Notes under the pieces: model-generated | The model's input: only the letters and a program-made list of their open reading frames with translations | What the model was told of the DNA's origin: nothing | The model's database searches: none | Position numbers and translations under genes: made by a program | Shown here: positions 1-64,000 of the stretch, piece by piece | Position numbering within the stretch: position 1 is the first letter of the stretch | Layout: each line of letters starts with the position of its first letter | IMG/VR virus record: IMGVR_UViG_3300034082_004432 | Span: 1-64,000 of that record | DNA from: a virus | Strand: one strand, 5' to 3' | DNA length: 64,000 nt

Positions 1-134
1 TGCCAGTTCGCCAAGACATTACTGTTCTCCCAGCAGACGATCCAAAGAGACTTAGACTCGGATGGGTTGTTTACGAAGAGCTCGGTTTTGCTCTCATCAA
101 TGACTATGCAGTTTCAAGAATTACCGTTAGCTAA
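1..134 (+). CDS. C-terminal end of a probable virion protein (possibly major capsid)
   Basis: Only the last 43 codons are in the window, read from position 3 to the TAA at 132-134. The tail reads as a compact beta-rich segment with the phrases RLRLGWVVYEELGF and INDYAVSRI. Phrases of this type (a 'VVYEELG...ND.AV' ending) recall the C-termini of HK97-fold capsid proteins of large phages, but I assign this from memory of the pattern only. A strong terminator follows directly, so this gene ends a transcription unit. It sits next to the sugar island and on the same strand as the first island gene. A non-capsid structural protein is equally possible. Confidence 0.35.
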   Translation, partial: PVRQDITVLPADDPKRLRLGWVVYEELGFALINDYAVSRITVS

Positions 135-150
135 TTCTAAACTAGTCATG

Positions 151-184
151 AAAAAGAGGAGTAGAAATACTCCTCTTTTTTTAT
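151..184 (+). terminator. Rho-independent terminator
   Basis: A perfect 13-bp inverted repeat (151-163 with 168-180) closes on a GAAA tetraloop and ends in a T run. It lies 17 bases after the stop of the upstream partial gene and just before the promoter of the 208 gene. It separates the virion gene from the sugar island. Confidence 0.93.
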
Positions 185-195
185 TTAAATAATGG

Positions 196-201
196 TAAAA
201 T
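196..201 (+). promoter_or_regulatory. -10 element of a leaderless promoter (TGG-TAAAAT)
   Basis: The hexamer TAAAAT, preceded by TGG (a TGn extended -10), ends exactly six bases before the ATG at 208. This places the expected +1 on the A of the ATG. No Shine-Dalgarno sequence is present. The same geometry recurs at six other starts in the window. Confidence 0.65.
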
Positions 202-207
202 TATTAT

Positions 208-1518
208 ATGACCAAAGAAGAATTGCTTAAATTAGTAGAAGAGTATATCAAGAATGAACCAAATAAGAGTTGGAGACCAGGAAAAGATCATGTACATTAT
301 GCTGGGCCTTACTTTGATCATACTGAAATTGTTAGATCAGTATCAACTCTTCTAGATGGTTGGTTAGTTCTTGGTGCTGAAGCCTATAAAGCTGAAAAGA
401 AATTAGCTTCTTTATTTGGCAAAAACCATGCTTTATTGACAAACTCTGGTAGCAGTTCAAATCTTCTTATGATGTCAGCAATTAAGTCAAAAAGATACTT
501 AAATTTGCCTGAAGGAACCAAAGTACTAACTCCTATTGCTGGATTTCCCACTACAATCAATCCCATATTTCAGTGTGGTTTTAAGCCAGTCTTTGTAGAT
601 ATTTCATTAGATGGATTGAACTTGAACTTAGACGATGTTGAAGCCACATTGCAGGCTGACCCAGAGATCAAGATAATTACATTTGCTCATGTACTTGGTA
701 ATCCTCCTGACATGTATAGGCTATTAGATATCATCGACCATTATGGGTTGATTTTGTTAGAAGATTGCTGTGATGCTCTTGGATCGTCATTTGATGGTAA
801 TCCCTTAGGCAGCTTTGGCGCAATGGCTTCTTGCTCTTTTTATCCTGCTCATCACATTACTTGTGGTGAGGGTGGATTAGTTGTTTGTAATGATGAAAAT
901 CTTGAAAAAGTAATTCGTTCTTTTCGTGATTGGGGGCGTGGCTGTTTCTGTATTGGTAAACAAAATATTACAGAATGTGGAGCTTGTAATAAAAGATTTT
1001 CTGAATGGTTGCCAAGTATCCCAGGTGAAGTTTTTGATCACAAGTATGTGTATGAGGAAATTGGTTATAATTTAAAACCAATCGAAGTTCAAGCTAGTAT
1101 GTTGTTGGCTCAAATTGATAAACTTAATGAAATTAAGAAACTTCGCCAAAGAAATCATAAGTTGCTTTTTGATATTTTTAGCAAGTATGAAGAATACTTT
1201 GTTCTTCCAGTAGCACAAAAAAATTCAGATGTTAATTGGTTTGCATTTCCTATTACTATAAAAGATAACGCACCATTTAAGAGAAGTGATTTATGTCAAT
1301 ATTTAGAATCTAAAAAAATTCAAACTAGACCATATTTTGCTGGAAATATTCTTATGCAACCAGCTTATAGTCATTTGGTTGGTGATATGGATCTTGGTGA
1401 TTTTCCTGTAGCTAAAAAGGTAACCACTGATACTTTCTTTTTAGGTACATCTCCAGTAATTACACCGGAACAAATTTATTATATAAGTGATGTTTTGGAT
1501 AGTTTTTTTGACAAATAA
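208..1518 (+). CDS. rfbH: RfbH/DdhC-type NDP-4-keto-6-deoxyglucose 3-dehydratase (E1)
   Basis: This 436-residue fold-type I PLP protein belongs to the DegT/DnrJ/EryC1/StrS superfamily. The PLP-lysine position carries the pair His215-His216 in the motif SFYPAHHITCGEGG, the hallmark of RfbH (E1). RfbH removes the C3 hydroxyl of CDP-4-keto-6-deoxyglucose on the way to 3,6-dideoxyhexoses. A second hallmark is the Cys cluster Cys246, Cys248, Cys257 and Cys260, matching the [2Fe-2S]-binding insertion of that family. Length fits E1 (about 437). E1 normally works with a ferredoxin-reductase-type E3 (DdhD), which is not in this window. The gene is monocistronic, starts at a leaderless promoter and faces the leftward sugar operon. 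Family assignment is firm; the exact nucleotide sugar is inferred. Confidence 0.9.
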   Translation: MTKEELLKLVEEYIKNEPNKSWRPGKDHVHYAGPYFDHTEIVRSVSTLLDGWLVLGAEAYKAEKKLASLFGKNHALLTNSGSSSNLLMMSAIKSKRYLNLPEGTKVLTPIAGFPTTINPIFQCGFKPVFVDISLDGLNLNLDDVEATLQADPEIKIITFAHVLGNPPDMYRLLDIIDHYGLILLEDCCDALGSSFDGNPLGSFGAMASCSFYPAHHITCGEGGLVVCNDENLEKVIRSFRDWGRGCFCIGKQNITECGACNKRFSEWLPSIPGEVFDHKYVYEEIGYNLKPIEVQASMLLAQIDKLNEIKKLRQRNHKLLFDIFSKYEEYFVLPVAQKNSDVNWFAFPITIKDNAPFKRSDLCQYLESKKIQTRPYFAGNILMQPAYSHLVGDMDLGDFPVAKKVTTDTFFLGTSPVITPEQIYYISDVLDSFFDK

Positions 1519-1545
1519 AAATAAAATCAATTAGAACTGAATTTA

Positions 1546-1591
1546 AAGGCCAATAAATAGAGATCTTCATTGACCTCTATTTATTGGCCTT
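1546..1591. terminator. Long bidirectional hairpin between convergent genes
   Basis: A perfect 17-bp inverted repeat (1546-1562 with 1575-1591, core AAGGCCAATAAATAGAG) has a 12-base loop. It lies between the rightward 208 gene and the end of the leftward operon, and its right half includes the last codons and stop of the 1567 gene. The flanks are T- and A-rich but have no clean T run, so bidirectional termination or 3'-end protection is inferred. Confidence 0.75.
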
Positions 1592-2370
1592 AATAGCTCA
1601 AATATTTCTTGTTCAGTATCAAGTAGTAATGTATTTTCATCATTTAGATTCCAAAACTTATATCTAAATCCACCCATTAAGCCCGCCAAGACCTTCGTTT
1701 TATGTTTGTTTTCTTCATTTAATGTACAGAAAAAAGGACCACTTCCTTTTCCTAAAATAAGTTTACATTTTCTGGAAATACTAGAAAGTTCTATTAAAGA
1801 TTTTTTGCTACAATCATGTACATTATTTGCAGAAAAATTAATTGGTCCAACAGTATAAAAATTAATTCTTGGAAACATCAAGCCCAATTTATACATATCA
1901 TACTGAAAATTAGTTTGTCCGCTAACTGGTTGACTATTTTCTACATAAACTGCATTTGCTTTTACATTTACATCAACTATAGGTAACTCAATATACCCAA
2001 ATTCTGAATTATCAAGAAATAAATTTATATTATTATTTGCGCATTGTTGATTGAATGTTTTGATTTGATCCTGCCAAATGTGCTTTAAATTATAAAGACC
2101 ACCCCAAAGATGAATTAGAGTATCTTCTGGTTTAATGAATGGTTTAATTTTCCTCAAAAAATAATCCGGTCTTGTTCTCATTACGAGGTTTCTGTAATTA
2201 CCGTCGGCTTCAATAATTTGTATAGGCAAATGTCTTACTAAATAAGATTGACTTTTGAAACATGCAAATTTGATATTTACATTAGGAAATTGTTTTATTA
2301 TTGCTTCCATTAAAGGTATAGCAGTCAGAGTGTCGCCATTTGATTGATTTATCCATAATAACAAATTCAT
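1567..2370 (-). CDS. Glycosyltransferase-like protein (GT-B, family 9-like)
   Basis: The product has 267 residues from the ATG at 2370, which overlaps the upstream stop as TAATG; the frame is open 15 codons further upstream, but coupling favours 2370. The N-terminus (MNLLLWINQSNGDTLTAIPL) resembles the opening of heptosyltransferase-like GT9 proteins, where a short strand is followed by a glycine-rich 'GD' turn and a PL.E.I helix. The C-terminal GKGSGPFFCTLNEENK segment sits where the GT-B nucleotide-sugar site is expected. No diagnostic catalytic residue can be named. It is the last gene of the leftward sugar operon and probably transfers an activated sugar. Weak but consistent assignment. 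Confidence 0.45.
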   Translation of the reverse strand: MNLLLWINQSNGDTLTAIPLMEAIIKQFPNVNIKFACFKSQSYLVRHLPIQIIEADGNYRNLVMRTRPDYFLRKIKPFIKPEDTLIHLWGGLYNLKHIWQDQIKTFNQQCANNNINLFLDNSEFGYIELPIVDVNVKANAVYVENSQPVSGQTNFQYDMYKLGLMFPRINFYTVGPINFSANNVHDCSKKSLIELSSISRKCKLILGKGSGPFFCTLNEENKHKTKVLAGLMGGFRYKFWNLNDENTLLLDTEQEIFELLRPINRGQ

Positions 2371-2660
2371 TATATTTCTATTTTCCCTTTCAAAATATCC
2401 CATAACATAATCCAATCACTGATCTTTGCCTTTAAAGGATCCTTGAAGGCTGCTGGTTGATTCTTTTCGAAAAAATAATGTCCTGACCATGCAAAAGGAT
2501 ATACTACAAAAGGAGTCAATAAAAGAAACCAGTAATATCCGAAATTAAGACATCCTGCAATCCAAAGTAATGTCATAATTTGACCCAACACATGCAATCT
2601 TCTACAAATTTTATTTTGATGCAAAGTCAAGTACATTGCATAATATTCTTTCATATTCAT
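2370..2660 (-). CDS. DUF962/Mpo1-like small membrane protein
   Basis: This 96-residue protein has the signature of the DUF962 (Mpo1/YGL010w) family: a Tyr-rich N-terminus, LHQNKICRRLHVLG near residues 13-26, two hydrophobic segments (about 27-40 and 42-58) and the second His motif GHYFFEKNQPAAF. Yeast Mpo1 is an Fe(II)-dependent dioxygenase acting on 2-hydroxy fatty acids; the bacterial members are mostly uncharacterised. The His residues of both motifs are present. It overlaps the PhyH gene upstream by ATGA and the glycosyltransferase downstream by TAATG, so it is an integral operon member. A role in lipid or lipid-carrier modification is inference. Confidence 0.8.
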   Translation of the reverse strand: MNMKEYYAMYLTLHQNKICRRLHVLGQIMTLLWIAGCLNFGYYWFLLLTPFVVYPFAWSGHYFFEKNQPAAFKDPLKAKISDWIMLWDILKGKIEI

Positions 2661-3529
2661 TTGATAAATAACCTCAATAAATGCCTATTAGTATATGAAT
2701 CTTCAATTTTACTAAAGAATACATCAGAATCTTGAGCATGTACGTAGCTTTCATCTCTATAATAATTATTATTTTTAAATAGACCAAATCTAATAAACAT
2801 TAGCATTCTTTTACCTTCCTTTAAAGGTGCTCCATGATGCCAAGCAAATGTATCTGCTAAAACTGCAGTTCCTGCTTTTCCTGTTATAACAACTTTTTCA
2901 GAAAGATCATCTGAACCATTTTGTGTTCTTGGATAAAAAATATGAGGTCCATTGTTTTCATCAATATCAGTCAAGAAAACAAAAAAAGCTAAAAACTTAT
3001 AATCGTCCCCGTCTCTGTGTATTTTTTGAGTGTGAAAAACTTCACCTGTGAATTTACTCCACCACATACTTAGCATATGTACAGAGGGCAAGCAACCTAT
3101 ATATGATTGCGCCAATGAAACTAACACAGGGTCAGTCATAATTTTGATAATTAACTCGTTTTTAAGTAATACATCTGTATTATAAGCTAAAATATTCCAA
3201 TCTATATCGTCAGAAAAAATTTTAGTTTCTTTATTGTAAGCTCTATTAGGAACATGGAAATTATATCCAGCTTTATCTTTAGTGTATTCTAAAATACTAT
3301 TTACTTGCTCTTGGCTCAAAAAATTTTCAAAAATGACATATCCTTGATCTTTAAGAAGTGCTTCATGTTCTGGGTTATGTTTTGATTCAATCTTCGGAAC
3401 ATGTTCATTAATAATGTCTTTTATTTTTGTATGAAATTCATTTCTTTTGTCAATGTTTTTATAACAATCTATGTCAGAGATATCATGAAGATTTAATCTT
3501 TCACGAATAATTGTATCTATATCTATCAT
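2657..3529 (-). CDS. Phytanoyl-CoA dioxygenase (PhyH)-family Fe(II)/2-oxoglutarate oxygenase
   Basis: The product has 290 residues from the ATG at 3529, which overlaps the upstream TGA as ATGA; an in-frame GTG at 3538 is an alternative start. The jelly-roll 2-oxoglutarate oxygenase facial triad is visible: His171 and Asp173 in KIHRDGDD, and the distal His of FAWHHGAP (231/232). Arg241 (GKRMLMF) is the probable 2-oxoglutarate anchor. PhyH proteins in polysaccharide and natural-product clusters usually hydroxylate or oxidise small molecules. Here the substrate may be a sugar, lipid or cyclitol intermediate. A second, divergent PhyH is encoded at 8414-9160. Confidence 0.8.
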   Translation of the reverse strand: MIDIDTIIRERLNLHDISDIDCYKNIDKRNEFHTKIKDIINEHVPKIESKHNPEHEALLKDQGYVIFENFLSQEQVNSILEYTKDKAGYNFHVPNRAYNKETKIFSDDIDWNILAYNTDVLLKNELIIKIMTDPVLVSLAQSYIGCLPSVHMLSMWWSKFTGEVFHTQKIHRDGDDYKFLAFFVFLTDIDENNGPHIFYPRTQNGSDDLSEKVVITGKAGTAVLADTFAWHHGAPLKEGKRMLMFIRFGLFKNNNYYRDESYVHAQDSDVFFSKIEDSYTNRHLLRLFIK

Positions 3530-4296
3530 ATAGTACACACACCTTTCTTTTGCACAACTTTAGTAGCACATTCTTGAGCAAAAACAATTGAATTAAAAAT
3601 ATCATTAGATCTTGCAAACTCTACAGCTAATCCTGAAATAAAAGTATCTCCAGCGCCAGATAAGTCTTTAATATTAACTTTTTCAACTGGAAATATATTT
3701 CCATCAAATTCACAACCTTTATCAGACTTTGTTATTATAAGTTTTTTATTAATATTTAACTTTTCTATAGTATGTAATGTTCTTTCATATTCAGTTTCAT
3801 TTATTTTAATATATGAAACATTCTTGCACCATTCATCTAAAATTTTTTTAGTGTCTAGAAAAACATTTTTATTATTTCTTCCAATGAAAGAAATATCATC
3901 CTCTTCAAGAAAACCTTTACAATAATCACTTATAATTATTGCATCGTATGCTACATCTAAATAATGATTATTTTTTATTTTACTAATTACTTCTCTACTG
4001 ATTCTTGTTGATTTGTCGTTTGTATCAATTCTTAGAAGAAGACTATTTGTCCGATAATCAACATATCTTGTTTTGTAAATTTCTTCTTCTTGACAGATTA
4101 GTGTAGCATTTGCTCCTATTGCAACAATATTGCGATGCACATTTAAAGCCATTCCACCACTACTTTGAGAATGGCTTGGATTAAAAACGGGTACTGGGCC
4201 TTCTGGAGCCAATCTATAAACATTTCCATAAGTGAAAATATCAGTGCAAGAATCTCCAATAACTAATATATTTATATTTTTAAATTGACTTTTCAT
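3526..4296 (-). CDS. PfkB-family sugar kinase, heptose-7-phosphate kinase (HldE N-domain)-like
   Basis: This 256-residue ribokinase-fold protein carries the N-terminal substrate segment RLAPEGPVPVF, very close to the 'RISPEAPVPV' motif of RfaE/HldE heptose kinases. It also has a GGMALNVHRN glycine motif (residues 47-56) and the catalytic DLSGAGDTF motif with Asp217 as base. HldE kinase phosphorylates D-glycero-D-manno-heptose 7-phosphate at C1. The protein is shorter than the usual kinase domain (about 320) and lacks the nucleotidyltransferase half of HldE. The compact middle region suggests loss of part of the lid. It lies six bases after the ColD-like gene and overlaps the PhyH gene. Confidence 0.8.
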   Translation of the reverse strand: MKSQFKNINILVIGDSCTDIFTYGNVYRLAPEGPVPVFNPSHSQSSGGMALNVHRNIVAIGANATLICQEEEIYKTRYVDYRTNSLLLRIDTNDKSTRISREVISKIKNNHYLDVAYDAIIISDYCKGFLEEDDISFIGRNNKNVFLDTKKILDEWCKNVSYIKINETEYERTLHTIEKLNINKKLIITKSDKGCEFDGNIFPVEKVNIKDLSGAGDTFISGLAVEFARSNDIFNSIVFAQECATKVVQKKGVCTI

Positions 4297-4301
4297 AGAA
4301 A

Positions 4302-5465
4302 TTAACTATTCAAAACCTCTAGTAATTTGATAATTTTTTCTTTTTCAAGACCAGGATAGTTTCCAACATACCAAGAGAAATTATGAATGTGTTCAATATT
4401 AGGATAATTTGTAAAATCGTTATAAATAGCCTTAAAAAATGGCTGTCTCATTTGATTTCCACCACCAGACAATCCTCTTCTAAATTCAATTCCATTTTCA
4501 GATAGTTTATTTTCCAGAGCATTTCGTTTTTCAAAATTAGGCTCTTTAAGTATTACTATAAAAGCGTAATTGCAATTACCCTCAGTATTAATTGCTATAT
4601 GATATTTTTCAGGATTTAAGTTTGATATGAATAAGTCAAAATTTTCTCTTCTTTCATTATTTTTTTGATCTAACTTAGTCAACTGAGAAATTCCAATTAC
4701 AGCATTAATTTCAGTGCTTCTAAAATTATGAGCCGGTCTTAGAAAAATAAAATCTGGATTAAGGTCAGGATTATCTTGAGCAATAGAAATTTTCATTGTT
4801 TCACTTGTCATTTCTCTAGTCATTCCATGCGACCTAAGAGCACGACAAACTTGATAAAATTCCCAATTATTTGTAGAGATCATACCGCCTTCAATAGTTG
4901 ACATATGGTGAGCAAAATAAAAACTAAAATTACTTGCAAATCCAAAATTTCCAACTTTGCAATCTTGAAAAGTTGTACCATGAGATTCACAAACATCTTC
5001 TATTAAAAGAATGTTGTTCTCTTCACATATCCTTAAAAGATCATTGGTAAGACCATTGATTCCTAGAACGTGAGTAAGAAATATGGCTTTTGTTTCTGGG
5101 GTGATAGCAGCTATTAATTTCTCTATATCAAAGGAAAGATTTGTAAAATTTACATCAACAAATACTAGTTTATGTCCAGCAAAAAGTACTGAAGAAATAT
5201 CTGAAATCCAGGTAAGTGGTGGAAGAATAATTTCCCCTTCACCAATTAAATGAGCTATAGCTAGCATTGTCAATTCATTTGCTGATGCTCCAGAATTGAC
5301 AAATAAATTATACTTTGTACCTAGCCATTTTCCCCAAGCAGACTCAAATTCAGCAACTTTCGGTCCATTTGTAAGCTTGGGAATTTGATCTTGAGATAAA
5401 AAATCAATAACTGAATTAATATCTTCTTTGTCAATATTATTGTTCATTAATGGTAAATAAAACAT
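4302..5465 (-). CDS. ColD-like PLP sugar 3-dehydratase (DegT/DnrJ family)
   Basis: This 387-residue protein is a second DegT/DnrJ/EryC1/StrS-fold enzyme. As in ColD (GDP-4-keto-6-deoxymannose 3-dehydratase, about 388 residues), His replaces the PLP lysine: SFYFAHHMSTIEGGM, His186-His187. The N-terminal SGASANELTM phosphate loop and the HVLG and EDVCESHG motifs are intact. It lacks the Cys cluster of the RfbH paralogue at 208, so it should use the ColD-type, glutamate-regenerated mechanism. The predicted product is a 4-keto-3,6-dideoxy sugar. A true aminotransferase is unlikely without the lysine. Confidence 0.82.
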   Translation of the reverse strand: MFYLPLMNNNIDKEDINSVIDFLSQDQIPKLTNGPKVAEFESAWGKWLGTKYNLFVNSGASANELTMLAIAHLIGEGEIILPPLTWISDISSVLFAGHKLVFVDVNFTNLSFDIEKLIAAITPETKAIFLTHVLGINGLTNDLLRICEENNILLIEDVCESHGTTFQDCKVGNFGFASNFSFYFAHHMSTIEGGMISTNNWEFYQVCRALRSHGMTREMTSETMKISIAQDNPDLNPDFIFLRPAHNFRSTEINAVIGISQLTKLDQKNNERRENFDLFISNLNPEKYHIAINTEGNCNYAFIVILKEPNFEKRNALENKLSENGIEFRRGLSGGGNQMRQPFFKAIYNDFTNYPNIEHIHNFSWYVGNYPGLEKEKIIKLLEVLNS

Positions 5466-5480
5466 TTTACACCCTAATAA

Positions 5481-5486
5481 ATTATA
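5481..5486 (-). promoter_or_regulatory. Possible internal -10 (GGTATAAT)
   Basis: On the minus strand the sequence AGGGTATAAT precedes the ATG at 5465 by 15 bases, with an AGGGTGT ribosome-binding site between. It overlaps the stop codon of the E1-beta gene. It may be an internal operon promoter with a short leader; this is only a consensus match. Confidence 0.35.
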
Positions 5487-6402
5487 CCCTAGTTTCGTTT
5501 TTAATATTCAATAAAAAATCAACGATACTTTTAGCAGTTGGAGGTAGAACATCAACTCTGTTATAGAAGCCTGCTGTTTTATCTTCCAGGCCCAAGCATC
5601 TAACAATTTTACTAGAAGATACTGATAATTGATTAGCAATATGTGATTGGCAACCGCTTTCGTAATCATCATCTAATACTAAGCCTCCAAATTTTGAATT
5701 ACTTAGACTCTTTATAGCTTTGTCGGATACTTTAAGTGGTTTCAACCACATCAAATTACATATGTTAATCTTGATACTATATTCTTTACATAATTGAACT
5801 AGTTTGTCCATTTCAAATCTGGTTATTGAAATTGGGAAAATTGTAAAATCTGGAGTCTCGTTTTCAAAAACATCACATAAATTAGATGTATTATCATAGC
5901 TTTTTCTATGTTCAGATATATAGTATGGCTCATCATCGTTCATAAAATGATCATAACATTCTAAATATTCTGATGGAGACATGGGACTTGCAATTTTAAT
6001 TCCGGGCATTCTATAAACCAAGGAATGATGAGATGAACCAGCAACAGGCCCAATTCCGCCTTCCATAGCAATAGATCTCACAAAAACTGGACAAGGCCTT
6101 TTCCATATTGATTTAGATTTTGCGGCATAATTAACAATTGACACGCAGTTATACCACTGAAAACCTTGATATCTAACTACATAAATAGGTCTATCTCCAG
6201 CTAAAGCTGCACCAACAACAATTGCACCACCAGCAACATCTGCCATAGAAAGTTCAACCATGCCATCATGTTCATAAAGCTCTGGTAAAGTTCCACCAAC
6301 CCAGCCTACAGCAGTTAAGCATTGACCATATGCTTTGCCTTTTTTGCTAACTAAATGGTCTTTTACTATTGATTTTATAGTGTCTCTAAGCGTGATTGCC
6401 AT
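5482..6402 (-). CDS. ThDP-dependent dehydrogenase E1 beta-like subunit (transketolase C-terminal type)
   Basis: This 306-residue protein has the transketolase pyrimidine-binding and C-terminal domains in the order of PDH/acetoin dehydrogenase E1 beta. Visible features are VELSMADVAGGAIVVGAALA near the start, a central 'RSIAMEGGIGPVAGSSHH' loop and a C-terminal domain with a VLDDDYESG segment. It pairs with the E1-alpha gene directly upstream, which it overlaps by 28 bases, so the two are co-translated. It probably forms the heterotetramer that decarboxylates a 2-oxo acid. No lipoyl E2 or E3 is encoded nearby, so the acyl/aldehyde group may be transferred directly to a sugar. Start chosen by the GAGG site before the ATG. 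Confidence 0.75.
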   Translation of the reverse strand: MAITLRDTIKSIVKDHLVSKKGKAYGQCLTAVGWVGGTLPELYEHDGMVELSMADVAGGAIVVGAALAGDRPIYVVRYQGFQWYNCVSIVNYAAKSKSIWKRPCPVFVRSIAMEGGIGPVAGSSHHSLVYRMPGIKIASPMSPSEYLECYDHFMNDDEPYYISEHRKSYDNTSNLCDVFENETPDFTIFPISITRFEMDKLVQLCKEYSIKINICNLMWLKPLKVSDKAIKSLSNSKFGGLVLDDDYESGCQSHIANQLSVSSSKIVRCLGLEDKTAGFYNRVDVLPPTAKSIVDFLLNIKNETRV

Positions 6403-7205
6403 AATGCCTCAACTTTATTTTTGTTGTTTTCATCGATAAATGATGTATCAAACTGCAAGGTTTCTTTTATCCATTCAAGCCTATCAAAATAATCCCCATC
6501 AATTCCAGCACCAGAATGCCAAAATTTTCTGATAGTTCTCACATTCAACAATAAAGGAGTATTAAAAACATTTTTGAGATGATTGAAAATTTCTGTAGGA
6601 CTATCTTCAATGTCATAAGCTTCAACCTTATATGCTTGTGCAAGCTCATGCATATTCCAGTTTCTTCTAATCTTCTTTTCTGTAAGAATTGACAAATTAT
6701 TATCTTCAACAACAAATAGAATTGGTAGATTTTTAGTTGAAGCCCACCCTATGGCTGCACCAACATAATCTTCTTCCGCAGATGCATCTCCCATAAAAAC
6801 AATAGTTGGTTGTTTTGTTTGATAGCAATGTCCAACAGCAATAGGTACCTGAGAACCCATTAAACCATCATGACCAAATATATTTTTTTCTAAAGATTGT
6901 ATAGAAGCAGAACCTCCCATACCAAATGCACAGCCGGAATCTAACCCAAGTAATTCATCAATTAGCTTTTCAGGTGGCGCTTCAAAAGCCAAGTATGTTG
7001 AATGTCCTCTATGTTGAATAAAAATATTTGGCTTAATATTTTTATCTTCTAAATAAGTTGAAATTGAACAAGGAGTACTTTCTTGACCAGCTGATAAATA
7101 CACTGGGATTTTGATAGTTTTATCTTGCACTTTTTTATAAACATATTGTTCAAAATGCCTGCAAAAAGAAATTTTTTCAAAAACTTTCTCTAAATAGTTA
7201 TTCAT
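6375..7205 (-). CDS. ThDP-dependent dehydrogenase E1 alpha-like subunit
   Basis: This 276-residue protein follows the PDH E1-alpha plan: QHRGHSTY (about residues 64-71), GMGGSASIQS (96-105), GLMGSQVPIAVG and the ThDP/Mg motif running from GDA at 139-141 to NN at 169-170 (the 'GDG...NN' motif with Ala in third place). It is shorter than typical E1 alpha, mostly at the C-terminus. It overlaps the E1-beta gene. In surface-polysaccharide loci such split E1/transketolase-like pairs are thought to supply or add two- or three-carbon units. The substrate is unknown. Confidence 0.75.
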   Translation of the reverse strand: MNNYLEKVFEKISFCRHFEQYVYKKVQDKTIKIPVYLSAGQESTPCSISTYLEDKNIKPNIFIQHRGHSTYLAFEAPPEKLIDELLGLDSGCAFGMGGSASIQSLEKNIFGHDGLMGSQVPIAVGHCYQTKQPTIVFMGDASAEEDYVGAAIGWASTKNLPILFVVEDNNLSILTEKKIRRNWNMHELAQAYKVEAYDIEDSPTEIFNHLKNVFNTPLLLNVRTIRKFWHSGAGIDGDYFDRLEWIKETLQFDTSFIDENNKNKVEALWQSRLETL

Positions 7206-7206
7206 A

Positions 7207-7887
7207 TTAATCTAAATTTTCAAATAAAATTACAAATGTGTTTTCTTTTATTTTATTAAACACTGTTTCAATTTTTTGTAATATTTCAATCTTGACTATA
7301 TCTCCGGGACAAACTATAAGTACTTCGTAATCAGTAATTATACCACCAGTTAAAAACATAACATTTTTCTGCGGCTCTAACCAAGTCAAATCAGTAATTT
7401 TTTTAACATTCAAAATACTTAGATTGCAATTAGAAAATAAAAGTTTTTGATTCTCATAAAGTGAAAGATTTTCCAACCAAAGACAATTATCTTGTTTCGG
7501 ATTTTCATAAGATGAATCTTCATAAGGCAAACCCTTTCTACCGTATGAATCTTCTAATCTAACTAAATCTAGTTTATCATTTGGGGTTTCTATTTCGAAA
7601 AGTTTTGTTCCATTTTCTGAAATAGATGTTGTTGAATGAAACATCCCTTTTCTAATCATAATTTTGTCAAGTTTGTTTAAGACATTTTCGTTATTAAAAA
7701 AATCTACTTGTGCTTTTCCATCCAAAATTATCAATCCTGTAGTTTTTTTTGGATGAGAGTGCAAAGATGTTTTATGATTTGGAGCAATATATAAAAACCA
7801 AAGAGCTACATTAGTATCTTGATATACAAGATACTCGTAGCCCCAAGGTTTCTTAATTATATTATTATTATGAGATTCTATTTGCAT
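7207..7887 (-). CDS. Cupin-domain protein
   Basis: The product has 226 residues from the ATG at 7887; the upstream in-frame ATG at 7929 would push further into the PfpI gene. The N-terminus KKPWGYEYLVYQD resembles the type II mannose-6-phosphate isomerase cupin opening. The first cupin motif has HKTSLHSHPKKTTGLIIL (metal-binding His residues present), and a second motif follows around GMFHSTTS. The C-terminal third is a less conserved second beta domain. It could be a sugar isomerase or epimerase, or a non-catalytic binding cupin. It overlaps its upstream neighbour by 20 bases. Confidence 0.6.
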   Translation of the reverse strand: MQIESHNNNIIKKPWGYEYLVYQDTNVALWFLYIAPNHKTSLHSHPKKTTGLIILDGKAQVDFFNNENVLNKLDKIMIRKGMFHSTTSISENGTKLFEIETPNDKLDLVRLEDSYGRKGLPYEDSSYENPKQDNCLWLENLSLYENQKLLFSNCNLSILNVKKITDLTWLEPQKNVMFLTGGIITDYEVLIVCPGDIVKIEILQKIETVFNKIKENTFVILFENLD

Positions 7888-8410
7888 GAACTTCAAATGC
7901 TGTTTTAAGCCATAAGCCCATAAAGTCATAATGTGGGCAGGAAATTATATTATCATCGACTACAACAGGACTTCTATCATATGTAGCTCCTGCATTTTCG
8001 ATATCAATATCAATTGAATAATATCCTGACATAATTCTGCCATTTAAAATCTTAGCAGAAATTAACAATTGAGCACCATTACAGATACAAAAGATGGTTT
8101 TTCTTTTTTCGTTCCATTGTCTAATGAATTCTAAAACACCTTTTTCTTGTCGAACCTTTTCAAGCGCTTTTACACCACCAGGTACAACTAAAATTTCATA
8201 TTCATTAAGGTATTTTTCGATGTTTTCTAAATTTTCGAATTCAGAAGTTTCTCGAGTACAAGGCATATGAGTTCCTAAACTGCCCCAAATTTTTCCTACC
8301 TTGTTTGCCATAATATCAACTTCAAATCCATGTTCTTTTAGAGAATAATATGGATAAATCAATTCATGGTCTTGATACTTTTCCCAAGTAATAACAAGTG
8401 CTTTTTTCAT
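7868..8410 (-). CDS. DJ-1/PfpI-family protein
   Basis: This 180-residue flavodoxin-like protein has the DJ-1/PfpI core: the EILVVPGG turn at residues 72-79 and the nucleophile elbow FCICNGAQLL with Cys110. Family members act as glyoxalases, amidotransferase-like hydrolases or chaperones. In a sugar operon a role in handling reactive alpha-oxoaldehydes or deglycating products is possible, but not shown. The last codons overlap the start of the cupin gene. Confidence 0.75.
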   Translation of the reverse strand: MKKALVITWEKYQDHELIYPYYSLKEHGFEVDIMANKVGKIWGSLGTHMPCTRETSEFENLENIEKYLNEYEILVVPGGVKALEKVRQEKGVLEFIRQWNEKRKTIFCICNGAQLLISAKILNGRIMSGYYSIDIDIENAGATYDRSPVVVDDNIISCPHYDFMGLWLKTAFEVHANRIS

Positions 8411-8413
8411 CTT

Positions 8414-9160
8414 TTAATCTTCATCCTTATAGTGAGGTGAATCGTATCTTTCTAAGAGTAATCTTTTTGCAGTCCAGCCTGGCCAAAATGGGTCACCATT
8501 CTTGATGTAATCGAGATAAATTTTTCTTCTCCATTTTGTTTCGTGAACATTTTTATTTGCCTTATGAACAATGTGTGCATGTATACATAAAACATCACCT
8601 CTGTTATAAGTCAAGTTTACAATTGGGTAACCTTCTGGTACTTCGCAGTTATTTCCAATAGGTGCAAATTGGTAAAGTCTTCCTTCTTCATCGTACTTAA
8701 AATTTGGTTTAGGATCATTAGGAAGGTCACCTAATTTATGAGAACCAGGTACTACTGTAAGCGAACCATTTGATTCATCTGCGTCGTCTAGAACTACGGC
8801 TAAATTTAAATATGAATTGAATGGAGCCTTAACTGAATAATTGTCCTGATGCCAAACAGACCCATGCTCAAGAGGATTGTTTGGTTTGCAGAAAAAGAAG
8901 CCACTTCCGCAAGGAATCATTTTATGATCCATTAACGAATCCCCAATATCACACATTGTTTTACCAGCAATTAGTTTTCTAAACTTGCCTGTACGATGAA
9001 AATGAAGATAGTTTGTGTAAAATCCATTAGACTTTTCTTCTGCCTCATCTAATAGTTCAAGACAATATTTATTTGAAAACACATTTTTCAAATGAAGAAA
9101 ACCATTTTCATGAAATTCGTCTATTTGTTCTTTAGTCAAAGAGTATCCATTTTGTTCCAT
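8414..9160 (-). CDS. Second PhyH-family Fe(II)/2-oxoglutarate oxygenase
   Basis: This 248-residue protein has the HxD motif in SVWHQDNYS (His104, Asp106), a central VVPGSHKLGDLP strand-turn typical of PhyH, a distal His in HIVHKA (His199) and Arg211 as probable 2-oxoglutarate ligand. It fits classical PhyH length better than the paralogue at 2657. The start overlaps the upstream epimerase gene by 25 bases. It likely hydroxylates a small molecule from the island pathway; the target is unknown. Confidence 0.82.
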   Translation of the reverse strand: MEQNGYSLTKEQIDEFHENGFLHLKNVFSNKYCLELLDEAEEKSNGFYTNYLHFHRTGKFRKLIAGKTMCDIGDSLMDHKMIPCGSGFFFCKPNNPLEHGSVWHQDNYSVKAPFNSYLNLAVVLDDADESNGSLTVVPGSHKLGDLPNDPKPNFKYDEEGRLYQFAPIGNNCEVPEGYPIVNLTYNRGDVLCIHAHIVHKANKNVHETKWRRKIYLDYIKNGDPFWPGWTAKRLLLERYDSPHYKDED

Positions 9161-10101
9161 AATTTATACCACTCAATAGTTTTTAAAATTCCAGCATCTA
9201 AAGTAAATTTGGGTGACCAACCAAGAATGTTTTTCGCCTTTGTGCAATCCAAACATATAGATGTTGAAATAGATTGTTTGGATAAGTCATTCCTTGCTTT
9301 CAAGGGAATTATACCTTGCTTGATAATTTTGTCAACTAAGTCTTTTATACTTATGAATTGACCCAAGCCCACATTAAAAATATCAAAAAAACTTTTTTGA
9401 TTACATATTGCGCAATCTATGAAACTTAAAAAATCTTCAACATAAAGTAAATCTCTCTTTTCTTCACCTGCGCCCCAAACATTAACATATCCATCTGTAG
9501 AATTGAAAACTTTAGCAACTGTCGCTCCGAAAACGTGAGACTTTTCTAAATCAAATTTATCGTAAGGACCATAGATGTTTGAATGTCTAATTACTGTATG
9601 TTTTGTTTTGCCAAACCTTGAATAAAATTCACACATATTCTCTAAATAAACTTTAGTATGACCAGCTCCAAAATAGGTAGATTTTATTTCGTCAGCAGGA
9701 TTAAAATCAGTTTCTTTAATAAGATTTTCTGAGCTTTGATACATAATTGTACAGCTAGGAAAAATAAAATGCTTAACTTCTTGCTCAAATGATTCTCTCA
9801 ATAGTAAAGAATTCATAATAGCATTGTCAGTAACGTGAATATATGGTTTTGATAGAATATCCTTTGCTCCTGATGTTGTTGCAGCAAATTGTAAGACTAT
9901 ATCCACTCCTTCAATAGCTTTTTTTACGTCATCAGAATTTCTTAAATCACAATGTATCCACTCAACATTTTGGTATTCTATGATTGCTGGTCTTCTAAAG
10001 TGCACTGCCTTGATATCATACTGATTTTTTTTGGAATAATATTCAAGAATATTTCTACCTAAAAAACCTGTTGCTCCGCAAATTAACATTTTTTGTTTCA
10101 T
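9136..10101 (-). CDS. NAD-dependent epimerase/dehydratase (extended SDR, GDP-fucose-synthase-like)
   Basis: This 321-residue extended SDR has a GATGFLGRN dinucleotide loop near the N-terminus and the later motifs IYGPYDKF and RDLLYVED. The usual catalytic YxxxK is altered: the local sequence is FGAGHTKVYLE, with Ala where Tyr should be, four residues before the Lys. A paralogue at 10683 shows a similar change. The protein may reduce or epimerise the 4-keto sugar made by the dehydratases, as ColC/GDP-fucose synthase do. It overlaps the SDR upstream (TAATG) and the PhyH gene downstream. Confidence 0.75.
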   Translation of the reverse strand: MKQKMLICGATGFLGRNILEYYSKKNQYDIKAVHFRRPAIIEYQNVEWIHCDLRNSDDVKKAIEGVDIVLQFAATTSGAKDILSKPYIHVTDNAIMNSLLLRESFEQEVKHFIFPSCTIMYQSSENLIKETDFNPADEIKSTYFGAGHTKVYLENMCEFYSRFGKTKHTVIRHSNIYGPYDKFDLEKSHVFGATVAKVFNSTDGYVNVWGAGEEKRDLLYVEDFLSFIDCAICNQKSFFDIFNVGLGQFISIKDLVDKIIKQGIIPLKARNDLSKQSISTSICLDCTKAKNILGWSPKFTLDAGILKTIEWYKLWNKMDTL

Positions 10102-10682
10102 TAAATTCTTCCATCCAAAATTAATTCAGTTTGATCAGAAAGATAAGCATCGTAAATTGAATTTACTACAAAGTCTATATCAAGCGCATTTGTTCTTTCT
10201 GGAGATGTTTGTATATTCGATGGATACACATCTAGCACTTTAGCTTTGCTGTTTATTTTGAAACTATTATAAAATCCTCTTAGTCCCCATTTCGTAGCTG
10301 AATACATAGTCCTATTTTTCTTAATTTCTAAACCAACAATTGAATTAATATTAATAATATTTTTCAATACTGGTAATAAATCTAAAGTTAAGATTATTGG
10401 AGCTTTCAAATTAACGTCTATCATTTCATTAATCTGATTTAAAGAATAATCATCAAATTTTAAATCGGGACAAACAACTGCGGCATTGTTTATCAATATA
10501 GTGACACCGAAGTTTTTAGCTTCTTTCGATAAAGACAAAACTTCATTTTGTTCACTTAAATCAAAATGAAGTTTTCCATTGTGTCGTAAAACTTGATGAC
10601 CTTCTTTTTCAAACTTTTTAGCTAAATAATTTCCTAGACCAGATGAGCATCCAGTAATTAAGACTTTGGGTTTTGACTCCAT
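10101..10682 (-). CDS. Short-chain dehydrogenase/reductase (classical SDR)
   Basis: This 193-residue protein is a compact classical SDR with GCSSGLGNYL at residues 11-20, NNAAV at 65-69, Ser114 (NINSIVG) and the catalytic pair Tyr127/Lys131 in YSATK. It is shorter than the usual 240-250 residues, lacking part of the C-terminal substrate region. Within the operon it probably reduces a keto group of a sugar or cyclitol. It ends TAATG into the next gene. Confidence 0.82.
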   Translation of the reverse strand: MESKPKVLITGCSSGLGNYLAKKFEKEGHQVLRHNGKLHFDLSEQNEVLSLSKEAKNFGVTILINNAAVVCPDLKFDDYSLNQINEMIDVNLKAPIILTLDLLPVLKNIININSIVGLEIKKNRTMYSATKWGLRGFYNSFKINSKAKVLDVYPSNIQTSPERTNALDIDFVVNSIYDAYLSDQTELILDGRI

Positions 10683-11642
10683 TTATTTTAAGATTCCATA
10701 ATTTTTCTTGATGATATTTTTATTATTGACATACCAATCAATAGTGTTATTAATACCTTCAACTATGGATATTTCTGCTTTATATCCATAAGATTTTGCT
10801 CTTGACATGTCAAAAAGTCTTATAGGATCTCCAGACGGCTTATCTTTATCCCAAACTAATTCTTTTCCAAAATAGTTAGCTATAGTTTCGGCAATAATTT
10901 TGATTGTTACGCCTTCACCAGATCCTAAGTTGATAGGTTCAGTTAATTTATTTTCTGCTGCAAAAATCATTCCTCTAGCAACATCATGAGAATAAATAAA
11001 GTCTCTTATCTGTGAACCATCTCCCCATACTTCTAACTTTTCATTTTCGTCAGCTTTTCTAATTAATGAGGGTACTACCATAGCTGAATTTAAGTCAAAA
11101 TTATCATAGGGACCATAAACATTTGCTGGCCTTACAATTGAACATTTGCTGAAACCATTTTGAACTTCATATGCCTTGATTTGCATTTCACCCATTCTTT
11201 TGGCCCAACCACCAAACCAGTCATTTTTAGAAGGCATAGTATTCAACACATCATCTTCTTGAAGAATAGGTGCGGGTTGGTAAACTCCAATAGAGCTAGT
11301 ATATAAATACCAGTCTACATTTGCTTTCATTGCTGCTTCTAACATATTGGTGTTAAATTGCATCATTGGGCCCATAATATTAGCAGGCTGTTCCATGCAA
11401 GCTTTTGGCGAAGCTTTAATACCAACTAAATTGAATATAAAATTCATACCTTGACAAATTCTTCTACAATCTGAAAATTCTTTTAAATCAACTTTTAAAA
11501 ATGTTATTTCATTTGGCATATTCACAGGTTCATTCAAGTCAGCAACAAATACATTTGCACCTTTTTCTAATAAAATGAGTACAAGTTGCCGACCAATCAT
11601 GCCAGAACCTCCTGTAATTAAAACATTCTTTCCTTTGAACAT
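10683..11642 (-). CDS. NAD-dependent epimerase/dehydratase (extended SDR)
   Basis: The product has 319 residues from the ATG at 11642; the frame is open 20 codons further but would run into the preceding gene. It has an N-terminal LITGGSGMIGRQ motif, then NVYGPYDNFD and RDFIYSHDVARG, as in GDP-fucose synthase/UDP-galactose epimerase relatives. The active-site region reads FGGWAKRMGE, so Gly stands at the canonical Tyr position of YxxxK. It is a paralogue of the 9136 gene. A 4-reduction or epimerisation of a keto sugar is likely. Confidence 0.78.
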   Translation of the reverse strand: MFKGKNVLITGGSGMIGRQLVLILLEKGANVFVADLNEPVNMPNEITFLKVDLKEFSDCRRICQGMNFIFNLVGIKASPKACMEQPANIMGPMMQFNTNMLEAAMKANVDWYLYTSSIGVYQPAPILQEDDVLNTMPSKNDWFGGWAKRMGEMQIKAYEVQNGFSKCSIVRPANVYGPYDNFDLNSAMVVPSLIRKADENEKLEVWGDGSQIRDFIYSHDVARGMIFAAENKLTEPINLGSGEGVTIKIIAETIANYFGKELVWDKDKPSGDPIRLFDMSRAKSYGYKAEISIVEGINNTIDWYVNNKNIIKKNYGILK

Positions 11643-11643
11643 G

Positions 11644-12663
11644 TTACGACTCAGCCCATTTGAAGATATTTTGCCACCAGTGCATAGGAGTGTAATTGTC
11701 ATGAAAATGTTGATTCATAGCTTTTGCCATTTCAATTCTTTTCTCAGGATTTGAAAGATAATATCTAACTTTATCTACGCAGTTCGATTCATTCATTGAA
11801 TCATAATGAACACCTTCTTCAAACCAATATCTGTTTCTAAATTTATAAGCTTCAGGATGAGTAGACAACATAAAACTACCACAAATTGCACAATCAAATG
11901 GTCTACCTTTTCTTGTTTTATTGTTTGGACCAAATACTGATTGAGTGTAAGCTAAAGATATTTTTGTCCTTTTAAACATGTGAGTGTAATCTTCAAGAGT
12001 CAAAACTTGGGCTGGATAAATATTTTTATTAATACTTCCAGAATAAGTTACTGGAATGTTTGCTTTTTGAAATATTTCAAAAAATCTAGCTCTTTCTGGT
12101 ATATAAAACATTCCGTTAAATCCAACATCTAAATCTCTTTCAATCTCGAAGATATTTTCAAGATCTAATTTTCGAGTGTCCATTGCACCATAGACACCAT
12201 AAATATTGGGCATAATTTCATCTTTGCCAAAATCTCCAACTAGGACATTACAATATTGCGCAGCTTCTGCAATCGGAATTGGCCAACAATGTTCGCCCCA
12301 AATTCTTGGCTTTTTAATCATTGTCCTGAAGTTTATATACATATCTGTACTTGTTGCAATAAAATTATCCCAAGAACAAATAAATAGTTTTTTTCCTAAT
12401 TTTTTGATTGTATCCATTTCAACAGCAAAATCAAGCTCTTCACTTACTATACATATATCAAAATCTTTTTTGAAAATTTCTTGATTCATTTCTTTAGAAG
12501 TGCGAATTAACCCAGGAGCATGCCCAAAGTGAATTACATCAATTGTGTAATCAGGATTGTCTTCCCCAAATGCAGAGTAAAAAGAACCTCTTATTTTTTC
12601 TTGCTGGCTTTCGGATTTTAAATCATGCTCGTAGTATGGTTTGTAAACATATAAAACTTTCAT
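11644..12663 (-). CDS. CgeB-like glycosyltransferase (GT-B, Glyco_trans_1_2 type)
   Basis: This 339-residue protein has a divergent GT-B N-terminal domain and a C-terminal half typical of CgeB/spore-maturation-like glycosyltransferases: RKGRPFDCAICGSF, STHPEAYKF, then a FEEGVHYDS 'period' motif and a VRYYLSNPEKR helix. Such enzymes transfer sugars from nucleotide donors. A clear AGGAG ribosome-binding site lies five bases before the ATG at 12663, next to a small hairpin. Confidence 0.75.
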   Translation of the reverse strand: MKVLYVYKPYYEHDLKSESQQEKIRGSFYSAFGEDNPDYTIDVIHFGHAPGLIRTSKEMNQEIFKKDFDICIVSEELDFAVEMDTIKKLGKKLFICSWDNFIATSTDMYINFRTMIKKPRIWGEHCWPIPIAEAAQYCNVLVGDFGKDEIMPNIYGVYGAMDTRKLDLENIFEIERDLDVGFNGMFYIPERARFFEIFQKANIPVTYSGSINKNIYPAQVLTLEDYTHMFKRTKISLAYTQSVFGPNNKTRKGRPFDCAICGSFMLSTHPEAYKFRNRYWFEEGVHYDSMNESNCVDKVRYYLSNPEKRIEMAKAMNQHFHDNYTPMHWWQNIFKWAES

Positions 12664-12671
12664 AGTTGCTC

Positions 12672-13610
12672 CTAAAGATTGGTAAAATCTTTATTTTTAA
12701 AATTATAAATCATTGCATAAGCTTTGAGAAGTTCTTCAATTCCAGTGTCTAAAGAATAATCACAAAACCATCCTGTTTTTTCAAGCTTTTCATTAGAAAC
12801 AACATAGTTTCTTTTGTCAAAATCTTGCTTAAATTGTTCCTCAATAATTACTAAATTTGGAACATACTCCTTGATCTTTTGAGCAAGCTGAAGTTTGGAC
12901 ATATTGGCAGACGTAAGCCCAACATTGTATGCATTATTGTTACATCGATTATAATTTTCAATCAGATGAACAAAAGCTTTAGCAACATCTCTTACGTGCA
13001 CATAGTTTCGCAAGAAATGAGATTCAAATAAAACTAGAAACTCATCAGTGAATGCTCGGTAAACAAAATCATTTACAAGCAAATCCATTCTTTGTCTATA
13101 TGAGACTCCAAATACTGTTGCTAATCTTAAAGAAATACCATTACCCCATTCTAAAACACGATTTTCTGCATCACATTTTGTTTTTGCGTAAAGAGAAAGA
13201 GGATTGAATGGACTTTCTTCTGTGATGATTGTTTCAGAACTTCCATATTGAGAGTTTGTATTAGGGACTAACAATTTTTGACTTGGTTGAATTATTTCAA
13301 CAATGTCTTTAATTTGTTGATAATTTACAGCTACTGTCAAATCTGGATCTTTTTTGCAAGCTGGCATACCTACAATTGCAGCTAATGGGATGATAATGTC
13401 ATGAGTTTCTACCAGGCTTATAAGAAGTTTGGTGTCACGTACATCACCAACAACAAGCTTGAAGTTCTTTTTATGACAGAATTGTGTCAAAGAAAGTTGT
13501 TTGTAAACAAGACTATCTAAAACAGTTACTGCATAGCCTTTTGAGAGCAAAACTTCAGTCAAAACTGAACCTAAATATCCAGCTCCACCAGTAATTAAGA
13601 CTTTTTCCAT
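12672..13610 (-). CDS. NAD-dependent epimerase/dehydratase with intact YxxxK
   Basis: The product has 312 residues from the ATG at 13610, which overlaps the upstream stop (TAATG). Motifs are LITGGAGYLGS at residues 5-15, a GDVRD strand end, SQYGSSE and catalytic Tyr141/Lys145 (YAKTK). It resembles UDP-glucose 4-epimerase/dTDP-sugar reductase relatives. Unlike the two paralogues at 9136 and 10683 it keeps the catalytic tyrosine. It is the second gene of the leftward operon. Confidence 0.8.
   Translation of the reverse strand: MEKVLITGGAGYLGSVLTEVLLSKGYAVTVLDSLVYKQLSLTQFCHKKNFKLVVGDVRDTKLLISLVETHDIIIPLAAIVGMPACKKDPDLTVAVNYQQIKDIVEIIQPSQKLLVPNTNSQYGSSETIITEESPFNPLSLYAKTKCDAENRVLEWGNGISLRLATVFGVSYRQRMDLLVNDFVYRAFTDEFLVLFESHFLRNYVHVRDVAKAFVHLIENYNRCNNNAYNVGLTSANMSKLQLAQKIKEYVPNLVIIEEQFKQDFDKRNYVVSNEKLEKTGWFCDYSLDTGIEELLKAYAMIYNFKNKDFTNL
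12674..12692 (-). promoter_or_regulatory. Small hairpin next to a ribosome-binding site
   Basis: A 7-bp perfect inverted repeat (AAAGATT/AATCTTT, 5-base loop) sits at the end of the epimerase gene, directly before the AGGAG site of the CgeB-like gene at 12663. It may tune coupling between the two genes or act as a weak partial terminator; no T run follows. Confidence 0.4.
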
Positions 13611-14011
13611 TACCAGCTGATCTCCCAATCCTTAAAATCAGCGGCAAGACAGTCAATTTTATAATCTTTTCTACCACCACAAGCTTCTTGAATTTTGTTT
13701 TTTGCAGTATTTCTAATGCCATTTAATCCGTGTGTTAATTCAAGATTGTTGCCGTCTTTGACACCTTTACGATAATTTGTTTCATTGTGCCAGATATGTA
13801 AATTCATTTGAGACAAAACAACAATTGCTCGAATTACTTCTGCATCTAAGACAACATTATTTTCGTCTATATGTGCTTGAATGTCGTGAATAATTGCACT
13901 TATTTCTTCTGAATATTCTGATTTATGATCAACAATAAAAACTTCTTTAAGTTGGACAATAGACAATCTATCAATAAGTTCAGATAAAGTTGGTAAATAC
14001 TTTCTATTCAT
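13610..14011 (-). CDS. Small helical protein, distantly DUF4254-like
   Basis: This 133-residue soluble, helical protein is the first gene of the leftward operon. The C-terminal half contains MNLHIWHNETNYRKG and a later 'GIRNTAKNKI' helix, which recalls the 'N..lWH.Ed...R' plus 'I...K..Id' pattern of DUF4254 proteins found in cell-surface polysaccharide loci. The resemblance is weak. The N-terminus LPTLSELIDRLSIVQLKEV is a long amphipathic helix. Function unknown. The gene starts at a leaderless promoter. Confidence 0.6.
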   Translation of the reverse strand: MNRKYLPTLSELIDRLSIVQLKEVFIVDHKSEYSEEISAIIHDIQAHIDENNVVLDAEVIRAIVVLSQMNLHIWHNETNYRKGVKDGNNLELTHGLNGIRNTAKNKIQEACGGRKDYKIDCLAADFKDWEISW

Positions 14012-14017
14012 GAGAAC

Positions 14018-14023
14018 ATTATA
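14018..14023 (-). promoter_or_regulatory. -10 element of a leaderless promoter for the leftward operon
   Basis: On the minus strand TTGG-TATAAT-GTTCTC-ATG: a perfect -10 with TGn extension lies exactly six bases before the ATG at 14011. It drives the 16-gene leftward operon. No ribosome-binding site is present. Confidence 0.72.
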
Positions 14024-14036
14024 CCAACAATAAATG

Positions 14037-14042
14037 TATAAT
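14037..14042 (+). promoter_or_regulatory. -10 element of a leaderless promoter for the rightward operon
   Basis: TATAAT followed by TTTTTT and the ATG at 14049, again exactly six bases. It forms a back-to-back pair with the leftward promoter, so only 37 bases separate two operons of 16 and 8 genes. An in-frame ATG at 14034 is upstream of this element and is not favoured as the start. Confidence 0.7.
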
Positions 14043-14048
14043 TTTTTT

Positions 14049-15029
14049 ATGAAAAAAACTATTATTTTTTGTAATTCTCATGGGTATGGTGACATTTTAC
14101 ACTCAAGACAAGGTGTTAGATGGGTAGTTAATAAACTAGGTGATAATTTTAATTATTTTTATTTACATACTAAGGACAAAGATACTTGTTTTATTCATGA
14201 AAAAGTTACTGTAATTGCATTACCTCATTTTATGTATGGTTGTACTGCATTGAAATTAAAAAATAATCTTAAGTCTGAATTCTTTGATGATGCTCTTTGG
14301 ATAGATGTTTGGGCAGCAAGTTATGAAAAGATGAGAGAGATTGAAACTGGTGGGTACAAGCTTCCTGACGAAAATGGAAATTATCATTCTGGGTGTAAAG
14401 AAATTCAAGATTCAACTATTTGGCAATCAAAACTTTATCAAGAAAAAATCAACAATATAAATAGTTTTTTGATTGAGAATTTCTCTACAAAGCAGTTAGA
14501 GGTTCCAGATCATAAAGAATTTGTATGTAAATGGAATTCCAATCCAAGATACAAATTTTTTGCAGATAAATTAATAAATGATACAAGTCATTACGATATG
14601 AGAGTCATGATCTGCAATGGTAATACAACCTCTGGACAAAGAAGAAATTATATTTACGAAGATATTTTGTCTGACTACATAAAAGATAATCCAAATATTT
14701 GCTTCCTCTTAACTTCAAAAATTAATGAAATAAAAACAAACAATGTCTATTATATTGATGATTATTTTCCAATTCCAAACTTGGATGAAATTGAATATTT
14801 ACATAAATTCTGCGATGTTATAGTTACTAGTCAGTCTGGTCCTGGGTGCTTATCTTTTACAGATGCTGTTGTTTATGATGAAAACAAAACTTTAATTTTA
14901 TTTTGCGTTGATACAATTGATTGGTACTTTGCAGACGGAACTTGTGAATATATTCGCACACAAAATTTTGAAGACTGGAATGTACTAAATCTTATCAAAA
15001 ACACCATAGAGCGTAAATTGAATAAATGA
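14049..15029 (+). CDS. Glycosyltransferase-like protein (GT-B, family 9-like)
   Basis: The product has 326 residues from the ATG at 14049 (chosen because it lies six bases after the TATAAT). The N-terminal FCNSHGYGDILHSRQGV resembles the glycine-rich opening of heptosyltransferase-like proteins. The C-terminal CDVIVTSQSGPGCLSFTDAV segment matches the GT-B site where 'D..I..dSgp.hlA' is typical. It is the first gene of the rightward operon and overlaps the 4,6-dehydratase gene by ATGA. It probably attaches the sugar made by its operon. Confidence 0.5.
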   Translation: MKKTIIFCNSHGYGDILHSRQGVRWVVNKLGDNFNYFYLHTKDKDTCFIHEKVTVIALPHFMYGCTALKLKNNLKSEFFDDALWIDVWAASYEKMREIETGGYKLPDENGNYHSGCKEIQDSTIWQSKLYQEKINNINSFLIENFSTKQLEVPDHKEFVCKWNSNPRYKFFADKLINDTSHYDMRVMICNGNTTSGQRRNYIYEDILSDYIKDNPNICFLLTSKINEIKTNNVYYIDDYFPIPNLDEIEYLHKFCDVIVTSQSGPGCLSFTDAVVYDENKTLILFCVDTIDWYFADGTCEYIRTQNFEDWNVLNLIKNTIERKLNK

Positions 15030-15979
15030 AATTAGCTTATATTACAGGTTGTTTAGGTTTTATTGGCAGACAAGTAACTCAACTTTTGCTTGATAAGGGA
15101 TACTATGTTTATGGCATAGACAATTGTACTTATGCCTCTGACGTTAGTGTTTTAGAAAAATGGATGCTTAATCCAAAATTCAAATTTGAAAATAAAAATA
15201 TTTGCAACATTGATAGATTGGTGGATTGTGACTATTTTATCAATATAGCTGCAGAAACTCATGTAGATAATTCTATAAGAGACAGTAAAGTTTTTGTTGA
15301 TTCAAATATTTATGGTGTTCACAACATTCTTGAATTACTTAAGACATACAAAAAAGAAGGATATGTAGTACCAACCCTAATTCACTTCAGCACAGATGAA
15401 GTTTATGGTGATATTGCAGATGGTGAGCATTTTGAAACAGACATCTTGAAGCCTAGTAATCCTTACTCTGCCACAAAAGCTGCTGCAGATCAACTTATTA
15501 TTGCTTGGTCTAGAACATACGACATACCTTTCAATATCATAAGACCTACAAATAATTATGGCGAAGGACAATATGTTGAAAAGTTGATTCCAAAATCTTG
15601 CAAATTTATAGGACTTGAAAGAAAGATACCATTACATAACCAAGGTACTCCAGTAAGAAATTGGCTTCATGCAAAAGACACTGCTCTGGCTGTGTTGAAG
15701 ATTATTGAGGCTGGTAAGCAGAACGAAATTTACAATGTCGCTGGTGGGTTTGAGCAATCAAATGTAGACACAGTAAGAAAAGTTTTGAACGCATACTTTG
15801 GAAAAGAAGTGGATAATTACCAAGACTTTATTAATTTTGGAATTGAAAGACCTGGACAAGATGTCAGATATGCTTTAAATGACGACAAGATTAGAGGTTT
15901 AGGCTGGACTCCTCAGTGTGTTTTTGACGATGAAATCAAAAAGATAGTCGAATATTATAAAACACATTTCATTTGGTAA
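15026..15979 (+). CDS. NDP-glucose 4,6-dehydratase (RmlB-like)
   Basis: This 317-residue extended SDR has the dehydratase signature: GCLGFIGRQ (residues 8-16), the catalytic STDEVYGD with Thr123-Asp124-Glu125, and Tyr147/Lys151 in YSATKAAAD. RPTNNYGEGQ follows. The enzyme oxidises C4 and dehydrates C5-C6 of an NDP-glucose to the 4-keto-6-deoxy form, the substrate class needed by the two PLP 3-dehydratases. It could act on dTDP-, CDP- or GDP-sugars. The start overlaps the upstream stop (ATGA). Confidence 0.9.
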   Translation: MKLAYITGCLGFIGRQVTQLLLDKGYYVYGIDNCTYASDVSVLEKWMLNPKFKFENKNICNIDRLVDCDYFINIAAETHVDNSIRDSKVFVDSNIYGVHNILELLKTYKKEGYVVPTLIHFSTDEVYGDIADGEHFETDILKPSNPYSATKAAADQLIIAWSRTYDIPFNIIRPTNNYGEGQYVEKLIPKSCKFIGLERKIPLHNQGTPVRNWLHAKDTALAVLKIIEAGKQNEIYNVAGGFEQSNVDTVRKVLNAYFGKEVDNYQDFINFGIERPGQDVRYALNDDKIRGLGWTPQCVFDDEIKKIVEYYKTHFIW

Positions 15980-15982
15980 AAT
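15977..15982 (+). promoter_or_regulatory. -10 element of an internal leaderless promoter (TTGG-TAAAAT)
   Basis: The hexamer TAAAAT includes the stop codon of the 4,6-dehydratase gene and lies exactly six bases before the ATG at 15989. The TTGG extension is identical to that of the 14011 promoter. It allows separate expression of the last seven genes of the operon. Confidence 0.65.
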
Positions 15983-15988
15983 ATATTT

Positions 15989-16789
15989 ATGAATAATAGA
16001 GAATTTGAGTGTGTTAGAATTCTGACAGATCTAGTAGAAAACTACGGATTGGTTGGCGTTAAGACAAGTTTTGAAGACGAAGGAGCTGCATTTAATGAAG
16101 TTCTTAGACTTAAAGAAATTTGTAATCAAGCAAAAACAAAAGTAACCTTAAAGATAGGTGGACCAGAAGCTATAAGAGATATCAAAGACTCTATGATCAT
16201 TGGAGTAAAGGGTTTGGTAGCCCCGATGGTTGAGTCTGAATTTGGTTTAACTAAATTTGTTCAAGCTGTTAATAATAATTTACCTTCCGAAGTTGTAAGT
16301 TCGTTGCAGCTTAATGTGAATATTGAGACTATTTCTGCAGTTTTAGCTATTGACAAAATTCTTTCAAACCAAAACGCATCTGCTTTGTATGGAGTTACTG
16401 TCGGAAGAGTAGATTTAGTTTCTTCAATGGGAGCAGATAGAAGTCACGTAAATTCTGAAGAAGTTTACAATATGGCTCATGATGTTTTTGAAAGAACTAA
16501 AAAGCTTGGTGCTAAAGCTTGTATTGGTGGTGCTGTTTCAATTGATTCATTAGACTTTTTAAAGAAATTACACTCTGAAAAACTTCTTGATAAGTTTGAA
16601 ACAAGATATGCAATATTTGATCCTTCAATTACACTAAAGAATTTATCCAGAGCACTATTCAAGGCTCAAATGTTTGAATACGAATGGCTTACAAACAAGA
16701 TGGAATATTATCAATCTCAAGCCAATCAAGATGAATCAAGAGTTAAAATGATTCAAGCTCGTATAAATAAATCAGCTTCTGAATTATGA
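15989..16789 (+). CDS. HpcH/HpaI-type aldolase (citrate lyase beta family)
   Basis: This 266-residue TIM-barrel protein has motifs LKIGGPEAI (about residues 51-59), GVKGLVAPMVES (metal-site Glu) and VGRVDLVSSMG, typical of the HpcH/HpaI aldolase family. These enzymes use Mg2+ and a pyruvate or oxaloacetate enolate in aldol reactions. In a surface-sugar operon the enzyme may add or remove a three-carbon unit. A C-terminal helical extension (about residues 230-266) is not part of the barrel. The start overlaps the next gene's start by ATGA. Confidence 0.75.
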   Translation: MNNREFECVRILTDLVENYGLVGVKTSFEDEGAAFNEVLRLKEICNQAKTKVTLKIGGPEAIRDIKDSMIIGVKGLVAPMVESEFGLTKFVQAVNNNLPSEVVSSLQLNVNIETISAVLAIDKILSNQNASALYGVTVGRVDLVSSMGADRSHVNSEEVYNMAHDVFERTKKLGAKACIGGAVSIDSLDFLKKLHSEKLLDKFETRYAIFDPSITLKNLSRALFKAQMFEYEWLTNKMEYYQSQANQDESRVKMIQARINKSASEL

Positions 16790-17424
16790 GAATACTTATC
16801 ACTGGTGGGTCAAGAGGCATAGGCAGTGATATTTGTGAAATTTTCAAAAAATATGGTCATGAAGTTATTGCTCCAACTCGTGAAGAACTTGATTTATCTC
16901 AACCCTTTTCTTTTATTCCAGACAAAATTGATATTTTAATAAATAACGCTGGTATTAACATAATAGATTCTATATTTGAAGGTGAGAATTATGAAGAAAT
17001 GATGACAGTAAATTATTTCTCACCTTTAAGATTATTTAAACTTTGCTTACCTCATATGAAGAAACAAAATTATGGCAGGGTTGTAAATATTGGAAGTGTA
17101 TGGGTAGATTATGCAAAACCTGGAAGATCCTCATATAGTGCTAGCAAAAATGCCTTACACTCTCTTACAAAAGCTATAACTGCTGAATATGGCACTTATA
17201 ATATTTTGGCAAACACTGTGTCTCCTGGATTTTTTATCACGGATATGACTTTTCAAAATAACACAGAAGAAGATTTGAAAGATTTAAGAAGCAAAATTCC
17301 AGTTGGTAGATTGGGATATACAAATGAAGTTGCAGATTTAGTATATTACTTGAGTGTAAACAATTCATATATATCTGGTCAAAATATAGTTATAGATGGT
17401 GGTTATTCATGTACAGCCAAATAG
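16786..17424 (+). CDS. Short-chain dehydrogenase/reductase (FabG-like)
   Basis: This 212-residue classical SDR has GGSRGIG at residues 6-12, NNAGIN, Tyr117/Lys121 in YSASK, and a C-terminal SGQNIVIDGGYS typical of the FabG family. It probably reduces an aldol or keto product of the operon with NAD(P)H. It overlaps the aldolase gene (ATGA) and runs 16 bases into the cyclase gene. Confidence 0.85.
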   Translation: MRILITGGSRGIGSDICEIFKKYGHEVIAPTREELDLSQPFSFIPDKIDILINNAGINIIDSIFEGENYEEMMTVNYFSPLRLFKLCLPHMKKQNYGRVVNIGSVWVDYAKPGRSSYSASKNALHSLTKAITAEYGTYNILANTVSPGFFITDMTFQNNTEEDLKDLRSKIPVGRLGYTNEVADLVYYLSVNNSYISGQNIVIDGGYSCTAK

Positions 17425-18455
17425 ATGTCAAATCAAAAATCAAAGATTATTCTGTAAATTTTGTAAGCTTGAGCGAAATATATAAACTCATTGGTGAAGA
17501 TTATCATCTTGCAGTAGTTGACAAAAATGTTGCTCACTGTTTTCCTGAATTTGGATTAGGTGATCTCATAGTTATAGACACAAATGAAGACTTAAAATCA
17601 TGGCGTGGTTTAGAAAAAATATTTGATAAATTTGCTGCAAAAAAAGTCAATACGCAAACTAAACTTGTAGTTATTGGTGGTGGAGTTTTACAAGATGCAG
17701 TGGGTTTTTGTGCTTCTGTTTATTGTAGAGGTATTGAATATTATTTAGTTCCAACAACATTGCTTTCTCAAATCGATAGCTGTGTTGGCGGTAAAACTTC
17801 TATCAATTATGGGTCAAGAAAAAATATTCTTGGTACATTTTATCCTCCTTGTGAAATTCTTATTTGTGAAGAATGGCTTGATGGTTTAAGTAAAGAAAAC
17901 TTTTGTAGTGGTTTAGGCGAATTGTTGAAGTTTGATATCTTGAGAAATAAAATTCAAGAATCAAATGTCATTGATTTGATTACTGAAAATAAAAATGTTT
18001 TGTATCACATTCATAAAAGTCTTAATTATAAAATTTCAGTTTTAGAGATTGATGAATTTGATAAAAAAGAGCGTAAATTCCTGAACTTTGGTCATACATT
18101 TGGTCATGCTTTAGAAATTACCTCAAAGTACAAGTTATCGCATGGATATGCAGTGGCAATTGGATGTCTTGTAGCCTTGAGGTTAAGTGAACTATCTTAT
18201 AACTATAATTACAAAGATTATTCTGCAACATTAAATATTGTCAAAAAACTTCTAGAAAATACAGTATCTGTTAATCAAGAATGGTTTGATTATGAGAGCC
18301 TTATGGAATGTGTCAAGTCAGATAAGAAAAATACTGGCTGTGTTAACATGGTGCTAATCAAAGATAATCAACCAGTAATTCAAAAAATTGAAGATTATTC
18401 TATAATAAAAACAGCACTGGAAAATGTTTATGAAACTATCAGATTATGTAATTAA
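17409..18455 (+). CDS. Dehydroquinate synthase-like sugar-phosphate cyclase
   Basis: This 348-residue protein belongs to the sugar-phosphate cyclase superfamily. The nucleotide loop GGGVLQDAVGF starts at residue 90, followed by PTTLLSQIDSCVGGKTSIN. The metal ligands appear as Glu171 (GELLKF), His229 (HTFGHALE) and His245 (SHGYAVAIG); the 16-residue spacing of the two His matches dehydroquinate synthase. Members include AroB, 2-deoxy-scyllo-inosose synthase and epi-valiolone synthases. Lying among sugar genes rather than aromatic genes, it more likely makes a cyclitol than dehydroquinate, but AroB activity cannot be excluded. Confidence 0.82.
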   Translation: MYSQIDVKSKIKDYSVNFVSLSEIYKLIGEDYHLAVVDKNVAHCFPEFGLGDLIVIDTNEDLKSWRGLEKIFDKFAAKKVNTQTKLVVIGGGVLQDAVGFCASVYCRGIEYYLVPTTLLSQIDSCVGGKTSINYGSRKNILGTFYPPCEILICEEWLDGLSKENFCSGLGELLKFDILRNKIQESNVIDLITENKNVLYHIHKSLNYKISVLEIDEFDKKERKFLNFGHTFGHALEITSKYKLSHGYAVAIGCLVALRLSELSYNYNYKDYSATLNIVKKLLENTVSVNQEWFDYESLMECVKSDKKNTGCVNMVLIKDNQPVIQKIEDYSIIKTALENVYETIRLCN

Positions 18456-20154
18456 ATTTCTTCACGATAACTATGATGTAGATACAATCTTTACACTTTC
18501 AGGAGGTGGTTGTATACATTTAGTTGATTCACTTGGAAAATCTGAAGACGTAAATTACATAGCAACTCATCATGAACAAGGAGCATCAATTGCTGCAGAG
18601 GGTTACGCTAGAAAGAAGAATAAACTAGGGGCTTGCTTAGTAACTTCTGGTCCTGGTGGTACAAATGCCCTCACAGGAACTCTATGCAGTTATTTGGATT
18701 CAGTTCCTGTGATAGTCATTAGTGGACAAGTAAACACTCCAATGACTACAAATTACACTAAATTGAGTCTTAGGCAATTAGGTGATCAAGAATTTGATAT
18801 TGTAAAAACTGCAAAGACAATGACAAAATTTGCTGTTCAAGTAAACAATCCAGAAGAAATTCGCTATTATCTAGAAAAAGCGTGTTATTTTGCACTTAAT
18901 AAAAGACCTGGACCTGTGTGGGTTGATATTCCCCTAGATGTACAGTCTGCTCAAATTGAACCATCAAAATTGAAACCTTTTGTGCCAAGTATTATTGAGA
19001 TGACGCAATCTACAGTAGATTATATTTCTATAGTGAACTCTTGGAATAAAGCAAAGAAACCATTACTAATTGTTGGGAATGGTGTAAGAATTTCAGGAGC
19101 TGTTGAAAATTTATTTGAGCTTCTAGATAAGACCAATATACCTGTCATTACTGCAGTTAATGGGAACGATATTGTCAATGAATCTTACCCCTACTATTAT
19201 GGGAGATTTGGTACTCATGCTCAGATATGCGCTAATAAGCTTATTAATGAAGCTGATTTTATAATTTCTATTGGTTCAAGACTTTATGTACGTCAAATAG
19301 GTTACAATTTTGATGATTTTGGCAAAAACGCATACAAAATTGCAGTAGATATTGACTCAAACGAATTAGAAAAACCTACACTTAGACTTGATATGAAAGT
19401 TTGCGAAGATGCAAAAAAATTCATAAATAATTTGAATAAAGTTTTCATCAATAAAGCTTCAGCAGATTGGATATCAGAATGTGAAGCTCTGAGGTCTCCA
19501 AAAGTATTAGCCAAACATCGTGAAAAAACTGATTATGTAAGTAATTACTTTTTGATTGAAAAATTATCAGAAATAACTCCCCCTACTTACGACATAGTAA
19601 CAAGCGATGGATCTGCCAATGTTGTCACTATGCAGGTAGTGAAGCTAAAAGACAACCAGAGACTTATTACAAATACTGGTTGTGCCCCTATGGGTTATGG
19701 CCTTCCTTGTGCTATCGGAGTTGCTTCTACTGGGCAAAAAACATTATGTATTGAAGGTGATGGAAGTTTACATCTTAATATTCATGAACTTCAAACAATG
19801 ATGCACAACAATTTGCCGATTAAAATTTTACTGCTAAATAATGAAGGTTATTTGTCGATCAAAGTAACACAAAAATCATTTTTCAAAGGTCATTATGTAG
19901 CTTCAGAAAAATCAAGTGGAGTTTCTTTTCCAAATTTTCAAAAAATATCTGATGCATATGGAATACCTTATTTTGCTATTAAAAATAATAGTGAAATTGA
20001 AAGTCGATTGACTGAGTTCTTTGAATATGATGGGCCTTGTCTTTGCGAAGTTTTCACAGATCCAAATGAAATTTTTGAACCTAGAGTTGTAGCAAAGATG
20101 GATGAAAATGGAAGATTTATTCCAGGCAGACTATCTGAAGCTCAGTGGAGCTAA
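18430..20154 (+). CDS. Acetolactate synthase-like ThDP enzyme
   Basis: The product has 574 residues from the ATG at 18430 (an alternative ATG lies at 18424). The three-domain ThDP decarboxylase/ligase layout is complete: catalytic Glu49 in THHEQGAS, SGPGGTNALTG, a central FAD/NAD-like domain, and the ThDP-Mg motif beginning GDGS at 443. Related enzymes in polysaccharide loci include YerE, which adds a pyruvate-derived two-carbon unit to a 3,6-dideoxy-4-keto sugar to form yersiniose. The island also encodes the enzymes that would make such a substrate. YerE-like branching is inference; acetolactate synthase-like activity is the alternative. Confidence 0.75.
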   Translation: MKLSDYVIKFLHDNYDVDTIFTLSGGGCIHLVDSLGKSEDVNYIATHHEQGASIAAEGYARKKNKLGACLVTSGPGGTNALTGTLCSYLDSVPVIVISGQVNTPMTTNYTKLSLRQLGDQEFDIVKTAKTMTKFAVQVNNPEEIRYYLEKACYFALNKRPGPVWVDIPLDVQSAQIEPSKLKPFVPSIIEMTQSTVDYISIVNSWNKAKKPLLIVGNGVRISGAVENLFELLDKTNIPVITAVNGNDIVNESYPYYYGRFGTHAQICANKLINEADFIISIGSRLYVRQIGYNFDDFGKNAYKIAVDIDSNELEKPTLRLDMKVCEDAKKFINNLNKVFINKASADWISECEALRSPKVLAKHREKTDYVSNYFLIEKLSEITPPTYDIVTSDGSANVVTMQVVKLKDNQRLITNTGCAPMGYGLPCAIGVASTGQKTLCIEGDGSLHLNIHELQTMMHNNLPIKILLLNNEGYLSIKVTQKSFFKGHYVASEKSSGVSFPNFQKISDAYGIPYFAIKNNSEIESRLTEFFEYDGPCLCEVFTDPNEIFEPRVVAKMDENGRFIPGRLSEAQWS

Positions 20155-20155
20155 T

Positions 20156-20983
20156 ATGAAAAAGTTATTAATTACTGGTAGTAATGGATACATTGCCCGA
20201 AATATAGCCAAGCAATTTTCTGACTATGATTTAACCTTAGCAAATAGATCCAACTTGAATTTAATAGATGCCAAATCTGTAAAAAAATTTTTTGAACATA
20301 GATTTTTTGATGCTGTAATTCACACAGCTACTTCTGGTGGAAGTAGACTCAAAGAAGATACTTCAGATGTTTTTTATGAAAACTGCATAATGCATCAAAA
20401 TATATTAGATAATGCTTGCTCATTTGATAAATATATTTCATTTGGATCAGGAGCAGAATTAGACAGAAGATACGGAATTGATCCTTCTGTTGAATTGAAA
20501 AGTGCTTTTCCAATTGATCCTTATGGGATGAGTAAAAACTTTATTGCCAAGTCTGGAATATTGTATCCAAATTTTCATAATATAAGAATATTTAATGTTT
20601 TCAATGAAGATGAACTTTCTTCTAGAATGATAAAAGCAAGTATTGTTAATTACATAAATAAAAAACCAATTGTAATTCATCAAGATAAATGGATGGATTT
20701 TTTCTATATGGATGATTTATGTGAAGTTATAAAATTTGTTATTGAATCAAATACTTCACAAAAAATTATTAACTGTTCTTACCAAGAAAAATACAAGCTT
20801 AGTACAATTGCGGAAATTATAAATGAATTGTCCGACCATAAAGTTGATATTGTTGTCAATAGCAGCTCTTTTGGATTAAATTATTACGGTGATTATAATT
20901 TGCATTTATTTGATATAGATTTGCTTGGATTACATTTGGGTATAAAAAATACATATAATAAATTAAGGGATGAATTAAATTGA
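20156..20983 (+). CDS. NAD-dependent epimerase/reductase (extended SDR)
   Basis: The product has 275 residues from the ATG at 20156, which follows the previous stop by one base and has a GGAG site at the end of that gene. Features are LITGSNGYIARN at residues 5-16, Tyr123/Lys127 in YGMSK, and a KWMDFFYMDDL strand. It is shorter than the other extended SDRs. It probably reduces the branched or deoxy keto sugar made by the preceding ThDP enzyme, as YerF does for YerE in yersiniose synthesis; this pairing is inference from order. Confidence 0.75.
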   Translation: MKKLLITGSNGYIARNIAKQFSDYDLTLANRSNLNLIDAKSVKKFFEHRFFDAVIHTATSGGSRLKEDTSDVFYENCIMHQNILDNACSFDKYISFGSGAELDRRYGIDPSVELKSAFPIDPYGMSKNFIAKSGILYPNFHNIRIFNVFNEDELSSRMIKASIVNYINKKPIVIHQDKWMDFFYMDDLCEVIKFVIESNTSQKIINCSYQEKYKLSTIAEIINELSDHKVDIVVNSSSFGLNYYGDYNLHLFDIDLLGLHLGIKNTYNKLRDELN

Positions 20984-21780
20984 AAAATTTACTGGTCAAC
21001 TTTTCTGTCGGAGATAAATGCATTGATTCTTTAGAAGGTGATATTTTCTTGAACTCACTTTCAAAATTTAAAACATTTGAAAAGGCAGTATTTGTAAGTA
21101 ATGTCAGTCCTCAGAACATTAAGAAGCTAGAAAGATACTTCGATATCATCATTCCTAATAATGAGAATTTATATACAAGTTATTTAGCTTTGTATAATTG
21201 GCTTTCAGAACATGTTGATGAATATAAATACGTTATGCATTCTGACTTGAGAGATGTAGTTATACAAACAGATCCTTTTCAATTTTTTGAATCTCATCCT
21301 GATATAAATATGTTTTATTCATTGGAAGGCATGAAGATAAAAGAAAATGACTGTAATTTATGGTGGGAACAATCTTTGAGAACAATGCTCAGGTCTCACA
21401 ATGATTCTTATGAAGATGAATGGGTGATTAATGGGGGAATATTTGGAGGCAAAATTGAACATATGATCAATCACTGTTTGATGATGTTTTCAAATACAAA
21501 TAGAAAATCACAATTCTTGGTTATGGATCAACAATTTTTGGGATACTTAAGCCAATATCTCAAGAATAATCCTAAGAATATGTTATGTCATCCTTACAAT
21601 GATACTTTTGCATGTACTGGAGAAGCTATAAAGCGTGATAATGTAGAAGTTTTCTTTGATGGTAAGCAAGTCACCAATAAAGATGGTGTTCCTTACTGCA
21701 TATTTCATCAATGGGATAGAACAGAATTAGCAAATCATTTTCTTGCTAAAGAATCAAACACGTTGAGATTCTCTCTCTAA
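20980..21780 (+). CDS. GT-A-type glycosyltransferase-like protein (TTG start)
   Basis: This 266-residue protein has the pattern HSDLRDVVIQTDPF (Asp89, Asp92), the acidic metal/nucleotide motif of GT-A glycosyltransferases. A later INGGIFGG segment (product/donor loop) and VMDQQFLGYL support it. The start codon is TTG at 20980, overlapping the previous stop as TTGA, with an AAGGGA site nine bases upstream. It is the last gene of the rightward sugar operon. It ends in a 27-base convergent overlap with the tail operon. Confidence 0.68.
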   Translation: MKNLLVNFSVGDKCIDSLEGDIFLNSLSKFKTFEKAVFVSNVSPQNIKKLERYFDIIIPNNENLYTSYLALYNWLSEHVDEYKYVMHSDLRDVVIQTDPFQFFESHPDINMFYSLEGMKIKENDCNLWWEQSLRTMLRSHNDSYEDEWVINGGIFGGKIEHMINHCLMMFSNTNRKSQFLVMDQQFLGYLSQYLKNNPKNMLCHPYNDTFACTGEAIKRDNVEVFFDGKQVTNKDGVPYCIFHQWDRTELANHFLAKESNTLRFSL

Positions 21781-22347
21781 GTCTATATCCAAATTAGCAG
21801 CTGATTCTGGCTTGACTTCATTTTTGGTAGCCAGAACAAGTTGAATAGTTTCAAATTCTTTCATGCTTAAGTTTGCAAATTCATCTTTACTCATGGAAAC
21901 TAATCCTCTTGTCATATAATCAATTTCTACGATTAGAGGGGGAAGAGGATAAGTTTCTGTATCATTTGGATTGTAATATTTTTTTGCAGCTATGTAATAA
22001 AAATTAGCTTCATCTGCATTTAAGTAAAGATAGTTTTGATATTCCACCCATAATTTTTCAATTACTGTGTGGTTCATTGTATGAATCAAAGATGTTTCAA
22101 ATTCTGGGATATATTCTATGTTTGTACTAGAATCATAAGCACGTAGAATAGCGAGACTTAAGATTTCTCTTTTTTCGAATTCTGAATTTTGATAAACTAT
22201 ATTGTCTTTTTTTCTAAAAGATTTTGCGTCTATCAGCAAGCCTTCTTTCCAGGTTATTTCTCTTACAATAAATTTTACTGAATCAATATTTATAATATGT
22301 ACTTTATCTGATTTAATTTTTTCGTAATATTCAATAAATTCTTTCAT
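21754..22347 (-). CDS. Uncharacterised protein, last gene of the leftward tail operon
   Basis: This 197-residue protein is acidic at its C-terminus and predicted mixed alpha/beta. I see no signal peptide or known catalytic motif. It follows the tail-tube-like gene with a TAATG overlap. Position after tail-tube-like genes suits a tail-assembly chaperone or baseplate-assembly protein, which is inference. The last 27 bases overlap the end of the convergent glycosyltransferase gene. Confidence 0.55.
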   Translation of the reverse strand: MKEFIEYYEKIKSDKVHIINIDSVKFIVREITWKEGLLIDAKSFRKKDNIVYQNSEFEKREILSLAILRAYDSSTNIEYIPEFETSLIHTMNHTVIEKLWVEYQNYLYLNADEANFYYIAAKKYYNPNDTETYPLPPLIVEIDYMTRGLVSMSKDEFANLSMKEFETIQLVLATKNEVKPESAANLDIDLERESQRV

Positions 22348-23576
22348 TATAAAAACTCTGAAACTCTAGTGTTCCCTAAACCATTGAACGAAGTAATTTC
22401 TGTAAGCCTAACACTAAAGTTATACTCAATAAAATATCCACCACCAGGACTTATCGTTATAACAGGTTGTTGCCAGTCAACATTTTTCATTGTGTAGTAA
22501 AAAACACTTCCAAAATAAAGAGTTAAAGATGAAGCATTAGTCGTGATAAAACTATAATTTTGTGGGCTAAATAATTTTATTGATCCCTTGACTGTTCTAC
22601 TGCCAAGAGATGCAAATCTTGGTCCAACAACATCTGTAAATTCTGTAAGACTGTTATCAAAAGAATATCCAGGATAAGTAAAAGAGAAATCTATATTTTG
22701 ATCTATTGATAGAGACATGCTTACAATTTTATAAATTGGCATTTTCTGTGAACTATACGAATTTTGCACAGCTTTGGCAAAATCATCGAACTTTAAATAT
22801 AAACCTTGATAAAAGGCACAATCTGATAAATTTATAGCCCTATATTTATTTAGAAAATTATTTGATTCTACAGTAATATTTTGATTATCTGATGTATTCA
22901 ATGTTTTCATTTTTATATAGTTTTGTAATAATTGAGGTCGTGTAGTCGAAACTCCAGTTGGTGATATTAGAGATCTGCCTCCTGAAACTGAACAACTAAT
23001 TTCTACATCTCCCAAATTTTCCATACCATCAACACTAATTGTGAATGAATTTACAAATGCTGGGCCAAAAGATCTGTGAGTAGGTATAGAAGAACAAAAT
23101 AATAATGGATATAAAGGTATAAAAGAAGCTCTGTAAAGTATTATTTCTGCTGGATACTGCTGGTTGACATTTGTTGATAAAATTGGGTTAAAAGAAAAAT
23201 TGCCAGAATATTGATAATTTCCAAAAGTAGGATGATTTAAAACAGATAATCCAGAAAAATTTCTTACTGGTTGGTAAATATTTTGTCCAGCATTATCAGT
23301 AAAATTTGAACAATACAAAGGTTTGTAATCTGATGAAAATTTCTTAGTTACGTATATGCCAAAACTATCATTTTTAGCATATAGGCTCAATAGATAAAGA
23401 TCCCAAACATAAGATCTAGAACCTGTAATATTTTTTGCAACTCTATATCCACCAAAGTATTTAAACTGTTGAAAATAAGGCTGTGCCAATCTGAAAGGTG
23501 CCAGTTCAACAACATAAATGTTATGCCCTGAAGCTGGATAAATTCCATTGATGACATTGTTTACAATATCTGGCAT
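22347..23576 (-). CDS. Virion protein with tail-tube-like beta domains
   Basis: This 409-residue, beta-rich, Tyr/Phe/Ser-rich protein has no signal peptide. The C-terminal half shows a run of strands around VKGSIKLFSPQN and a final IEYNFSVRLTEI strand. The similar pattern 'MSLSIDQN...F..G....GSI' also occurs in the 23963 gene. This arrangement resembles tail-tube/gp19-like barrels. Function as a tail-tube or baseplate-initiator protein is inferred from fold pattern and neighbours. Confidence 0.45.
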   Translation of the reverse strand: MPDIVNNVINGIYPASGHNIYVVELAPFRLAQPYFQQFKYFGGYRVAKNITGSRSYVWDLYLLSLYAKNDSFGIYVTKKFSSDYKPLYCSNFTDNAGQNIYQPVRNFSGLSVLNHPTFGNYQYSGNFSFNPILSTNVNQQYPAEIILYRASFIPLYPLLFCSSIPTHRSFGPAFVNSFTISVDGMENLGDVEISCSVSGGRSLISPTGVSTTRPQLLQNYIKMKTLNTSDNQNITVESNNFLNKYRAINLSDCAFYQGLYLKFDDFAKAVQNSYSSQKMPIYKIVSMSLSIDQNIDFSFTYPGYSFDNSLTEFTDVVGPRFASLGSRTVKGSIKLFSPQNYSFITTNASSLTLYFGSVFYYTMKNVDWQQPVITISPGGGYFIEYNFSVRLTEITSFNGLGNTRVSEFL

Positions 23577-23963
23577 TTATTTTCCGCCTGTCAACTCCAA
23601 CCATTTTTTTGATAATGATTTCACTAATTCGTATCTCATCATACTAACATTATGTGGGTCTGGATAAAAGGTTTCTTCATTATCACCATCTTTGATTCTG
23701 ATGACTGAGAAAAAATTACTTATAATACTTTTGCACAAGACAGAAGTTCTTAGAAGAGGATTACCTGTGACTGAATTTATAATCGTAGCTTCTTCTATAA
23801 TATTTGACATATCTGCAAAATTTCTTCCTTTTACATCACAAGAAATTTCACATTTTCCATTAGGATCTATTTTGTAACATACAACCTCATTATTGTCATC
23901 TCTGATGACATTGCAATTTAATACAAGATTAAATCTTTTACCAGCATCTACAAAAATACTCAT
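23577..23963 (-). CDS. Small uncharacterised virion-module protein
   Basis: This 128-residue protein has an N-terminal beta-rich segment and a helical C-terminus (YELVKSLSKKWLEL). It lies between two tail-tube-like genes, overlaps the first by TAATG and is followed one base later by the second. No family recognised. A tail-assembly or baseplate accessory role is likely from position only. Confidence 0.5.
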   Translation of the reverse strand: MSIFVDAGKRFNLVLNCNVIRDDNNEVVCYKIDPNGKCEISCDVKGRNFADMSNIIEEATIINSVTGNPLLRTSVLCKSIISNFFSVIRIKDGDNEETFYPDPHNVSMMRYELVKSLSKKWLELTGGK

Positions 23964-25435
23964 TAATAACTTCCTGTTGATTTTAAGATAGGATCAAATG
24001 TGTAATTTTGAGTTGCCACAGTAAAATTAACTTTATTTTTTTGATACTCTACTCTAGAGTGTTGTTGTGATTCTGTGGACCAAACAACTTCTGGCAACTC
24101 TAATTTAATTGGTCCCATATCAAAAGTTATACCATCATTATTTATGCTACTTGGACCTGATAAAAATTCGACCATAGCCCAAGGTTTCATAGGACCAGTG
24201 TATGTAATTGATCCAGATATTTTTCTTCCCTCTGAGTAATATCCAAATGGCAAAGAATTTTTGAAAAAGTTTTGTTTACTGTCGCTGCCTTTTGAATTAA
24301 GAGTAAAAACAGGTTTTAAATTATTTTCTATAGATATTGACATTTCAGTAACATAAATGCTGTCAAGTTGAGTTTGTTGAAATCCTCTAAACAATTTAGA
24401 ATTTAATACTCCGCCTAATCCAAACAAGCCATATTCTGGAGCACTCTTATAGACTCTGACATTATATCCATTCAATATATAACTTGGTTTTTTCTTAAAA
24501 TAATTTTCAACTATAGAAGTAAAATTATTAAACATTTGTACTTGGTAAGTTCTGTCAACATTCAAAACTTTCAAATCTATGTATGCTACAATTTGTTCTC
24601 CAGGAACAAAATTGATAGCAAATTTTTCAACCAAACAACCACTCAGTAATCCTTGTTTCAATGTAAATAACGAAAAAGATGCATCTCTTCCCGTAGATTG
24701 TGGATATGCAGAAATAAATGATGTGTCTCTGTTAAAAGATGTATTAATACCAGCACCAATTGTCAAAAGACTGTTTGCTTTATTTATTGAAGTTATTTCA
24801 ACTAGATCGTAATATGAATTATTATCTGATTTTATCTTTGCTTGAAATGGTAGATTTAGTCCCATAAATTCTGCAATGTTATCAATATATAATGATGTCG
24901 TTCCTGCTCCTATAACAGAAGAATTATCACTTGTAAATCTGCCAATAAATGATGTTGGAGAACCTTGAAATGCTTGTATACAATAATCAAAAAAAGCAGC
25001 TAATGAAAAGTCTAAGTATCCCCAACTATCAACTTTAAATGGATATGTAAAACTAACATTGTACTCTTTTGGTCCAAGTTGAAAGGTATTTGGATTTGCT
25101 CCTTCGCCTGCATATCTTTGACCAGCTTCAGATTCTTGAGCTCCCATAATATTGAAATTATCTATCGAAAACAAATAATTTGAATTTATATTATTGAATG
25201 ACAAATTGAAATCTGGATCTTCTGCATACTCTCTAGACAAAGCAAAAATGTCATAGTATCCAGTTTCAAAAGCTGGAGCATAAAGTTGAGATCTAAAATT
25301 GTTGTATGCTTCTCTATATAAGTATTGCGATGGAAAACTTTCAGAACTTCCAATGCTAGGAACTATAACAGTTTGATCTACGCCAAAAGCTTTTACTTGT
25401 GGTTTGAGTGAACTTGAAGGAGTACTTTTTCTCAT
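23963..25435 (-). CDS. Virion protein with tail-tube-like domain
   Basis: This 490-residue, beta-rich protein has a C-terminal half in which the strand pair VTEMSISIENNLKPVF and the ISGSITYTGPMKPWAMVEF segment form the same layout as the 22347 protein. The middle contains a 'GAGTTSLYIDNIAEF' motif seen in several phage tail proteins. No signal peptide. It probably forms part of the tail tube or its connection to the baseplate. Confidence 0.45.
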   Translation of the reverse strand: MRKSTPSSSLKPQVKAFGVDQTVIVPSIGSSESFPSQYLYREAYNNFRSQLYAPAFETGYYDIFALSREYAEDPDFNLSFNNINSNYLFSIDNFNIMGAQESEAGQRYAGEGANPNTFQLGPKEYNVSFTYPFKVDSWGYLDFSLAAFFDYCIQAFQGSPTSFIGRFTSDNSSVIGAGTTSLYIDNIAEFMGLNLPFQAKIKSDNNSYYDLVEITSINKANSLLTIGAGINTSFNRDTSFISAYPQSTGRDASFSLFTLKQGLLSGCLVEKFAINFVPGEQIVAYIDLKVLNVDRTYQVQMFNNFTSIVENYFKKKPSYILNGYNVRVYKSAPEYGLFGLGGVLNSKLFRGFQQTQLDSIYVTEMSISIENNLKPVFTLNSKGSDSKQNFFKNSLPFGYYSEGRKISGSITYTGPMKPWAMVEFLSGPSSINNDGITFDMGPIKLELPEVVWSTESQQHSRVEYQKNKVNFTVATQNYTFDPILKSTGSY

Positions 25436-25443
25436 CTCAAAAC

Positions 25444-27894
25444 CTAAGGTGCGGTTTCAACAGTTATAAGATCATAAATATCCCATAATATTGGACCATT
25501 ATTTATTCTAGTCAAGTTTTCACCTGGAGTTACATAAGCATCAATAACTCTGTCAAAGACTTGTAAATCGTTTCCTAAAGTAAACCTTTGATTTCTAAGT
25601 GTTCCTTTTGGAATTGTAGTTGTCAAGGTAGTAGGAATGCCATTATCACCATTTTTTGCTATAACTGTGACAATTAAGTCATTCTTGATTGTTTGATCAT
25701 CAGTAGTTGCAATACCAGTTGTAGAGCCATTGAAAACTACGTTTGATATTGTCAAATCCTCAACATTTGGAACATAAACAGATAATTGCCTTGGCTCTAA
25801 AGCAATTCTGTTGGTAAGTTTGATTCCTCTTTTAAGAACTTCTCCAGGTATGTTTCCATCATCCAAATAGCCTCTAAACTTATAGTATGCTGTACCACCT
25901 GAGCCTGTCCAAGAAGTTCCATTATTTACAGAGGTAAGTCCTTGTCCTGAACCACCTAATATGACTCTTGTGTACAAACTAGTTGACCCCAAGGCTGTTG
26001 TAAAATCTGATGGTTTGTCTATCACTAACCAATAAGATGTTCCTTGATCTAAATTTACACCAGAATTGAATTTAACTGTATATTCATTAGTGCCTTGAGT
26101 TATGTCAGAATTTCTCAATACTGATTCACTTGAAATCATTCCATTTGGCGTGGGAGTTGTACCTGTAGCTGAATAAATTGATAATGATAATCCAGTTGTT
26201 CCGTACCCTGTAGATTGTCCACCAGCTGTGTAGTTCAACTTGAAAGTAACTCCACCTACAAAACAATCTTCTATTGGAGTTATCTTAAAAGCTGTTTTTC
26301 CATTTCTCAATAAAAGATCAGTATCATCTTCTACACTCAGGATTGTATTGTAAGCTGGATATTGAATTTCATCAGTATTTGTTAGCTTTCTTTCTATCAA
26401 ATCACTACTCAATTGCGGCTTTTTATAAACGTTATAGAACAGTGGATTCGTAATTCCTGCTCCTGACCAACTTAATTCAACTAAATAATTATTTGAAGTG
26501 TAATTTGAAGAAATTAAGTTACTATATACTGGAATGCTTTCAACATATTCATCAGTAGAAATATTATATACTATAGTCACTCCGTAAATTTGAGTTCCTG
26601 AAGATAAAGATGAAATATAATTTGAGCAAGGAATAACCAAATTTGTTAGTCCTGTTGCTGCAGCAGTGTTATCACTGCCAATAGCTGCATTATAAGTAAT
26701 CAAATCTCCTCTAAAAACAGCAAAAGTATGTTGAAGATCTGATCCTATTGTTTCATAGTAAGCTTTTGAAAAATTGTATGGTAATTCAAATCTCTCCAAT
26801 CCACTAAAAGATGTTCCTTTAGAATAAAATTCTGTTTTTCTGAAAGGTTGTGTTGCCAACAACTCTCTATTTGATAAGCTTGAATTGGAGGAGATTGTTG
26901 TCAAGTATCTGTAGACAGACGATACAGTATTTCTCACATAGTCGTTATATTTAAAGCTTTGTAAAGCATTGTTTGCTTCAATACAACTTTGAATTATCAA
27001 GCTCTTATCTGAAGATTCTCCCAATATTTGATATGTAGATATGTCTGTGGGCATATCTACTACTGTTCTAGTCAATCCAGTTCCAGAATCTACTACTAGT
27101 GGATTTTCTGGATTTTTGACCATAACTTTACCTATTGGAATCCAACTTTGCGGTAATGGTGGGAAGTAATCAAAAGTGGATACATTTTCATTAGATTCTA
27201 GAACAGGAAAACCTGTAATGAACTTGACTCTTGGTTGAAATAAAAATGTTACAGGGTTATCCAAGTAGTAAGTTGCTGGCAAAGTTCCAAAAGAAGATCC
27301 GTTGTAATAAGATGGATCAACAATCAGTCCCAGTAAATCATCAGTAACTTTTGAAAAAGTAATTAAGTAGTTTCCAACAAAAGCTTGAAGTGGAAATCCT
27401 AAATTAATAGCAATTGAAGTGTCTTTTACATATAGAATATTTGTACCTGATAAACAAGTTGTACTTACAGTAGTTGTCCATGTTTGGGATGCTTTTTGAA
27501 CTTCTGCAATAGGTAAACCAAGAGTGACTCCATATTTATAACTTGAACCAAAACCTCCTGAAGAATAGTTAGTAGACCATTCTTTTTTCAGAGGAATTTT
27601 TTGCGGTTGAAGATTGAATACTGATCCGTTGTATGCAACCTGTCCACTTCTAACTGTTACATAATATGGATCATAAGCTATATCATAAGTTACATCACAA
27701 CCTAATGGAGCTGTTTCTAGTATTCCAAAATATGGATATCCAGAATTTGCCATAGATAATAAATTATTTATTTCAAATATAGAAGATCCAGGGATATTTA
27801 CATCTCCAATGCCATAATTCAAGGCATCGTAAATATTCCCAACAGTTTTTGTAAGTTCGAGTACTATTTCTTCTACTTTTGATGAAATTGCCAT
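25444..27894 (-). CDS. Large baseplate/fibre virion protein
   Basis: This 816-residue protein is Ser/Thr/Gly/Asn-rich and beta-dominated. The N-terminal 110 residues contain VTVRSGQVAYNGSVF, a pattern common in phage baseplate and fibre N-termini. About residues 430-500 look fibronectin type III-like (VELSWSGAGITNPLFYNVYK). About 532-630 hold a beta-sandwich domain beginning FKITPIEDC and ending SYWLVIDKP, which recurs in the 28748 protein. It probably mediates attachment or baseplate assembly. Confidence 0.6.
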   Translation of the reverse strand: MAISSKVEEIVLELTKTVGNIYDALNYGIGDVNIPGSSIFEINNLLSMANSGYPYFGILETAPLGCDVTYDIAYDPYYVTVRSGQVAYNGSVFNLQPQKIPLKKEWSTNYSSGGFGSSYKYGVTLGLPIAEVQKASQTWTTTVSTTCLSGTNILYVKDTSIAINLGFPLQAFVGNYLITFSKVTDDLLGLIVDPSYYNGSSFGTLPATYYLDNPVTFLFQPRVKFITGFPVLESNENVSTFDYFPPLPQSWIPIGKVMVKNPENPLVVDSGTGLTRTVVDMPTDISTYQILGESSDKSLIIQSCIEANNALQSFKYNDYVRNTVSSVYRYLTTISSNSSLSNRELLATQPFRKTEFYSKGTSFSGLERFELPYNFSKAYYETIGSDLQHTFAVFRGDLITYNAAIGSDNTAAATGLTNLVIPCSNYISSLSSGTQIYGVTIVYNISTDEYVESIPVYSNLISSNYTSNNYLVELSWSGAGITNPLFYNVYKKPQLSSDLIERKLTNTDEIQYPAYNTILSVEDDTDLLLRNGKTAFKITPIEDCFVGGVTFKLNYTAGGQSTGYGTTGLSLSIYSATGTTPTPNGMISSESVLRNSDITQGTNEYTVKFNSGVNLDQGTSYWLVIDKPSDFTTALGSTSLYTRVILGGSGQGLTSVNNGTSWTGSGGTAYYKFRGYLDDGNIPGEVLKRGIKLTNRIALEPRQLSVYVPNVEDLTISNVVFNGSTTGIATTDDQTIKNDLIVTVIAKNGDNGIPTTLTTTIPKGTLRNQRFTLGNDLQVFDRVIDAYVTPGENLTRINNGPILWDIYDLITVETAP

Positions 27895-28748
27895 TATATT
27901 GTTATACTCAGCTCAGTTGATAAATAAGATAAAAGTCTACTTGGTAAAACTTGATATGAAGCTTGCCAAAAAGACTTAAAATCTGGCTCCCAACTAGAGC
28001 TTCCAACCCAATTTGAAATTATTTCATTGGTTAAATTTTTTTGCGTATTATATTGTTCTGAAATTGAAGCATAATTTCTTATGATTGAAGATGTAACAAT
28101 CTTTGAAATATTTTCTTCTGTGTATCCAAAGTATCCTCTTGGGAATCTTTGATCAATGAGTTTGAAAAATACTCTTGAGTTTTTAATAGTGCCATCATAA
28201 AAAGAAACATCAGCAATAAATTTATAAATTTCTAATTGATAAGTTTTATTTGCAGTAAATGATAATTCTTTAGATGTTCTAATAATTTCTTCTGCAGTGT
28301 CAATATCTATATCTTTGCTTATAATTAAGGGACTACCATTTGGATCGCTTGATGGACGTGCAATACTAAAAACTAATTCTTCACCATTATTTTCGTCTGA
28401 TGTCAAAAATATTTTTCCAAAAATATAACTATCAGACATTGTATCAATATTGCCTAGAATTTGCTGAATTGTATATCCCTGCTCATTACCACTAGGCAAT
28501 TCTATATTAGATGCTGATAGTGATGTTTTTACAAGTCCTTTTCCAAAGCTCAAAACATCTAAGACCATATTTTTATTTTGAGATTTTATAGCTGACAATC
28601 CATATAAAAGTTGCAAATTTCTTTCTATTGAGTTTGTAGACAATGCGTTTTCTTGAGATGAAAGTGCCATGTCTACAGTTGATGCAGTTTGATCTAAAGC
28701 TAGAACTAAGTTATTCATTGTGATTGCTGACGCATAATTCATTCCCAT
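27894..28748 (-). CDS. Virion-module protein of unknown family
   Basis: This 284-residue protein has a helical N-terminal third, a central beta domain and a helical C-terminus rich in Ser/Tyr/Leu. A good AGGAG site sits six bases before the ATG at 28748. TAATG overlaps join it to both neighbours, so it is co-translated with two large fibre or baseplate proteins. No family is recognised; a baseplate wedge or fibre-chaperone role is inferred. Confidence 0.5.
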   Translation of the reverse strand: MGMNYASAITMNNLVLALDQTASTVDMALSSQENALSTNSIERNLQLLYGLSAIKSQNKNMVLDVLSFGKGLVKTSLSASNIELPSGNEQGYTIQQILGNIDTMSDSYIFGKIFLTSDENNGEELVFSIARPSSDPNGSPLIISKDIDIDTAEEIIRTSKELSFTANKTYQLEIYKFIADVSFYDGTIKNSRVFFKLIDQRFPRGYFGYTEENISKIVTSSIIRNYASISEQYNTQKNLTNEIISNWVGSSSWEPDFKSFWQASYQVLPSRLLSYLSTELSITI

Positions 28749-31700
28749 TATTTGCTCCTAATCACAATTTTGTCAGTTATAGGAAAACCATTATATTGAT
28801 CATCTATCTCTTCTAATGTTTTTCCTACTGCTAAGTATGTTATCTTCTGAATTTTATTACTATCAATCAAAACAGGATATGCAGAATAATCTTGATAAAA
28901 AGATGTATCTATATTTTGCCAAATAGACGTTCCTGTTTTTTTCCATTCAAGTTTTAAGCTGTGTTCGTTTTGATAATTATTAAATTGAAGTTCAAATAAT
29001 ATTGGTTGCGAACTTCCTGTTGCTACATATGATGTAGTAAATATGTTATTAGTAATATTTTTCCAATTACTTATGTAAGGTCTTTCTTCATTATTTATAA
29101 ACAACTTAACCCCACCATTTGTTGTTATCTTGAAATCAAAAGTAGAACCTATGGAAGATAAAGCAGTAAAATCTCCAATAATAAAACCATTGAAATAATT
29201 AGTTTGACCCAATCCTGAGAAATTACTGATATCTAGTTTTTGATGAGCTGACGCCAAGTCGCTCATATCATTTTTATCAAGTTCAAGGTAATTCCAGGTT
29301 GACTTTTTATACCATTGAGTAATCCAAGTTGGGGTTTTTTCAAGTTTTATATATTTTGTTGTCAAATGATTATCAACGTAATATTTGAAATACATATGAA
29401 TGTCATTGGCTCTATTTATAAGTCTATTTACATTGTCGCCAAAATAGAATGTATTTGCACTTCCTGATAAATTACTACTCAAATATACTTGATATAAACT
29501 AGTATTTCTATCATAAACTAAACTTGTGACTGCTGTACCACTTGCTATAACTGATGAAGTAACAGCTATACCAACCATAACTATTGGATCATAATTTTCT
29601 TGAGGAATATAAAGTAAATTTGTTCCGATTGTTCCTGTTGCGCCAATTGATGTTAAATTTGCCTTGAAAGATCTTGGATATATATAAAGTTGTGATGGAG
29701 TAAATAGTGTTTGATTATTTACTGTCCAATATTCGTCTAAATAGTAATCCGTATTGTTGGCTCTTGTTTTATTTGGTTGTGGCATTATCAAAGATGAGCC
29801 AAAATAATCTCTATTGAAACTTGCATAAATTTCATCATCTTGATCGAAAAATACTACATATGGTGTCCCTGTAGCTATTGTCCAAGAATTACCATCATAA
29901 AATGCCATATTGGTACTTGATGGAGTTGATGTTTCTTGTATTTGAAGTCGTAAGTCATACTTCACAACATAATATTGATTATCACTTGTTCCAGCATTGC
30001 CAGCAAGAGTTAAAGCTGTTGAAGAACCAATTGAAGAAATTTCATACCAAGTAGAAATATTATTTTCTATTGTGCTGCCAAAACCAATAGATGCATATTT
30101 CTGATATTTATTAAAATTAGCTGCTGTATTATTTGCTGGATTATAAAGACCACTTACAGCAGTTCCGCTTACGCTTACCAATCCTTGTGTTTTGACATCA
30201 TAACTTGGAGGATTTGTATTTGATTCAAAGACTATCCAATATGTTCTATCTTTTGTCAACTCGTAATTTACATAAAAATAAATATCATTTAAAATGTTTT
30301 CAATTGATGAATAGTAAATTTTTGATCCTGTTATTAATTTAGAGTTTGGTAAGTTATTATAATTATCCCAAATACTGCACTCTAAGTAGGCTTCATTATT
30401 TAACCACTTGGCTAAACTTTGAAGCCTTATCTTGAGAGACTTGATATATTGATAATCATTTGGAGTAATTTTAAAAGCAAATCTATTGTAATTAACACTC
30501 TTGTAATTACCTATAGTTGTTTGATTGATATTTGAGGCATCTGAAATTGTTAATTGTTGTTTATATATATTTTCTAAACTATTGATAGAAGAATCTGATG
30601 TTGAATAACCAGCAATAGAAACTACAAAAGAATCAGATCTTAGGTCAAATAAATTCTGAGCAGTGTAAGTTTTAAGTTGCTTTTCATTACCCACAACTTC
30701 ATCATAATTAGATATCCAATGATTTGATCTATTGTAAGCATAGTTTGACACTGTCATTCCAATTTCTTTTATTGATGAAAAAGTGTTTGGAAATTGGTTT
30801 AAGTTTGGTGAATAAAAAGATTTTGTTAATTCATATTCACTTACTTGTTCTTGTATTTCTGTTTGTGATATAGATGGATTTGTAGATTTTAACGTATTTA
30901 TAAAATCAGTTTTTGTTTGTTTTGTTTTATCTTCTGGCTGTACAAGTTTGGTCAAAATAGTTCTGCTTTCTCCCATTTGCATATTGGGAATAATTGCAGC
31001 AGACCCATATAATCTATATTCGTCAATAGAATTGAACGTTCCAGGGGCATTTACGTCTGATTCAGCTTTTGTTCCCTGCTTGTAATAACCTGAAACAGTC
31101 AAGTTTTTCTTTTGTCTGTTTAAATATTCATCATCAGTAATTAGGAATTTTGATGAATTTAGTTTGATATTTTTGATAAATTTATCACTTTTATTATTTA
31201 AAAATAATATAGTAAATGAATAGTCTTTGGCGAGTTTGGTGCCTGTTGTTTCCTGATCTAATAAATCTGGGACATTTGTAATTTCTTGATAAAATTCAAA
31301 CTCACAATCTATATCAAAATTGAAATCCTTAATTTGCAAGCCATTTTGATCATACTTAAAAACAATAGATGTTGGAGGAATAGAAAGCCATGAAACCATA
31401 GCATTTGCTCCATTTTCATCAGCTTCTATATTTATTGGCTCTGTTTCTAGAGGACTGTTCTTAATTCCATAAGTTTGGTTGTTGACTAAACTTTTGTAAT
31501 TTTCTTCTAAAGTAAGATATGTATCAGAAATAATTGACAAAACTTGTCCATAAAGAATTTTATTGTCAGAACTGTAGACATAATCACCTTCAGTAATTTC
31601 TGAATTGAACTTTGTCAAGTTGCCTATTATCACATTACTTCCTGCAGATATGGAAATTTTGCCTAATCCAATGGTAGTTTGAAAATTAGATTTTAATGAT

Positions 31701-33451
31701 GGTGATATTGGATATTTTAATAAGTTGTGTAATAGTTTGCTTTTCTTAAAACTATTATTTTTAAAATCAGCATAACTGCTTGTTCCATAAGATCTAAAAT
31801 TGGTAAAAGGAGCAACTAAATCTGATGAAACTTTATCATAAATATTTTTATAATCTTCTGCTCTAGTAAGATTTGTAAGGGAGATAACATCTTGTAGTGT
31901 TTCTGTAATCAAATCACTATCACCAATTGGAGGCACAGCAAAATTATCTGCAGTTCTTTCAATATAAATTATTGATGAATTATTGAGATTATATGTTGTT
32001 GAAGTTTTATTTTTAATTGTCCCTGCTGTTTTCAATGATGGATAAGACAAAATCATTTTTGCTACAACATCATAATCACTATCAATACTCGGATAGTTTG
32101 TAAAATCTTTCCAATCAACAGGAACTGATTCTTGAGGCATAGCTTTTCCAAAAAATAAATAAAAGTCTATATCTCCATTTTCGTATTGATTGCCAGAAAT
32201 TATATTTTTTGAAGCTAAAATTACTGGCAAATACTGATTAGCACCTAAGCTAACATAGTTTGACAGAGAATTTGTATCACCATAAGCTGAAAAGGTTTGT
32301 GGATAAAGATATCTGTATGGCTCTGTGACTTCTACATAATCTCCATCAAAATATTTTTGATTTGTTTTATTTTTTGAAAATAAATAAACGTTAGTATCGT
32401 TGACACCAGTTTTATCAAAAGTTATATAATTTTTAATATCTTTTTGAAAATATGTTTTTCTTGGAAAAACATTCCAAGATGAAATGAAATTACTAGAGTT
32501 AAATGTAAGGGCTGTACCTGAAGAATACACAGGGTAAGAGTTTAAGAAATTTGTATCATGAGTATCCCAGTAAAATGCTAAGTGATACCAATAATTTTCA
32601 GTCCATGTGGTGGGAAGTTTAATTTTTACTAGGTAATGATCTTTATTTCTGCCAATTGTTGATCCAGTAGATGAAACTTCACTTATATTGTAAGCAAGGT
32701 AAGTTAAGGCTAGTCCTGCCATACTACCAGCCAAATTAAATGTTGATCCAATACCTTCTGTCTTTAGAAAAGTATGTGAAGCTATACCTAAGTCTTTTGG
32801 AGTATTTGTGTATGGATTTATAAATTGTAATCCTTCAAAATAAGTTTTTGGTATTATTAAGTGTGCTTCATTATTTGAAGAGCTACCAGTATTTTTTAAA
32901 GAAATCCATCTTGATGAGTTGAAAAGGTTTACCCTTTGATATAAAGAACCATCCCAGCGAACAGGATAATCATAATCTTGTCTATCAGAACCATCACCAG
33001 GTTCTGAATTGATATTGTAAATAATATAGTTTGTATTTGCTAATCCTGCTGAGTTATAAGTAGGGATGTAATATTGCCATGCATTGTAATCCCACACTCC
33101 CCATCCTTCTGTGGCAGGCGGATTGTAATATTGAGGAGTCCAACCACCAGTATTTCCAAAACTAGCAATCTTATTATCAACTATGTATTTGCCACCTTGA
33201 AAACCAAAAGAAATGTTTTCCTCTGTGTCAAAAGTTTGATATGGTTTTGTGGTTAATCCTTGAGGAGTTTTACCAGCCAAGTCATAATCATGAAATATTG
33301 TTGATCCTCTAAACTTGATGACTATTCTTTCATAGTCTAAATAATATCCACGATTCGAACTTAAGTCTCCAACCAAATCTTCATAAGCATATTTTGCTTT
33401 TCCAATTTGATTAATTATAAATTCAAGACCTTTTTTTGATACTAGACTCAT
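28748..33451 (-). CDS. Giant baseplate/fibre protein with PA14-like domain
   Basis: This 1567-residue protein shows several beta domains. About residues 605-670 hold a 'GNLTKF...GDYVYS...LSIISDTYLTL' module found in phage tail proteins. About 985-1090 hold a sandwich domain starting FKITPNDYQY, shared with the 25444 protein. About 1417-1500 hold a PA14-like domain (FIIGDF, TTNGGVKLFINN, LKLEWKK). PA14 domains often bind carbohydrate. There is no signal peptide, as expected for a virion protein. It is likely a receptor-binding or baseplate fibre component. Confidence 0.65.
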   Translation of the reverse strand: MSLVSKKGLEFIINQIGKAKYAYEDLVGDLSSNRGYYLDYERIVIKFRGSTIFHDYDLAGKTPQGLTTKPYQTFDTEENISFGFQGGKYIVDNKIASFGNTGGWTPQYYNPPATEGWGVWDYNAWQYYIPTYNSAGLANTNYIIYNINSEPGDGSDRQDYDYPVRWDGSLYQRVNLFNSSRWISLKNTGSSSNNEAHLIIPKTYFEGLQFINPYTNTPKDLGIASHTFLKTEGIGSTFNLAGSMAGLALTYLAYNISEVSSTGSTIGRNKDHYLVKIKLPTTWTENYWYHLAFYWDTHDTNFLNSYPVYSSGTALTFNSSNFISSWNVFPRKTYFQKDIKNYITFDKTGVNDTNVYLFSKNKTNQKYFDGDYVEVTEPYRYLYPQTFSAYGDTNSLSNYVSLGANQYLPVILASKNIISGNQYENGDIDFYLFFGKAMPQESVPVDWKDFTNYPSIDSDYDVVAKMILSYPSLKTAGTIKNKTSTTYNLNNSSIIYIERTADNFAVPPIGDSDLITETLQDVISLTNLTRAEDYKNIYDKVSSDLVAPFTNFRSYGTSSYADFKNNSFKKSKLLHNLLKYPISPSLKSNFQTTIGLGKISISAGSNVIIGNLTKFNSEITEGDYVYSSDNKILYGQVLSIISDTYLTLEENYKSLVNNQTYGIKNSPLETEPINIEADENGANAMVSWLSIPPTSIVFKYDQNGLQIKDFNFDIDCEFEFYQEITNVPDLLDQETTGTKLAKDYSFTILFLNNKSDKFIKNIKLNSSKFLITDDEYLNRQKKNLTVSGYYKQGTKAESDVNAPGTFNSIDEYRLYGSAAIIPNMQMGESRTILTKLVQPEDKTKQTKTDFINTLKSTNPSISQTEIQEQVSEYELTKSFYSPNLNQFPNTFSSIKEIGMTVSNYAYNRSNHWISNYDEVVGNEKQLKTYTAQNLFDLRSDSFVVSIAGYSTSDSSINSLENIYKQQLTISDASNINQTTIGNYKSVNYNRFAFKITPNDYQYIKSLKIRLQSLAKWLNNEAYLECSIWDNYNNLPNSKLITGSKIYYSSIENILNDIYFYVNYELTKDRTYWIVFESNTNPPSYDVKTQGLVSVSGTAVSGLYNPANNTAANFNKYQKYASIGFGSTIENNISTWYEISSIGSSTALTLAGNAGTSDNQYYVVKYDLRLQIQETSTPSSTNMAFYDGNSWTIATGTPYVVFFDQDDEIYASFNRDYFGSSLIMPQPNKTRANNTDYYLDEYWTVNNQTLFTPSQLYIYPRSFKANLTSIGATGTIGTNLLYIPQENYDPIVMVGIAVTSSVIASGTAVTSLVYDRNTSLYQVYLSSNLSGSANTFYFGDNVNRLINRANDIHMYFKYYVDNHLTTKYIKLEKTPTWITQWYKKSTWNYLELDKNDMSDLASAHQKLDISNFSGLGQTNYFNGFIIGDFTALSSIGSTFDFKITTNGGVKLFINNEERPYISNWKNITNNIFTTSYVATGSSQPILFELQFNNYQNEHSLKLEWKKTGTSIWQNIDTSFYQDYSAYPVLIDSNKIQKITYLAVGKTLEEIDDQYNGFPITDKIVIRSK

Positions 33452-33456
33452 TGTGT

Positions 33457-34233
33457 TTAATAGGCTGTTGTAGGAACATTATCTGGACCAAAATAAATTT
33501 GTCTTACAAGTTCTTTCGCAGTGATTGTAATATTTCCGCTTCTAAAAAGTTGTTTACCAGTTGCATCATCAGAAGACTTATTATCGTTGCAAATTACATC
33601 ATAAAGCATTCGTATAGGTTCAACGCTATCTGCTTGCATCCTTAAGATGTTATTTCTAGCTTTTGTAGGTAAATTTGCTACAGTAGTTCCAACTCCTACA
33701 TCGTTATACATTCTGATAAAAGCTTCTGCTGATTTGCCTGAATCAGGAAGTGCTGGTGCTGCAACTGAAGCTGGGTGAGTTTCTGACCACAATGTATTAA
33801 ATTCATTTGTAACTGTTGTTACATAAGAACTTAGGATTGGGTTATGGTCTGCTACAAAGTGAGCTGGAGTTAATGTAAATTTTTCACAAATAGGACACAT
33901 ATCTACAACCCAAATTCTTCTATGTTTTCTTAATATAGAAAGGATTATTCTTGTAGCTTCTTGAGTTACTCTCTCAGTTGTTTCGATATTGTCAGCACCA
34001 ACATTTACTTCGATGCTCACATTATGTTCAAATTCTTGAAGCCCAAAGGATATATCTTTTAATGGAGAACTTGCACCTTTAAAAATAACTGAAATTGCAT
34101 TTGGTCTTACTGCAGCTTCACCTATATAAAATCCTGAAACTGGACGATCAAATATTACTGCTTCGCCTTTGGCATTTTTTGGCAATTCGTAAAATAATAT
34201 GCCCCTCAAAGTATCATAAACTCTTTCAAGCAT
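33457..34233 (-). CDS. Tail-completion-like protein
   Basis: This 258-residue protein has its core in the first 120 residues: a strand pair ISVIFKGASSPLKD, then FEHNVSIEVNV and the long helix ERVTQEATRIILSILRKH. This resembles tail-terminator/completion proteins (minor tail protein Z or gp15-like), which cap the tail tube. The second half adds a Cys-containing segment (MCPICEKFT) and helices. It lies next to the head-tail connector gene, the usual place. An AGGTGA site precedes the ATG. Confidence 0.55.
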   Translation of the reverse strand: MLERVYDTLRGILFYELPKNAKGEAVIFDRPVSGFYIGEAAVRPNAISVIFKGASSPLKDISFGLQEFEHNVSIEVNVGADNIETTERVTQEATRIILSILRKHRRIWVVDMCPICEKFTLTPAHFVADHNPILSSYVTTVTNEFNTLWSETHPASVAAPALPDSGKSAEAFIRMYNDVGVGTTVANLPTKARNNILRMQADSVEPIRMLYDVICNDNKSSDDATGKQLFRSGNITITAKELVRQIYFGPDNVPTTAY

Positions 34234-34242
34234 TTATTTCAC

Positions 34243-34737
34243 CTATTGATTTTGACCCTTTGATCTTTTGCCTTCTGTAGGATTGCTGACAACACCCCTT
34301 AAAGTAGATCTTACAAATCTATCTCCACGAGTATTTCTTTGACCAAATAATCTGATTTCACCATTTTGAATTCTTACAATTTCATTTTGTGCAAAATCAA
34401 ATCTTGATTTTTGCGCTTCAGAGTATTGAGGATCAGCACCCTGTAATGCTTGCATATAGTACATTTGTGCAGACAGAATTGCGCAAATAACTGGCACAGG
34501 GTGTGGATATGAAACGTCTCCACCAATATTGACTTGCTTCAATGGAACATCATACATAGTTGCCAAATTTGCATCAATTTCTGCAGAAGCTTGTTGAATG
34601 AAGAAATCTAAATCAATATTTGATGCTGATTCTGGAGTAGGATTTCTAAAGTTTGGAATTGGATTGTCACCTTCTGTAACTACATTTGGTGGAAGGTATT
34701 GTTTGACATCATTAGTTGTGCAATAAGAACGTGGCAT
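34243..34737 (-). CDS. Head-tail connector protein (DUF1320/gp36-like)
   Basis: This 164-residue protein follows the DUF1320 head-tail connector plan: YCTTNDVKQYLP at the start, then a helix with FIQQASAEIDANLATMYDVPL, a proline turn PHPVPVICAILSAQMYY, and a helix FDFAQNEIVRIQNGEIRLFG. In Mu-like phages this protein joins portal to tail. It lies directly upstream of the tail-completion-like gene, as expected. A clear AGGAG site precedes the start. Confidence 0.75.
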   Translation of the reverse strand: MPRSYCTTNDVKQYLPPNVVTEGDNPIPNFRNPTPESASNIDLDFFIQQASAEIDANLATMYDVPLKQVNIGGDVSYPHPVPVICAILSAQMYYMQALQGADPQYSEAQKSRFDFAQNEIVRIQNGEIRLFGQRNTRGDRFVRSTLRGVVSNPTEGKRSKGQNQ

Positions 34738-35417
34738 TATACTACTCCTGTGTTCGGCTTTAAATATTTGGGAGTATAATCAATACCTTGATCTCCCTGT
34801 ATCAATCCCATTTCTTGAGCTGTTTTTCTTGGTAAAAGAGAAAAAACATTTGAATCATCTAAATCTGCTGCTGAAGTTGATCCAGAATTTACAAATCTAG
34901 GAAAATCAATATCGATATCTCTATATCCACCAGATTTAGCATTAAAAATTTCTACTCCATCAGGAGCAAACTTGCTGCCTTGAAGTTTGCTTAAGACTTG
35001 TCCCAATTTTGAATTAACATTTGTGGCTAATACAAAACCATTGTTGTCATGCACGTATCCACAAGCTTTGTCTATTGATAAATTTGCTGGTACGGGTTTT
35101 GCCAAATTGTAAATATATAATTCTTCTTTACCAGTACAAATGTATGTCTGACCAGGAACAACATTGATATCCATTTGTTGTTCAATTGCCATTTGTTTTG
35201 CTCTCAGGCCTACCGCTGGACTTCTAGGAGACAATATTCCCACAATGTCTAAGCCATTAATTATAGCTGAAGTAAGAATTGATTTGATTGTTGAGTTTAA
35301 GTAATCTTCATTTGAAAATGCTTTTTCTTCATCAATAAAGATACATAAATCTATTCTTAAGACATTTTTACGTAAGGCAGTGCATTCTTTTGCTATATGA
35401 TACCAAGAGCGTTCCAT
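34737..35417 (-). CDS. PHP-fold protein lacking metal ligands
   Basis: This 226-residue protein matches the PHP (polymerase and histidinol phosphatase) order over residues 20-105: a D-L-x-x-x strand (IDLCIFIDEE), a helix ending in AIINGLDIVGILSP, then AKQMAIEQQMDINVVPGQTY. PHP metal ligands are replaced: DLHxH reads DLCIF, the ITDH motif reads ILSP, and PGxE reads PGQT. The fold likely survives as a non-catalytic scaffold. The last 120 residues are an acidic tail with TPKYLKPN. It sits between a zinc-ribbon gene and the head-tail connector. Confidence 0.6.
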   Translation of the reverse strand: MERSWYHIAKECTALRKNVLRIDLCIFIDEEKAFSNEDYLNSTIKSILTSAIINGLDIVGILSPRSPAVGLRAKQMAIEQQMDINVVPGQTYICTGKEELYIYNLAKPVPANLSIDKACGYVHDNNGFVLATNVNSKLGQVLSKLQGSKFAPDGVEIFNAKSGGYRDIDIDFPRFVNSGSTSAADLDDSNVFSLLPRKTAQEMGLIQGDQGIDYTPKYLKPNTGVV

Positions 35418-35431
35418 AATAAAGAAAATAC

Positions 35432-35454
35432 TAGGTATCGAAGTCCTTTACCTA
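35432..35454 (-). terminator. Weak hairpin after the zinc-ribbon gene
   Basis: TAGGTA/TACCTA, a 6-bp stem with an 11-base loop, overlaps the stop of the double-zinc-ribbon gene and is followed on the minus strand by GTATTTTCTTT. It may be a weak terminator or partial read-through point before the PHP-like gene. Confidence 0.35.
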
Positions 35455-36000
35455 TCTTTTATTCCCACAATCAGGGCAAAACTTCTCCATTGCTAAAAAC
35501 TGAAAACCACATTCTATACAGAACTTAGCTAATTGAGCAGTGCCGCATTTCAAACAAAATTTAGCATCAATTGGCAAAGCATATAAGCATTTTTCATTTG
35601 CACAATTTTTCATTTGACGCTTTTCAATTTGCTTACGTTCAGTAGTGCCATCCATCTCGTCAAGTTCAGAAATCAAATCTGCAATATTGACTGTATTTGG
35701 AACTATTGAACTTTTTTCTTCCACTTGAGCTTCCAACACTTGTTCTTCACGCTCAGAAGTCTTCAATATAGGTTGATTTTCTGCCCATTTTTGAAATTTT
35801 GGACTATCAAAAAGACTTTGCTTTGGTTCAGCGCTTAATGCCCCAGATTCATCGATTTTGAGTTCAATTTCTTGATCAGACATTTCCATTTCATCTCCAA
35901 GCACTGTATGCCCAAACTTATTTACTTTAGGCTTGGGCAAATCTTCTCGATGAGGGTTTGTAAATGATGCTCTGAGAGCCTTGATCTGATCTTCGTCCAT
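35452..36000 (-). CDS. Double zinc-ribbon protein
   Basis: This 182-residue protein has an acidic, helical N-terminal region and a C-terminal tail carrying two zinc ribbons in succession. The first runs from NCANEKC to FCLKCG and the second has FCIECG and FCPDCG with a short linker. This is the double-zinc-ribbon plan found in regulatory and scaffold proteins. It starts at a leaderless promoter. A scaffold or portal-adaptor role is inferred from its place in the head-tail module. Confidence 0.72.
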   Translation of the reverse strand: MDEDQIKALRASFTNPHREDLPKPKVNKFGHTVLGDEMEMSDQEIELKIDESGALSAEPKQSLFDSPKFQKWAENQPILKTSEREEQVLEAQVEEKSSIVPNTVNIADLISELDEMDGTTERKQIEKRQMKNCANEKCLYALPIDAKFCLKCGTAQLAKFCIECGFQFLAMEKFCPDCGNKR

Positions 36001-36006
36001 GAAATA

Positions 36007-36012
36007 ATTTTA
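36007..36012 (-). promoter_or_regulatory. -10 element of a leaderless promoter (TGTAAAAT)
   Basis: On the minus strand TAAAAT is followed by TATTTC and the ATG at 36000, exactly six bases. It lies between the end of the upstream gene (36017) and this start, allowing separate expression of the tail operon. Confidence 0.6.
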
Positions 36013-36016
36013 CAGT

Positions 36017-36430
36017 CTATTGCTTCTTTTTGTCGTCTCTTCTTTCGTATTTGAAGCTAACTACCTCAAAAGAATTTGATTCAGGAGCATCTCCAGCTGC
36101 AAAATCTCTTGTGTTTCCTGAATGATCTTCGACTGCTTGAAGAATTTTAGACATAAGCTGTGTATCTGGAATTGGTCCATTGTGCTTTGCTTTGATTTCT
36201 ACGGCAAAACTATGCACTGTTCCATCGTCTCCAACTACAGACACGTTTGGTCTTGGTCTAGCGAAAGATTCTATTTTTGGACTTACATCTCTGTTTAGTG
36301 ATCCTTCATCCATCAAAGAATCACTTTCACCCATATCAAAGACTGCATTATTAATCTTGTCGCTCAATTCTGGGTTTACTTGTGCTACTCTTGTCTTGAT
36401 GTCGTCCAATACCTTTATCACTCTGTTCAT
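36017..36430 (-). CDS. Small acidic virion-module protein
   Basis: The product has 137 residues from the ATG at 36430; an ATG at 36433 and a GTG at 36439 are alternatives, and an AAAGGGTGG site fits 36430 best. A beta strand pair (NVSVVGDDGTVHSFAVEI) and a terminal FEVVSFKYERRD strand suggest a small alpha/beta domain. Family not recognised. It is transcribed from an AT-rich leader with a palindrome. Confidence 0.55.
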   Translation of the reverse strand: MNRVIKVLDDIKTRVAQVNPELSDKINNAVFDMGESDSLMDEGSLNRDVSPKIESFARPRPNVSVVGDDGTVHSFAVEIKAKHNGPIPDTQLMSKILQAVEDHSGNTRDFAAGDAPESNSFEVVSFKYERRDDKKKQ

Positions 36431-36463
36431 CATTTCCACCCTTTATCTTTCTGTTTTTTTACA

Positions 36464-36478
36464 CCCATTAATAATGGG
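36464..36478. promoter_or_regulatory. Perfect palindrome in a leader (CCCATTA-A-TAATGGG)
   Basis: A 7-bp perfect inverted repeat with a one-base centre lies about 34 bases before the start of the 36430 gene, downstream of its candidate -10. No T run follows on either strand, so an operator or leader structure is more likely than a terminator. Confidence 0.45.
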
Positions 36479-36499
36479 AATTAAGATTTAATATTAAAG

Positions 36500-36505
36500 A
36501 TTATA
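36500..36505 (-). promoter_or_regulatory. Candidate -10 (TATAAT) with a long leader
   Basis: TATAAT on the minus strand gives a leader of about 60 bases to the ATG at 36430, unlike the leaderless promoters elsewhere. The surrounding 36480-36560 region is almost pure A/T, so a chance match is possible. Confidence 0.4.
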
Positions 36506-36555
36506 TTAAAAGATATTTTAATTAAGAAATTTATTAATTAAAATTTTAAATTAAA

Positions 36556-36577
36556 TATTTGCTACATTAAGCAAATA
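36556..36577 (-). terminator. Weak terminator after the 36584 gene
   Basis: TATTTGC/GCAAATA, a 7-bp stem with an 8-base loop, lies just beyond the stop at 36584 and is followed on the minus strand by an A/T-rich run. Weak, but positioned correctly. Confidence 0.45.
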
Positions 36578-36583
36578 AACAAA

Positions 36584-37693
36584 TTACCCTCCAGTACCAA
36601 TATTCCAGATATATCTGAAAAATCTACTTCTTCCTCCTGGCATATTAAACTCTGGTACAACAACGGCTCTTATTCCTGGGTATGTAGCAATTGGTAATTT
36701 TTCTAACATCTTTTCAAAATCTTCTTTGTACATAGTAGCTGATTGCCTTATATCATCTGTAATCCTTGCATCTGGATCTTCAATAAGTAATCTTCTTTGC
36801 CTGTTCGTAAGACTTGTAAGCAGACTTCTCAATATATAATATGCTGCTCCATAGACTAAAGCTGGGTCATAAAAATAAGGTGCTGCTGATACTGTTCTGT
36901 ATTTACTTGCACCAGGTTGTGAATTTATTGCTTGTAATGCCATGTAAAGACTAGAATTCATATGGTCATTTGTAATCATTTTTATGCTGTATGAAACTAA
37001 CACATTGTCATAGCTATGAATTTCTACAGGATCGCCATTTGCGTCAATAAAATAGATATTTCCCATAAAGTCATATTTGACTCTCAAACCATCTGGATAA
37101 TTGTTTCCATTAGTGTATTGAGATTCATAACCATCTCTATTTTTGATAATAGGATCAAATGTTGTATTGATAGTTGAATAAATTGGAACTGTTTCTGACA
37201 ATTGAATCATTGGATCTCTATCGCCTTGGTTTGATGGCCCACTAATTCTAACTTCTGGTTTTGGTACTGAATTCCAAAAAGGAAAGGCTACAGATCCAAC
37301 ACTTCTACTTCTTCTAAAAATTACTTCTTCATCATAGATAGGAATGTTCAAAAGGTGCTCTAATTCATATCTTAAAGAGCTTTTTACGAGTAATTCATCT
37401 CCTAGCATTGGTGAAGATGTAGAGAGTACATTTCCGTTAGAATCTACTTCTTGGATTCTGTAATAATCTGAAGGAGAACCATTAGTGTCAACCCCTTCGT
37501 TTGTGGGATAATCTACTGTTGCTATTGTAGTGTATGTGCCTTCAAAGTTTGAACTTTTTTGAATCTTGTAAAAGGCAACATTTTCTGCACCAGTTCTTTC
37601 CCATTCAATGAATATTCCAGGATATGATGGTTGTGTGTTGTAGTAAACTAACGTACTATTTGTAAATGATTGAGCCGAAAAATCGTTTGCCAT
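36584..37693 (-). CDS. Virion protein of the head-tail module
   Basis: The product has 369 residues from the ATG at 37693, chosen because a GGAG site precedes it and the frame upstream lies inside a terminator. Residues about 10-85 look fibronectin type III-like (IFIEWERTGAENVAFYKIQK). The rest is a helical and strand domain including LRSLLTSLTNRQRRLL and a C-terminal VVPEFNMPGGRSRFFRYIW segment. This suggests a neck or connector protein. It is not identified with certainty. Confidence 0.55.
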   Translation of the reverse strand: MANDFSAQSFTNSTLVYYNTQPSYPGIFIEWERTGAENVAFYKIQKSSNFEGTYTTIATVDYPTNEGVDTNGSPSDYYRIQEVDSNGNVLSTSSPMLGDELLVKSSLRYELEHLLNIPIYDEEVIFRRSRSVGSVAFPFWNSVPKPEVRISGPSNQGDRDPMIQLSETVPIYSTINTTFDPIIKNRDGYESQYTNGNNYPDGLRVKYDFMGNIYFIDANGDPVEIHSYDNVLVSYSIKMITNDHMNSSLYMALQAINSQPGASKYRTVSAAPYFYDPALVYGAAYYILRSLLTSLTNRQRRLLIEDPDARITDDIRQSATMYKEDFEKMLEKLPIATYPGIRAVVVPEFNMPGGRSRFFRYIWNIGTGG

Positions 37694-37702
37694 AATTTCT
37701 CC

Positions 37703-37740
37703 AAAAAAAATAAAGGCCATCCGACTGGATAGCCTTTATT
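37703..37740 (-). terminator. Strong rho-independent terminator/attenuator
   Basis: On the minus strand AATAAAGGC...GCCTTTATT forms a 9-bp perfect stem extended by a T-G wobble pair and ATCC/GGAT, with an AGTC loop, followed by a run of T. It follows the 37759 gene. The ribosome-binding site and ATG of the next gene start directly behind the T run, leaving no room for another promoter. Confidence 0.85.
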
Positions 37741-37758
37741 CAGTCTAGATTAAATTTT

Positions 37759-38547
37759 CTAAACTCTTCTGATTGAGCCCTCTTCTCCATCTGCCATATC
37801 TGCTTCTAAATCAATAGCATCTGCAATTGAATCGTAGCCGTCATCTTCTGGAGTGTCAAGATAATTGAAGTCTGCTCCAGCTACTCTTCTATCTCGATTG
37901 TAGTTTGTCATCTCAACTTCTCTTACTGTAGATCCTCTAACTGCATCTCCAGGAGGTTCAGCAACAAATGCACGTCCTCTGGTTTCTACTCCAGATACTG
38001 AACTATTAGCATCCAAGTTTTTTTGTTGTGCTAAGAGGTGATTGATGATAGCAGGGTTTTTCTGAACTCTTTCAGCGAACTCTTCGACTGATAAATCATC
38101 TCCTTGAAGTTGAGCTTGGGTTTGCGCAATATCAAGTGCCATAGCATAAGAAAGAGAGTCATTGGCATATCCTGCAGTGGTCACAGAATTTTCTTTATTT
38201 GCATATGCTTTTTCTGCATCAATGCTTTCAGCTTCAATAGTTTTTCCATCTACATCAACAGTTCTAAGATTATTGTTATTCTGTTGTTTGAGTAATTCTT
38301 TCTTACCCTTAATAGCTGCTTTTTCTTCAATATTATCAAATTGTTCAGGAGAAATTTTCTTCAATAATCCCAATCTAATTGAATTTCTTAGATCTTTTGA
38401 AGCTTTTACTACTTTTGGGTCTTCCCAAGTAAGGTCAATAGCTTGCAATGGTCCAAAATTTAATCTAATATCACTTACATAGTGTGGACCAAGAGTAACA
38501 TTCTGCACTATAAATGATTCTGGCTCTTGATTTACGCTCTCATTCAT
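37759..38547 (-). CDS. Acidic helical virion-module protein
   Basis: This 262-residue, mostly helical and hydrophilic protein has Gln/Asn-rich central residues and an acidic C-terminus (EADMADGEEGSIRRV). Features suggest a scaffold or assembly protein; no family recognised. An AAGGAT site precedes the start. It is followed by a strong terminator. Confidence 0.5.
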   Translation of the reverse strand: MNESVNQEPESFIVQNVTLGPHYVSDIRLNFGPLQAIDLTWEDPKVVKASKDLRNSIRLGLLKKISPEQFDNIEEKAAIKGKKELLKQQNNNNLRTVDVDGKTIEAESIDAEKAYANKENSVTTAGYANDSLSYAMALDIAQTQAQLQGDDLSVEEFAERVQKNPAIINHLLAQQKNLDANSSVSGVETRGRAFVAEPPGDAVRGSTVREVEMTNYNRDRRVAGADFNYLDTPEDDGYDSIADAIDLEADMADGEEGSIRRV

Positions 38548-38551
38548 TTTT

Positions 38552-38896
38552 TCAATCCTTTTTGTTTATTGGTAATGATGTTATACCGTCCAAACCTTCT
38601 TTTCCCGTCCAATTCTCATTTGATTTAGATTCTCTCGAATTGGGATCATAAGAAGCTTTTCTTATTGATTTTTGTTCCTTGACAAAATCACTCATTTGCT
38701 TTCTTTTGACTGATGTGCCAAACTGTTTTTCTTTAGCAGTCAATCCTTCTTGAACAGAAAAAGTGTTAAAAAGTCTTTTTGCTTCTCCTTTGCCACAAGG
38801 ACAAGGAATTACAGGTTGGTAATCATTAAAGGAAAGAGAAATTGTGAATGTTTTAGGTTCAGTTTCACATTCGCACAAGTATTCGTATCTAGGCAT
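38552..38896 (-). CDS. FmdB-like zinc-ribbon protein
   Basis: This 114-residue protein has the N-terminus MPRYEYLCEC, and a later CPCGKGEAKRLF pair gives the four cysteines of the FmdB-type zinc ribbon (the family usually starts MPxYEYxC). The rest is a charged tail. It is the first gene of the leftward module and diverges from the DUF5679 zinc ribbon at 38974. Function unknown; RNA or protein binding is possible. Confidence 0.65.
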   Translation of the reverse strand: MPRYEYLCECETEPKTFTISLSFNDYQPVIPCPCGKGEAKRLFNTFSVQEGLTAKEKQFGTSVKRKQMSDFVKEQKSIRKASYDPNSRESKSNENWTGKEGLDGITSLPINKKD

Positions 38897-38902
38897 ATTT
38901 GC

Positions 38903-38939
38903 TTATAAATTGTTCAGAGTTTAAAGGTATTTGTACAAT
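38903..38939. promoter_or_regulatory. Divergent promoter region
   Basis: The 77-base gap between the FmdB-like and DUF5679 genes must hold both promoters. Leftward, TATAAG lies five bases before the ATG at 38896, a near match to the leaderless layout. Rightward, TACAAT at 38934-38939 (with TTGTTC upstream) leads into a 30-base leader with an AAAGGAG site, so that gene is leadered. Confidence 0.4.
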
Positions 38940-38973
38940 ACTTTTTGAAATCTTATTAAAGGAGTCTCTAAAA

Positions 38974-39150
38974 ATGAGTTCAGAAATTACAAACGCAGGA
39001 ACCACACATCATATGTATTGTGTAAAGTGCAGAACTATGGTTATGGTTACAGCACCAAAGAAAATTGTAATGAAAAGTAGTAGACATGCACTTCAAGGTA
39101 AATGTCCTCACTGTTCAACATCTACATTCAAAATTACAAAAGCAGAATAA
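38974..39150 (+). CDS. DUF5679 zinc-ribbon protein
   Basis: The product has 58 residues from the ATG at 38974, preceded by a strong AAAGGAG site; the frame is open 25 codons upstream but lacks a site. It contains MYCVKCRTMVMV, ALQGKCPHCSTSTF and I-T-K, the DUF5679 pattern of two CxxC knuckles that bind zinc. It is the first gene of the rightward virion module. Function unknown; nucleic-acid binding is plausible. Confidence 0.82.
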   Translation: MSSEITNAGTTHHMYCVKCRTMVMVTAPKKIVMKSSRHALQGKCPHCSTSTFKITKAE

Positions 39151-39155
39151 ACTTT

Positions 39156-41861
39156 ATGAAATTTGTATTCAATGATAGCATAACAGCTTCTATTACAACT
39201 GAAAATATTGACAATAATAATATTAATATTGTTACAAGTGGAATGATTCTTGAAAAAAGAATGGTTACTGCTGGAACATATAATACGGTTGATGACATTT
39301 TAAAAGCTTTGGCCAAAGCCGCAAATGAAGCTGATAAAAAATCTATCATGAATCATCCTGAAGTCAAAACTATACTTAGTGATCCTGAAAAGATGTTTGA
39401 ATTTACTAAGAAAATTTCAACACCATCATCAGGATCAAGTTCTTCTAGTTCTGGAAATGATCCAGCTAGCATGATTACTGATTACTTGACTGGAGGAGCC
39501 GAAAGAGTTGGTGAAGGAGCTGAAGCTTATGCGCCATTTCTTTCTCAAAAGGATCAGATAATTGCAAGATTAAAACCTCATATGTCTGACAAAGATATAG
39601 GAGAAGTTTTTTACAGATTTCTTGATGAATTAAAACTTCCTTTCACAGAAACTATTGGAATCTTAGAATTTTGTATCCAGCAATCAAGATCTTGTTATGC
39701 AAAAGTAAAAGATTTAATAAATTTTTACTTAGCTCATTATGGTCAAAAACTTCAAGGCGCCAATACAAAGAGAATTATTGAGTTAGCTTGTGAATATCAA
39801 AAATTAAATCCCACTGTAGATATTTTTTCCGTCTTAGGAGATGCTGTAGCTGGTAAACAACCAAAAGTTAATCTTGGTTATTTATCAAAAGATCCAGATT
39901 CACAATTAGTTTTCAATAACTTAATTATGCTTTCACAAGCAAGCCTTCCTGATCAAGATGAAGAAATAAGAAGACGATTCCAGAAAAGCAGAGATGCTCT
40001 AAGAAATGCACAAGAAAAAGTCAACATGCAAAGAGCTATCTATGACATGATGAAAACTGAAGAAATGAATCTTCAGTTAGAAAAAATGCTTATAAATTTT
40101 ATTGGTCCTGGTTTCAAATTACTACTGAGCAATCCTTTGTATAGAGCTCTTAAAGACATGTTCTATGATTTAAAAGCTGGTGGTATATTATTAAATCAAC
40201 TCAATTCAATTTTTGGCGCAGAATCTAATCCTACTAATCCAAGAATTACTTATCCAGAACAACAAATTGAAAGAGAGAACGTATTTCCTACTCAAAATGA
40301 GGGAAGACAACCCTTTTCTAATGAGCAATATAGATTTTTAAAATTAGCTAGTCCAGATATTACAAGACATATTTATGCGCAAACAGCTCCAGCTGCTGCA
40401 ACAGCTCCAGCAGCAAATAAACCCACTCCCCAAGAACTTCAACTTGCTGGAAATTTTGTCAAGCAAATTTTAGATAGTATAGGTAAAACAGCAACTGATA
40501 CACTTAATAGCATTACTAATGTTTTAAATAAACTTAAATTGAAAGGAATTATTACCAAGATAACAAATTTTTTCAATTCGTTGATAAATGGTATTAAAAA
40601 AATATACCAGTTAATTATTCAAGGAAAGTTGACAACTCAAGATTTAGAAAACGTATTCAGCAATATCATTGTTTCATTGTCTGGTCAGTCAAAAACTGCA
40701 TATAATCAAGATATTTCATTGAAAAATGGAAATACAAATCAAAATTCTTTCAGTCTTGTGAAGAAATCTCAAAAAAGCCCACAGCAAGGTATTACTAGAC
40801 CTGGCGGAGACGAATTAACAGCCAAGATAACTCAAGCTGTAAATATAATTGTTTCTGTAGGTACTGTAATAGCAACATTTATACTAGCACCAAGAGCAGC
40901 GGCTGTGTTAGCTGAATCTGATTGGGACAGCTTGATTAAATTGATAGGACCTGTAGTAATTGGCCTTAAAAATACATTGATACAAGTATTCTTAGAGCTT
41001 AACATAGTAGGTGGAAACGCTCCTCAGAGTTCTATGTTCTTTGACAACAATGGAAACCTTACAGACCAAGGTAAATTAATTTTATCTAATAATAGAGAGA
41101 CAATGATTGCGCTGGGAATTTCAGATGCTGATGCTTCAGCTTTTGGTAGATTTGCAGTTCAAAGAACTTACTTCATGGAGCAGCTTCGTATTAAGGAAGA
41201 TAATTTACAAGCTGCAGAATCTCAAGCAGTTCAAACAGGTAATCCAAGACAGCCTGAAACAACAGTTGGAGATTTGCCAGTAGACTTTCAAGCAAAACTC
41301 AAAGATTTCTTAAATTTCTGCACTCAAATTGAAAATCAGTTCAAAGCTAATGTTAACTTACTCAGAAATGCTTTGAAAAATACTAAGAATCTTGATCAGG
41401 CTCAACAAGCTCAAGCTAGCGGACTTTTATCTGCTTTGGAAAAAGATCTTATTGAAATTCAAGCAAAGAAAGCTGAGTGGTCGAGCATGAAAAATATTGC
41501 AGAACACATGATGAGAAAAAGACAACTTCTGCAAAAACTCAAACCTCTACAAACACAATTAAACACTTTGAAAAAATTAGGAATTCCTATGGCAAATATT
41601 ATTGCTTCTCCAAATGGAATTTTAGCTCAAGTTAGTAAAATCAGGTCAGAAGAACAACAAGCTTTGGATAAACTTAGAAAAGAATATTATGAAAAAATGG
41701 ATTTATTGAAAAATCCTGACAAAATTTCTCCTATGATGAAGCTTCCAACAAACACAGGATTGACAAAATTACCTACAAGCCCAAATCAAGTTAATACAGG
41801 ATCACCCTTTGATAAATCTGATAAGTTAGATTCTGAAAAACCTGGAGATGCAAATGTTTAA
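39156..41861 (+). CDS. Large alpha-helical virion-module protein
   Basis: The product has 901 residues from the ATG at 39156. The first 130 residues have a Ser-rich linker (SSGSSSSSSGND) after a helical head. About residues 490-610 include an Ala/Ile-rich hydrophobic segment (VSVGTVIATFILAPRAAAVL). The last 250 residues are long coiled-coil-like helices, followed by a Pro/Thr-rich tail. It could be an internal head or tail-tape-like protein. Family not recognised; no catalytic motif seen. Confidence 0.55.
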   Translation: MKFVFNDSITASITTENIDNNNINIVTSGMILEKRMVTAGTYNTVDDILKALAKAANEADKKSIMNHPEVKTILSDPEKMFEFTKKISTPSSGSSSSSSGNDPASMITDYLTGGAERVGEGAEAYAPFLSQKDQIIARLKPHMSDKDIGEVFYRFLDELKLPFTETIGILEFCIQQSRSCYAKVKDLINFYLAHYGQKLQGANTKRIIELACEYQKLNPTVDIFSVLGDAVAGKQPKVNLGYLSKDPDSQLVFNNLIMLSQASLPDQDEEIRRRFQKSRDALRNAQEKVNMQRAIYDMMKTEEMNLQLEKMLINFIGPGFKLLLSNPLYRALKDMFYDLKAGGILLNQLNSIFGAESNPTNPRITYPEQQIERENVFPTQNEGRQPFSNEQYRFLKLASPDITRHIYAQTAPAAATAPAANKPTPQELQLAGNFVKQILDSIGKTATDTLNSITNVLNKLKLKGIITKITNFFNSLINGIKKIYQLIIQGKLTTQDLENVFSNIIVSLSGQSKTAYNQDISLKNGNTNQNSFSLVKKSQKSPQQGITRPGGDELTAKITQAVNIIVSVGTVIATFILAPRAAAVLAESDWDSLIKLIGPVVIGLKNTLIQVFLELNIVGGNAPQSSMFFDNNGNLTDQGKLILSNNRETMIALGISDADASAFGRFAVQRTYFMEQLRIKEDNLQAAESQAVQTGNPRQPETTVGDLPVDFQAKLKDFLNFCTQIENQFKANVNLLRNALKNTKNLDQAQQAQASGLLSALEKDLIEIQAKKAEWSSMKNIAEHMMRKRQLLQKLKPLQTQLNTLKKLGIPMANIIASPNGILAQVSKIRSEEQQALDKLRKEYYEKMDLLKNPDKISPMMKLPTNTGLTKLPTSPNQVNTGSPFDKSDKLDSEKPGDANV

Positions 41862-42483
41862 GAAAGTATTAGCTCAAACAGAAATATACACTCCAAAATT
41901 GACAAAAGCTGATTTTGATAAAAATGAATCTAAAGTTCAGCAAGAAATTACACAAATAGAGAAAAAATATCCTACTTATAAGCAGATAGCTGTTGATGTT
42001 ACATTTGATGGTAAAAGACAAAAACTTGACAAATTTCTAAAATTACTCAAAATAAAGCTATCAGACTTAAATGAAATTAAGAATATTAGAGGAGCTTATG
42101 ACACTCCTCTGTTCGGCAATATTGGTGGAAAAAATGTTGAAGTGTCAACTGTAGACGCTCAAGAATCCTTGAAAAGAGAAGTTGCTTCTTTAGAAAAACA
42201 AATTCAACTTAGAGAACAAGCTTTAGCAGAACTTGATGACTATGTAGTATCTTTGTTAGTTGGAGAATCTGCTACATTGAATGCACACACTAGTGCTAAG
42301 TTTATCAAGATTGCAGAAGATGATATGGTCAAAGAAGCTGATGAAGAGATAGAAGATTACTATAATTCTCTTTATGATGATTCTGAAGGTAGTCCAGATT
42401 TTGGAACTGCTCTTGAACATCCAAAAGAAACAAGAAACGAATTGACTACTAAAATTCATCACCATAGATTCAAAAAGAAATAA
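41854..42483 (+). CDS. Coiled-coil virion-module protein
   Basis: The product has 209 residues from the ATG at 41854, chosen because GGAG sits six bases upstream; the ATG at 41848 is too close to it. It overlaps the preceding stop. The middle is a long helix (ASLEKQIQLREQALAELDDY), and the C-terminus is acidic with a basic tail ending HHHRFKKK. It may be a partner of the 39156 protein. Unknown family. Confidence 0.55.
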   Translation: MFKKVLAQTEIYTPKLTKADFDKNESKVQQEITQIEKKYPTYKQIAVDVTFDGKRQKLDKFLKLLKIKLSDLNEIKNIRGAYDTPLFGNIGGKNVEVSTVDAQESLKREVASLEKQIQLREQALAELDDYVVSLLVGESATLNAHTSAKFIKIAEDDMVKEADEEIEDYYNSLYDDSEGSPDFGTALEHPKETRNELTTKIHHHRFKKK

Positions 42484-42490
42484 TCTCTTT

Positions 42491-42496
42491 TACAAT
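42491..42496 (+). promoter_or_regulatory. -10 element of a leaderless promoter (TACAAT)
   Basis: TACAAT is followed by TAATTT and the ATG at 42503, exactly six bases. It begins eight bases after the previous stop, in the 19-base gap. It gives the Asn-rich fibrous gene its own promoter. Confidence 0.6.
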
Positions 42497-42502
42497 TAAT
42501 TT

Positions 42503-45500
42503 ATGTCAGATATTGATTTTATCGAATATGATAAAATTTCAATTGCTTCAGATGCTTTCGTATCATCTGCAGAGTTAAATTGTTATTTTCAGTATTTACC
42601 TTCCACAAAAGCAACTTCTTTTAATATAAAGAAAGAGTTGCATACTGCTGGCACGACTGAAGACCCTGATGATTATAAAGTCCCAGATGTTTCTATCAAA
42701 ATTTTGCCAAGAAAACTTTATAGAATTAATCCTTTTCACACAAACTACTCAGAAAATATTGAGTTAAATAAAGTAAATATTGATCCTGATATTATTTATC
42801 CAACCAAAATAAAAGAAAAAAGAGAAAAATTAATTGATTATAGTGCTTTAGGATTGAATGACGATCAAATTGAATTTATGATTGCTTTACAGAATTTAAA
42901 GTCATTAAAAACTGATGATACAATTAAGATATTAGATTTAGAACAGTTTGAATTTGTAGACGAAAAAGTTATGAATGGCTTTTTTCAGATATACCCTAGA
43001 TTCATGGAAATGCTTACAACTGGAGTAAGCTCTGGAGGTCTTGGACAATTTTATGACGACACCGAAAGTTCAGAGTCTATAAATGCAAACGAAGCATTGA
43101 TAAATGAAAGTTTGAAAAAACTCGGTTTAAATCCAAGCGAAGTTAAAGTAAAAAAAAAATTTGAAGTAAGACCAGGTAATTCAAACAAAGATTCTATCAA
43201 CGAATATTTGCAAGATATTTCTTTTTCAAATAAAAATCCATCAAATAATGTTGTTGTTAATAATAATTCTACGACAAACATCAATCAATTAAATTTACAA
43301 AATTATAATAAAATACAATCACAAATAAGATCTTCAAACGTTACAAATAATGTTACATCTTTGAATAAAACTGATTTTAATTTTGTTGATAATAATAATA
43401 GAACTTTAAATCAAATAGTAAATAATGTAAATAAATTTTCTGATTCTAGTAAAATTGATTTTGATAATATTTATAAAAGTTTCTTAAAAGGTTTGAATTT
43501 GTCTCCAAATGTTGAAAATCAATTCTTCAAAATAATCAATCAACATAGCAAGAACTTAAGTTTTGAATTTAATAGAATTTTAAATATATCAGATAAAACG
43601 GTGTATGAAACCAACCTGAAAAATTTATCTACTTCTTACAATTTCTACAGACACATTGAAAATAGATATAGAGAATTTATTCAAAATCTAAATTTTTTCA
43701 ACGACACTGTCCAAGAAATAAAACAAACAGAAATAAATTTACGAAACACTTATCAAAACATTCACAGACATAGTGTAACTCATAAAAATAATCATTACAA
43801 AAATATTCTTAATTTGACCAAAAATGTCAACTACGAATACACTGCAAATGATTATGAATTCCAATATGCAGTCTTGAAAACAATCAAGAATAGCAATCAG
43901 TATGTTGAAAGTAAAATCTCTAAGATAAAAAATGACTTGAATATAACTCAACAAAATTTATCTTTTGTCAACCATCGTGTAGTTCATATTCAAGAAAAAA
44001 CAAACAATTATATAGCTCGTGAAATTAAAAACGTTCTTAATAACACAGATTATGTCGATGAATATTCAAACATTGTAATTAATAAAATAAGTAATATTTC
44101 CAACAATCAAACTGTAAGATCTTTATTGTCCCTAGTTTCTAATGAAGAAAAATTAAATAATTTATTTACAGTTCTTAGACAAAGCAACATCAACACAAAT
44201 AATATCAAAAACTTGGTTGATGTAATAAATTTTTCAAAGAATAGTAATCTTGAAATATCCAAAGTATCAAGTTCAACTGTTGAAAATATAAAGAACTTAA
44301 TTTCTTTATCAAAAAATATTATCGATATAAACAATACTGAAAATCAAATTGTAAATAATATAGATAATAAAATATCTTCAAAAAATTTACAAGAATTTAA
44401 TTCTATTCTTAATTTATCAGAATCAAAATCGTTTACTCGAATAGCTCAGAGCTTTAAACAAGTTTCAAGCGTTTTAGAAAACTTAAACACCCTATCTGTA
44501 AATCCAAAGTTTTCATCAATTTATGTAGATCAGAAAAAAGTACAAGAAATAGAAAATGTTTCTAAAATAAATAAAACAATTAATAAATTAGATGTAAATT
44601 ATATTGTGGAAAAGTTATCAAACTTCAATACTGAAAATTTAACTGAAAAAATAGATTTGATCAAGAATATTAATGTCATTCAAGAATTCAAAAAACAAGA
44701 AAATTTTGTAAGAAAAGTTACTAGATTGGCAAAATATAATGTAAATCAAATTTCAGAAAATATTGATGCTATATCTAGCTTTGAAACAAACTTTAGTAAA
44801 ACAGAATTCAACTCAGAAATTGAAAAATTAAAAAATCTTATAAATGCGACCAAAGATATCAAGCAAACTACTGTTGATAATCTAAGCAAAATAAACATAT
44901 CTAAACTAGATAATATCAAAGTCTCTCAATTTAATTTGGTAAGCAATAATCTTGAAAAATTATCTCAGCTTACAAATGTATCCAACTTATCCCAAGAAAA
45001 CATTGATGTAATTAAGCAAATTACTTTATTGAATAACGTCAACGAAAGTAAAATAAATCAAGTTTCCAATTTGATAAATCTTACAAATTCCAAAGAAATT
45101 CAAAATCTTAAAATTTCAAATATAAATGAAATTTCAAATGTTGTTCAAAAAATTTCTAAATTTGACAATAAAGAATTATTGAATGTTATCAATTTGACAA
45201 AGATAGCGCAAGAAAGAAAAGTATACAATAGAATTTCAAACATAATTAAGAATGTTGAAATTTTGGATTCAGTAAATGTTACTCAAGAAACTGCTACTAA
45301 TATTAGTAAGATTTCTAATACTAATAATATCAATCAAATTACTAAAGATTTGAATTTAATCTCTCAAAATTATAAAGAATTCAAGACAAGCATTCAACAA
45401 ATAAATAAAGTATCTCAAGTTAAGAATATAGATCAAATAGTTAAAAATTTGAATTATGTAAACAATGTATTTCAAGAAAATAATTATGAAAATCGTTTAA

Positions 45501-46477
45501 GTAAAATTGATCAAAAAGACTTTATTACAGCTATTAATTTGAGTAAAAATTATATTCAATCATTTAATAAATTTGAAAGCAAAATAAGCAACATTTCGCA
45601 AAGACAAAGAATTAGAGAAACCTTACAAGATATTAACATTACAAATTCTGTTCAAAACAATTCAGTAGTTCAAATTACGAATAAGACTCAAAAGGTCCAG
45701 ATGCAAGAATTTATTCAGAGTTTAAACCTGTTAGAGACTGAGCAAAATACAAATATTCTCAATCGTTATAGTTTTGAAAGTAATAAGAAAAATATTTCAA
45801 ATTTATTTACTGAATTGAATTTGACTCAGCAAATAAAACAAGAAAAAAGAACTGAAAAAGAATTTGCTCGTATTTCAAAACGCATCGATAAAATGAGTAA
45901 AGAAACTATCAAAGTACAGGGAAATTCTTACAAAGTTGAACAAAATTTCTTTGACATGATGAATTTTTATAATGATCAGAAAATTTCTAAGACAAGTAAA
46001 GATAGAAAAGTTAATAATTTCTTTCAACTCTTAGATGTATTAAATGTTCAAAAAACAACAAACGAAAGAAAAGTCACTCAGAAAATACATAAAATCGAGC
46101 AGATTCAAAATCGTATCATAAATAATACATCACAAATAAAAATAGATGTCTATAAAGAGAAAAAAGAAAACTATTACAAAATAGATAACAGGCAGACATT
46201 TACTTCCAATAATTATCATTCAGAAAAAGAAGAACAGAAAAAAACTGAAAAAATAGTTGAAAACAAAGTAGAAGAGTTGTTTGTCAAGAAAATTGAAAAT
46301 GTAACAAATAATTTAGTATCCAATGTCATTACGAAAAATGAATTCAATACTATCAAAAAAGAAATAATTCAAGAAATTTTTAACATAGAAGCAAAGACAG
46401 AAGAGAAGATCAAAGAGCTGCGTAAGGAAACCCAGCAGACTGTACAAACTATGTTAGATAGATTCCTAAGAAGTTAA
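42503..46477 (+). CDS. Asn-rich helical repeat (fibrous) protein
   Basis: This 1324-residue protein has a globular N-terminal 200 residues, then about 1000 residues strikingly rich in Asn, Lys, Ile, Ser and Leu. These are organised as degenerate helical repeats with recurring 'N-I-S-K-I' and 'I-x-x-L-x-N-V' type phrases (for example NVVQKISKFDNKELLNVINL). The C-terminus is a charged coiled coil (NIEAKTEEKIKELRKETQQ). No signal peptide or enzyme motif. It is probably a long fibrous virion protein. It is directly followed by the giant PKD protein, with the next ATG starting right at its stop. Confidence 0.6.
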   Translation: MSDIDFIEYDKISIASDAFVSSAELNCYFQYLPSTKATSFNIKKELHTAGTTEDPDDYKVPDVSIKILPRKLYRINPFHTNYSENIELNKVNIDPDIIYPTKIKEKREKLIDYSALGLNDDQIEFMIALQNLKSLKTDDTIKILDLEQFEFVDEKVMNGFFQIYPRFMEMLTTGVSSGGLGQFYDDTESSESINANEALINESLKKLGLNPSEVKVKKKFEVRPGNSNKDSINEYLQDISFSNKNPSNNVVVNNNSTTNINQLNLQNYNKIQSQIRSSNVTNNVTSLNKTDFNFVDNNNRTLNQIVNNVNKFSDSSKIDFDNIYKSFLKGLNLSPNVENQFFKIINQHSKNLSFEFNRILNISDKTVYETNLKNLSTSYNFYRHIENRYREFIQNLNFFNDTVQEIKQTEINLRNTYQNIHRHSVTHKNNHYKNILNLTKNVNYEYTANDYEFQYAVLKTIKNSNQYVESKISKIKNDLNITQQNLSFVNHRVVHIQEKTNNYIAREIKNVLNNTDYVDEYSNIVINKISNISNNQTVRSLLSLVSNEEKLNNLFTVLRQSNINTNNIKNLVDVINFSKNSNLEISKVSSSTVENIKNLISLSKNIIDINNTENQIVNNIDNKISSKNLQEFNSILNLSESKSFTRIAQSFKQVSSVLENLNTLSVNPKFSSIYVDQKKVQEIENVSKINKTINKLDVNYIVEKLSNFNTENLTEKIDLIKNINVIQEFKKQENFVRKVTRLAKYNVNQISENIDAISSFETNFSKTEFNSEIEKLKNLINATKDIKQTTVDNLSKINISKLDNIKVSQFNLVSNNLEKLSQLTNVSNLSQENIDVIKQITLLNNVNESKINQVSNLINLTNSKEIQNLKISNINEISNVVQKISKFDNKELLNVINLTKIAQERKVYNRISNIIKNVEILDSVNVTQETATNISKISNTNNINQITKDLNLISQNYKEFKTSIQQINKVSQVKNIDQIVKNLNYVNNVFQENNYENRLSKIDQKDFITAINLSKNYIQSFNKFESKISNISQRQRIRETLQDINITNSVQNNSVVQITNKTQKVQMQEFIQSLNLLETEQNTNILNRYSFESNKKNISNLFTELNLTQQIKQEKRTEKEFARISKRIDKMSKETIKVQGNSYKVEQNFFDMMNFYNDQKISKTSKDRKVNNFFQLLDVLNVQKTTNERKVTQKIHKIEQIQNRIINNTSQIKIDVYKEKKENYYKIDNRQTFTSNNYHSEKEEQKKTEKIVENKVEELFVKKIENVTNNLVSNVITKNEFNTIKKEIIQEIFNIEAKTEEKIKELRKETQQTVQTMLDRFLRS

Positions 46478-49400
46478 ATGGCAACTTATAAAACAAATAG
46501 ATCGAGAACTACAAGTTTTATTGGAAAGTTCAAATTCAATTACGAAATTGTGCTTGGGGTAATTCCTGGAACTGAGTTTAATTTCAATGAAAGAAAACAA
46601 GATTTTGCCACTAGTGCTGCTGTAAATTTTTCTCATGATGCTTTTACATTCAATGGAGCTGTTCTTAATAACCCTCCTGTAGAGGCAGCTTTTAGATATC
46701 CTGGTGGTGGAGCTGACATCAATCAGGGATTGGTGGTTTATGATGAAGTTGCCAAAAAAGTATATATTCTTTTTTCATTCACTTTAGAAAAACGAAATGA
46801 ATTTCAATCAACAACAAGAATGTCAGGACCATTTGTTCTAGAAGTAGTTGACTTCAATTATGAACAATCTCCTAGAGAAGGAAATTTTAAGATTGTTTCT
46901 GGATCTGTTGAAGGTACTGTTTTTTACGGTGCGCCTTTAGACGAATATGTAAGTATAGAAGAATTTTTTCCATCTGAAATTAAGACAGAGCCTTCAAGGA
47001 CAGGTTGTGGCAATGATGAATTTGTAGTTCAAAAAGAATTTGACAAAAATACTGTCAGACAATTTCCTAGATACACGACACTTAATTGGTTCGAACTTAT
47101 AAGACCTAGTTCATCGGGAACCATGGGAATCAAGTTGACTGCAGTAAATAGTAAAGGTCAAGTTAATGAGTTTTCTAAGTCAGTTCCAATTTCATTTGGT
47201 CTTTCTAGAAGAATGAACTACACTGCTGGAAAAGTTTTAAACGCATGGGCTAGGAACTTATCAAATAGTGGCTATATAGCAACATATGGCTTAGCATCAG
47301 ATGCCAAGAGTCAAATTACAGCTAAAACTGATACTGTTTCAGTTGATCTAAGCAACTTTTCTGTTAATACAGTTTATGATCAATATTATAATAATATTTC
47401 AAATGCATACATAAATTATTCGGGAGAACCAACTAGAACTGTTACTTTTGATGCTGAAGTTTATGATTGGAAAACAAATCATACAGACCCATTGACAGCT
47501 TATCTTGTTGGGTTTGGAAGTACTAGTTGGCCACAGCAGTACAAGAGAATAAAATATAATAAAGCACAATTTGAAACAGTTGAAACAAATTCAGGTAAGA
47601 TTTCAAGTTCTCAAACTTATGATAGAATTGGATTGGCCTTAGTTGAAGCAAATACATATATACTAGGAAGACCAACACAAAGGGATTCAAAATCTATAAC
47701 TTTTGACAATACTCAAAAGTGGATTTTTGGAATGTTGGATGGAGCAAAATCAAAAGAAATTTTTGACGATCTTGATTCTCCGACTGATCATATGGATTAT
47801 CCAACTAAGTACATTCTGGGAGCAGATGGATGCGAAGATGTAAATTTTTTAAATCAAGAATTAACTATTTCTGAATTAGAGCTACCTAGTAGTTCCTTTT
47901 CAATTCCCATACCATTGAGAGGTTGGAAGTTCCCTGCCTTAACTTTATTTCAGCAAAAAGAATATTTGATTCCTGGCACATCAAATATAAGAAGTTTTCT
48001 AGGCGATGGAAATGAGCCTAATTATTATGGCAATCAAAACTTATCAGGTTATAGATACTTAAATTTACAACTTAAATCTAAGAATAACGATCAACAATCT
48101 GGCATATTTACTATAGAAGAAATTTCCAAAGGCCCAACAACTTTACAAAATACTACATTAACTAACAAAAAAACTTGGAGTATTAAAACTAATTCATCTA
48201 CATTCCAAAACTTATATATCGATCTTTGCAATCCTGATAACAAAATCGATAATGTAGATAATCAAGATTCTCCTTATCCTAGACTTAATGCTTACACTAC
48301 TTCCAAACCATTAAGTGTAAGCTCGTTTGGTCTATTGTCTGCTGAAAATAAACCTAGTGATGATTTCATAATTACTAAACCAAAAAGCGGCATTGAATCA
48401 AAAACTTGGATAAACGAAGTTGTCAAGAAGCAAATCCAAAACTCAGGAATAATTTATTTATCAGATAGTAAATCAACCAATATTGATTACTTTGAAGTAA
48501 ATACATCTGCATTTCCAAGTTCAGGTGGTACTAATATAATTTATGGAAGACCAAGAGTATTTAATGGAAAAATTAAACTAGCTTCTCCATTTAATGCTCT
48601 TGATGGTTTTACTTACGATGATAATGGTAATAGAAAAGATATAATTCCTGATTACTTTAGGACATTAGACCTTTACATTCCAAAAAATGACTTAACAGCA
48701 GGTAAGTCTATAGATGAATTATTATTGAGAAATCAAAAAGGCGAATATACTGAAGAGTTTGAAGTTTATGATTTTGATCCTGGATTCCCTGATGAAACAG
48801 ATATTTTGGGCAAAACAGTTGCACAATATACTGATGGAGATTTGAATATTTTTACAAATCCAATTCAATTTTTAAAACAAAACAACAATCCATATGATGG
48901 TGTTATTATTGAAAATCCATCAACAAAGGTTAGAAAAACTTATAAGTTTAACGAATATTTCAGTTTGAATGACAATGGATTGAATTACATAACAATTATT
49001 TTACCAAGTAGTTTTGACAGAAATATTGTATTTCCTTCTGGAAGCAACATTAGGTTGGGATTCTTAGATAAAAAAACAGATGATGCTTTTAGATCATGTG
49101 TAATAAAAATAAAGAAAATTGACAAAATTCAACAAAATAAATTTAGAGCTACATTAGAATACGCCAAGATTGATAAGAATTCACCACCAAATTATGCTGG
49201 AATAGCTGTTTCAAATAACGGAGTTTACACTTTTTTCTCTCCTAATGCCCCTTTGGTTACAGTAGTTCCAACAAGGTTATTGGAATTTACTTTTCCTCTT
49301 GACACATCATTATTTACAAATATAGTTTCACGTGACCCAAATCAAAACGAAGTAAATGCTATAGATGATTATCCAGAAGATGAAGCTACTAATGGTCCAT

Positions 49401-52400
49401 ACTATGGAGTTTCAAGAATTGCTAAAATTGAATTAGATAATCCTCTCATTGAATTGGGCGAGACTAAATTAACAAGAACTAATTCTAAAGCTAATTTTGT
49501 AATTTCAGGAAACAATAATACATTTGAAGCTAAAACTAGATTCAATGCTTCTTCTAAAATTACAACTGAATATTTTACGAGAAGATTTTGGCAACAAAAC
49601 ACTGATGCTAGAGATGAAGAAGAGGGAGATATTGAATGGCAACATACACAGTCAGAAACTGTAGACTACTGGACACCATTTCCAAAATCTATTGCTGATT
49701 TTTGCAACGATGTTAACAAAATTGATCAATATGTTGCACCATCATGGCTGGATACAAATAACTCAGCTACCAATGTTATAAGACACCCAGGATGGATTGC
49801 AACAAAATCAAATAAATCTTATCCAGTTGACCCAATCACTGGTAATAGAATTTATACCAATAAACTGGATCCTGAGTATCTGAATCCAGATACTGGGTAT
49901 GCTTCATGGATATTTGGTGGAGGCATATTAGCTTTACCAAATGGAAAAACTACAGGCAGTGGTACTACTTATCAAAAAGCAATTGATATAGATTTAAATC
50001 AACTTAGAATAATTCTCGCTCAAACAATATTCCATAGAATTAATGGTGATTTTCCTCCAGGTTTGCCTGATTTATTTGGCAATACATCTTTGAGAAATCA
50101 AGATGGATCAGCACAAGAATCAGTGTTGCATTTAAGAGGTGGATTGATAGCAAGAGCTCCTGGACATGGCCTTATTTTGCCACCAAGAAAAAGTTCTGTA
50201 GAAGATGTAAGAAAAGCTAACTTGATCGAAGTATTTTCACAACAAAATAAAGGATCTTCTGAATCAGATATTATTGGTTTTTACGAGACTGGTAGTGTTT
50301 ACGGAAAAAATAGAAGAGACCATTTTATTGAACTCGAAAAATCTAAAAATTTTCCAACACCATCAGATTTTAGAAGTTCAGTGAGGAATTTATCTCAAGC
50401 TAAAAGAGAAAGAACATCTTTCAAGGGCGGTAAAACAAACATAGCAACAAATCTTACTGCATGCGAATCAGGATTTGAACAAGCTATAGTTATTGCTTAC
50501 ACAGTTCCAAGTACAAAAACTGGTGAAGAAAATCAAACTGCAGTGATTACAACTGATTCTTTTTTCACTACACAATACGAAAAATATCCTGTGGGTTTTA
50601 ATGTAAATACAGGTATAGGAATTACTTTAAAAGGTGAATTCCCATTTCTCATTTCTTCAGAACTACATATAAATCAAACAAAAAGAATTCATACATTCTT
50701 GTTGACTGAAAGAAATTCAGTAAAGAATTCAACAAGCTCTCACGATTATGATTCTCTTATATCAGCAAATACTGACATGAGAAATCAAGCTTCTTGGCAT
50801 CCATACATACAAGGAGAACCAAAAGTTGATGCAAATTTTTCAACATTATCAAAAGCATTTAAATCAACAAAACTAAATTCATATTTGATTACTGACCAAG
50901 CTGCACAGTTGTTCAATGTGGGTTATGCTGATCCTGGTGCAATTTTAGTTAGATCAATACCACTTAATATTACAAATATAACTGCGCCACTTACAGACAA
51001 GACAATTTTCATAGATGGAGTTGCACCAACATTTACTTCAGATTTTAGATTATTAGAACCAATAGCTTCTTCGGGTACTGCTCATTCATCTTTCCCAACA
51101 ATTGTGCAACTTTCATCAAGAGAATACGCTGTTGCATATTCGATGAGTGCGACACCACGAAAAATAAATTTAAAAATAATTTCCAATTACCAAGCTCAAG
51201 ATAGAAATACTCTTTTGGACTTAGACGTTTTATCTGGAAACACAATTAATTCTGATTACAATATTTATGGTCTTACATCAGATTACGATGAAAAACTGGG
51301 TCTTCATAGATCTGTTTTTTGGTGCAATGGAAATATTTATTATTTTGAGCATGCTATGCATTCAGTTGACATGAACTTGAAACGCAATGAAACGCTCCAT
51401 TTGATAAAAGGAAGACTTGACGATCCATTGGTCTTGGAATTATCAAATAGAAAAAACATCATAACATACTATGATTCTTCTAGTGAATTTAATGCATCTG
51501 TCCCTAAGCACAAACCAGCCTTAATAAGTTGCAAAAAACAAGAATACAATGGAAAAGTTATAGTAGCTTACGATACTGGTAAATGTAACATAGAAGCTGT
51601 TTTATTGAATCCATATGCATCAATACTTGGCGTAAGAAAGTTTGATATTGAATGTATCAATACATCAGATTCCACAAATACAGATACAATCACAAATACA
51701 AAACCTATTGCTAATATTTCAGCAAATCCTACCAGTGGTCAATCAGCATTATTTGTAAGTTTCTTATCAACAAATTCTTACGATCCAAGTGGAAGCGCTT
51801 TGACTTATGTTTGGAATTTTGGCGACGATACTCAGTCAACTGAAGAAAATCCAACTCATACATTTATAAATAATACAACTGATCCTATACAATTTAAAGT
51901 ATCTTTAGTTGTGACCAATGCAAATGGATTTAGCAGTGATCCAGCGACAGTAATTATTACAGTCAACCCAGCGCCAGTTAATAATTTATTGCCACAAGCA
52001 AAATTTTCAGGCACTCCAATTTCAGGTTCAGTTACTTTGAGTGTGACATTTACGGATCAATCTTCTCCAGCTAATGACGGATCGTTTATTCAACTTTATC
52101 AGTGGGATTTTGGTGATGATAATACTGCAATAAAATTCGATAATCAATCTTTTACTTATGATTACACAAGAGCTGGTAAATTTACACCTTCTTTGATTAT
52201 AAGAGATAACCTACTAAGAATTTCAAGTAAGTTTATAGGACCCACTATTACAGTGGATGGTACCGTCAACAATCCACCATCTCCATCTTTTAATTGGGCT
52301 CAAACATCGTATAGTCCAAATTTAAAAGTAAAATTTACTGATACTTCAAGTGATGATGAAGGACCATTAGTTGCTTGGAGCTGGAATTTTGGAGATAACC

Positions 52401-55400
52401 AAACAGCTGACGTTCAAAACCCAGAACACATTTATGCAGATCCTGGCAAATACAGAGTGGTTCTTACTGTTACTGATTCTGGAGGACTTCAAGTCTCAGG
52501 AACAATTGAAATTACAGTTGCTCCTCCAGGAAATAATCCGCCCATTGCAAACTTTAATTTTTCTCAACAAAATAGAAAGTTGATTGTAGAATTTACTGAT
52601 CTATCTTCTGATTCTGATGGGATAATATCTTTGTGGAGTTGGGATTTTGGTGATGGCTCTACAGATCTTGTTCAAAATCCTACACACGCATATTCTATAG
52701 CTGGTACATATCAAGTAACTTTGAAAGTAACTGATAGCGGCGGTAAATTTAGTTCTATCACAAAAAATGTAATAGTTGCTCCACTAATAAACTTACCTCC
52801 AATTATAAATAATATTTCTGGTTCACAAATTGGTTTCACACCTTTACAGGCAAAATTTACCGAAATATCTATAGACCCAGATGGTTTTATAACAAAATGG
52901 GATTGGAATTTTGGAGATGGACAAACTTTTTCGACGACAAATAGTTTGCTTAAAAACCCAACTCATACATACTTTCTACCTGGAACGTATACAATTAGAT
53001 TAACTGTAAGTGATGATGGATTGGCTGACGGTACAGAAATTAAAACAGCTACATCTTCTATCGAAATTACAATTGTTTCACCTCCTGCAAACAAACCACC
53101 TATAGCTTTATTCAATGTTGATATCAATAATATTTTGGCACCAGCAGTGATAAACTTTACTGATCTTTCTTCTGATTTAGATGGAAAAATAGTTTCATGG
53201 CTATGGGAATTTGAAGCTAATTCGTCATTGTTTTTCAATATTCAAACCTATCAAAAAGTTGTTTCACATAGATTTACAAGATCTGGTATATATCCAGTTA
53301 AACTCACCGTTACAGATGACGGAAATCTTACAAATACTTATATATTTGAAGTAAATATTAAAAATAATTTACCTGTGGCTGAATTATCAGCTTTTCCTAA
53401 TCCAACTTTGTCTCAAACACAAGTCAACTTTTTTGGTAATAATTCATATGATCTAGATGGGAGTATTACTAAATATAATTGGGACTTTGGAGATGGAAAT
53501 AAAATTCTTCAAGGCAGTACAAGAGAAAGCCATGTTTACACTAAACCTGGTGTATATAATGCTTCTTTGACAGTAACAGACAATATCGGAGACACATCAA
53601 CAGCTAATTTACAAATTACAATTACAAATAGAAATCCTGTTGCAGTCATTACTTATACGTCTCTAAGCGTTAAAGCTCCAGGCAGTTTAACTTTTAACGG
53701 TGATACATCTTATGATCCAGATGGAATCATAGTTTCATATAACTGGTCAACAACAAATGGACTTTCTGCAAACACACCAAACGCAACTTTTAATTTTACA
53801 GTAGAAGGTTCTTACACAATTTACCTAACTGTAACAGATGATTCAGGTGGCACTAATACAACCAGTGTTTTAGTAATTGTCACACCAGCTGATAATGTTT
53901 TGCCCATTGCTATTTTAAATGTTGATAAAAGTTCTGGAGTGATAAATGATACTTTTACTTTTGACACACTTGGATCGTATGATCCAGATGGAAATATTGT
54001 TTTATATCAAATAGATTTTGGTGATGGAACTTCAAAACAATTTGCAACTCCAGGCCCAATTTTACATTCTTACAATAGGGTTGGAACATTTACTGCAAAA
54101 CTTACCTTGACGGATAATAGAGCTGGCCAAAGTTTAGAAACATTAAACTCTAAAAAAATTATAATTATAAATAATCAGCCTCCAGTATCATCTTTTTCAT
54201 TTACTCCAAATAATGCTTTTACTTTTGATGTAATTAATTTTTCAGATAATTCTACAGATCCAGAAAATAATTTGGTCAGGTGGGATTGGGATTTTGGTGA
54301 TGAAACAAGTTTTACAACAAGAGATCCTTTGCAAAAATCTCCGCAGAAATCTTACAATAAGGGTAAAAGAAATTACACAGCATCTTTAACCGTTTATGAC
54401 AACATGGGATTATCAAACACATCATCTCAAGTTGTAAGCATTTTAAATAGAAAACCATTTGCAGTAATATCTACAAACACTGCCCCATCCAATAACACTA
54501 TTTCTGGAATAGCTCCTTTTACTGTTGTTTTTGATTCAAACTCTTATGACTTGGATGGAACAGTAGTTGATTATGAATGGTATTTGAATGGTATTTCTAG
54601 CACACCTTTTATAACCAAAACTTTTACTTACACATTTACAACAGCAAGATTTATTCCATATGTTGTAACTTTACGTGTCAGAGATGATGATGGAGATTGG
54701 AGTGATGTTGCATCAATTGGTGTTAAGGTAAACCCAGAAAATATTCCACCCGTTTCAGTAATTAGAGCAAACCCAGAATCAAATACAAGACAAGCACCAG
54801 TGACAGTAAGTTTTTCAGGAGCTGGAAGTTACGATCCTGATAATATTGGTGGCGAACTTATTTATTCATGGGACTTTGGCAATGGTAGTAGATCAAGTCT
54901 TGTAAATACGGACACAGTTTATTCACAGCCAGGTACTTATAAAGTTTCATTAACTGTAACCGATAACTTGGGAGCTAGTAATACTGCAACACTAGATTAC
55001 ATTGTTAAAAATAATAAACCAATTGCAGTATTAGACACAACGCCACCAGGTATTACACAAGTTGAAATAAATACTCCAGTATTATTTACTTCAAATGGAA
55101 GTTATGATCCAGATAATAATCAATTTATAAATGGATATAAGTGGCTTGTAGATGGAGTGAATCAAAATTCAAACACACCAACATTATCTACATCATTTAG
55201 CTCAATTGGTTATCACACAGTAACTTTATCTGTTTTTGATAATTTGGGATTAGAATCAGATCCTGTGTCAAAAACTCTGTTTATCATCTCAAATCCACCA
55301 CCGCCATTAGCAAATCAAAATCCAATTGCTATTTTGGGTAATGAGCCAGGAATAACTGGTTATATTGAATTGAAAGTTGGAGATACTTTTACCTTTGATG

Positions 55401-56887
55401 GAACCAGATCTTATGATCCTGAAGATACCAAAAATATAACCTTCGAATGGTCTATAAATGGTGTAAAGTCTGGATTTAATTCTACATTTGTAAATCAATT
55501 CAACATGGTTGGAATATTTACTGTTAGCCTTGTAGTATTTGACAGTCAAAAACTTGCATCAACCCCAGCAACAAATTTAGGTCAAAGATATACGGTAGAT
55601 GTAAACGTTACTGTTCTACCTAATCCTTTAGCAAATAAACTATATTCTTCAGGTCAAGCATTATACGGAGCAATTGCAAGTGGAAGTAATACACCTGATA
55701 GATATGGATTTCAGTTGATAGATGATACAAAACAATACACAATCATTGAAGCTGGTCTTTACCATACTTTTGTGGTAGATATAGATGGAAAATTATACGC
55801 AAGTGGATCAAATAGCAACGGTCAGCTTGGATTTCCATCCAACATTTCACAGTTGAATTCACTTACTTTGGTTCCTTTGGCAGCAAAATACAAGGTAATC
55901 AAAGTATCTGCTGGAGATTTATGTTCGGCTATTATAGCTGAAGACACATCAATTAATAAAAGAGTTTTACTAGTTTGTGGCTCCAATGTAAACGGAATAT
56001 TTGGTCAATCTTTACCTTTGACAAATATATTTTCATTTCAACCAATATTGGAAAAATCGAATACTAATAATGGATTTAGTTATGCTTCCAGTAACAGTCT
56101 GGCTGATGTATCTTGCAACTCTTATATACTTGCATTTATAGACAATAAACAAGTTTGGGTTAGTGGTAGATCTAGATATGTTAATAAATTAGGAATTTCT
56201 AATTTAGGATTCTATCCAGTCAATATAGATCCAAATCCTGATAAATATATTGGAAGTACAAATTATTTGAATCCTTTTAAAGTAGAAGTTGGATTTAATA
56301 ACGGTTTGGGATTTGTTACTGGAATATCATTTGACATAGATAATCAAATAGTTTGGTTTAGTGGTTTGTCAAGTTTAAGAGGGTGGGGATATGCTTATGA
56401 TATCTCAACATATGAGAACAATATAATTATTATAGCTTCTTCTCAAGATCCAGCAGAAGAAAGAAGTATTATTTCATATGGCTTCGCTACTAATGAAATA
56501 CCTGTTTTCAATGTTGGATATCAGGTGGCATCTTATAGAAATCCTGGGCAATCATATATAAAAGTTTCAACAGGAGCACTTGGACTTTTGGCTTTATCTC
56601 AAGATAATTTTTATCCATATGGAGACAATTCTTTTGGAGCTTTGGGATTTGCACAAAGCTATACGAATTCTAGAAATGAAAATATTAAGAGTGGTGTACC
56701 AATAAATGTAATTCTGTCAAATGCTGGAGTTATAGGAGCATATGATATTGCAGCTGGTGGAAATCATTCAGTCATATTAGCATCTAATATCAAGCCATCT
56801 GGACAATCTTTTACAATTATTAGACCTGACGGGTATCCAATTATTACAAATCTTACTATTTATCCAATTACTCAAATAGTTGGGTAA
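46478..56887 (+). CDS. Giant virion protein with ~14 PKD domains and RCC1-like propeller
   Basis: This 3469-residue protein divides into three parts. Residues 1-1739 are beta-rich with no recognised domain, and there is no signal peptide. Residues about 1740-3050 are some 14 tandem PKD domains, each with the N-x-x-P-x-A opening, SYDPDG/SSDSDG turn, WDFGDG (or variant) strand and LTVTD end. Residues about 3055-3455 show RCC1-like repeats (LYASGSNSNGQLGF, PYGDNSFGALGF, and AGGNHSVIL near the end), which form a beta-propeller. It likely makes a long adhesive fibre; the PKD stack is the stalk and the propeller the tip. Both are inferred from domain order. Confidence 0.85.
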   Translation: MATYKTNRSRTTSFIGKFKFNYEIVLGVIPGTEFNFNERKQDFATSAAVNFSHDAFTFNGAVLNNPPVEAAFRYPGGGADINQGLVVYDEVAKKVYILFSFTLEKRNEFQSTTRMSGPFVLEVVDFNYEQSPREGNFKIVSGSVEGTVFYGAPLDEYVSIEEFFPSEIKTEPSRTGCGNDEFVVQKEFDKNTVRQFPRYTTLNWFELIRPSSSGTMGIKLTAVNSKGQVNEFSKSVPISFGLSRRMNYTAGKVLNAWARNLSNSGYIATYGLASDAKSQITAKTDTVSVDLSNFSVNTVYDQYYNNISNAYINYSGEPTRTVTFDAEVYDWKTNHTDPLTAYLVGFGSTSWPQQYKRIKYNKAQFETVETNSGKISSSQTYDRIGLALVEANTYILGRPTQRDSKSITFDNTQKWIFGMLDGAKSKEIFDDLDSPTDHMDYPTKYILGADGCEDVNFLNQELTISELELPSSSFSIPIPLRGWKFPALTLFQQKEYLIPGTSNIRSFLGDGNEPNYYGNQNLSGYRYLNLQLKSKNNDQQSGIFTIEEISKGPTTLQNTTLTNKKTWSIKTNSSTFQNLYIDLCNPDNKIDNVDNQDSPYPRLNAYTTSKPLSVSSFGLLSAENKPSDDFIITKPKSGIESKTWINEVVKKQIQNSGIIYLSDSKSTNIDYFEVNTSAFPSSGGTNIIYGRPRVFNGKIKLASPFNALDGFTYDDNGNRKDIIPDYFRTLDLYIPKNDLTAGKSIDELLLRNQKGEYTEEFEVYDFDPGFPDETDILGKTVAQYTDGDLNIFTNPIQFLKQNNNPYDGVIIENPSTKVRKTYKFNEYFSLNDNGLNYITIILPSSFDRNIVFPSGSNIRLGFLDKKTDDAFRSCVIKIKKIDKIQQNKFRATLEYAKIDKNSPPNYAGIAVSNNGVYTFFSPNAPLVTVVPTRLLEFTFPLDTSLFTNIVSRDPNQNEVNAIDDYPEDEATNGPYYGVSRIAKIELDNPLIELGETKLTRTNSKANFVISGNNNTFEAKTRFNASSKITTEYFTRRFWQQNTDARDEEEGDIEWQHTQSETVDYWTPFPKSIADFCNDVNKIDQYVAPSWLDTNNSATNVIRHPGWIATKSNKSYPVDPITGNRIYTNKLDPEYLNPDTGYASWIFGGGILALPNGKTTGSGTTYQKAIDIDLNQLRIILAQTIFHRINGDFPPGLPDLFGNTSLRNQDGSAQESVLHLRGGLIARAPGHGLILPPRKSSVEDVRKANLIEVFSQQNKGSSESDIIGFYETGSVYGKNRRDHFIELEKSKNFPTPSDFRSSVRNLSQAKRERTSFKGGKTNIATNLTACESGFEQAIVIAYTVPSTKTGEENQTAVITTDSFFTTQYEKYPVGFNVNTGIGITLKGEFPFLISSELHINQTKRIHTFLLTERNSVKNSTSSHDYDSLISANTDMRNQASWHPYIQGEPKVDANFSTLSKAFKSTKLNSYLITDQAAQLFNVGYADPGAILVRSIPLNITNITAPLTDKTIFIDGVAPTFTSDFRLLEPIASSGTAHSSFPTIVQLSSREYAVAYSMSATPRKINLKIISNYQAQDRNTLLDLDVLSGNTINSDYNIYGLTSDYDEKLGLHRSVFWCNGNIYYFEHAMHSVDMNLKRNETLHLIKGRLDDPLVLELSNRKNIITYYDSSSEFNASVPKHKPALISCKKQEYNGKVIVAYDTGKCNIEAVLLNPYASILGVRKFDIECINTSDSTNTDTITNTKPIANISANPTSGQSALFVSFLSTNSYDPSGSALTYVWNFGDDTQSTEENPTHTFINNTTDPIQFKVSLVVTNANGFSSDPATVIITVNPAPVNNLLPQAKFSGTPISGSVTLSVTFTDQSSPANDGSFIQLYQWDFGDDNTAIKFDNQSFTYDYTRAGKFTPSLIIRDNLLRISSKFIGPTITVDGTVNNPPSPSFNWAQTSYSPNLKVKFTDTSSDDEGPLVAWSWNFGDNQTADVQNPEHIYADPGKYRVVLTVTDSGGLQVSGTIEITVAPPGNNPPIANFNFSQQNRKLIVEFTDLSSDSDGIISLWSWDFGDGSTDLVQNPTHAYSIAGTYQVTLKVTDSGGKFSSITKNVIVAPLINLPPIINNISGSQIGFTPLQAKFTEISIDPDGFITKWDWNFGDGQTFSTTNSLLKNPTHTYFLPGTYTIRLTVSDDGLADGTEIKTATSSIEITIVSPPANKPPIALFNVDINNILAPAVINFTDLSSDLDGKIVSWLWEFEANSSLFFNIQTYQKVVSHRFTRSGIYPVKLTVTDDGNLTNTYIFEVNIKNNLPVAELSAFPNPTLSQTQVNFFGNNSYDLDGSITKYNWDFGDGNKILQGSTRESHVYTKPGVYNASLTVTDNIGDTSTANLQITITNRNPVAVITYTSLSVKAPGSLTFNGDTSYDPDGIIVSYNWSTTNGLSANTPNATFNFTVEGSYTIYLTVTDDSGGTNTTSVLVIVTPADNVLPIAILNVDKSSGVINDTFTFDTLGSYDPDGNIVLYQIDFGDGTSKQFATPGPILHSYNRVGTFTAKLTLTDNRAGQSLETLNSKKIIIINNQPPVSSFSFTPNNAFTFDVINFSDNSTDPENNLVRWDWDFGDETSFTTRDPLQKSPQKSYNKGKRNYTASLTVYDNMGLSNTSSQVVSILNRKPFAVISTNTAPSNNTISGIAPFTVVFDSNSYDLDGTVVDYEWYLNGISSTPFITKTFTYTFTTARFIPYVVTLRVRDDDGDWSDVASIGVKVNPENIPPVSVIRANPESNTRQAPVTVSFSGAGSYDPDNIGGELIYSWDFGNGSRSSLVNTDTVYSQPGTYKVSLTVTDNLGASNTATLDYIVKNNKPIAVLDTTPPGITQVEINTPVLFTSNGSYDPDNNQFINGYKWLVDGVNQNSNTPTLSTSFSSIGYHTVTLSVFDNLGLESDPVSKTLFIISNPPPPLANQNPIAILGNEPGITGYIELKVGDTFTFDGTRSYDPEDTKNITFEWSINGVKSGFNSTFVNQFNMVGIFTVSLVVFDSQKLASTPATNLGQRYTVDVNVTVLPNPLANKLYSSGQALYGAIASGSNTPDRYGFQLIDDTKQYTIIEAGLYHTFVVDIDGKLYASGSNSNGQLGFPSNISQLNSLTLVPLAAKYKVIKVSAGDLCSAIIAEDTSINKRVLLVCGSNVNGIFGQSLPLTNIFSFQPILEKSNTNNGFSYASSNSLADVSCNSYILAFIDNKQVWVSGRSRYVNKLGISNLGFYPVNIDPNPDKYIGSTNYLNPFKVEVGFNNGLGFVTGISFDIDNQIVWFSGLSSLRGWGYAYDISTYENNIIIIASSQDPAEERSIISYGFATNEIPVFNVGYQVASYRNPGQSYIKVSTGALGLLALSQDNFYPYGDNSFGALGFAQSYTNSRNENIKSGVPINVILSNAGVIGAYDIAAGGNHSVILASNIKPSGQSFTIIRPDGYPIITNLTIYPITQIVG
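51695..55640 (+). repeat. Tandem PKD-domain coding repeats (~14 units)
   Basis: About 14 units of 85-105 codons run from residue 1740 to 3050 of the giant protein. Units diverge in sequence; several have lost the WDFGDG core (for example one has WLWEFEAN and others have WYLNG, WLVDG or WSING), so they are old duplications rather than recent copies. Confidence 0.85.
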
Positions 56888-56910
56888 AGGTATAACATCA
56901 CTTTAAATTT

Positions 56911-56916
56911 TATAAT
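56911..56916 (+). promoter_or_regulatory. -10 element of a leaderless promoter (TATAAT)
   Basis: A perfect TATAAT followed by TAATAT and the ATG at 56923, exactly six bases, in the 35-base gap after the giant gene. Gives the baseplate-hub-like gene independent expression. Confidence 0.65.
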
Positions 56917-56922
56917 TAATAT

Positions 56923-59823
56923 ATGAACCTTTCCCCAGATCCACGACAACTTAAAACAAATGTTACTTTAAGTATTTTGAATGCACCAGAAAGTGGATTT
57001 TTTTCTGGAGAATACTCAGCTTCTTCTGCGACAAAAGCTCAAGATAATCTAGCTGTATTAAACTACGACTTCAACCCTACGTACACTGATAGTGAAGGTA
57101 ATTCTGAACCAAAATATAGCACTAGACTTAAAGTTTTGTCATCGCTGCAAAATGCTAGAATTCCAGAAGTAAATACATCTATAAGTGCATCATCTTGCAC
57201 TTTTGCTTGGGGCTCAATTGCTCCTGACGAAGTTGATCCATTCTTAAACTTACTCAAAGGTCCTTCAAAAGAACTTTACGATCCTGTTTTTATTGGATCT
57301 CCCACTACTGGTACTGTTACAGCGCCTGTAGATCAAAGCACCCCTCAATTTCCAAAAATTCCATTTACAGGTGAAGGAAATACTCTGGTCACTTACAACA
57401 TATGGAATACTGTCAATCCAGACTTATCCCCAGTTACAAAAGAGGCTTATAAATATATTGGTCCAGCAATCAAGGGTAAAAATACAGGAACACTCAGAAC
57501 AATAAAAGATCCAACATATGGAGCTCAAGTAGAAGTAACTTCAATAAAAACAGTTACGCAAATAATGAGATATTTTCCAACTTCTTTTGATGCTGTATAT
57601 CAAACAAATGCGGAAATTGTAAATCCAGATGGCAACAAAGAACCGATATTGGCTAGAGGAACTTTAGGCAACAATGGATTTCACATAAATTTTTCAATAT
57701 CAAATTTTCAAGAATCAACATCTTCTATCACAGTACTTGTAGCTGGTGGGATACCAGATAAAAATAATGATTTTATATGTAGTATGGCCATTATTTTTGA
57801 ATTAAATAAAAAACCTGTCATAAAAATTTATGATCCAGATACAAATCAGTTTTTGATACAAACTGATGTAATTGCTCCAGTACTAGATTCAACTACAATG
57901 TCATCCTATGATTTGTTTGTGCATTTCGCAGGACCAAACATGCTTATAGGTTTTAGTCCTGACATCACAAAATGGAACACTATTATAAATTTTAGTGGAA
58001 GAGAAGTTTATTTTAATCCAGCCACTTCAATAGTTATGACGATGAGCAATTGCAATCTCAAATTTAGATATTCAGCAATTATTTTTAATAATTACAATAA
58101 TGATCAACCAGCGAATTCTAAAGAAAACTATATTGTTGCTGAGTTCAAGTATTCTGGGTCAAAAATTCCAGATGTAAAAGCGTTTGTCGATGTAGTAAAA
58201 AAACATTTTGAAAAATCAGCTTATATGATAAATGCATCTCCAAGGTCTACTGGATTTAATGAATCAAATCCAAAAGATAAAAACATTTCATATTTTAAGG
58301 ACTTTAGATTAGACGCAAATCAATTTTCTGATATAGTTCCTATAAAATTTCCAAATTACACAAGCGCAGACAAAGACAAAAAAACAGTTTATTTAAAACT
58401 CATATATAATACAACAATTGAAGGTCCAGCATTTTTACAAATTGAAGTACCTCATCCTGGAATATTAGCTGCTGAAGGAGTAGCAAATTTAAATTCAGGC
58501 AATAAAGGAGAAACAGATTACAAGTTTGTTAATCCTGTACTAAATCAACTTTTTTATGAAGTTGGAAATGTTACTGGATGGGTTGATTCTTGGTCTGTTA
58601 GTTGTCAAGCAGTCTTATCAAATTTATCTAGAATTACAAAATCTGCAACAATAACCTTAAAAAACATAGATTCCGAAGAAGGATACAAATTTATCAACGC
58701 TATTGAAAACAATTTGTTGGTAGTAACAATAGATGCTGGTTATGTTCAAGGAAGCTTAAGCACTTATTTTCAAGGTTTTATTACAAATTCTTCATATTCC
58801 AGAAAAGGAAATGACAGCACTTTTACTCTTACATGTCAGGATTTAGCATCATTTATACTTGATAATATTTACTTTGATAAAAACATCTTGCTAGCTGGAA
58901 TGAGACATGACTTAGCTATTGATTCTATTATGGCTAGTTCTGGCTTTTGGTCATATTATTTTAGAAATAACAATGATTCATTATCGGGTGGAGTAATAAG
59001 TGGAATTGATTTGAGATTAAATAGCAGCTCCACTAACAATCAAGATCTTATTAAGCTTAATCCATTAGATAAAATTTATGACAAACTTGGAAAACTTCTA
59101 GAAAGACTAAACAATCCATATTCTTTACCAACTTTTAGATGGGCAGAAAAGTATGGATTTATATTGGAATGTCGAAATAACTACATAGATAAAGATCTGA
59201 AATTTACAGGCTTAAATCCAGCTGGCACTCAATATCTTTTTCAAAGCAACGAATCAAATCCACAGAATTATTTGGCAAAGTTTCAAACTGATTTGCATGG
59301 ATTGTTAGTTGATGAATATACTATTACTACTGATATCAAAAACCTAGCTGCAGGAGTCAGAGTATTTGGTACAGCTATAACAGGATTCTTAGCTGATGAA
59401 AGATACTCACCTGCTTCCGTTTCTTTGCAAGATGTTCCCATTGAGGCTCAACTTAGCTTGCTAAAATATCTAGCTAAAGCTCCTTTTGATGCAACACAAG
59501 CACCATATGTAGGCTTCAAAAAATATTTAATTTGGGCTACTCAAAGAAATGAAATTCCAGATCAACAAGTCTTGAAAAGAATTACTGATAGTGTTGAGCT
59601 AGTTTCCAAGACTCCAATAAGCGCAATATCTTTTTCATGCTATGTTACAAAGCCACTTACATTTCATGGAAAATTTATGATAAATGTTTTCCAAGGACAA
59701 AATGCAAACTTTACTGATCAATATGTGTATCAAAGTATAGATTATTCTTACGATAAAAATAACAACTTAATAACAGCAAATGTAAGAGGAACTAATATGC
59801 CAATTTCTTTAGGGGGAGTATAA
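56923..59823 (+). CDS. Baseplate-hub-like virion protein with N-terminal extension
   Basis: This 966-residue protein carries the hub-like core between about residues 560 and 830: ITKSATITLKN, an FQGFITNSSYS strand and LTCQDLASFIL. This is the typical order of phage tail hub/late-control-D-like proteins, whose barrels build the baseplate spike base. The N-terminal half adds a large beta-rich region (possibly lectin/laminin G-like, SFDAVYQ to FNPATS), longer than in simple hubs. The start is set by the leaderless promoter. Hub identity is inferred from strand pattern. Confidence 0.6.
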   Translation: MNLSPDPRQLKTNVTLSILNAPESGFFSGEYSASSATKAQDNLAVLNYDFNPTYTDSEGNSEPKYSTRLKVLSSLQNARIPEVNTSISASSCTFAWGSIAPDEVDPFLNLLKGPSKELYDPVFIGSPTTGTVTAPVDQSTPQFPKIPFTGEGNTLVTYNIWNTVNPDLSPVTKEAYKYIGPAIKGKNTGTLRTIKDPTYGAQVEVTSIKTVTQIMRYFPTSFDAVYQTNAEIVNPDGNKEPILARGTLGNNGFHINFSISNFQESTSSITVLVAGGIPDKNNDFICSMAIIFELNKKPVIKIYDPDTNQFLIQTDVIAPVLDSTTMSSYDLFVHFAGPNMLIGFSPDITKWNTIINFSGREVYFNPATSIVMTMSNCNLKFRYSAIIFNNYNNDQPANSKENYIVAEFKYSGSKIPDVKAFVDVVKKHFEKSAYMINASPRSTGFNESNPKDKNISYFKDFRLDANQFSDIVPIKFPNYTSADKDKKTVYLKLIYNTTIEGPAFLQIEVPHPGILAAEGVANLNSGNKGETDYKFVNPVLNQLFYEVGNVTGWVDSWSVSCQAVLSNLSRITKSATITLKNIDSEEGYKFINAIENNLLVVTIDAGYVQGSLSTYFQGFITNSSYSRKGNDSTFTLTCQDLASFILDNIYFDKNILLAGMRHDLAIDSIMASSGFWSYYFRNNNDSLSGGVISGIDLRLNSSSTNNQDLIKLNPLDKIYDKLGKLLERLNNPYSLPTFRWAEKYGFILECRNNYIDKDLKFTGLNPAGTQYLFQSNESNPQNYLAKFQTDLHGLLVDEYTITTDIKNLAAGVRVFGTAITGFLADERYSPASVSLQDVPIEAQLSLLKYLAKAPFDATQAPYVGFKKYLIWATQRNEIPDQQVLKRITDSVELVSKTPISAISFSCYVTKPLTFHGKFMINVFQGQNANFTDQYVYQSIDYSYDKNNNLITANVRGTNMPISLGGV

Positions 59824-59824
59824 A

Positions 59825-60052
59825 ATGCCATTATTTCAATCTCTATCTTTTGTGATAAATGATCAGATAAGACAGAACACTATTAATATGCAACAAGGTT
59901 TGACGTTGAGGTCTAATGTAACTCAGGCCTTACAAGTTATTAACGTCAATAAAAATAATATAATAGAAGAGCAAGATGTTTTACGCTGGGGATATGCAAA
60001 CTGGGGCGTTGAAAAAGTAACATCAGATTATAAGCCACAAGAAATTAAGTAA
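59825..60052 (+). CDS. Small virion-module protein
   Basis: This 75-residue protein has an AGGGGGAG site upstream, and its stop overlaps the start of the fibre gene (TAATG). It contains helical Gln/Asn-rich text and a C-terminal WGYANWGVEKV. It sits between hub-like and fibre-like genes, so it may link them. No family recognised. Confidence 0.6.
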   Translation: MPLFQSLSFVINDQIRQNTINMQQGLTLRSNVTQALQVINVNKNNIIEEQDVLRWGYANWGVEKVTSDYKPQEIK

Positions 60053-63000
60053 TGGGAAATACACCAATTTATGGGTTTGGATATATTGAACCAAACCAAG
60101 ATTTATCAGAAAACATTGATTTAGATGAGCTACGTTTTAAAGCTATTGAAAATCAAATGTACAACCTATATCAAATTTTCAAGAATGGAATTATTGAAGA
60201 CGATCCATCTATCCCATCTTGGCGTATACAAACTTACTCAAATGAATTTAGATTAACAAAAATAACTATTACTTCAGGTAAAGGTTTTGTCTCTTATAAA
60301 GCTGGCAAAACATCATCTTCAAAAGATGTAACTCTGCCAACTATTCCAACAAACGTAGGAATTTCTAAAGTCTATGTTTATGCTTATGAAAATGCCAACA
60401 CTGCTATAACAGGCGACGTTGATTTTGTTACTTCCCTAACTGAAATAAATGATAGTGTTAATTATATTTCGTTAGGATATTTAGAAATCAATGTTGCTTC
60501 CAATGCTATATCTTTGTTTGAAACTACAAGACAAGATATTACATTATTTTCATCTCTGTCATATTTAATAAAAAATCATAAACACATTGGTGGATCTGGC
60601 AACCCATCACCCATAGATTTAACTAGCGAAGTTAAAAATCAAATTACAAGCGAAAATATTTCTTCAGTAGACGCTTCAAAAATTACTTCAGGTGTACTCA
60701 ACTCTGCAAGATTACCCACTATCAACCACTCATCATTAGAAGGTAAAGGCAATCTTACTCATGATCAACTAGAAACAGCTTTGTTGGCAGTTGTGAATAA
60801 TGATGCAAATGATAAAATGTCTGATTTGTCAATTGCAAATAGATTGCAAATGTTAGTAGCTTTGAAAAAGACTGGTGGAGTTGGATTTACTTTTATTGAC
60901 TCTACTCAGATAAATACTATCACATATGTTCCAGGCATTTATCCAAACACATCAACAAATGCTGCAACTGGAAATTCAGCAAATTTCAAACAAACTTCAT
61001 CTGTGCCTAGTCAGTATACTTTGGCAACTATTTATGATACAGCGCCTTACAATTCAGGACTGGGTATAAGTGGAAGTGTAACATCAAGCAATTTTGTTGG
61101 TGATAAATCATTCGTTGTAAAAAATGATTTCTTGCAAGCCAAAACAGTAGCTTCTTCATTGGGATCATCCGTAAATTCATTTTATAGTAATGTGAATATT
61201 TCGGGATCTGCGACTACTGGTAGTTTCACTATAGACACACCATTAAACTACACAACTCTTTCTCAACCAGTATCAAGTATTTTTGATACTACTGGAAATT
61301 GGGATACTGGACTTGTATTTACAACAACATATGCTTCAAATAAAGTTAAAGTAGACACAAGTTTATTTGCATATACTTTATTTGATCAACCAAAATCATT
61401 TGACTATAATTCAAAAGTAGGTTTTGGCTTTTCAGCTGGATTGGGCGAAACTGGGGCAGCACTTGGAAAAATTTATATGTTCCTTGTTGTTGGCAATGGT
61501 AATACTGATCCAGGATTATTGTACGATCAACAAATAAATTTTGCACCAAATACTGGCACTGGTGCATCAACTATATATATCTCGCCAGTAACAAATACTA
61601 AGATTTTTGATGATACTACTTACGGATTTACTGGTTCAACTGCCACTTATTCATCTGTGAATTTATCAACATTTGGTGATAATAGTCTAAAGTCATCTGT
61701 TTTGGGATTTGGTTTTTATTTCTCCACTGATCAAGGTTGGAATGCTGAAAAGCAAATTAAATTTGAGCTTATTACTCCAACAGATTCTCAGATAAATCCA
61801 TCAGGAAATAATGATTCTTTAGTATTAGCAAGAAGAAATGCAAACGATCAATCATCATCTGTCTTTACTTGGAACGATTTATACACTTACAAAAATGCTA
61901 ATTTTTTATTGAGATTTGATTCAGGCGATATCAATACTCAATACAATCAAATTCAATATGATATAGATGTTCCTACAGGCACAAAATATACAATTCAAAG
62001 TAGATCTAACACAAGTTCAGATTTATTCTATAATTTTAAGACAGTATCCGAATCTGATGTTATTATAGCTACGCCTAACACCAATTCTAGTACTGGACGA
62101 TATCTTGATGTATTATTTTCTTTGTATTCAAATGAATTCCAAAGTCTTGCACCTACAGTTAATAATCTCAAGATAAATTATTCAACTGTTGGCAGTGCCA
62201 CTACTAGAGCATATGACAGAAACTTAACTGACACCTCAAATCAAAAATTTGGTTGGGTAAGTGATGTTTATTACAATAAAAATGCTGGGTATGGTGTTAC
62301 AAATCCAGACGATACAAATTACCTAAAAATTTACGATACATCTAAAGTAGGTAATTGGGTGTATCTTAGAAATAATAATCTTATTTCTGCAGCTAGTAAT
62401 GTTTTAGAAACAACAGTTGAAGACGGAATAGATGCTGGGACTTTAAGAAATTACTTAACTCCAAATCAAATATTCCTGAAATCAACAAATTATGGTTTGG
62501 ACAATCCATCCGATTATCAATCTTTGCCAAATGGTGGAAATATAATTTGTGATACCAAAAACGATAGAATTATTTTGACAGATATTGATGGTAATTTTAC
62601 AAAAGTAATTCAAGGCAACATAAGATTAAGATTATTGTCAAGAGATTTTGTAGCATTATCAGCTTCATTCAATCCAGATACAAGAAAAATATTTATTGCA
62701 TTTTCTCAGAATATATCTTTTGTAGATTTGACAAAAATTTACATTAATTACGACAATATATCTGTGAGAGGGGATGACACTAGACTTTCAGGTGAATATT
62801 TTGATCCAATTTTTGACAATTCTTCAACTTATGTTTTTACTATAGATGACACTGTTGAAGGACGTGCATTATCTGTCGCACTTAAAAATTCGCTTACCAA
62901 AAAGATAAGACTTGATAAAGGCTGCTTCACAAACTCTGGATTTTCTATAAATACAAATACAATTTTATCAGCTACGATTCCAACATCAACAGTATCATCT

Positions 63001-63717
63001 GTAAACAGAACCGAACAATTTGTTGCGGGTATAAGTACATCAATAACAGGGACATCTTCTATTGCAGCTGGACTAGCAGTTTCTACAACTACTGTAAATA
63101 CAGTAACGGACTATAATGGAGATGGAACTATATCTTCTTCTGTTATGTACGGACCAAATGCTCAATCTGATGACATAATTTTAGATTTGTGGCAAGGGCC
63201 CATTCATTTTGCAAATATTTACAATCCAGTGTCTGTTCAGTACGATGAAATAAATTCTTTGATAATATTAGCCCAACCTCATTCAAGATCAGTTCTATGC
63301 TATAAAAATGACACTGACTTAACATTACAATGGGCTATAAGTTCAGACATAGTTAATTACTATGATAATAAATTGGGGTCAGCTTACTTATTATCTAATG
63401 GAAATGTTTTATTGGGAAGCCCAGCAATAGACTCAAATGATACTGGAAAATTACAAGTATATAATGTTTCAAATGGATATATTGAAACAAAGCTTACTTT
63501 TAATAATGATGTAGTAAAAGCTTTGCCTGGACCAGCTTCAGATTTATCAAACTTTTATGCACTTACTGATGATGTAATAAATTATGGAGCAAATTCAAGA
63601 TTGCACCTTGTAAATAACTCAGGCACTATTTTGTCTACTTGGGGGGATAACAACGAATTATTTCATCCTAAAGGTATGAGAATTATTGCAAATGACAACA
63701 TCTTGGTATCGGAATAA
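60052..63717 (+). CDS. Tail fibre/baseplate protein with NHL-like C-terminal repeats
   Basis: This 1221-residue protein has an N-terminal FGYIEPNQDLSENI region typical of baseplate-attached fibres. About residues 180-245 include KHIGGSGNPSPIDLTSEV and the fibre-linker motif TSGVLNSARLPTINHSSL. The long middle is beta-rich Ser/Thr/Asn repeats. The last 160 residues look like NHL/propeller blades (VSVQYDEINSLIILAQPHSR, FHPKGMRIIANDNILVSE) and stop within an apparent blade. Receptor-binding fibre is the best guess. Confidence 0.65.
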   Translation: MGNTPIYGFGYIEPNQDLSENIDLDELRFKAIENQMYNLYQIFKNGIIEDDPSIPSWRIQTYSNEFRLTKITITSGKGFVSYKAGKTSSSKDVTLPTIPTNVGISKVYVYAYENANTAITGDVDFVTSLTEINDSVNYISLGYLEINVASNAISLFETTRQDITLFSSLSYLIKNHKHIGGSGNPSPIDLTSEVKNQITSENISSVDASKITSGVLNSARLPTINHSSLEGKGNLTHDQLETALLAVVNNDANDKMSDLSIANRLQMLVALKKTGGVGFTFIDSTQINTITYVPGIYPNTSTNAATGNSANFKQTSSVPSQYTLATIYDTAPYNSGLGISGSVTSSNFVGDKSFVVKNDFLQAKTVASSLGSSVNSFYSNVNISGSATTGSFTIDTPLNYTTLSQPVSSIFDTTGNWDTGLVFTTTYASNKVKVDTSLFAYTLFDQPKSFDYNSKVGFGFSAGLGETGAALGKIYMFLVVGNGNTDPGLLYDQQINFAPNTGTGASTIYISPVTNTKIFDDTTYGFTGSTATYSSVNLSTFGDNSLKSSVLGFGFYFSTDQGWNAEKQIKFELITPTDSQINPSGNNDSLVLARRNANDQSSSVFTWNDLYTYKNANFLLRFDSGDINTQYNQIQYDIDVPTGTKYTIQSRSNTSSDLFYNFKTVSESDVIIATPNTNSSTGRYLDVLFSLYSNEFQSLAPTVNNLKINYSTVGSATTRAYDRNLTDTSNQKFGWVSDVYYNKNAGYGVTNPDDTNYLKIYDTSKVGNWVYLRNNNLISAASNVLETTVEDGIDAGTLRNYLTPNQIFLKSTNYGLDNPSDYQSLPNGGNIICDTKNDRIILTDIDGNFTKVIQGNIRLRLLSRDFVALSASFNPDTRKIFIAFSQNISFVDLTKIYINYDNISVRGDDTRLSGEYFDPIFDNSSTYVFTIDDTVEGRALSVALKNSLTKKIRLDKGCFTNSGFSINTNTILSATIPTSTVSSVNRTEQFVAGISTSITGTSSIAAGLAVSTTTVNTVTDYNGDGTISSSVMYGPNAQSDDIILDLWQGPIHFANIYNPVSVQYDEINSLIILAQPHSRSVLCYKNDTDLTLQWAISSDIVNYYDNKLGSAYLLSNGNVLLGSPAIDSNDTGKLQVYNVSNGYIETKLTFNNDVVKALPGPASDLSNFYALTDDVINYGANSRLHLVNNSGTILSTWGDNNELFHPKGMRIIANDNILVSE

Positions 63718-63720
63718 AAT

Positions 63721-64000
63721 ATGAATATCCAAATAGATAATAACAAACCAATAATAAATATAATTGATGATGAAAATAATTTATCTTTTGAGTTTATTTC
63801 TGCAGACAAAAATTATTTAGTTAGTAAAAATGATTTAAGCGCCAGATTGTTGATGAAAAAACAAACTGTGGCTAACATTTTATTGTCAGAAAATATATTA
63901 GAAATTTCTTTTGAAAAAGTTATCTCTTATATTCAATTTATTTCTGTCAAGTTTAAGTTTGATTCAATTGTAGAAATTCACAATAATTATATTATTTTTT
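63721..64000 (+). CDS. Start of a further virion-module gene (truncated by window end)
   Basis: The frame is open from the ATG at 63721 to the window end (93 codons), in the same frame as the preceding fibre gene and one codon after its TAA. The translation is Asn/Ile-rich and beta-like (MNIQIDNNKPIINIIDDE...). It could be a separate small gene or the continuation of the fibre after a stop. Confidence 0.55.
   Translation, partial: MNIQIDNNKPIINIIDDENNLSFEFISADKNYLVSKNDLSARLLMKKQTVANILLSENILEISFEKVISYIQFISVKFKFDSIVEIHNNYIIF

Follow-up and report, generated by a model that had tools for sequence, protein, structure and literature searches.

A sugar-gene island of a very large phage contains a conserved viral module for putative branched-sugar synthesis

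What are 25 sugar-type genes, lying side by side in a viral sequence, likely to make, and do they belong to the phage at all? The window analyzed here is a stretch of 64,000 nucleotides from an IMG/VR virus record of 121,334 bases, and position 1 of the window is also the start of the record. The original prediction described a contiguous 25-gene sugar island between positions 208 and 21780, and the ORF map agrees with this. There are 27 ORFs of at least 80 aa in this interval, two of which (9092-9361 and 12206-12484) are antisense within other genes, leaving 25 genes. These are tightly packed, with 16 on the minus strand (1567-14011) and nine on the plus strand, as listed below.

g1, 208..1518, plus: RfbH/E1-type PLP 3-dehydratase of the CDP-4-keto-6-deoxyglucose 3-dehydratase family (NCBIfam RfbH NF011936, 441.5 bits, cut-off 423; nearest solved structures 3bcx/3bb8; His for PLP-Lys, Cys motif)
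g2, 1567..2415, minus: putative glycosyltransferase (no Pfam or NCBIfam match)
g3, 2370..2660, minus: Mpo1-like (Pfam PF06127)
g4, 2657..3538, minus: PhyH-type dioxygenase (PF05721)
g5, 3526..4296, minus: PfkB / RfaE-domain-I-like kinase (PF00294; TIGR02198 121.8 bits, under cut-off)
g6, 4302..5465, minus: second PLP 3-dehydratase, ColD-like (PF01041; His for PLP-Lys)
g7, 5482..6402, minus: ThDP E1-beta-like subunit (PF02779)
g8, 6375..7205, minus: ThDP E1-alpha-like subunit (PF00676)
g9, 7207..7929, minus: cupin / mannose-6-P isomerase C-terminal-like (PF01050)
g10, 7868..8410, minus: DJ-1/PfpI (PF01965)
g11, 8414..9160, minus: PhyH-type dioxygenase (PF05721)
g12, 9136..10101, minus: NAD epimerase/dehydratase (PF01370)
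g13, 10101..10682, minus: SDR (PF00106)
g14, 10683..11702, minus: NAD epimerase/dehydratase (PF01370)
g15, 11644..12663, minus: glycosyltransferase (PF13524)
g16, 12672..13628, minus: NAD epimerase/dehydratase (PF01370)
g17, 13610..14011, minus: small protein (nothing above a Pfam cut-off)
g18, 14034..15029, plus: possible glycosyltransferase (no Pfam, NCBIfam or PHROG match)
g19, 15026..15979, plus: RmlB-like NDP-glucose 4,6-dehydratase (TIGR01181 288.6 bits, under cut-off 365; CDP-glucose model 58 bits)
g20, 15989..16789, plus: HpcH/HpaI-like pyruvate aldolase, the module marker (PF03328 35 bits, cut-off 25; no NCBIfam match)
g21, 16786..17424, plus: SDR, partner of g22 (PF00106)
g22, 17409..18455, plus: DHQ-synthase-like sugar-phosphate lyase/cyclase (PF01761 and PF24621; best NCBIfam match TIGR04425, an AroB-related phospholyase, 298.9 bits, under cut-off 400)
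g23, 18424..20154, plus: YerE-like ThDP carboligase (TPP_enzyme N, M and C domains; profile nearest JanthE 8rph)
g24, 20102..20983, plus: RmlD/YerF-like reductase (PF01370), following the ThDP gene in the module
g25, 20980..21780, plus: putative glycosyltransferase kept in sister phages (identity 91% in L007, 91% in L008, 57% in L014)

Pfam supports two DegT proteins, an E1 alpha/beta-type ThDP pair, a three-domain ThDP enzyme, two PhyH proteins, and Mpo1-like, PfkB, DJ-1/PfpI and cupin proteins, together with five epimerases/dehydratases, two SDRs, an HpcH/HpaI protein and a DHQ synthase. The ThDP enzymes, oxygenases and cyclase-type enzyme named in the original prediction are thus recovered, as are its PLP 3-dehydratases, in both of which (208-1518 and 4302-5465) His replaces the PLP lysine. 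Its glycosyltransferases hold for one gene by Pfam, but the three others (1567-2415, 14034-15029 and 20980-21780) are putative and have no Pfam match. Structure prediction of g25 gave a poor model from which the fold was not obtained.

The 25-gene island is real phage DNA, because sister contigs share its junctions. Its right end adjoins the same tail genes in four sister contigs (L007/L012, L008/L013, L014 and L015), and its left side adjoins head genes in two (G003, L246; G007, L247). In G003, a homologue of 208-1518 with 93% identity lies after terminase, portal, head-protease and further genes, and in G007 the island adjoins the same head module. The proposed location between a virion gene and the tail operon is seen in the sisters; no virion gene is visible left of the island in this contig, since position 1 is the record start. 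GC composition at the right junction showed no break at 21780. One sister contig is 358 kb long, and the carrier is a very large phage.

A conserved viral module is formed by the right half of the island (15026-20983) and the 3-dehydratase gene at 208-1518. Its aldolase is present in 58 viral loci, where it is accompanied by a YerE-like ThDP enzyme in 53, a reductase in 51, an RmlB-like enzyme in 51, a PLP 3-dehydratase in 49, an SDR in 41 and a DHQS-like enzyme in 39. The usual gene order is HpcH-SDR-DHQS-ThDP-reductase or HpcH-HAD-ThDP-reductase. The 58 loci contain near-copies, and the tree holds 46 different viral aldolase rows, this stretch included; left out of it were identical rows, three loci repeating L122, L135 and L112, and, for want of a called aldolase ORF, L202/L209. 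Forty-two of the 46 rows cluster as a single group with support (97 SH-aLRT), separate from bacteria, and the tree contains just two virus/bacteria switches. The original prediction had seen an unusual set of carbon-carbon-bond, cyclitol-type and oxygenase enzymes; the core is instead a defined recurring module, for which synthesis of a YerE-type branched sugar is a better reading than cyclitol formation or DNA modification. Among named phages, a DNA-level search with the right half found no match. The named phage records that matched the ThDP and DHQS proteins did so at 21-35% identity, and most of them either carry annotation typical of bacterial housekeeping (ilvB, aroB, acetolactate synthase) or have none. 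One of these matches was to a Campylobacter phage A11a record, which has no annotation.

The individual enzymes fit this reading to different degrees. g1 fits an RfbH/E1 3-dehydratase by its curated score above the cut-off, the His that replaces the PLP lysine and the Fe-S cysteines. Neither an E3 reductase for it (searched with one bacterial query, an E3-like protein of L122) nor an RfbF match was found in the 58 loci or in this record; a host enzyme may serve as the missing E3 reductase. g19, g22 and g23 score under NCBIfam cut-offs, in the case of g23 among the 25 models listed. A ThDP profile built from 24 viral rows was nearest to JanthE (8rph, 557 bits), a YerE-like enzyme whose branching site is a ketone, with AHAS next at 409 bits. 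E51, G445-D446-G447 and N472-N473 of g23 correspond in alignments to the conserved Glu and the GDG...NN motif. By sequence, g23 resembles a YerE-like enzyme more than it does acetolactate synthase. The AlphaFold model of g20 (pLDDT 95.6) resembles SbnG (Z 19.9), pyruvate kinase (18.7) and HpaI (18.5), and these near-tied values of 18-20 do not separate aldolases from pyruvate-kinase barrels. E113 and D142 of the aldolase are invariant and align with the Glu and Asp of YfaU, which we take to be the metal-binding residues. g22 scores 242.6 against the AroB 3-dehydroquinate synthase model TIGR01357, under its cut-off of 305, and matches DHQS at conserved Lys/Arg/His/Asn positions.

A second pattern concerns the step between the aldolase and the ThDP enzyme. 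All 55 uncut viral aldolase loci carry exactly one of two finishing types, SDR-DHQS (39) or a 131-aa HAD (16), never both and never neither; L026, L041 and L061, which are cut near the aldolase, were left out of this count. HpcH and HAD are fused in one gene in L067/L068. Invariant DxDG/DD motifs underlie the HAD assignment, along with weak matches to profiles (NCBIfam BT0820 family, 22 bits; PDB 1xpj, E 0.003). Bacterial aldolase loci, in which HADs were recognised by a motif pattern, likewise never showed both types (0/16 in one set and 0/52 in another, 3 of the 52 repeating the 16). On a quick aldolase tree the finishing state switches 17 times, an approximate count because of the quick tree and its long branches. 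Another HAD of about 100 aa does co-occur with DHQS. It was seen in NeuB-type loci and also in L020, L041, L042 and L057, four aldolase loci of which L041 is cut ahead of its DHQS position. The supply position of the aldolase is also filled by NeuB or by HMGL/4-hydroxy-2-oxovalerate-aldolase-like enzymes. Among the 19 viral loci with NeuB and DHQS, 16 have an FGGY-like kinase (13 of 16 contigs); among the 58 aldolase loci a single one has it, and that locus also bears NeuB. This is expected if DHQS requires a phosphate that NeuB does not supply.

Bacterial homologues of the module exist, as revealed by a ThDP scan and profile searches. A first scan, whose query was a narrow alignment of four aldolases, had found no bacterial aldolases; this query was insensitive, as the later searches found some. 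Classification covered 73 of the 80 bacterial ThDP loci, the other seven having no recognised ThDP ORF, and L253-L257 stand outside the classified set. Of the 73, 25 have no supply gene and no phosphate-removal gene nearby, and 22 have the supply enzyme only. RfbF-RfbG-RfbH-like genes, judged by eye, adjoin the module in bacterial clusters. The aldolase occurs in 5 of 396 genomes of the phylum to which the Actinomycetota MAG L118 belongs. Plasmid aldolase matches were rejected as module members, in Ilyobacter for the catabolic setting and in Novosphingobium because profiles found no other module genes.

Gene families, module, exclusivity and kinase pattern have computed support; for substrates, product and destination, we infer the following route. 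The core module probably builds a C4-branched 3,6-dideoxy sugar whose side chain would come from g20-g24. RmlB-like g19 and RfbH-type g1 would convert host NDP-glucose, probably dTDP-glucose, to an NDP-3,6-dideoxy-4-ketohexose. HpcH-like g20 would join pyruvate to a phosphorylated aldose, probably erythrose 4-phosphate, giving a DAHP-like 2-oxo-3-deoxy acid phosphate. The phosphate would then be lost through oxidation, elimination and reduction by DHQS-like g22 and SDR g21, or in other phages through hydrolysis by the HAD phosphatase. YerE-like g23 would decarboxylate the 2-oxo acid and transfer the acyl unit to the C4 ketone of the 3,6-dideoxy-4-ketosugar, and g24 would reduce the new ketone. 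A full g22 reaction before the g23 step would block it, because a true DHQS uses up the 2-oxo group. If g22 halts before ring closure, the branch would be a 1,3,4,5-tetrahydroxyhexyl chain, as in caryophyllose (PMC5706390, available part). The M. marinum LOS literature, as far as covered, gives the caryophyllose structure, and no aldolase or DHQS gene was found in it. Phage glycosyltransferases could then attach the sugar to a host surface glycan or the virion. ColD-like g6 and E1-type g7/g8 may form a further unit that produces a two-carbon branch.

The same genes can be read differently. The ThDP enzyme might first join the phosphorylated chain to the sugar, after which ring closure on the branch by the DHQS-like enzyme would form a carbocycle for the SDR to reduce, giving a ring-bearing sugar of which bradyrhizose and caryose are examples. 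g22 does retain the DHQS family and its conserved residues, TIGR04425 bears the name 'cyclizing', and a DHQS/SDR/ThDP group is also found in a Bradyrhizobium genome (L147). However, the retained residues, some of which are presumably carboxylate-binding, suggest a free acid as the g22 substrate, and we know of no enzyme of this DHQS-like kind that acts on an NDP-sugar branch. This route is considered unlikely; the part of the bradyrhizose literature covered held no pathway for comparison. It is also rather improbable that the island makes two products, with g23 performing yersiniose-type two-carbon branching from pyruvate and the aldolase, DHQS-like enzyme and SDR making an unrelated cyclic acid decoration. 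The resemblance of g22 to DHQS agrees with this, as does the pyruvate preference of YerE (PMC12247030, available part), but aldolase and ThDP enzyme are near-invariant neighbors in the 58 viral loci, the HAD alternative occurs without DHQS, and aldolase, NeuB and HMGL interchange beside the ThDP gene.

Bacterial DNA misjoined to a phage contig, which the original prediction named as its refuting case, or a fresh acquisition from a host would explain why the module has bacterial homologues. Either is extremely improbable, since the shared sister junctions contradict it and the viral aldolases form their own group with two virus/bacteria changes. Overall, the original prediction is partly supported, and synthesis of a C4-branched 3,6-dideoxy sugar is the preferred reading. 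As a tentative extension, which we hold with less than even confidence, a branched-sugar pathway of modular build may exist in phages as a lineage of its own. Its side-chain finisher, HAD hydrolysis or DHQS-type elimination and reduction, would have been swapped many times, allowing phages and bacteria to vary the branch chemistry of surface sugars. The DHQS version would give a caryophyllose-like 12-carbon sugar and explain the origin of its deoxy-ended six-carbon branch.

Together, an odd enzyme list becomes a testable pathway present in many uncultured phages. The pathway is also a concrete candidate explanation of how long-branched sugars, caryophyllose among them, are made and of where YerE-like enzymes obtain their hydroxylated 2-oxo acid donors. 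Were the sugar placed on virions or on the envelope of the host, the phage could use it to alter recognition. No published phage report of this pathway was found in the literature on phage branched sugars and YerE-like enzymes, which was partially covered. Cyanophage P-SSM2-type LPS clusters are also sugar genes in a large phage genome, and the original prediction drew this likeness. It fails for the diagnostic enzymes: in a tblastn search of 50,697 phage records, the aldolase, DHQS-like, ThDP and E1-alpha proteins matched no cyanophage-named record. The two-subunit E1-like ThDP enzyme g7/g8 beside the 3-dehydratase g6 resembles alphaKADH2-type branching (aldgamycin, kibdelomycin; PMC12247030, available part), here in a phage context and with a putative function for g6-g8. 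The core module resembles the yersiniose A pathway of Yersinia O-antigen (RfbF-G-H, YerE, YerF) in its 4,6-dehydratase, PLP 3-dehydratase, YerE-like ThDP enzyme and reductase acting on a 3,6-dideoxy-4-ketosugar. In contrast, it is phage-borne, an RmlB-like enzyme replaces RfbF/RfbG, and an aldolase with SDR-DHQS or HAD is added. It also resembles the branching of erwiniose and caryophyllose, where the YerE-like enzymes ErwE, which prefers 4-hydroxy-2-oxo acids, and MMAR_2332, which behaves alike, favor hydroxylated 2-oxo acid donors. The available part of that report (PMC12247030) does not give the donor source, whereas the phage gene set is proposed as a possible donor maker.

The 25 genes of the sugar and glycan island (g1-g25) occupy 208-21780 of a virus record of 121,334 bases, whose initial 64 kb form the window. 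They are arranged in three units:

Contig start, rightward: RfbH-type gene g1
1567-14011, leftward: block of 16 genes
14034-21780, rightward: block of eight genes

An imperfect inverted repeat at 1546-1591, matched at 83% by its own reverse complement, lies between the convergent g1 and g2 and is probably a two-way terminator. A change from lysine to histidine at the PLP site of DegT proteins marks a 3-dehydratase. Histidine replaces the PLP lysine of DegT aminotransferases in the products of 208-1518 and 4302-5465, and both are therefore read as 3-dehydratases. The former scores above the RfbH cut-off as well, and its sequence includes the cysteine motif. Among the g1-type segments listed (49 aligned rows, window included), the PLP lysine is found in viral locus L025 alone.

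The island is phage DNA. On its right side, g25 and the virion-side genes v1-v3 keep the same order in four further loci (L007, L008, L014, and L015). The 3' ends of g25 and v1 overlap in the window, and this overlap recurs in L007 and L008, which makes a chimeric join unlikely. On the left side, the sister phage G003 carries a terminase (phrog_2, 91 bits), a portal (phrog_16240, 112 bits), and a protein that includes a head protease, followed by a g1 homologue that is 93% identical. The sister terminase shares at most about 27% identity with named phages among the best 15 of 259 matches, and nine virion-side window proteins had no PHROG match. The sister record G007 has 358,269 bases, and its two ends hold complementary pieces of a v18 homologue (v18 residues 1-689 and 746-1324), the pattern expected if a circular genome was opened within this gene. 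Judging by the size and end structure of G007, the record of the window is probably an incomplete piece of a jumbo phage genome.

The phage also carries genes for topoisomerase II subunits at 14597-19266 of L004 (record 98597-103266), namely an 839-aa protein matching phrog_551 and a 716-aa protein that is gyrase-B-like by eye. L004 and L005 encode PhoH (phrog_2765) and, by eye, DnaK-, DnaJ-, and ClpX-like proteins. Giant virion proteins of L003 and L005 (463-6288) contain many copies of a short repeat of the type VLVKNQT..ENGIY, recognized by eye, and one part of a giant virion protein of 1941 aa is similar to PHROGs for head decoration and tail fibres.

A search of viral contigs for the HpcH/HpaI-like aldolase g20 gave 58 loci, in which the YerE-like ThDP enzyme g23 (53 loci), the reductase g24 (51), the RmlB-like g19 (51), g1 (49), the SDR g21 (41), and the DHQS-like g22 (39) recur. 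Only 4 of the 58 share v1-v5 with the window, so this module occupies different phages. The slot beside the aldolase holds either the SDR-DHQS pair or a 131-aa HAD protein. SDR and DHQS without this HAD occur in 39 viral loci, HAD without SDR or DHQS in 16, and three loci are cut by a contig end; L067 and L068 encode a single fused aldolase-HAD protein.

In bacteria, too, the two were not found together. The 16 aldolase-bearing loci of a bacterial ThDP scan gave HAD 9, DHQS 2, both 0, and neither 5, and HAD and DHQS never co-occur in the 73 classified bacterial ThDP loci. Aldolase profile searches were positive in 9/296, 8/398, 71/386, and 5/398 genomes, and the 52 loci, taken for the best matches only, gave HAD 19, DHQS 19, both 0, and neither 14; each is only about 3.8 kb long, and three repeat the 16-locus set. 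The phylum to which the Gastranaerophilales genome G011 belongs (L209-L238) is rich in the aldolase, with 71 of 386 genomes positive; each of four other phyla, sampled at 296-398 genomes, gave 5-9 positives. Finishing-enzyme state changes 17 times among the labelled rows of a quick tree of 108 aldolases with long branches and open forks, which argues that the exclusivity is not a single inherited accident. The rule has its limits: a second HAD protein, about 100 aa long and distinct from the 131-aa one, accompanies DHQS in viral loci of the NeuB type, and four aldolase loci (L020, L041, L042, and L057) have it as well.

Of the 19 NeuB-type loci listed, 16 (13 of 16 contigs) encode an FGGY-like kinase, against one of the 58 aldolase loci, L057, which also bears NeuB. 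The kinase is named after its bacterial homologue L151, which matches PF00370; the viral kinase itself had no Pfam match. This distribution fits a phosphate-requiring DHQS-like step: the aldolase route would draw a phosphorylated aldehyde from central metabolism, and in the NeuB route the phosphate would have to be added.

RfbF- and RfbG-like genes occur, by eye, in the bacterial clusters L117, L132, and L135. The 58 viral loci and the record of the window gave no RfbF match and only distant RfbG matches (best rows 24-34% identity), and 48 of the 58 encode an RmlB-like protein more than 45% identical to g19. Together, these results point to dTDP-glucose as the probable starting sugar nucleotide of the phages.

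The function of g5-g8 (kinase, ColD-like dehydratase, E1 beta, and E1 alpha) is the least certain part of the island; the set looks like another branching unit, similar to the alphaKADH2 type reported in PMC12247030. In sister locus L008, g6 is flanked by shorter proteins, of which the alpha-like one is 30% identical over 176 residues, so the left half is more variable among sisters. The left part in L008 also encodes a B12-binding radical SAM-like protein, by eye (2544-4064). The family matches of the island include no flippase, polymerase, or lipid-carrier transferase. The remaining candidate targets are virion proteins and host precursors, glycosylated in the cytosol, with neither preferred.

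In the proposed side-chain chemistry, pyruvate and erythrose 4-phosphate would give a seven-carbon 2-oxo-3-deoxy acid phosphate, and loss of CO2 on ThDP would leave a six-carbon acyl unit with CH2 adjacent to the carbonyl. Elimination of phosphate and reduction of the resulting ketone would yield a unit ending in CHOH-CH3, and reduction of the linking ketone would then complete the branch CHOH-CH2-CHOH-CHOH-CHOH-CH3. In the HAD version, the unit would end in CH2OH. The open-chain chemistry is weakened because the DHQS enol intermediate closes its ring readily and g22 retains the DHQS residues.

The 73 bacterial ThDP loci also vary in supply enzyme (HMGL-like 17, aldolase 16, NeuB-like 11, none of these 30), and aldolase and NeuB-like genes occur together in one of them. 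The HMGL-like protein of L184 matched 4-hydroxy-2-oxovalerate aldolase models below cut-off. In a Bradyrhizobium canariense genome (L147, 7004-11806), SDR, DHQS-like, and YerE-like genes are grouped beside an RfbG-like gene, and this group merits comparison with bradyrhizose producers. The best match of the viral ThDP profile was 8rph, at 557 bits; the next-best reached 409. According to PMC12188165, 8rph is JanthE. PMC12247030 describes JanthE as accepting both short and longer 2-oxo acids, ErwE as preferring 4-hydroxy-2-oxo acids, and MMAR_2332 as linked to caryophyllose. Caryophyllose, as given in PMC5706390, is a 3,6-dideoxyhexose with a 1,3,4,5-tetrahydroxyhexyl side chain, and by structure the branch predicted for the DHQS version would be the same.
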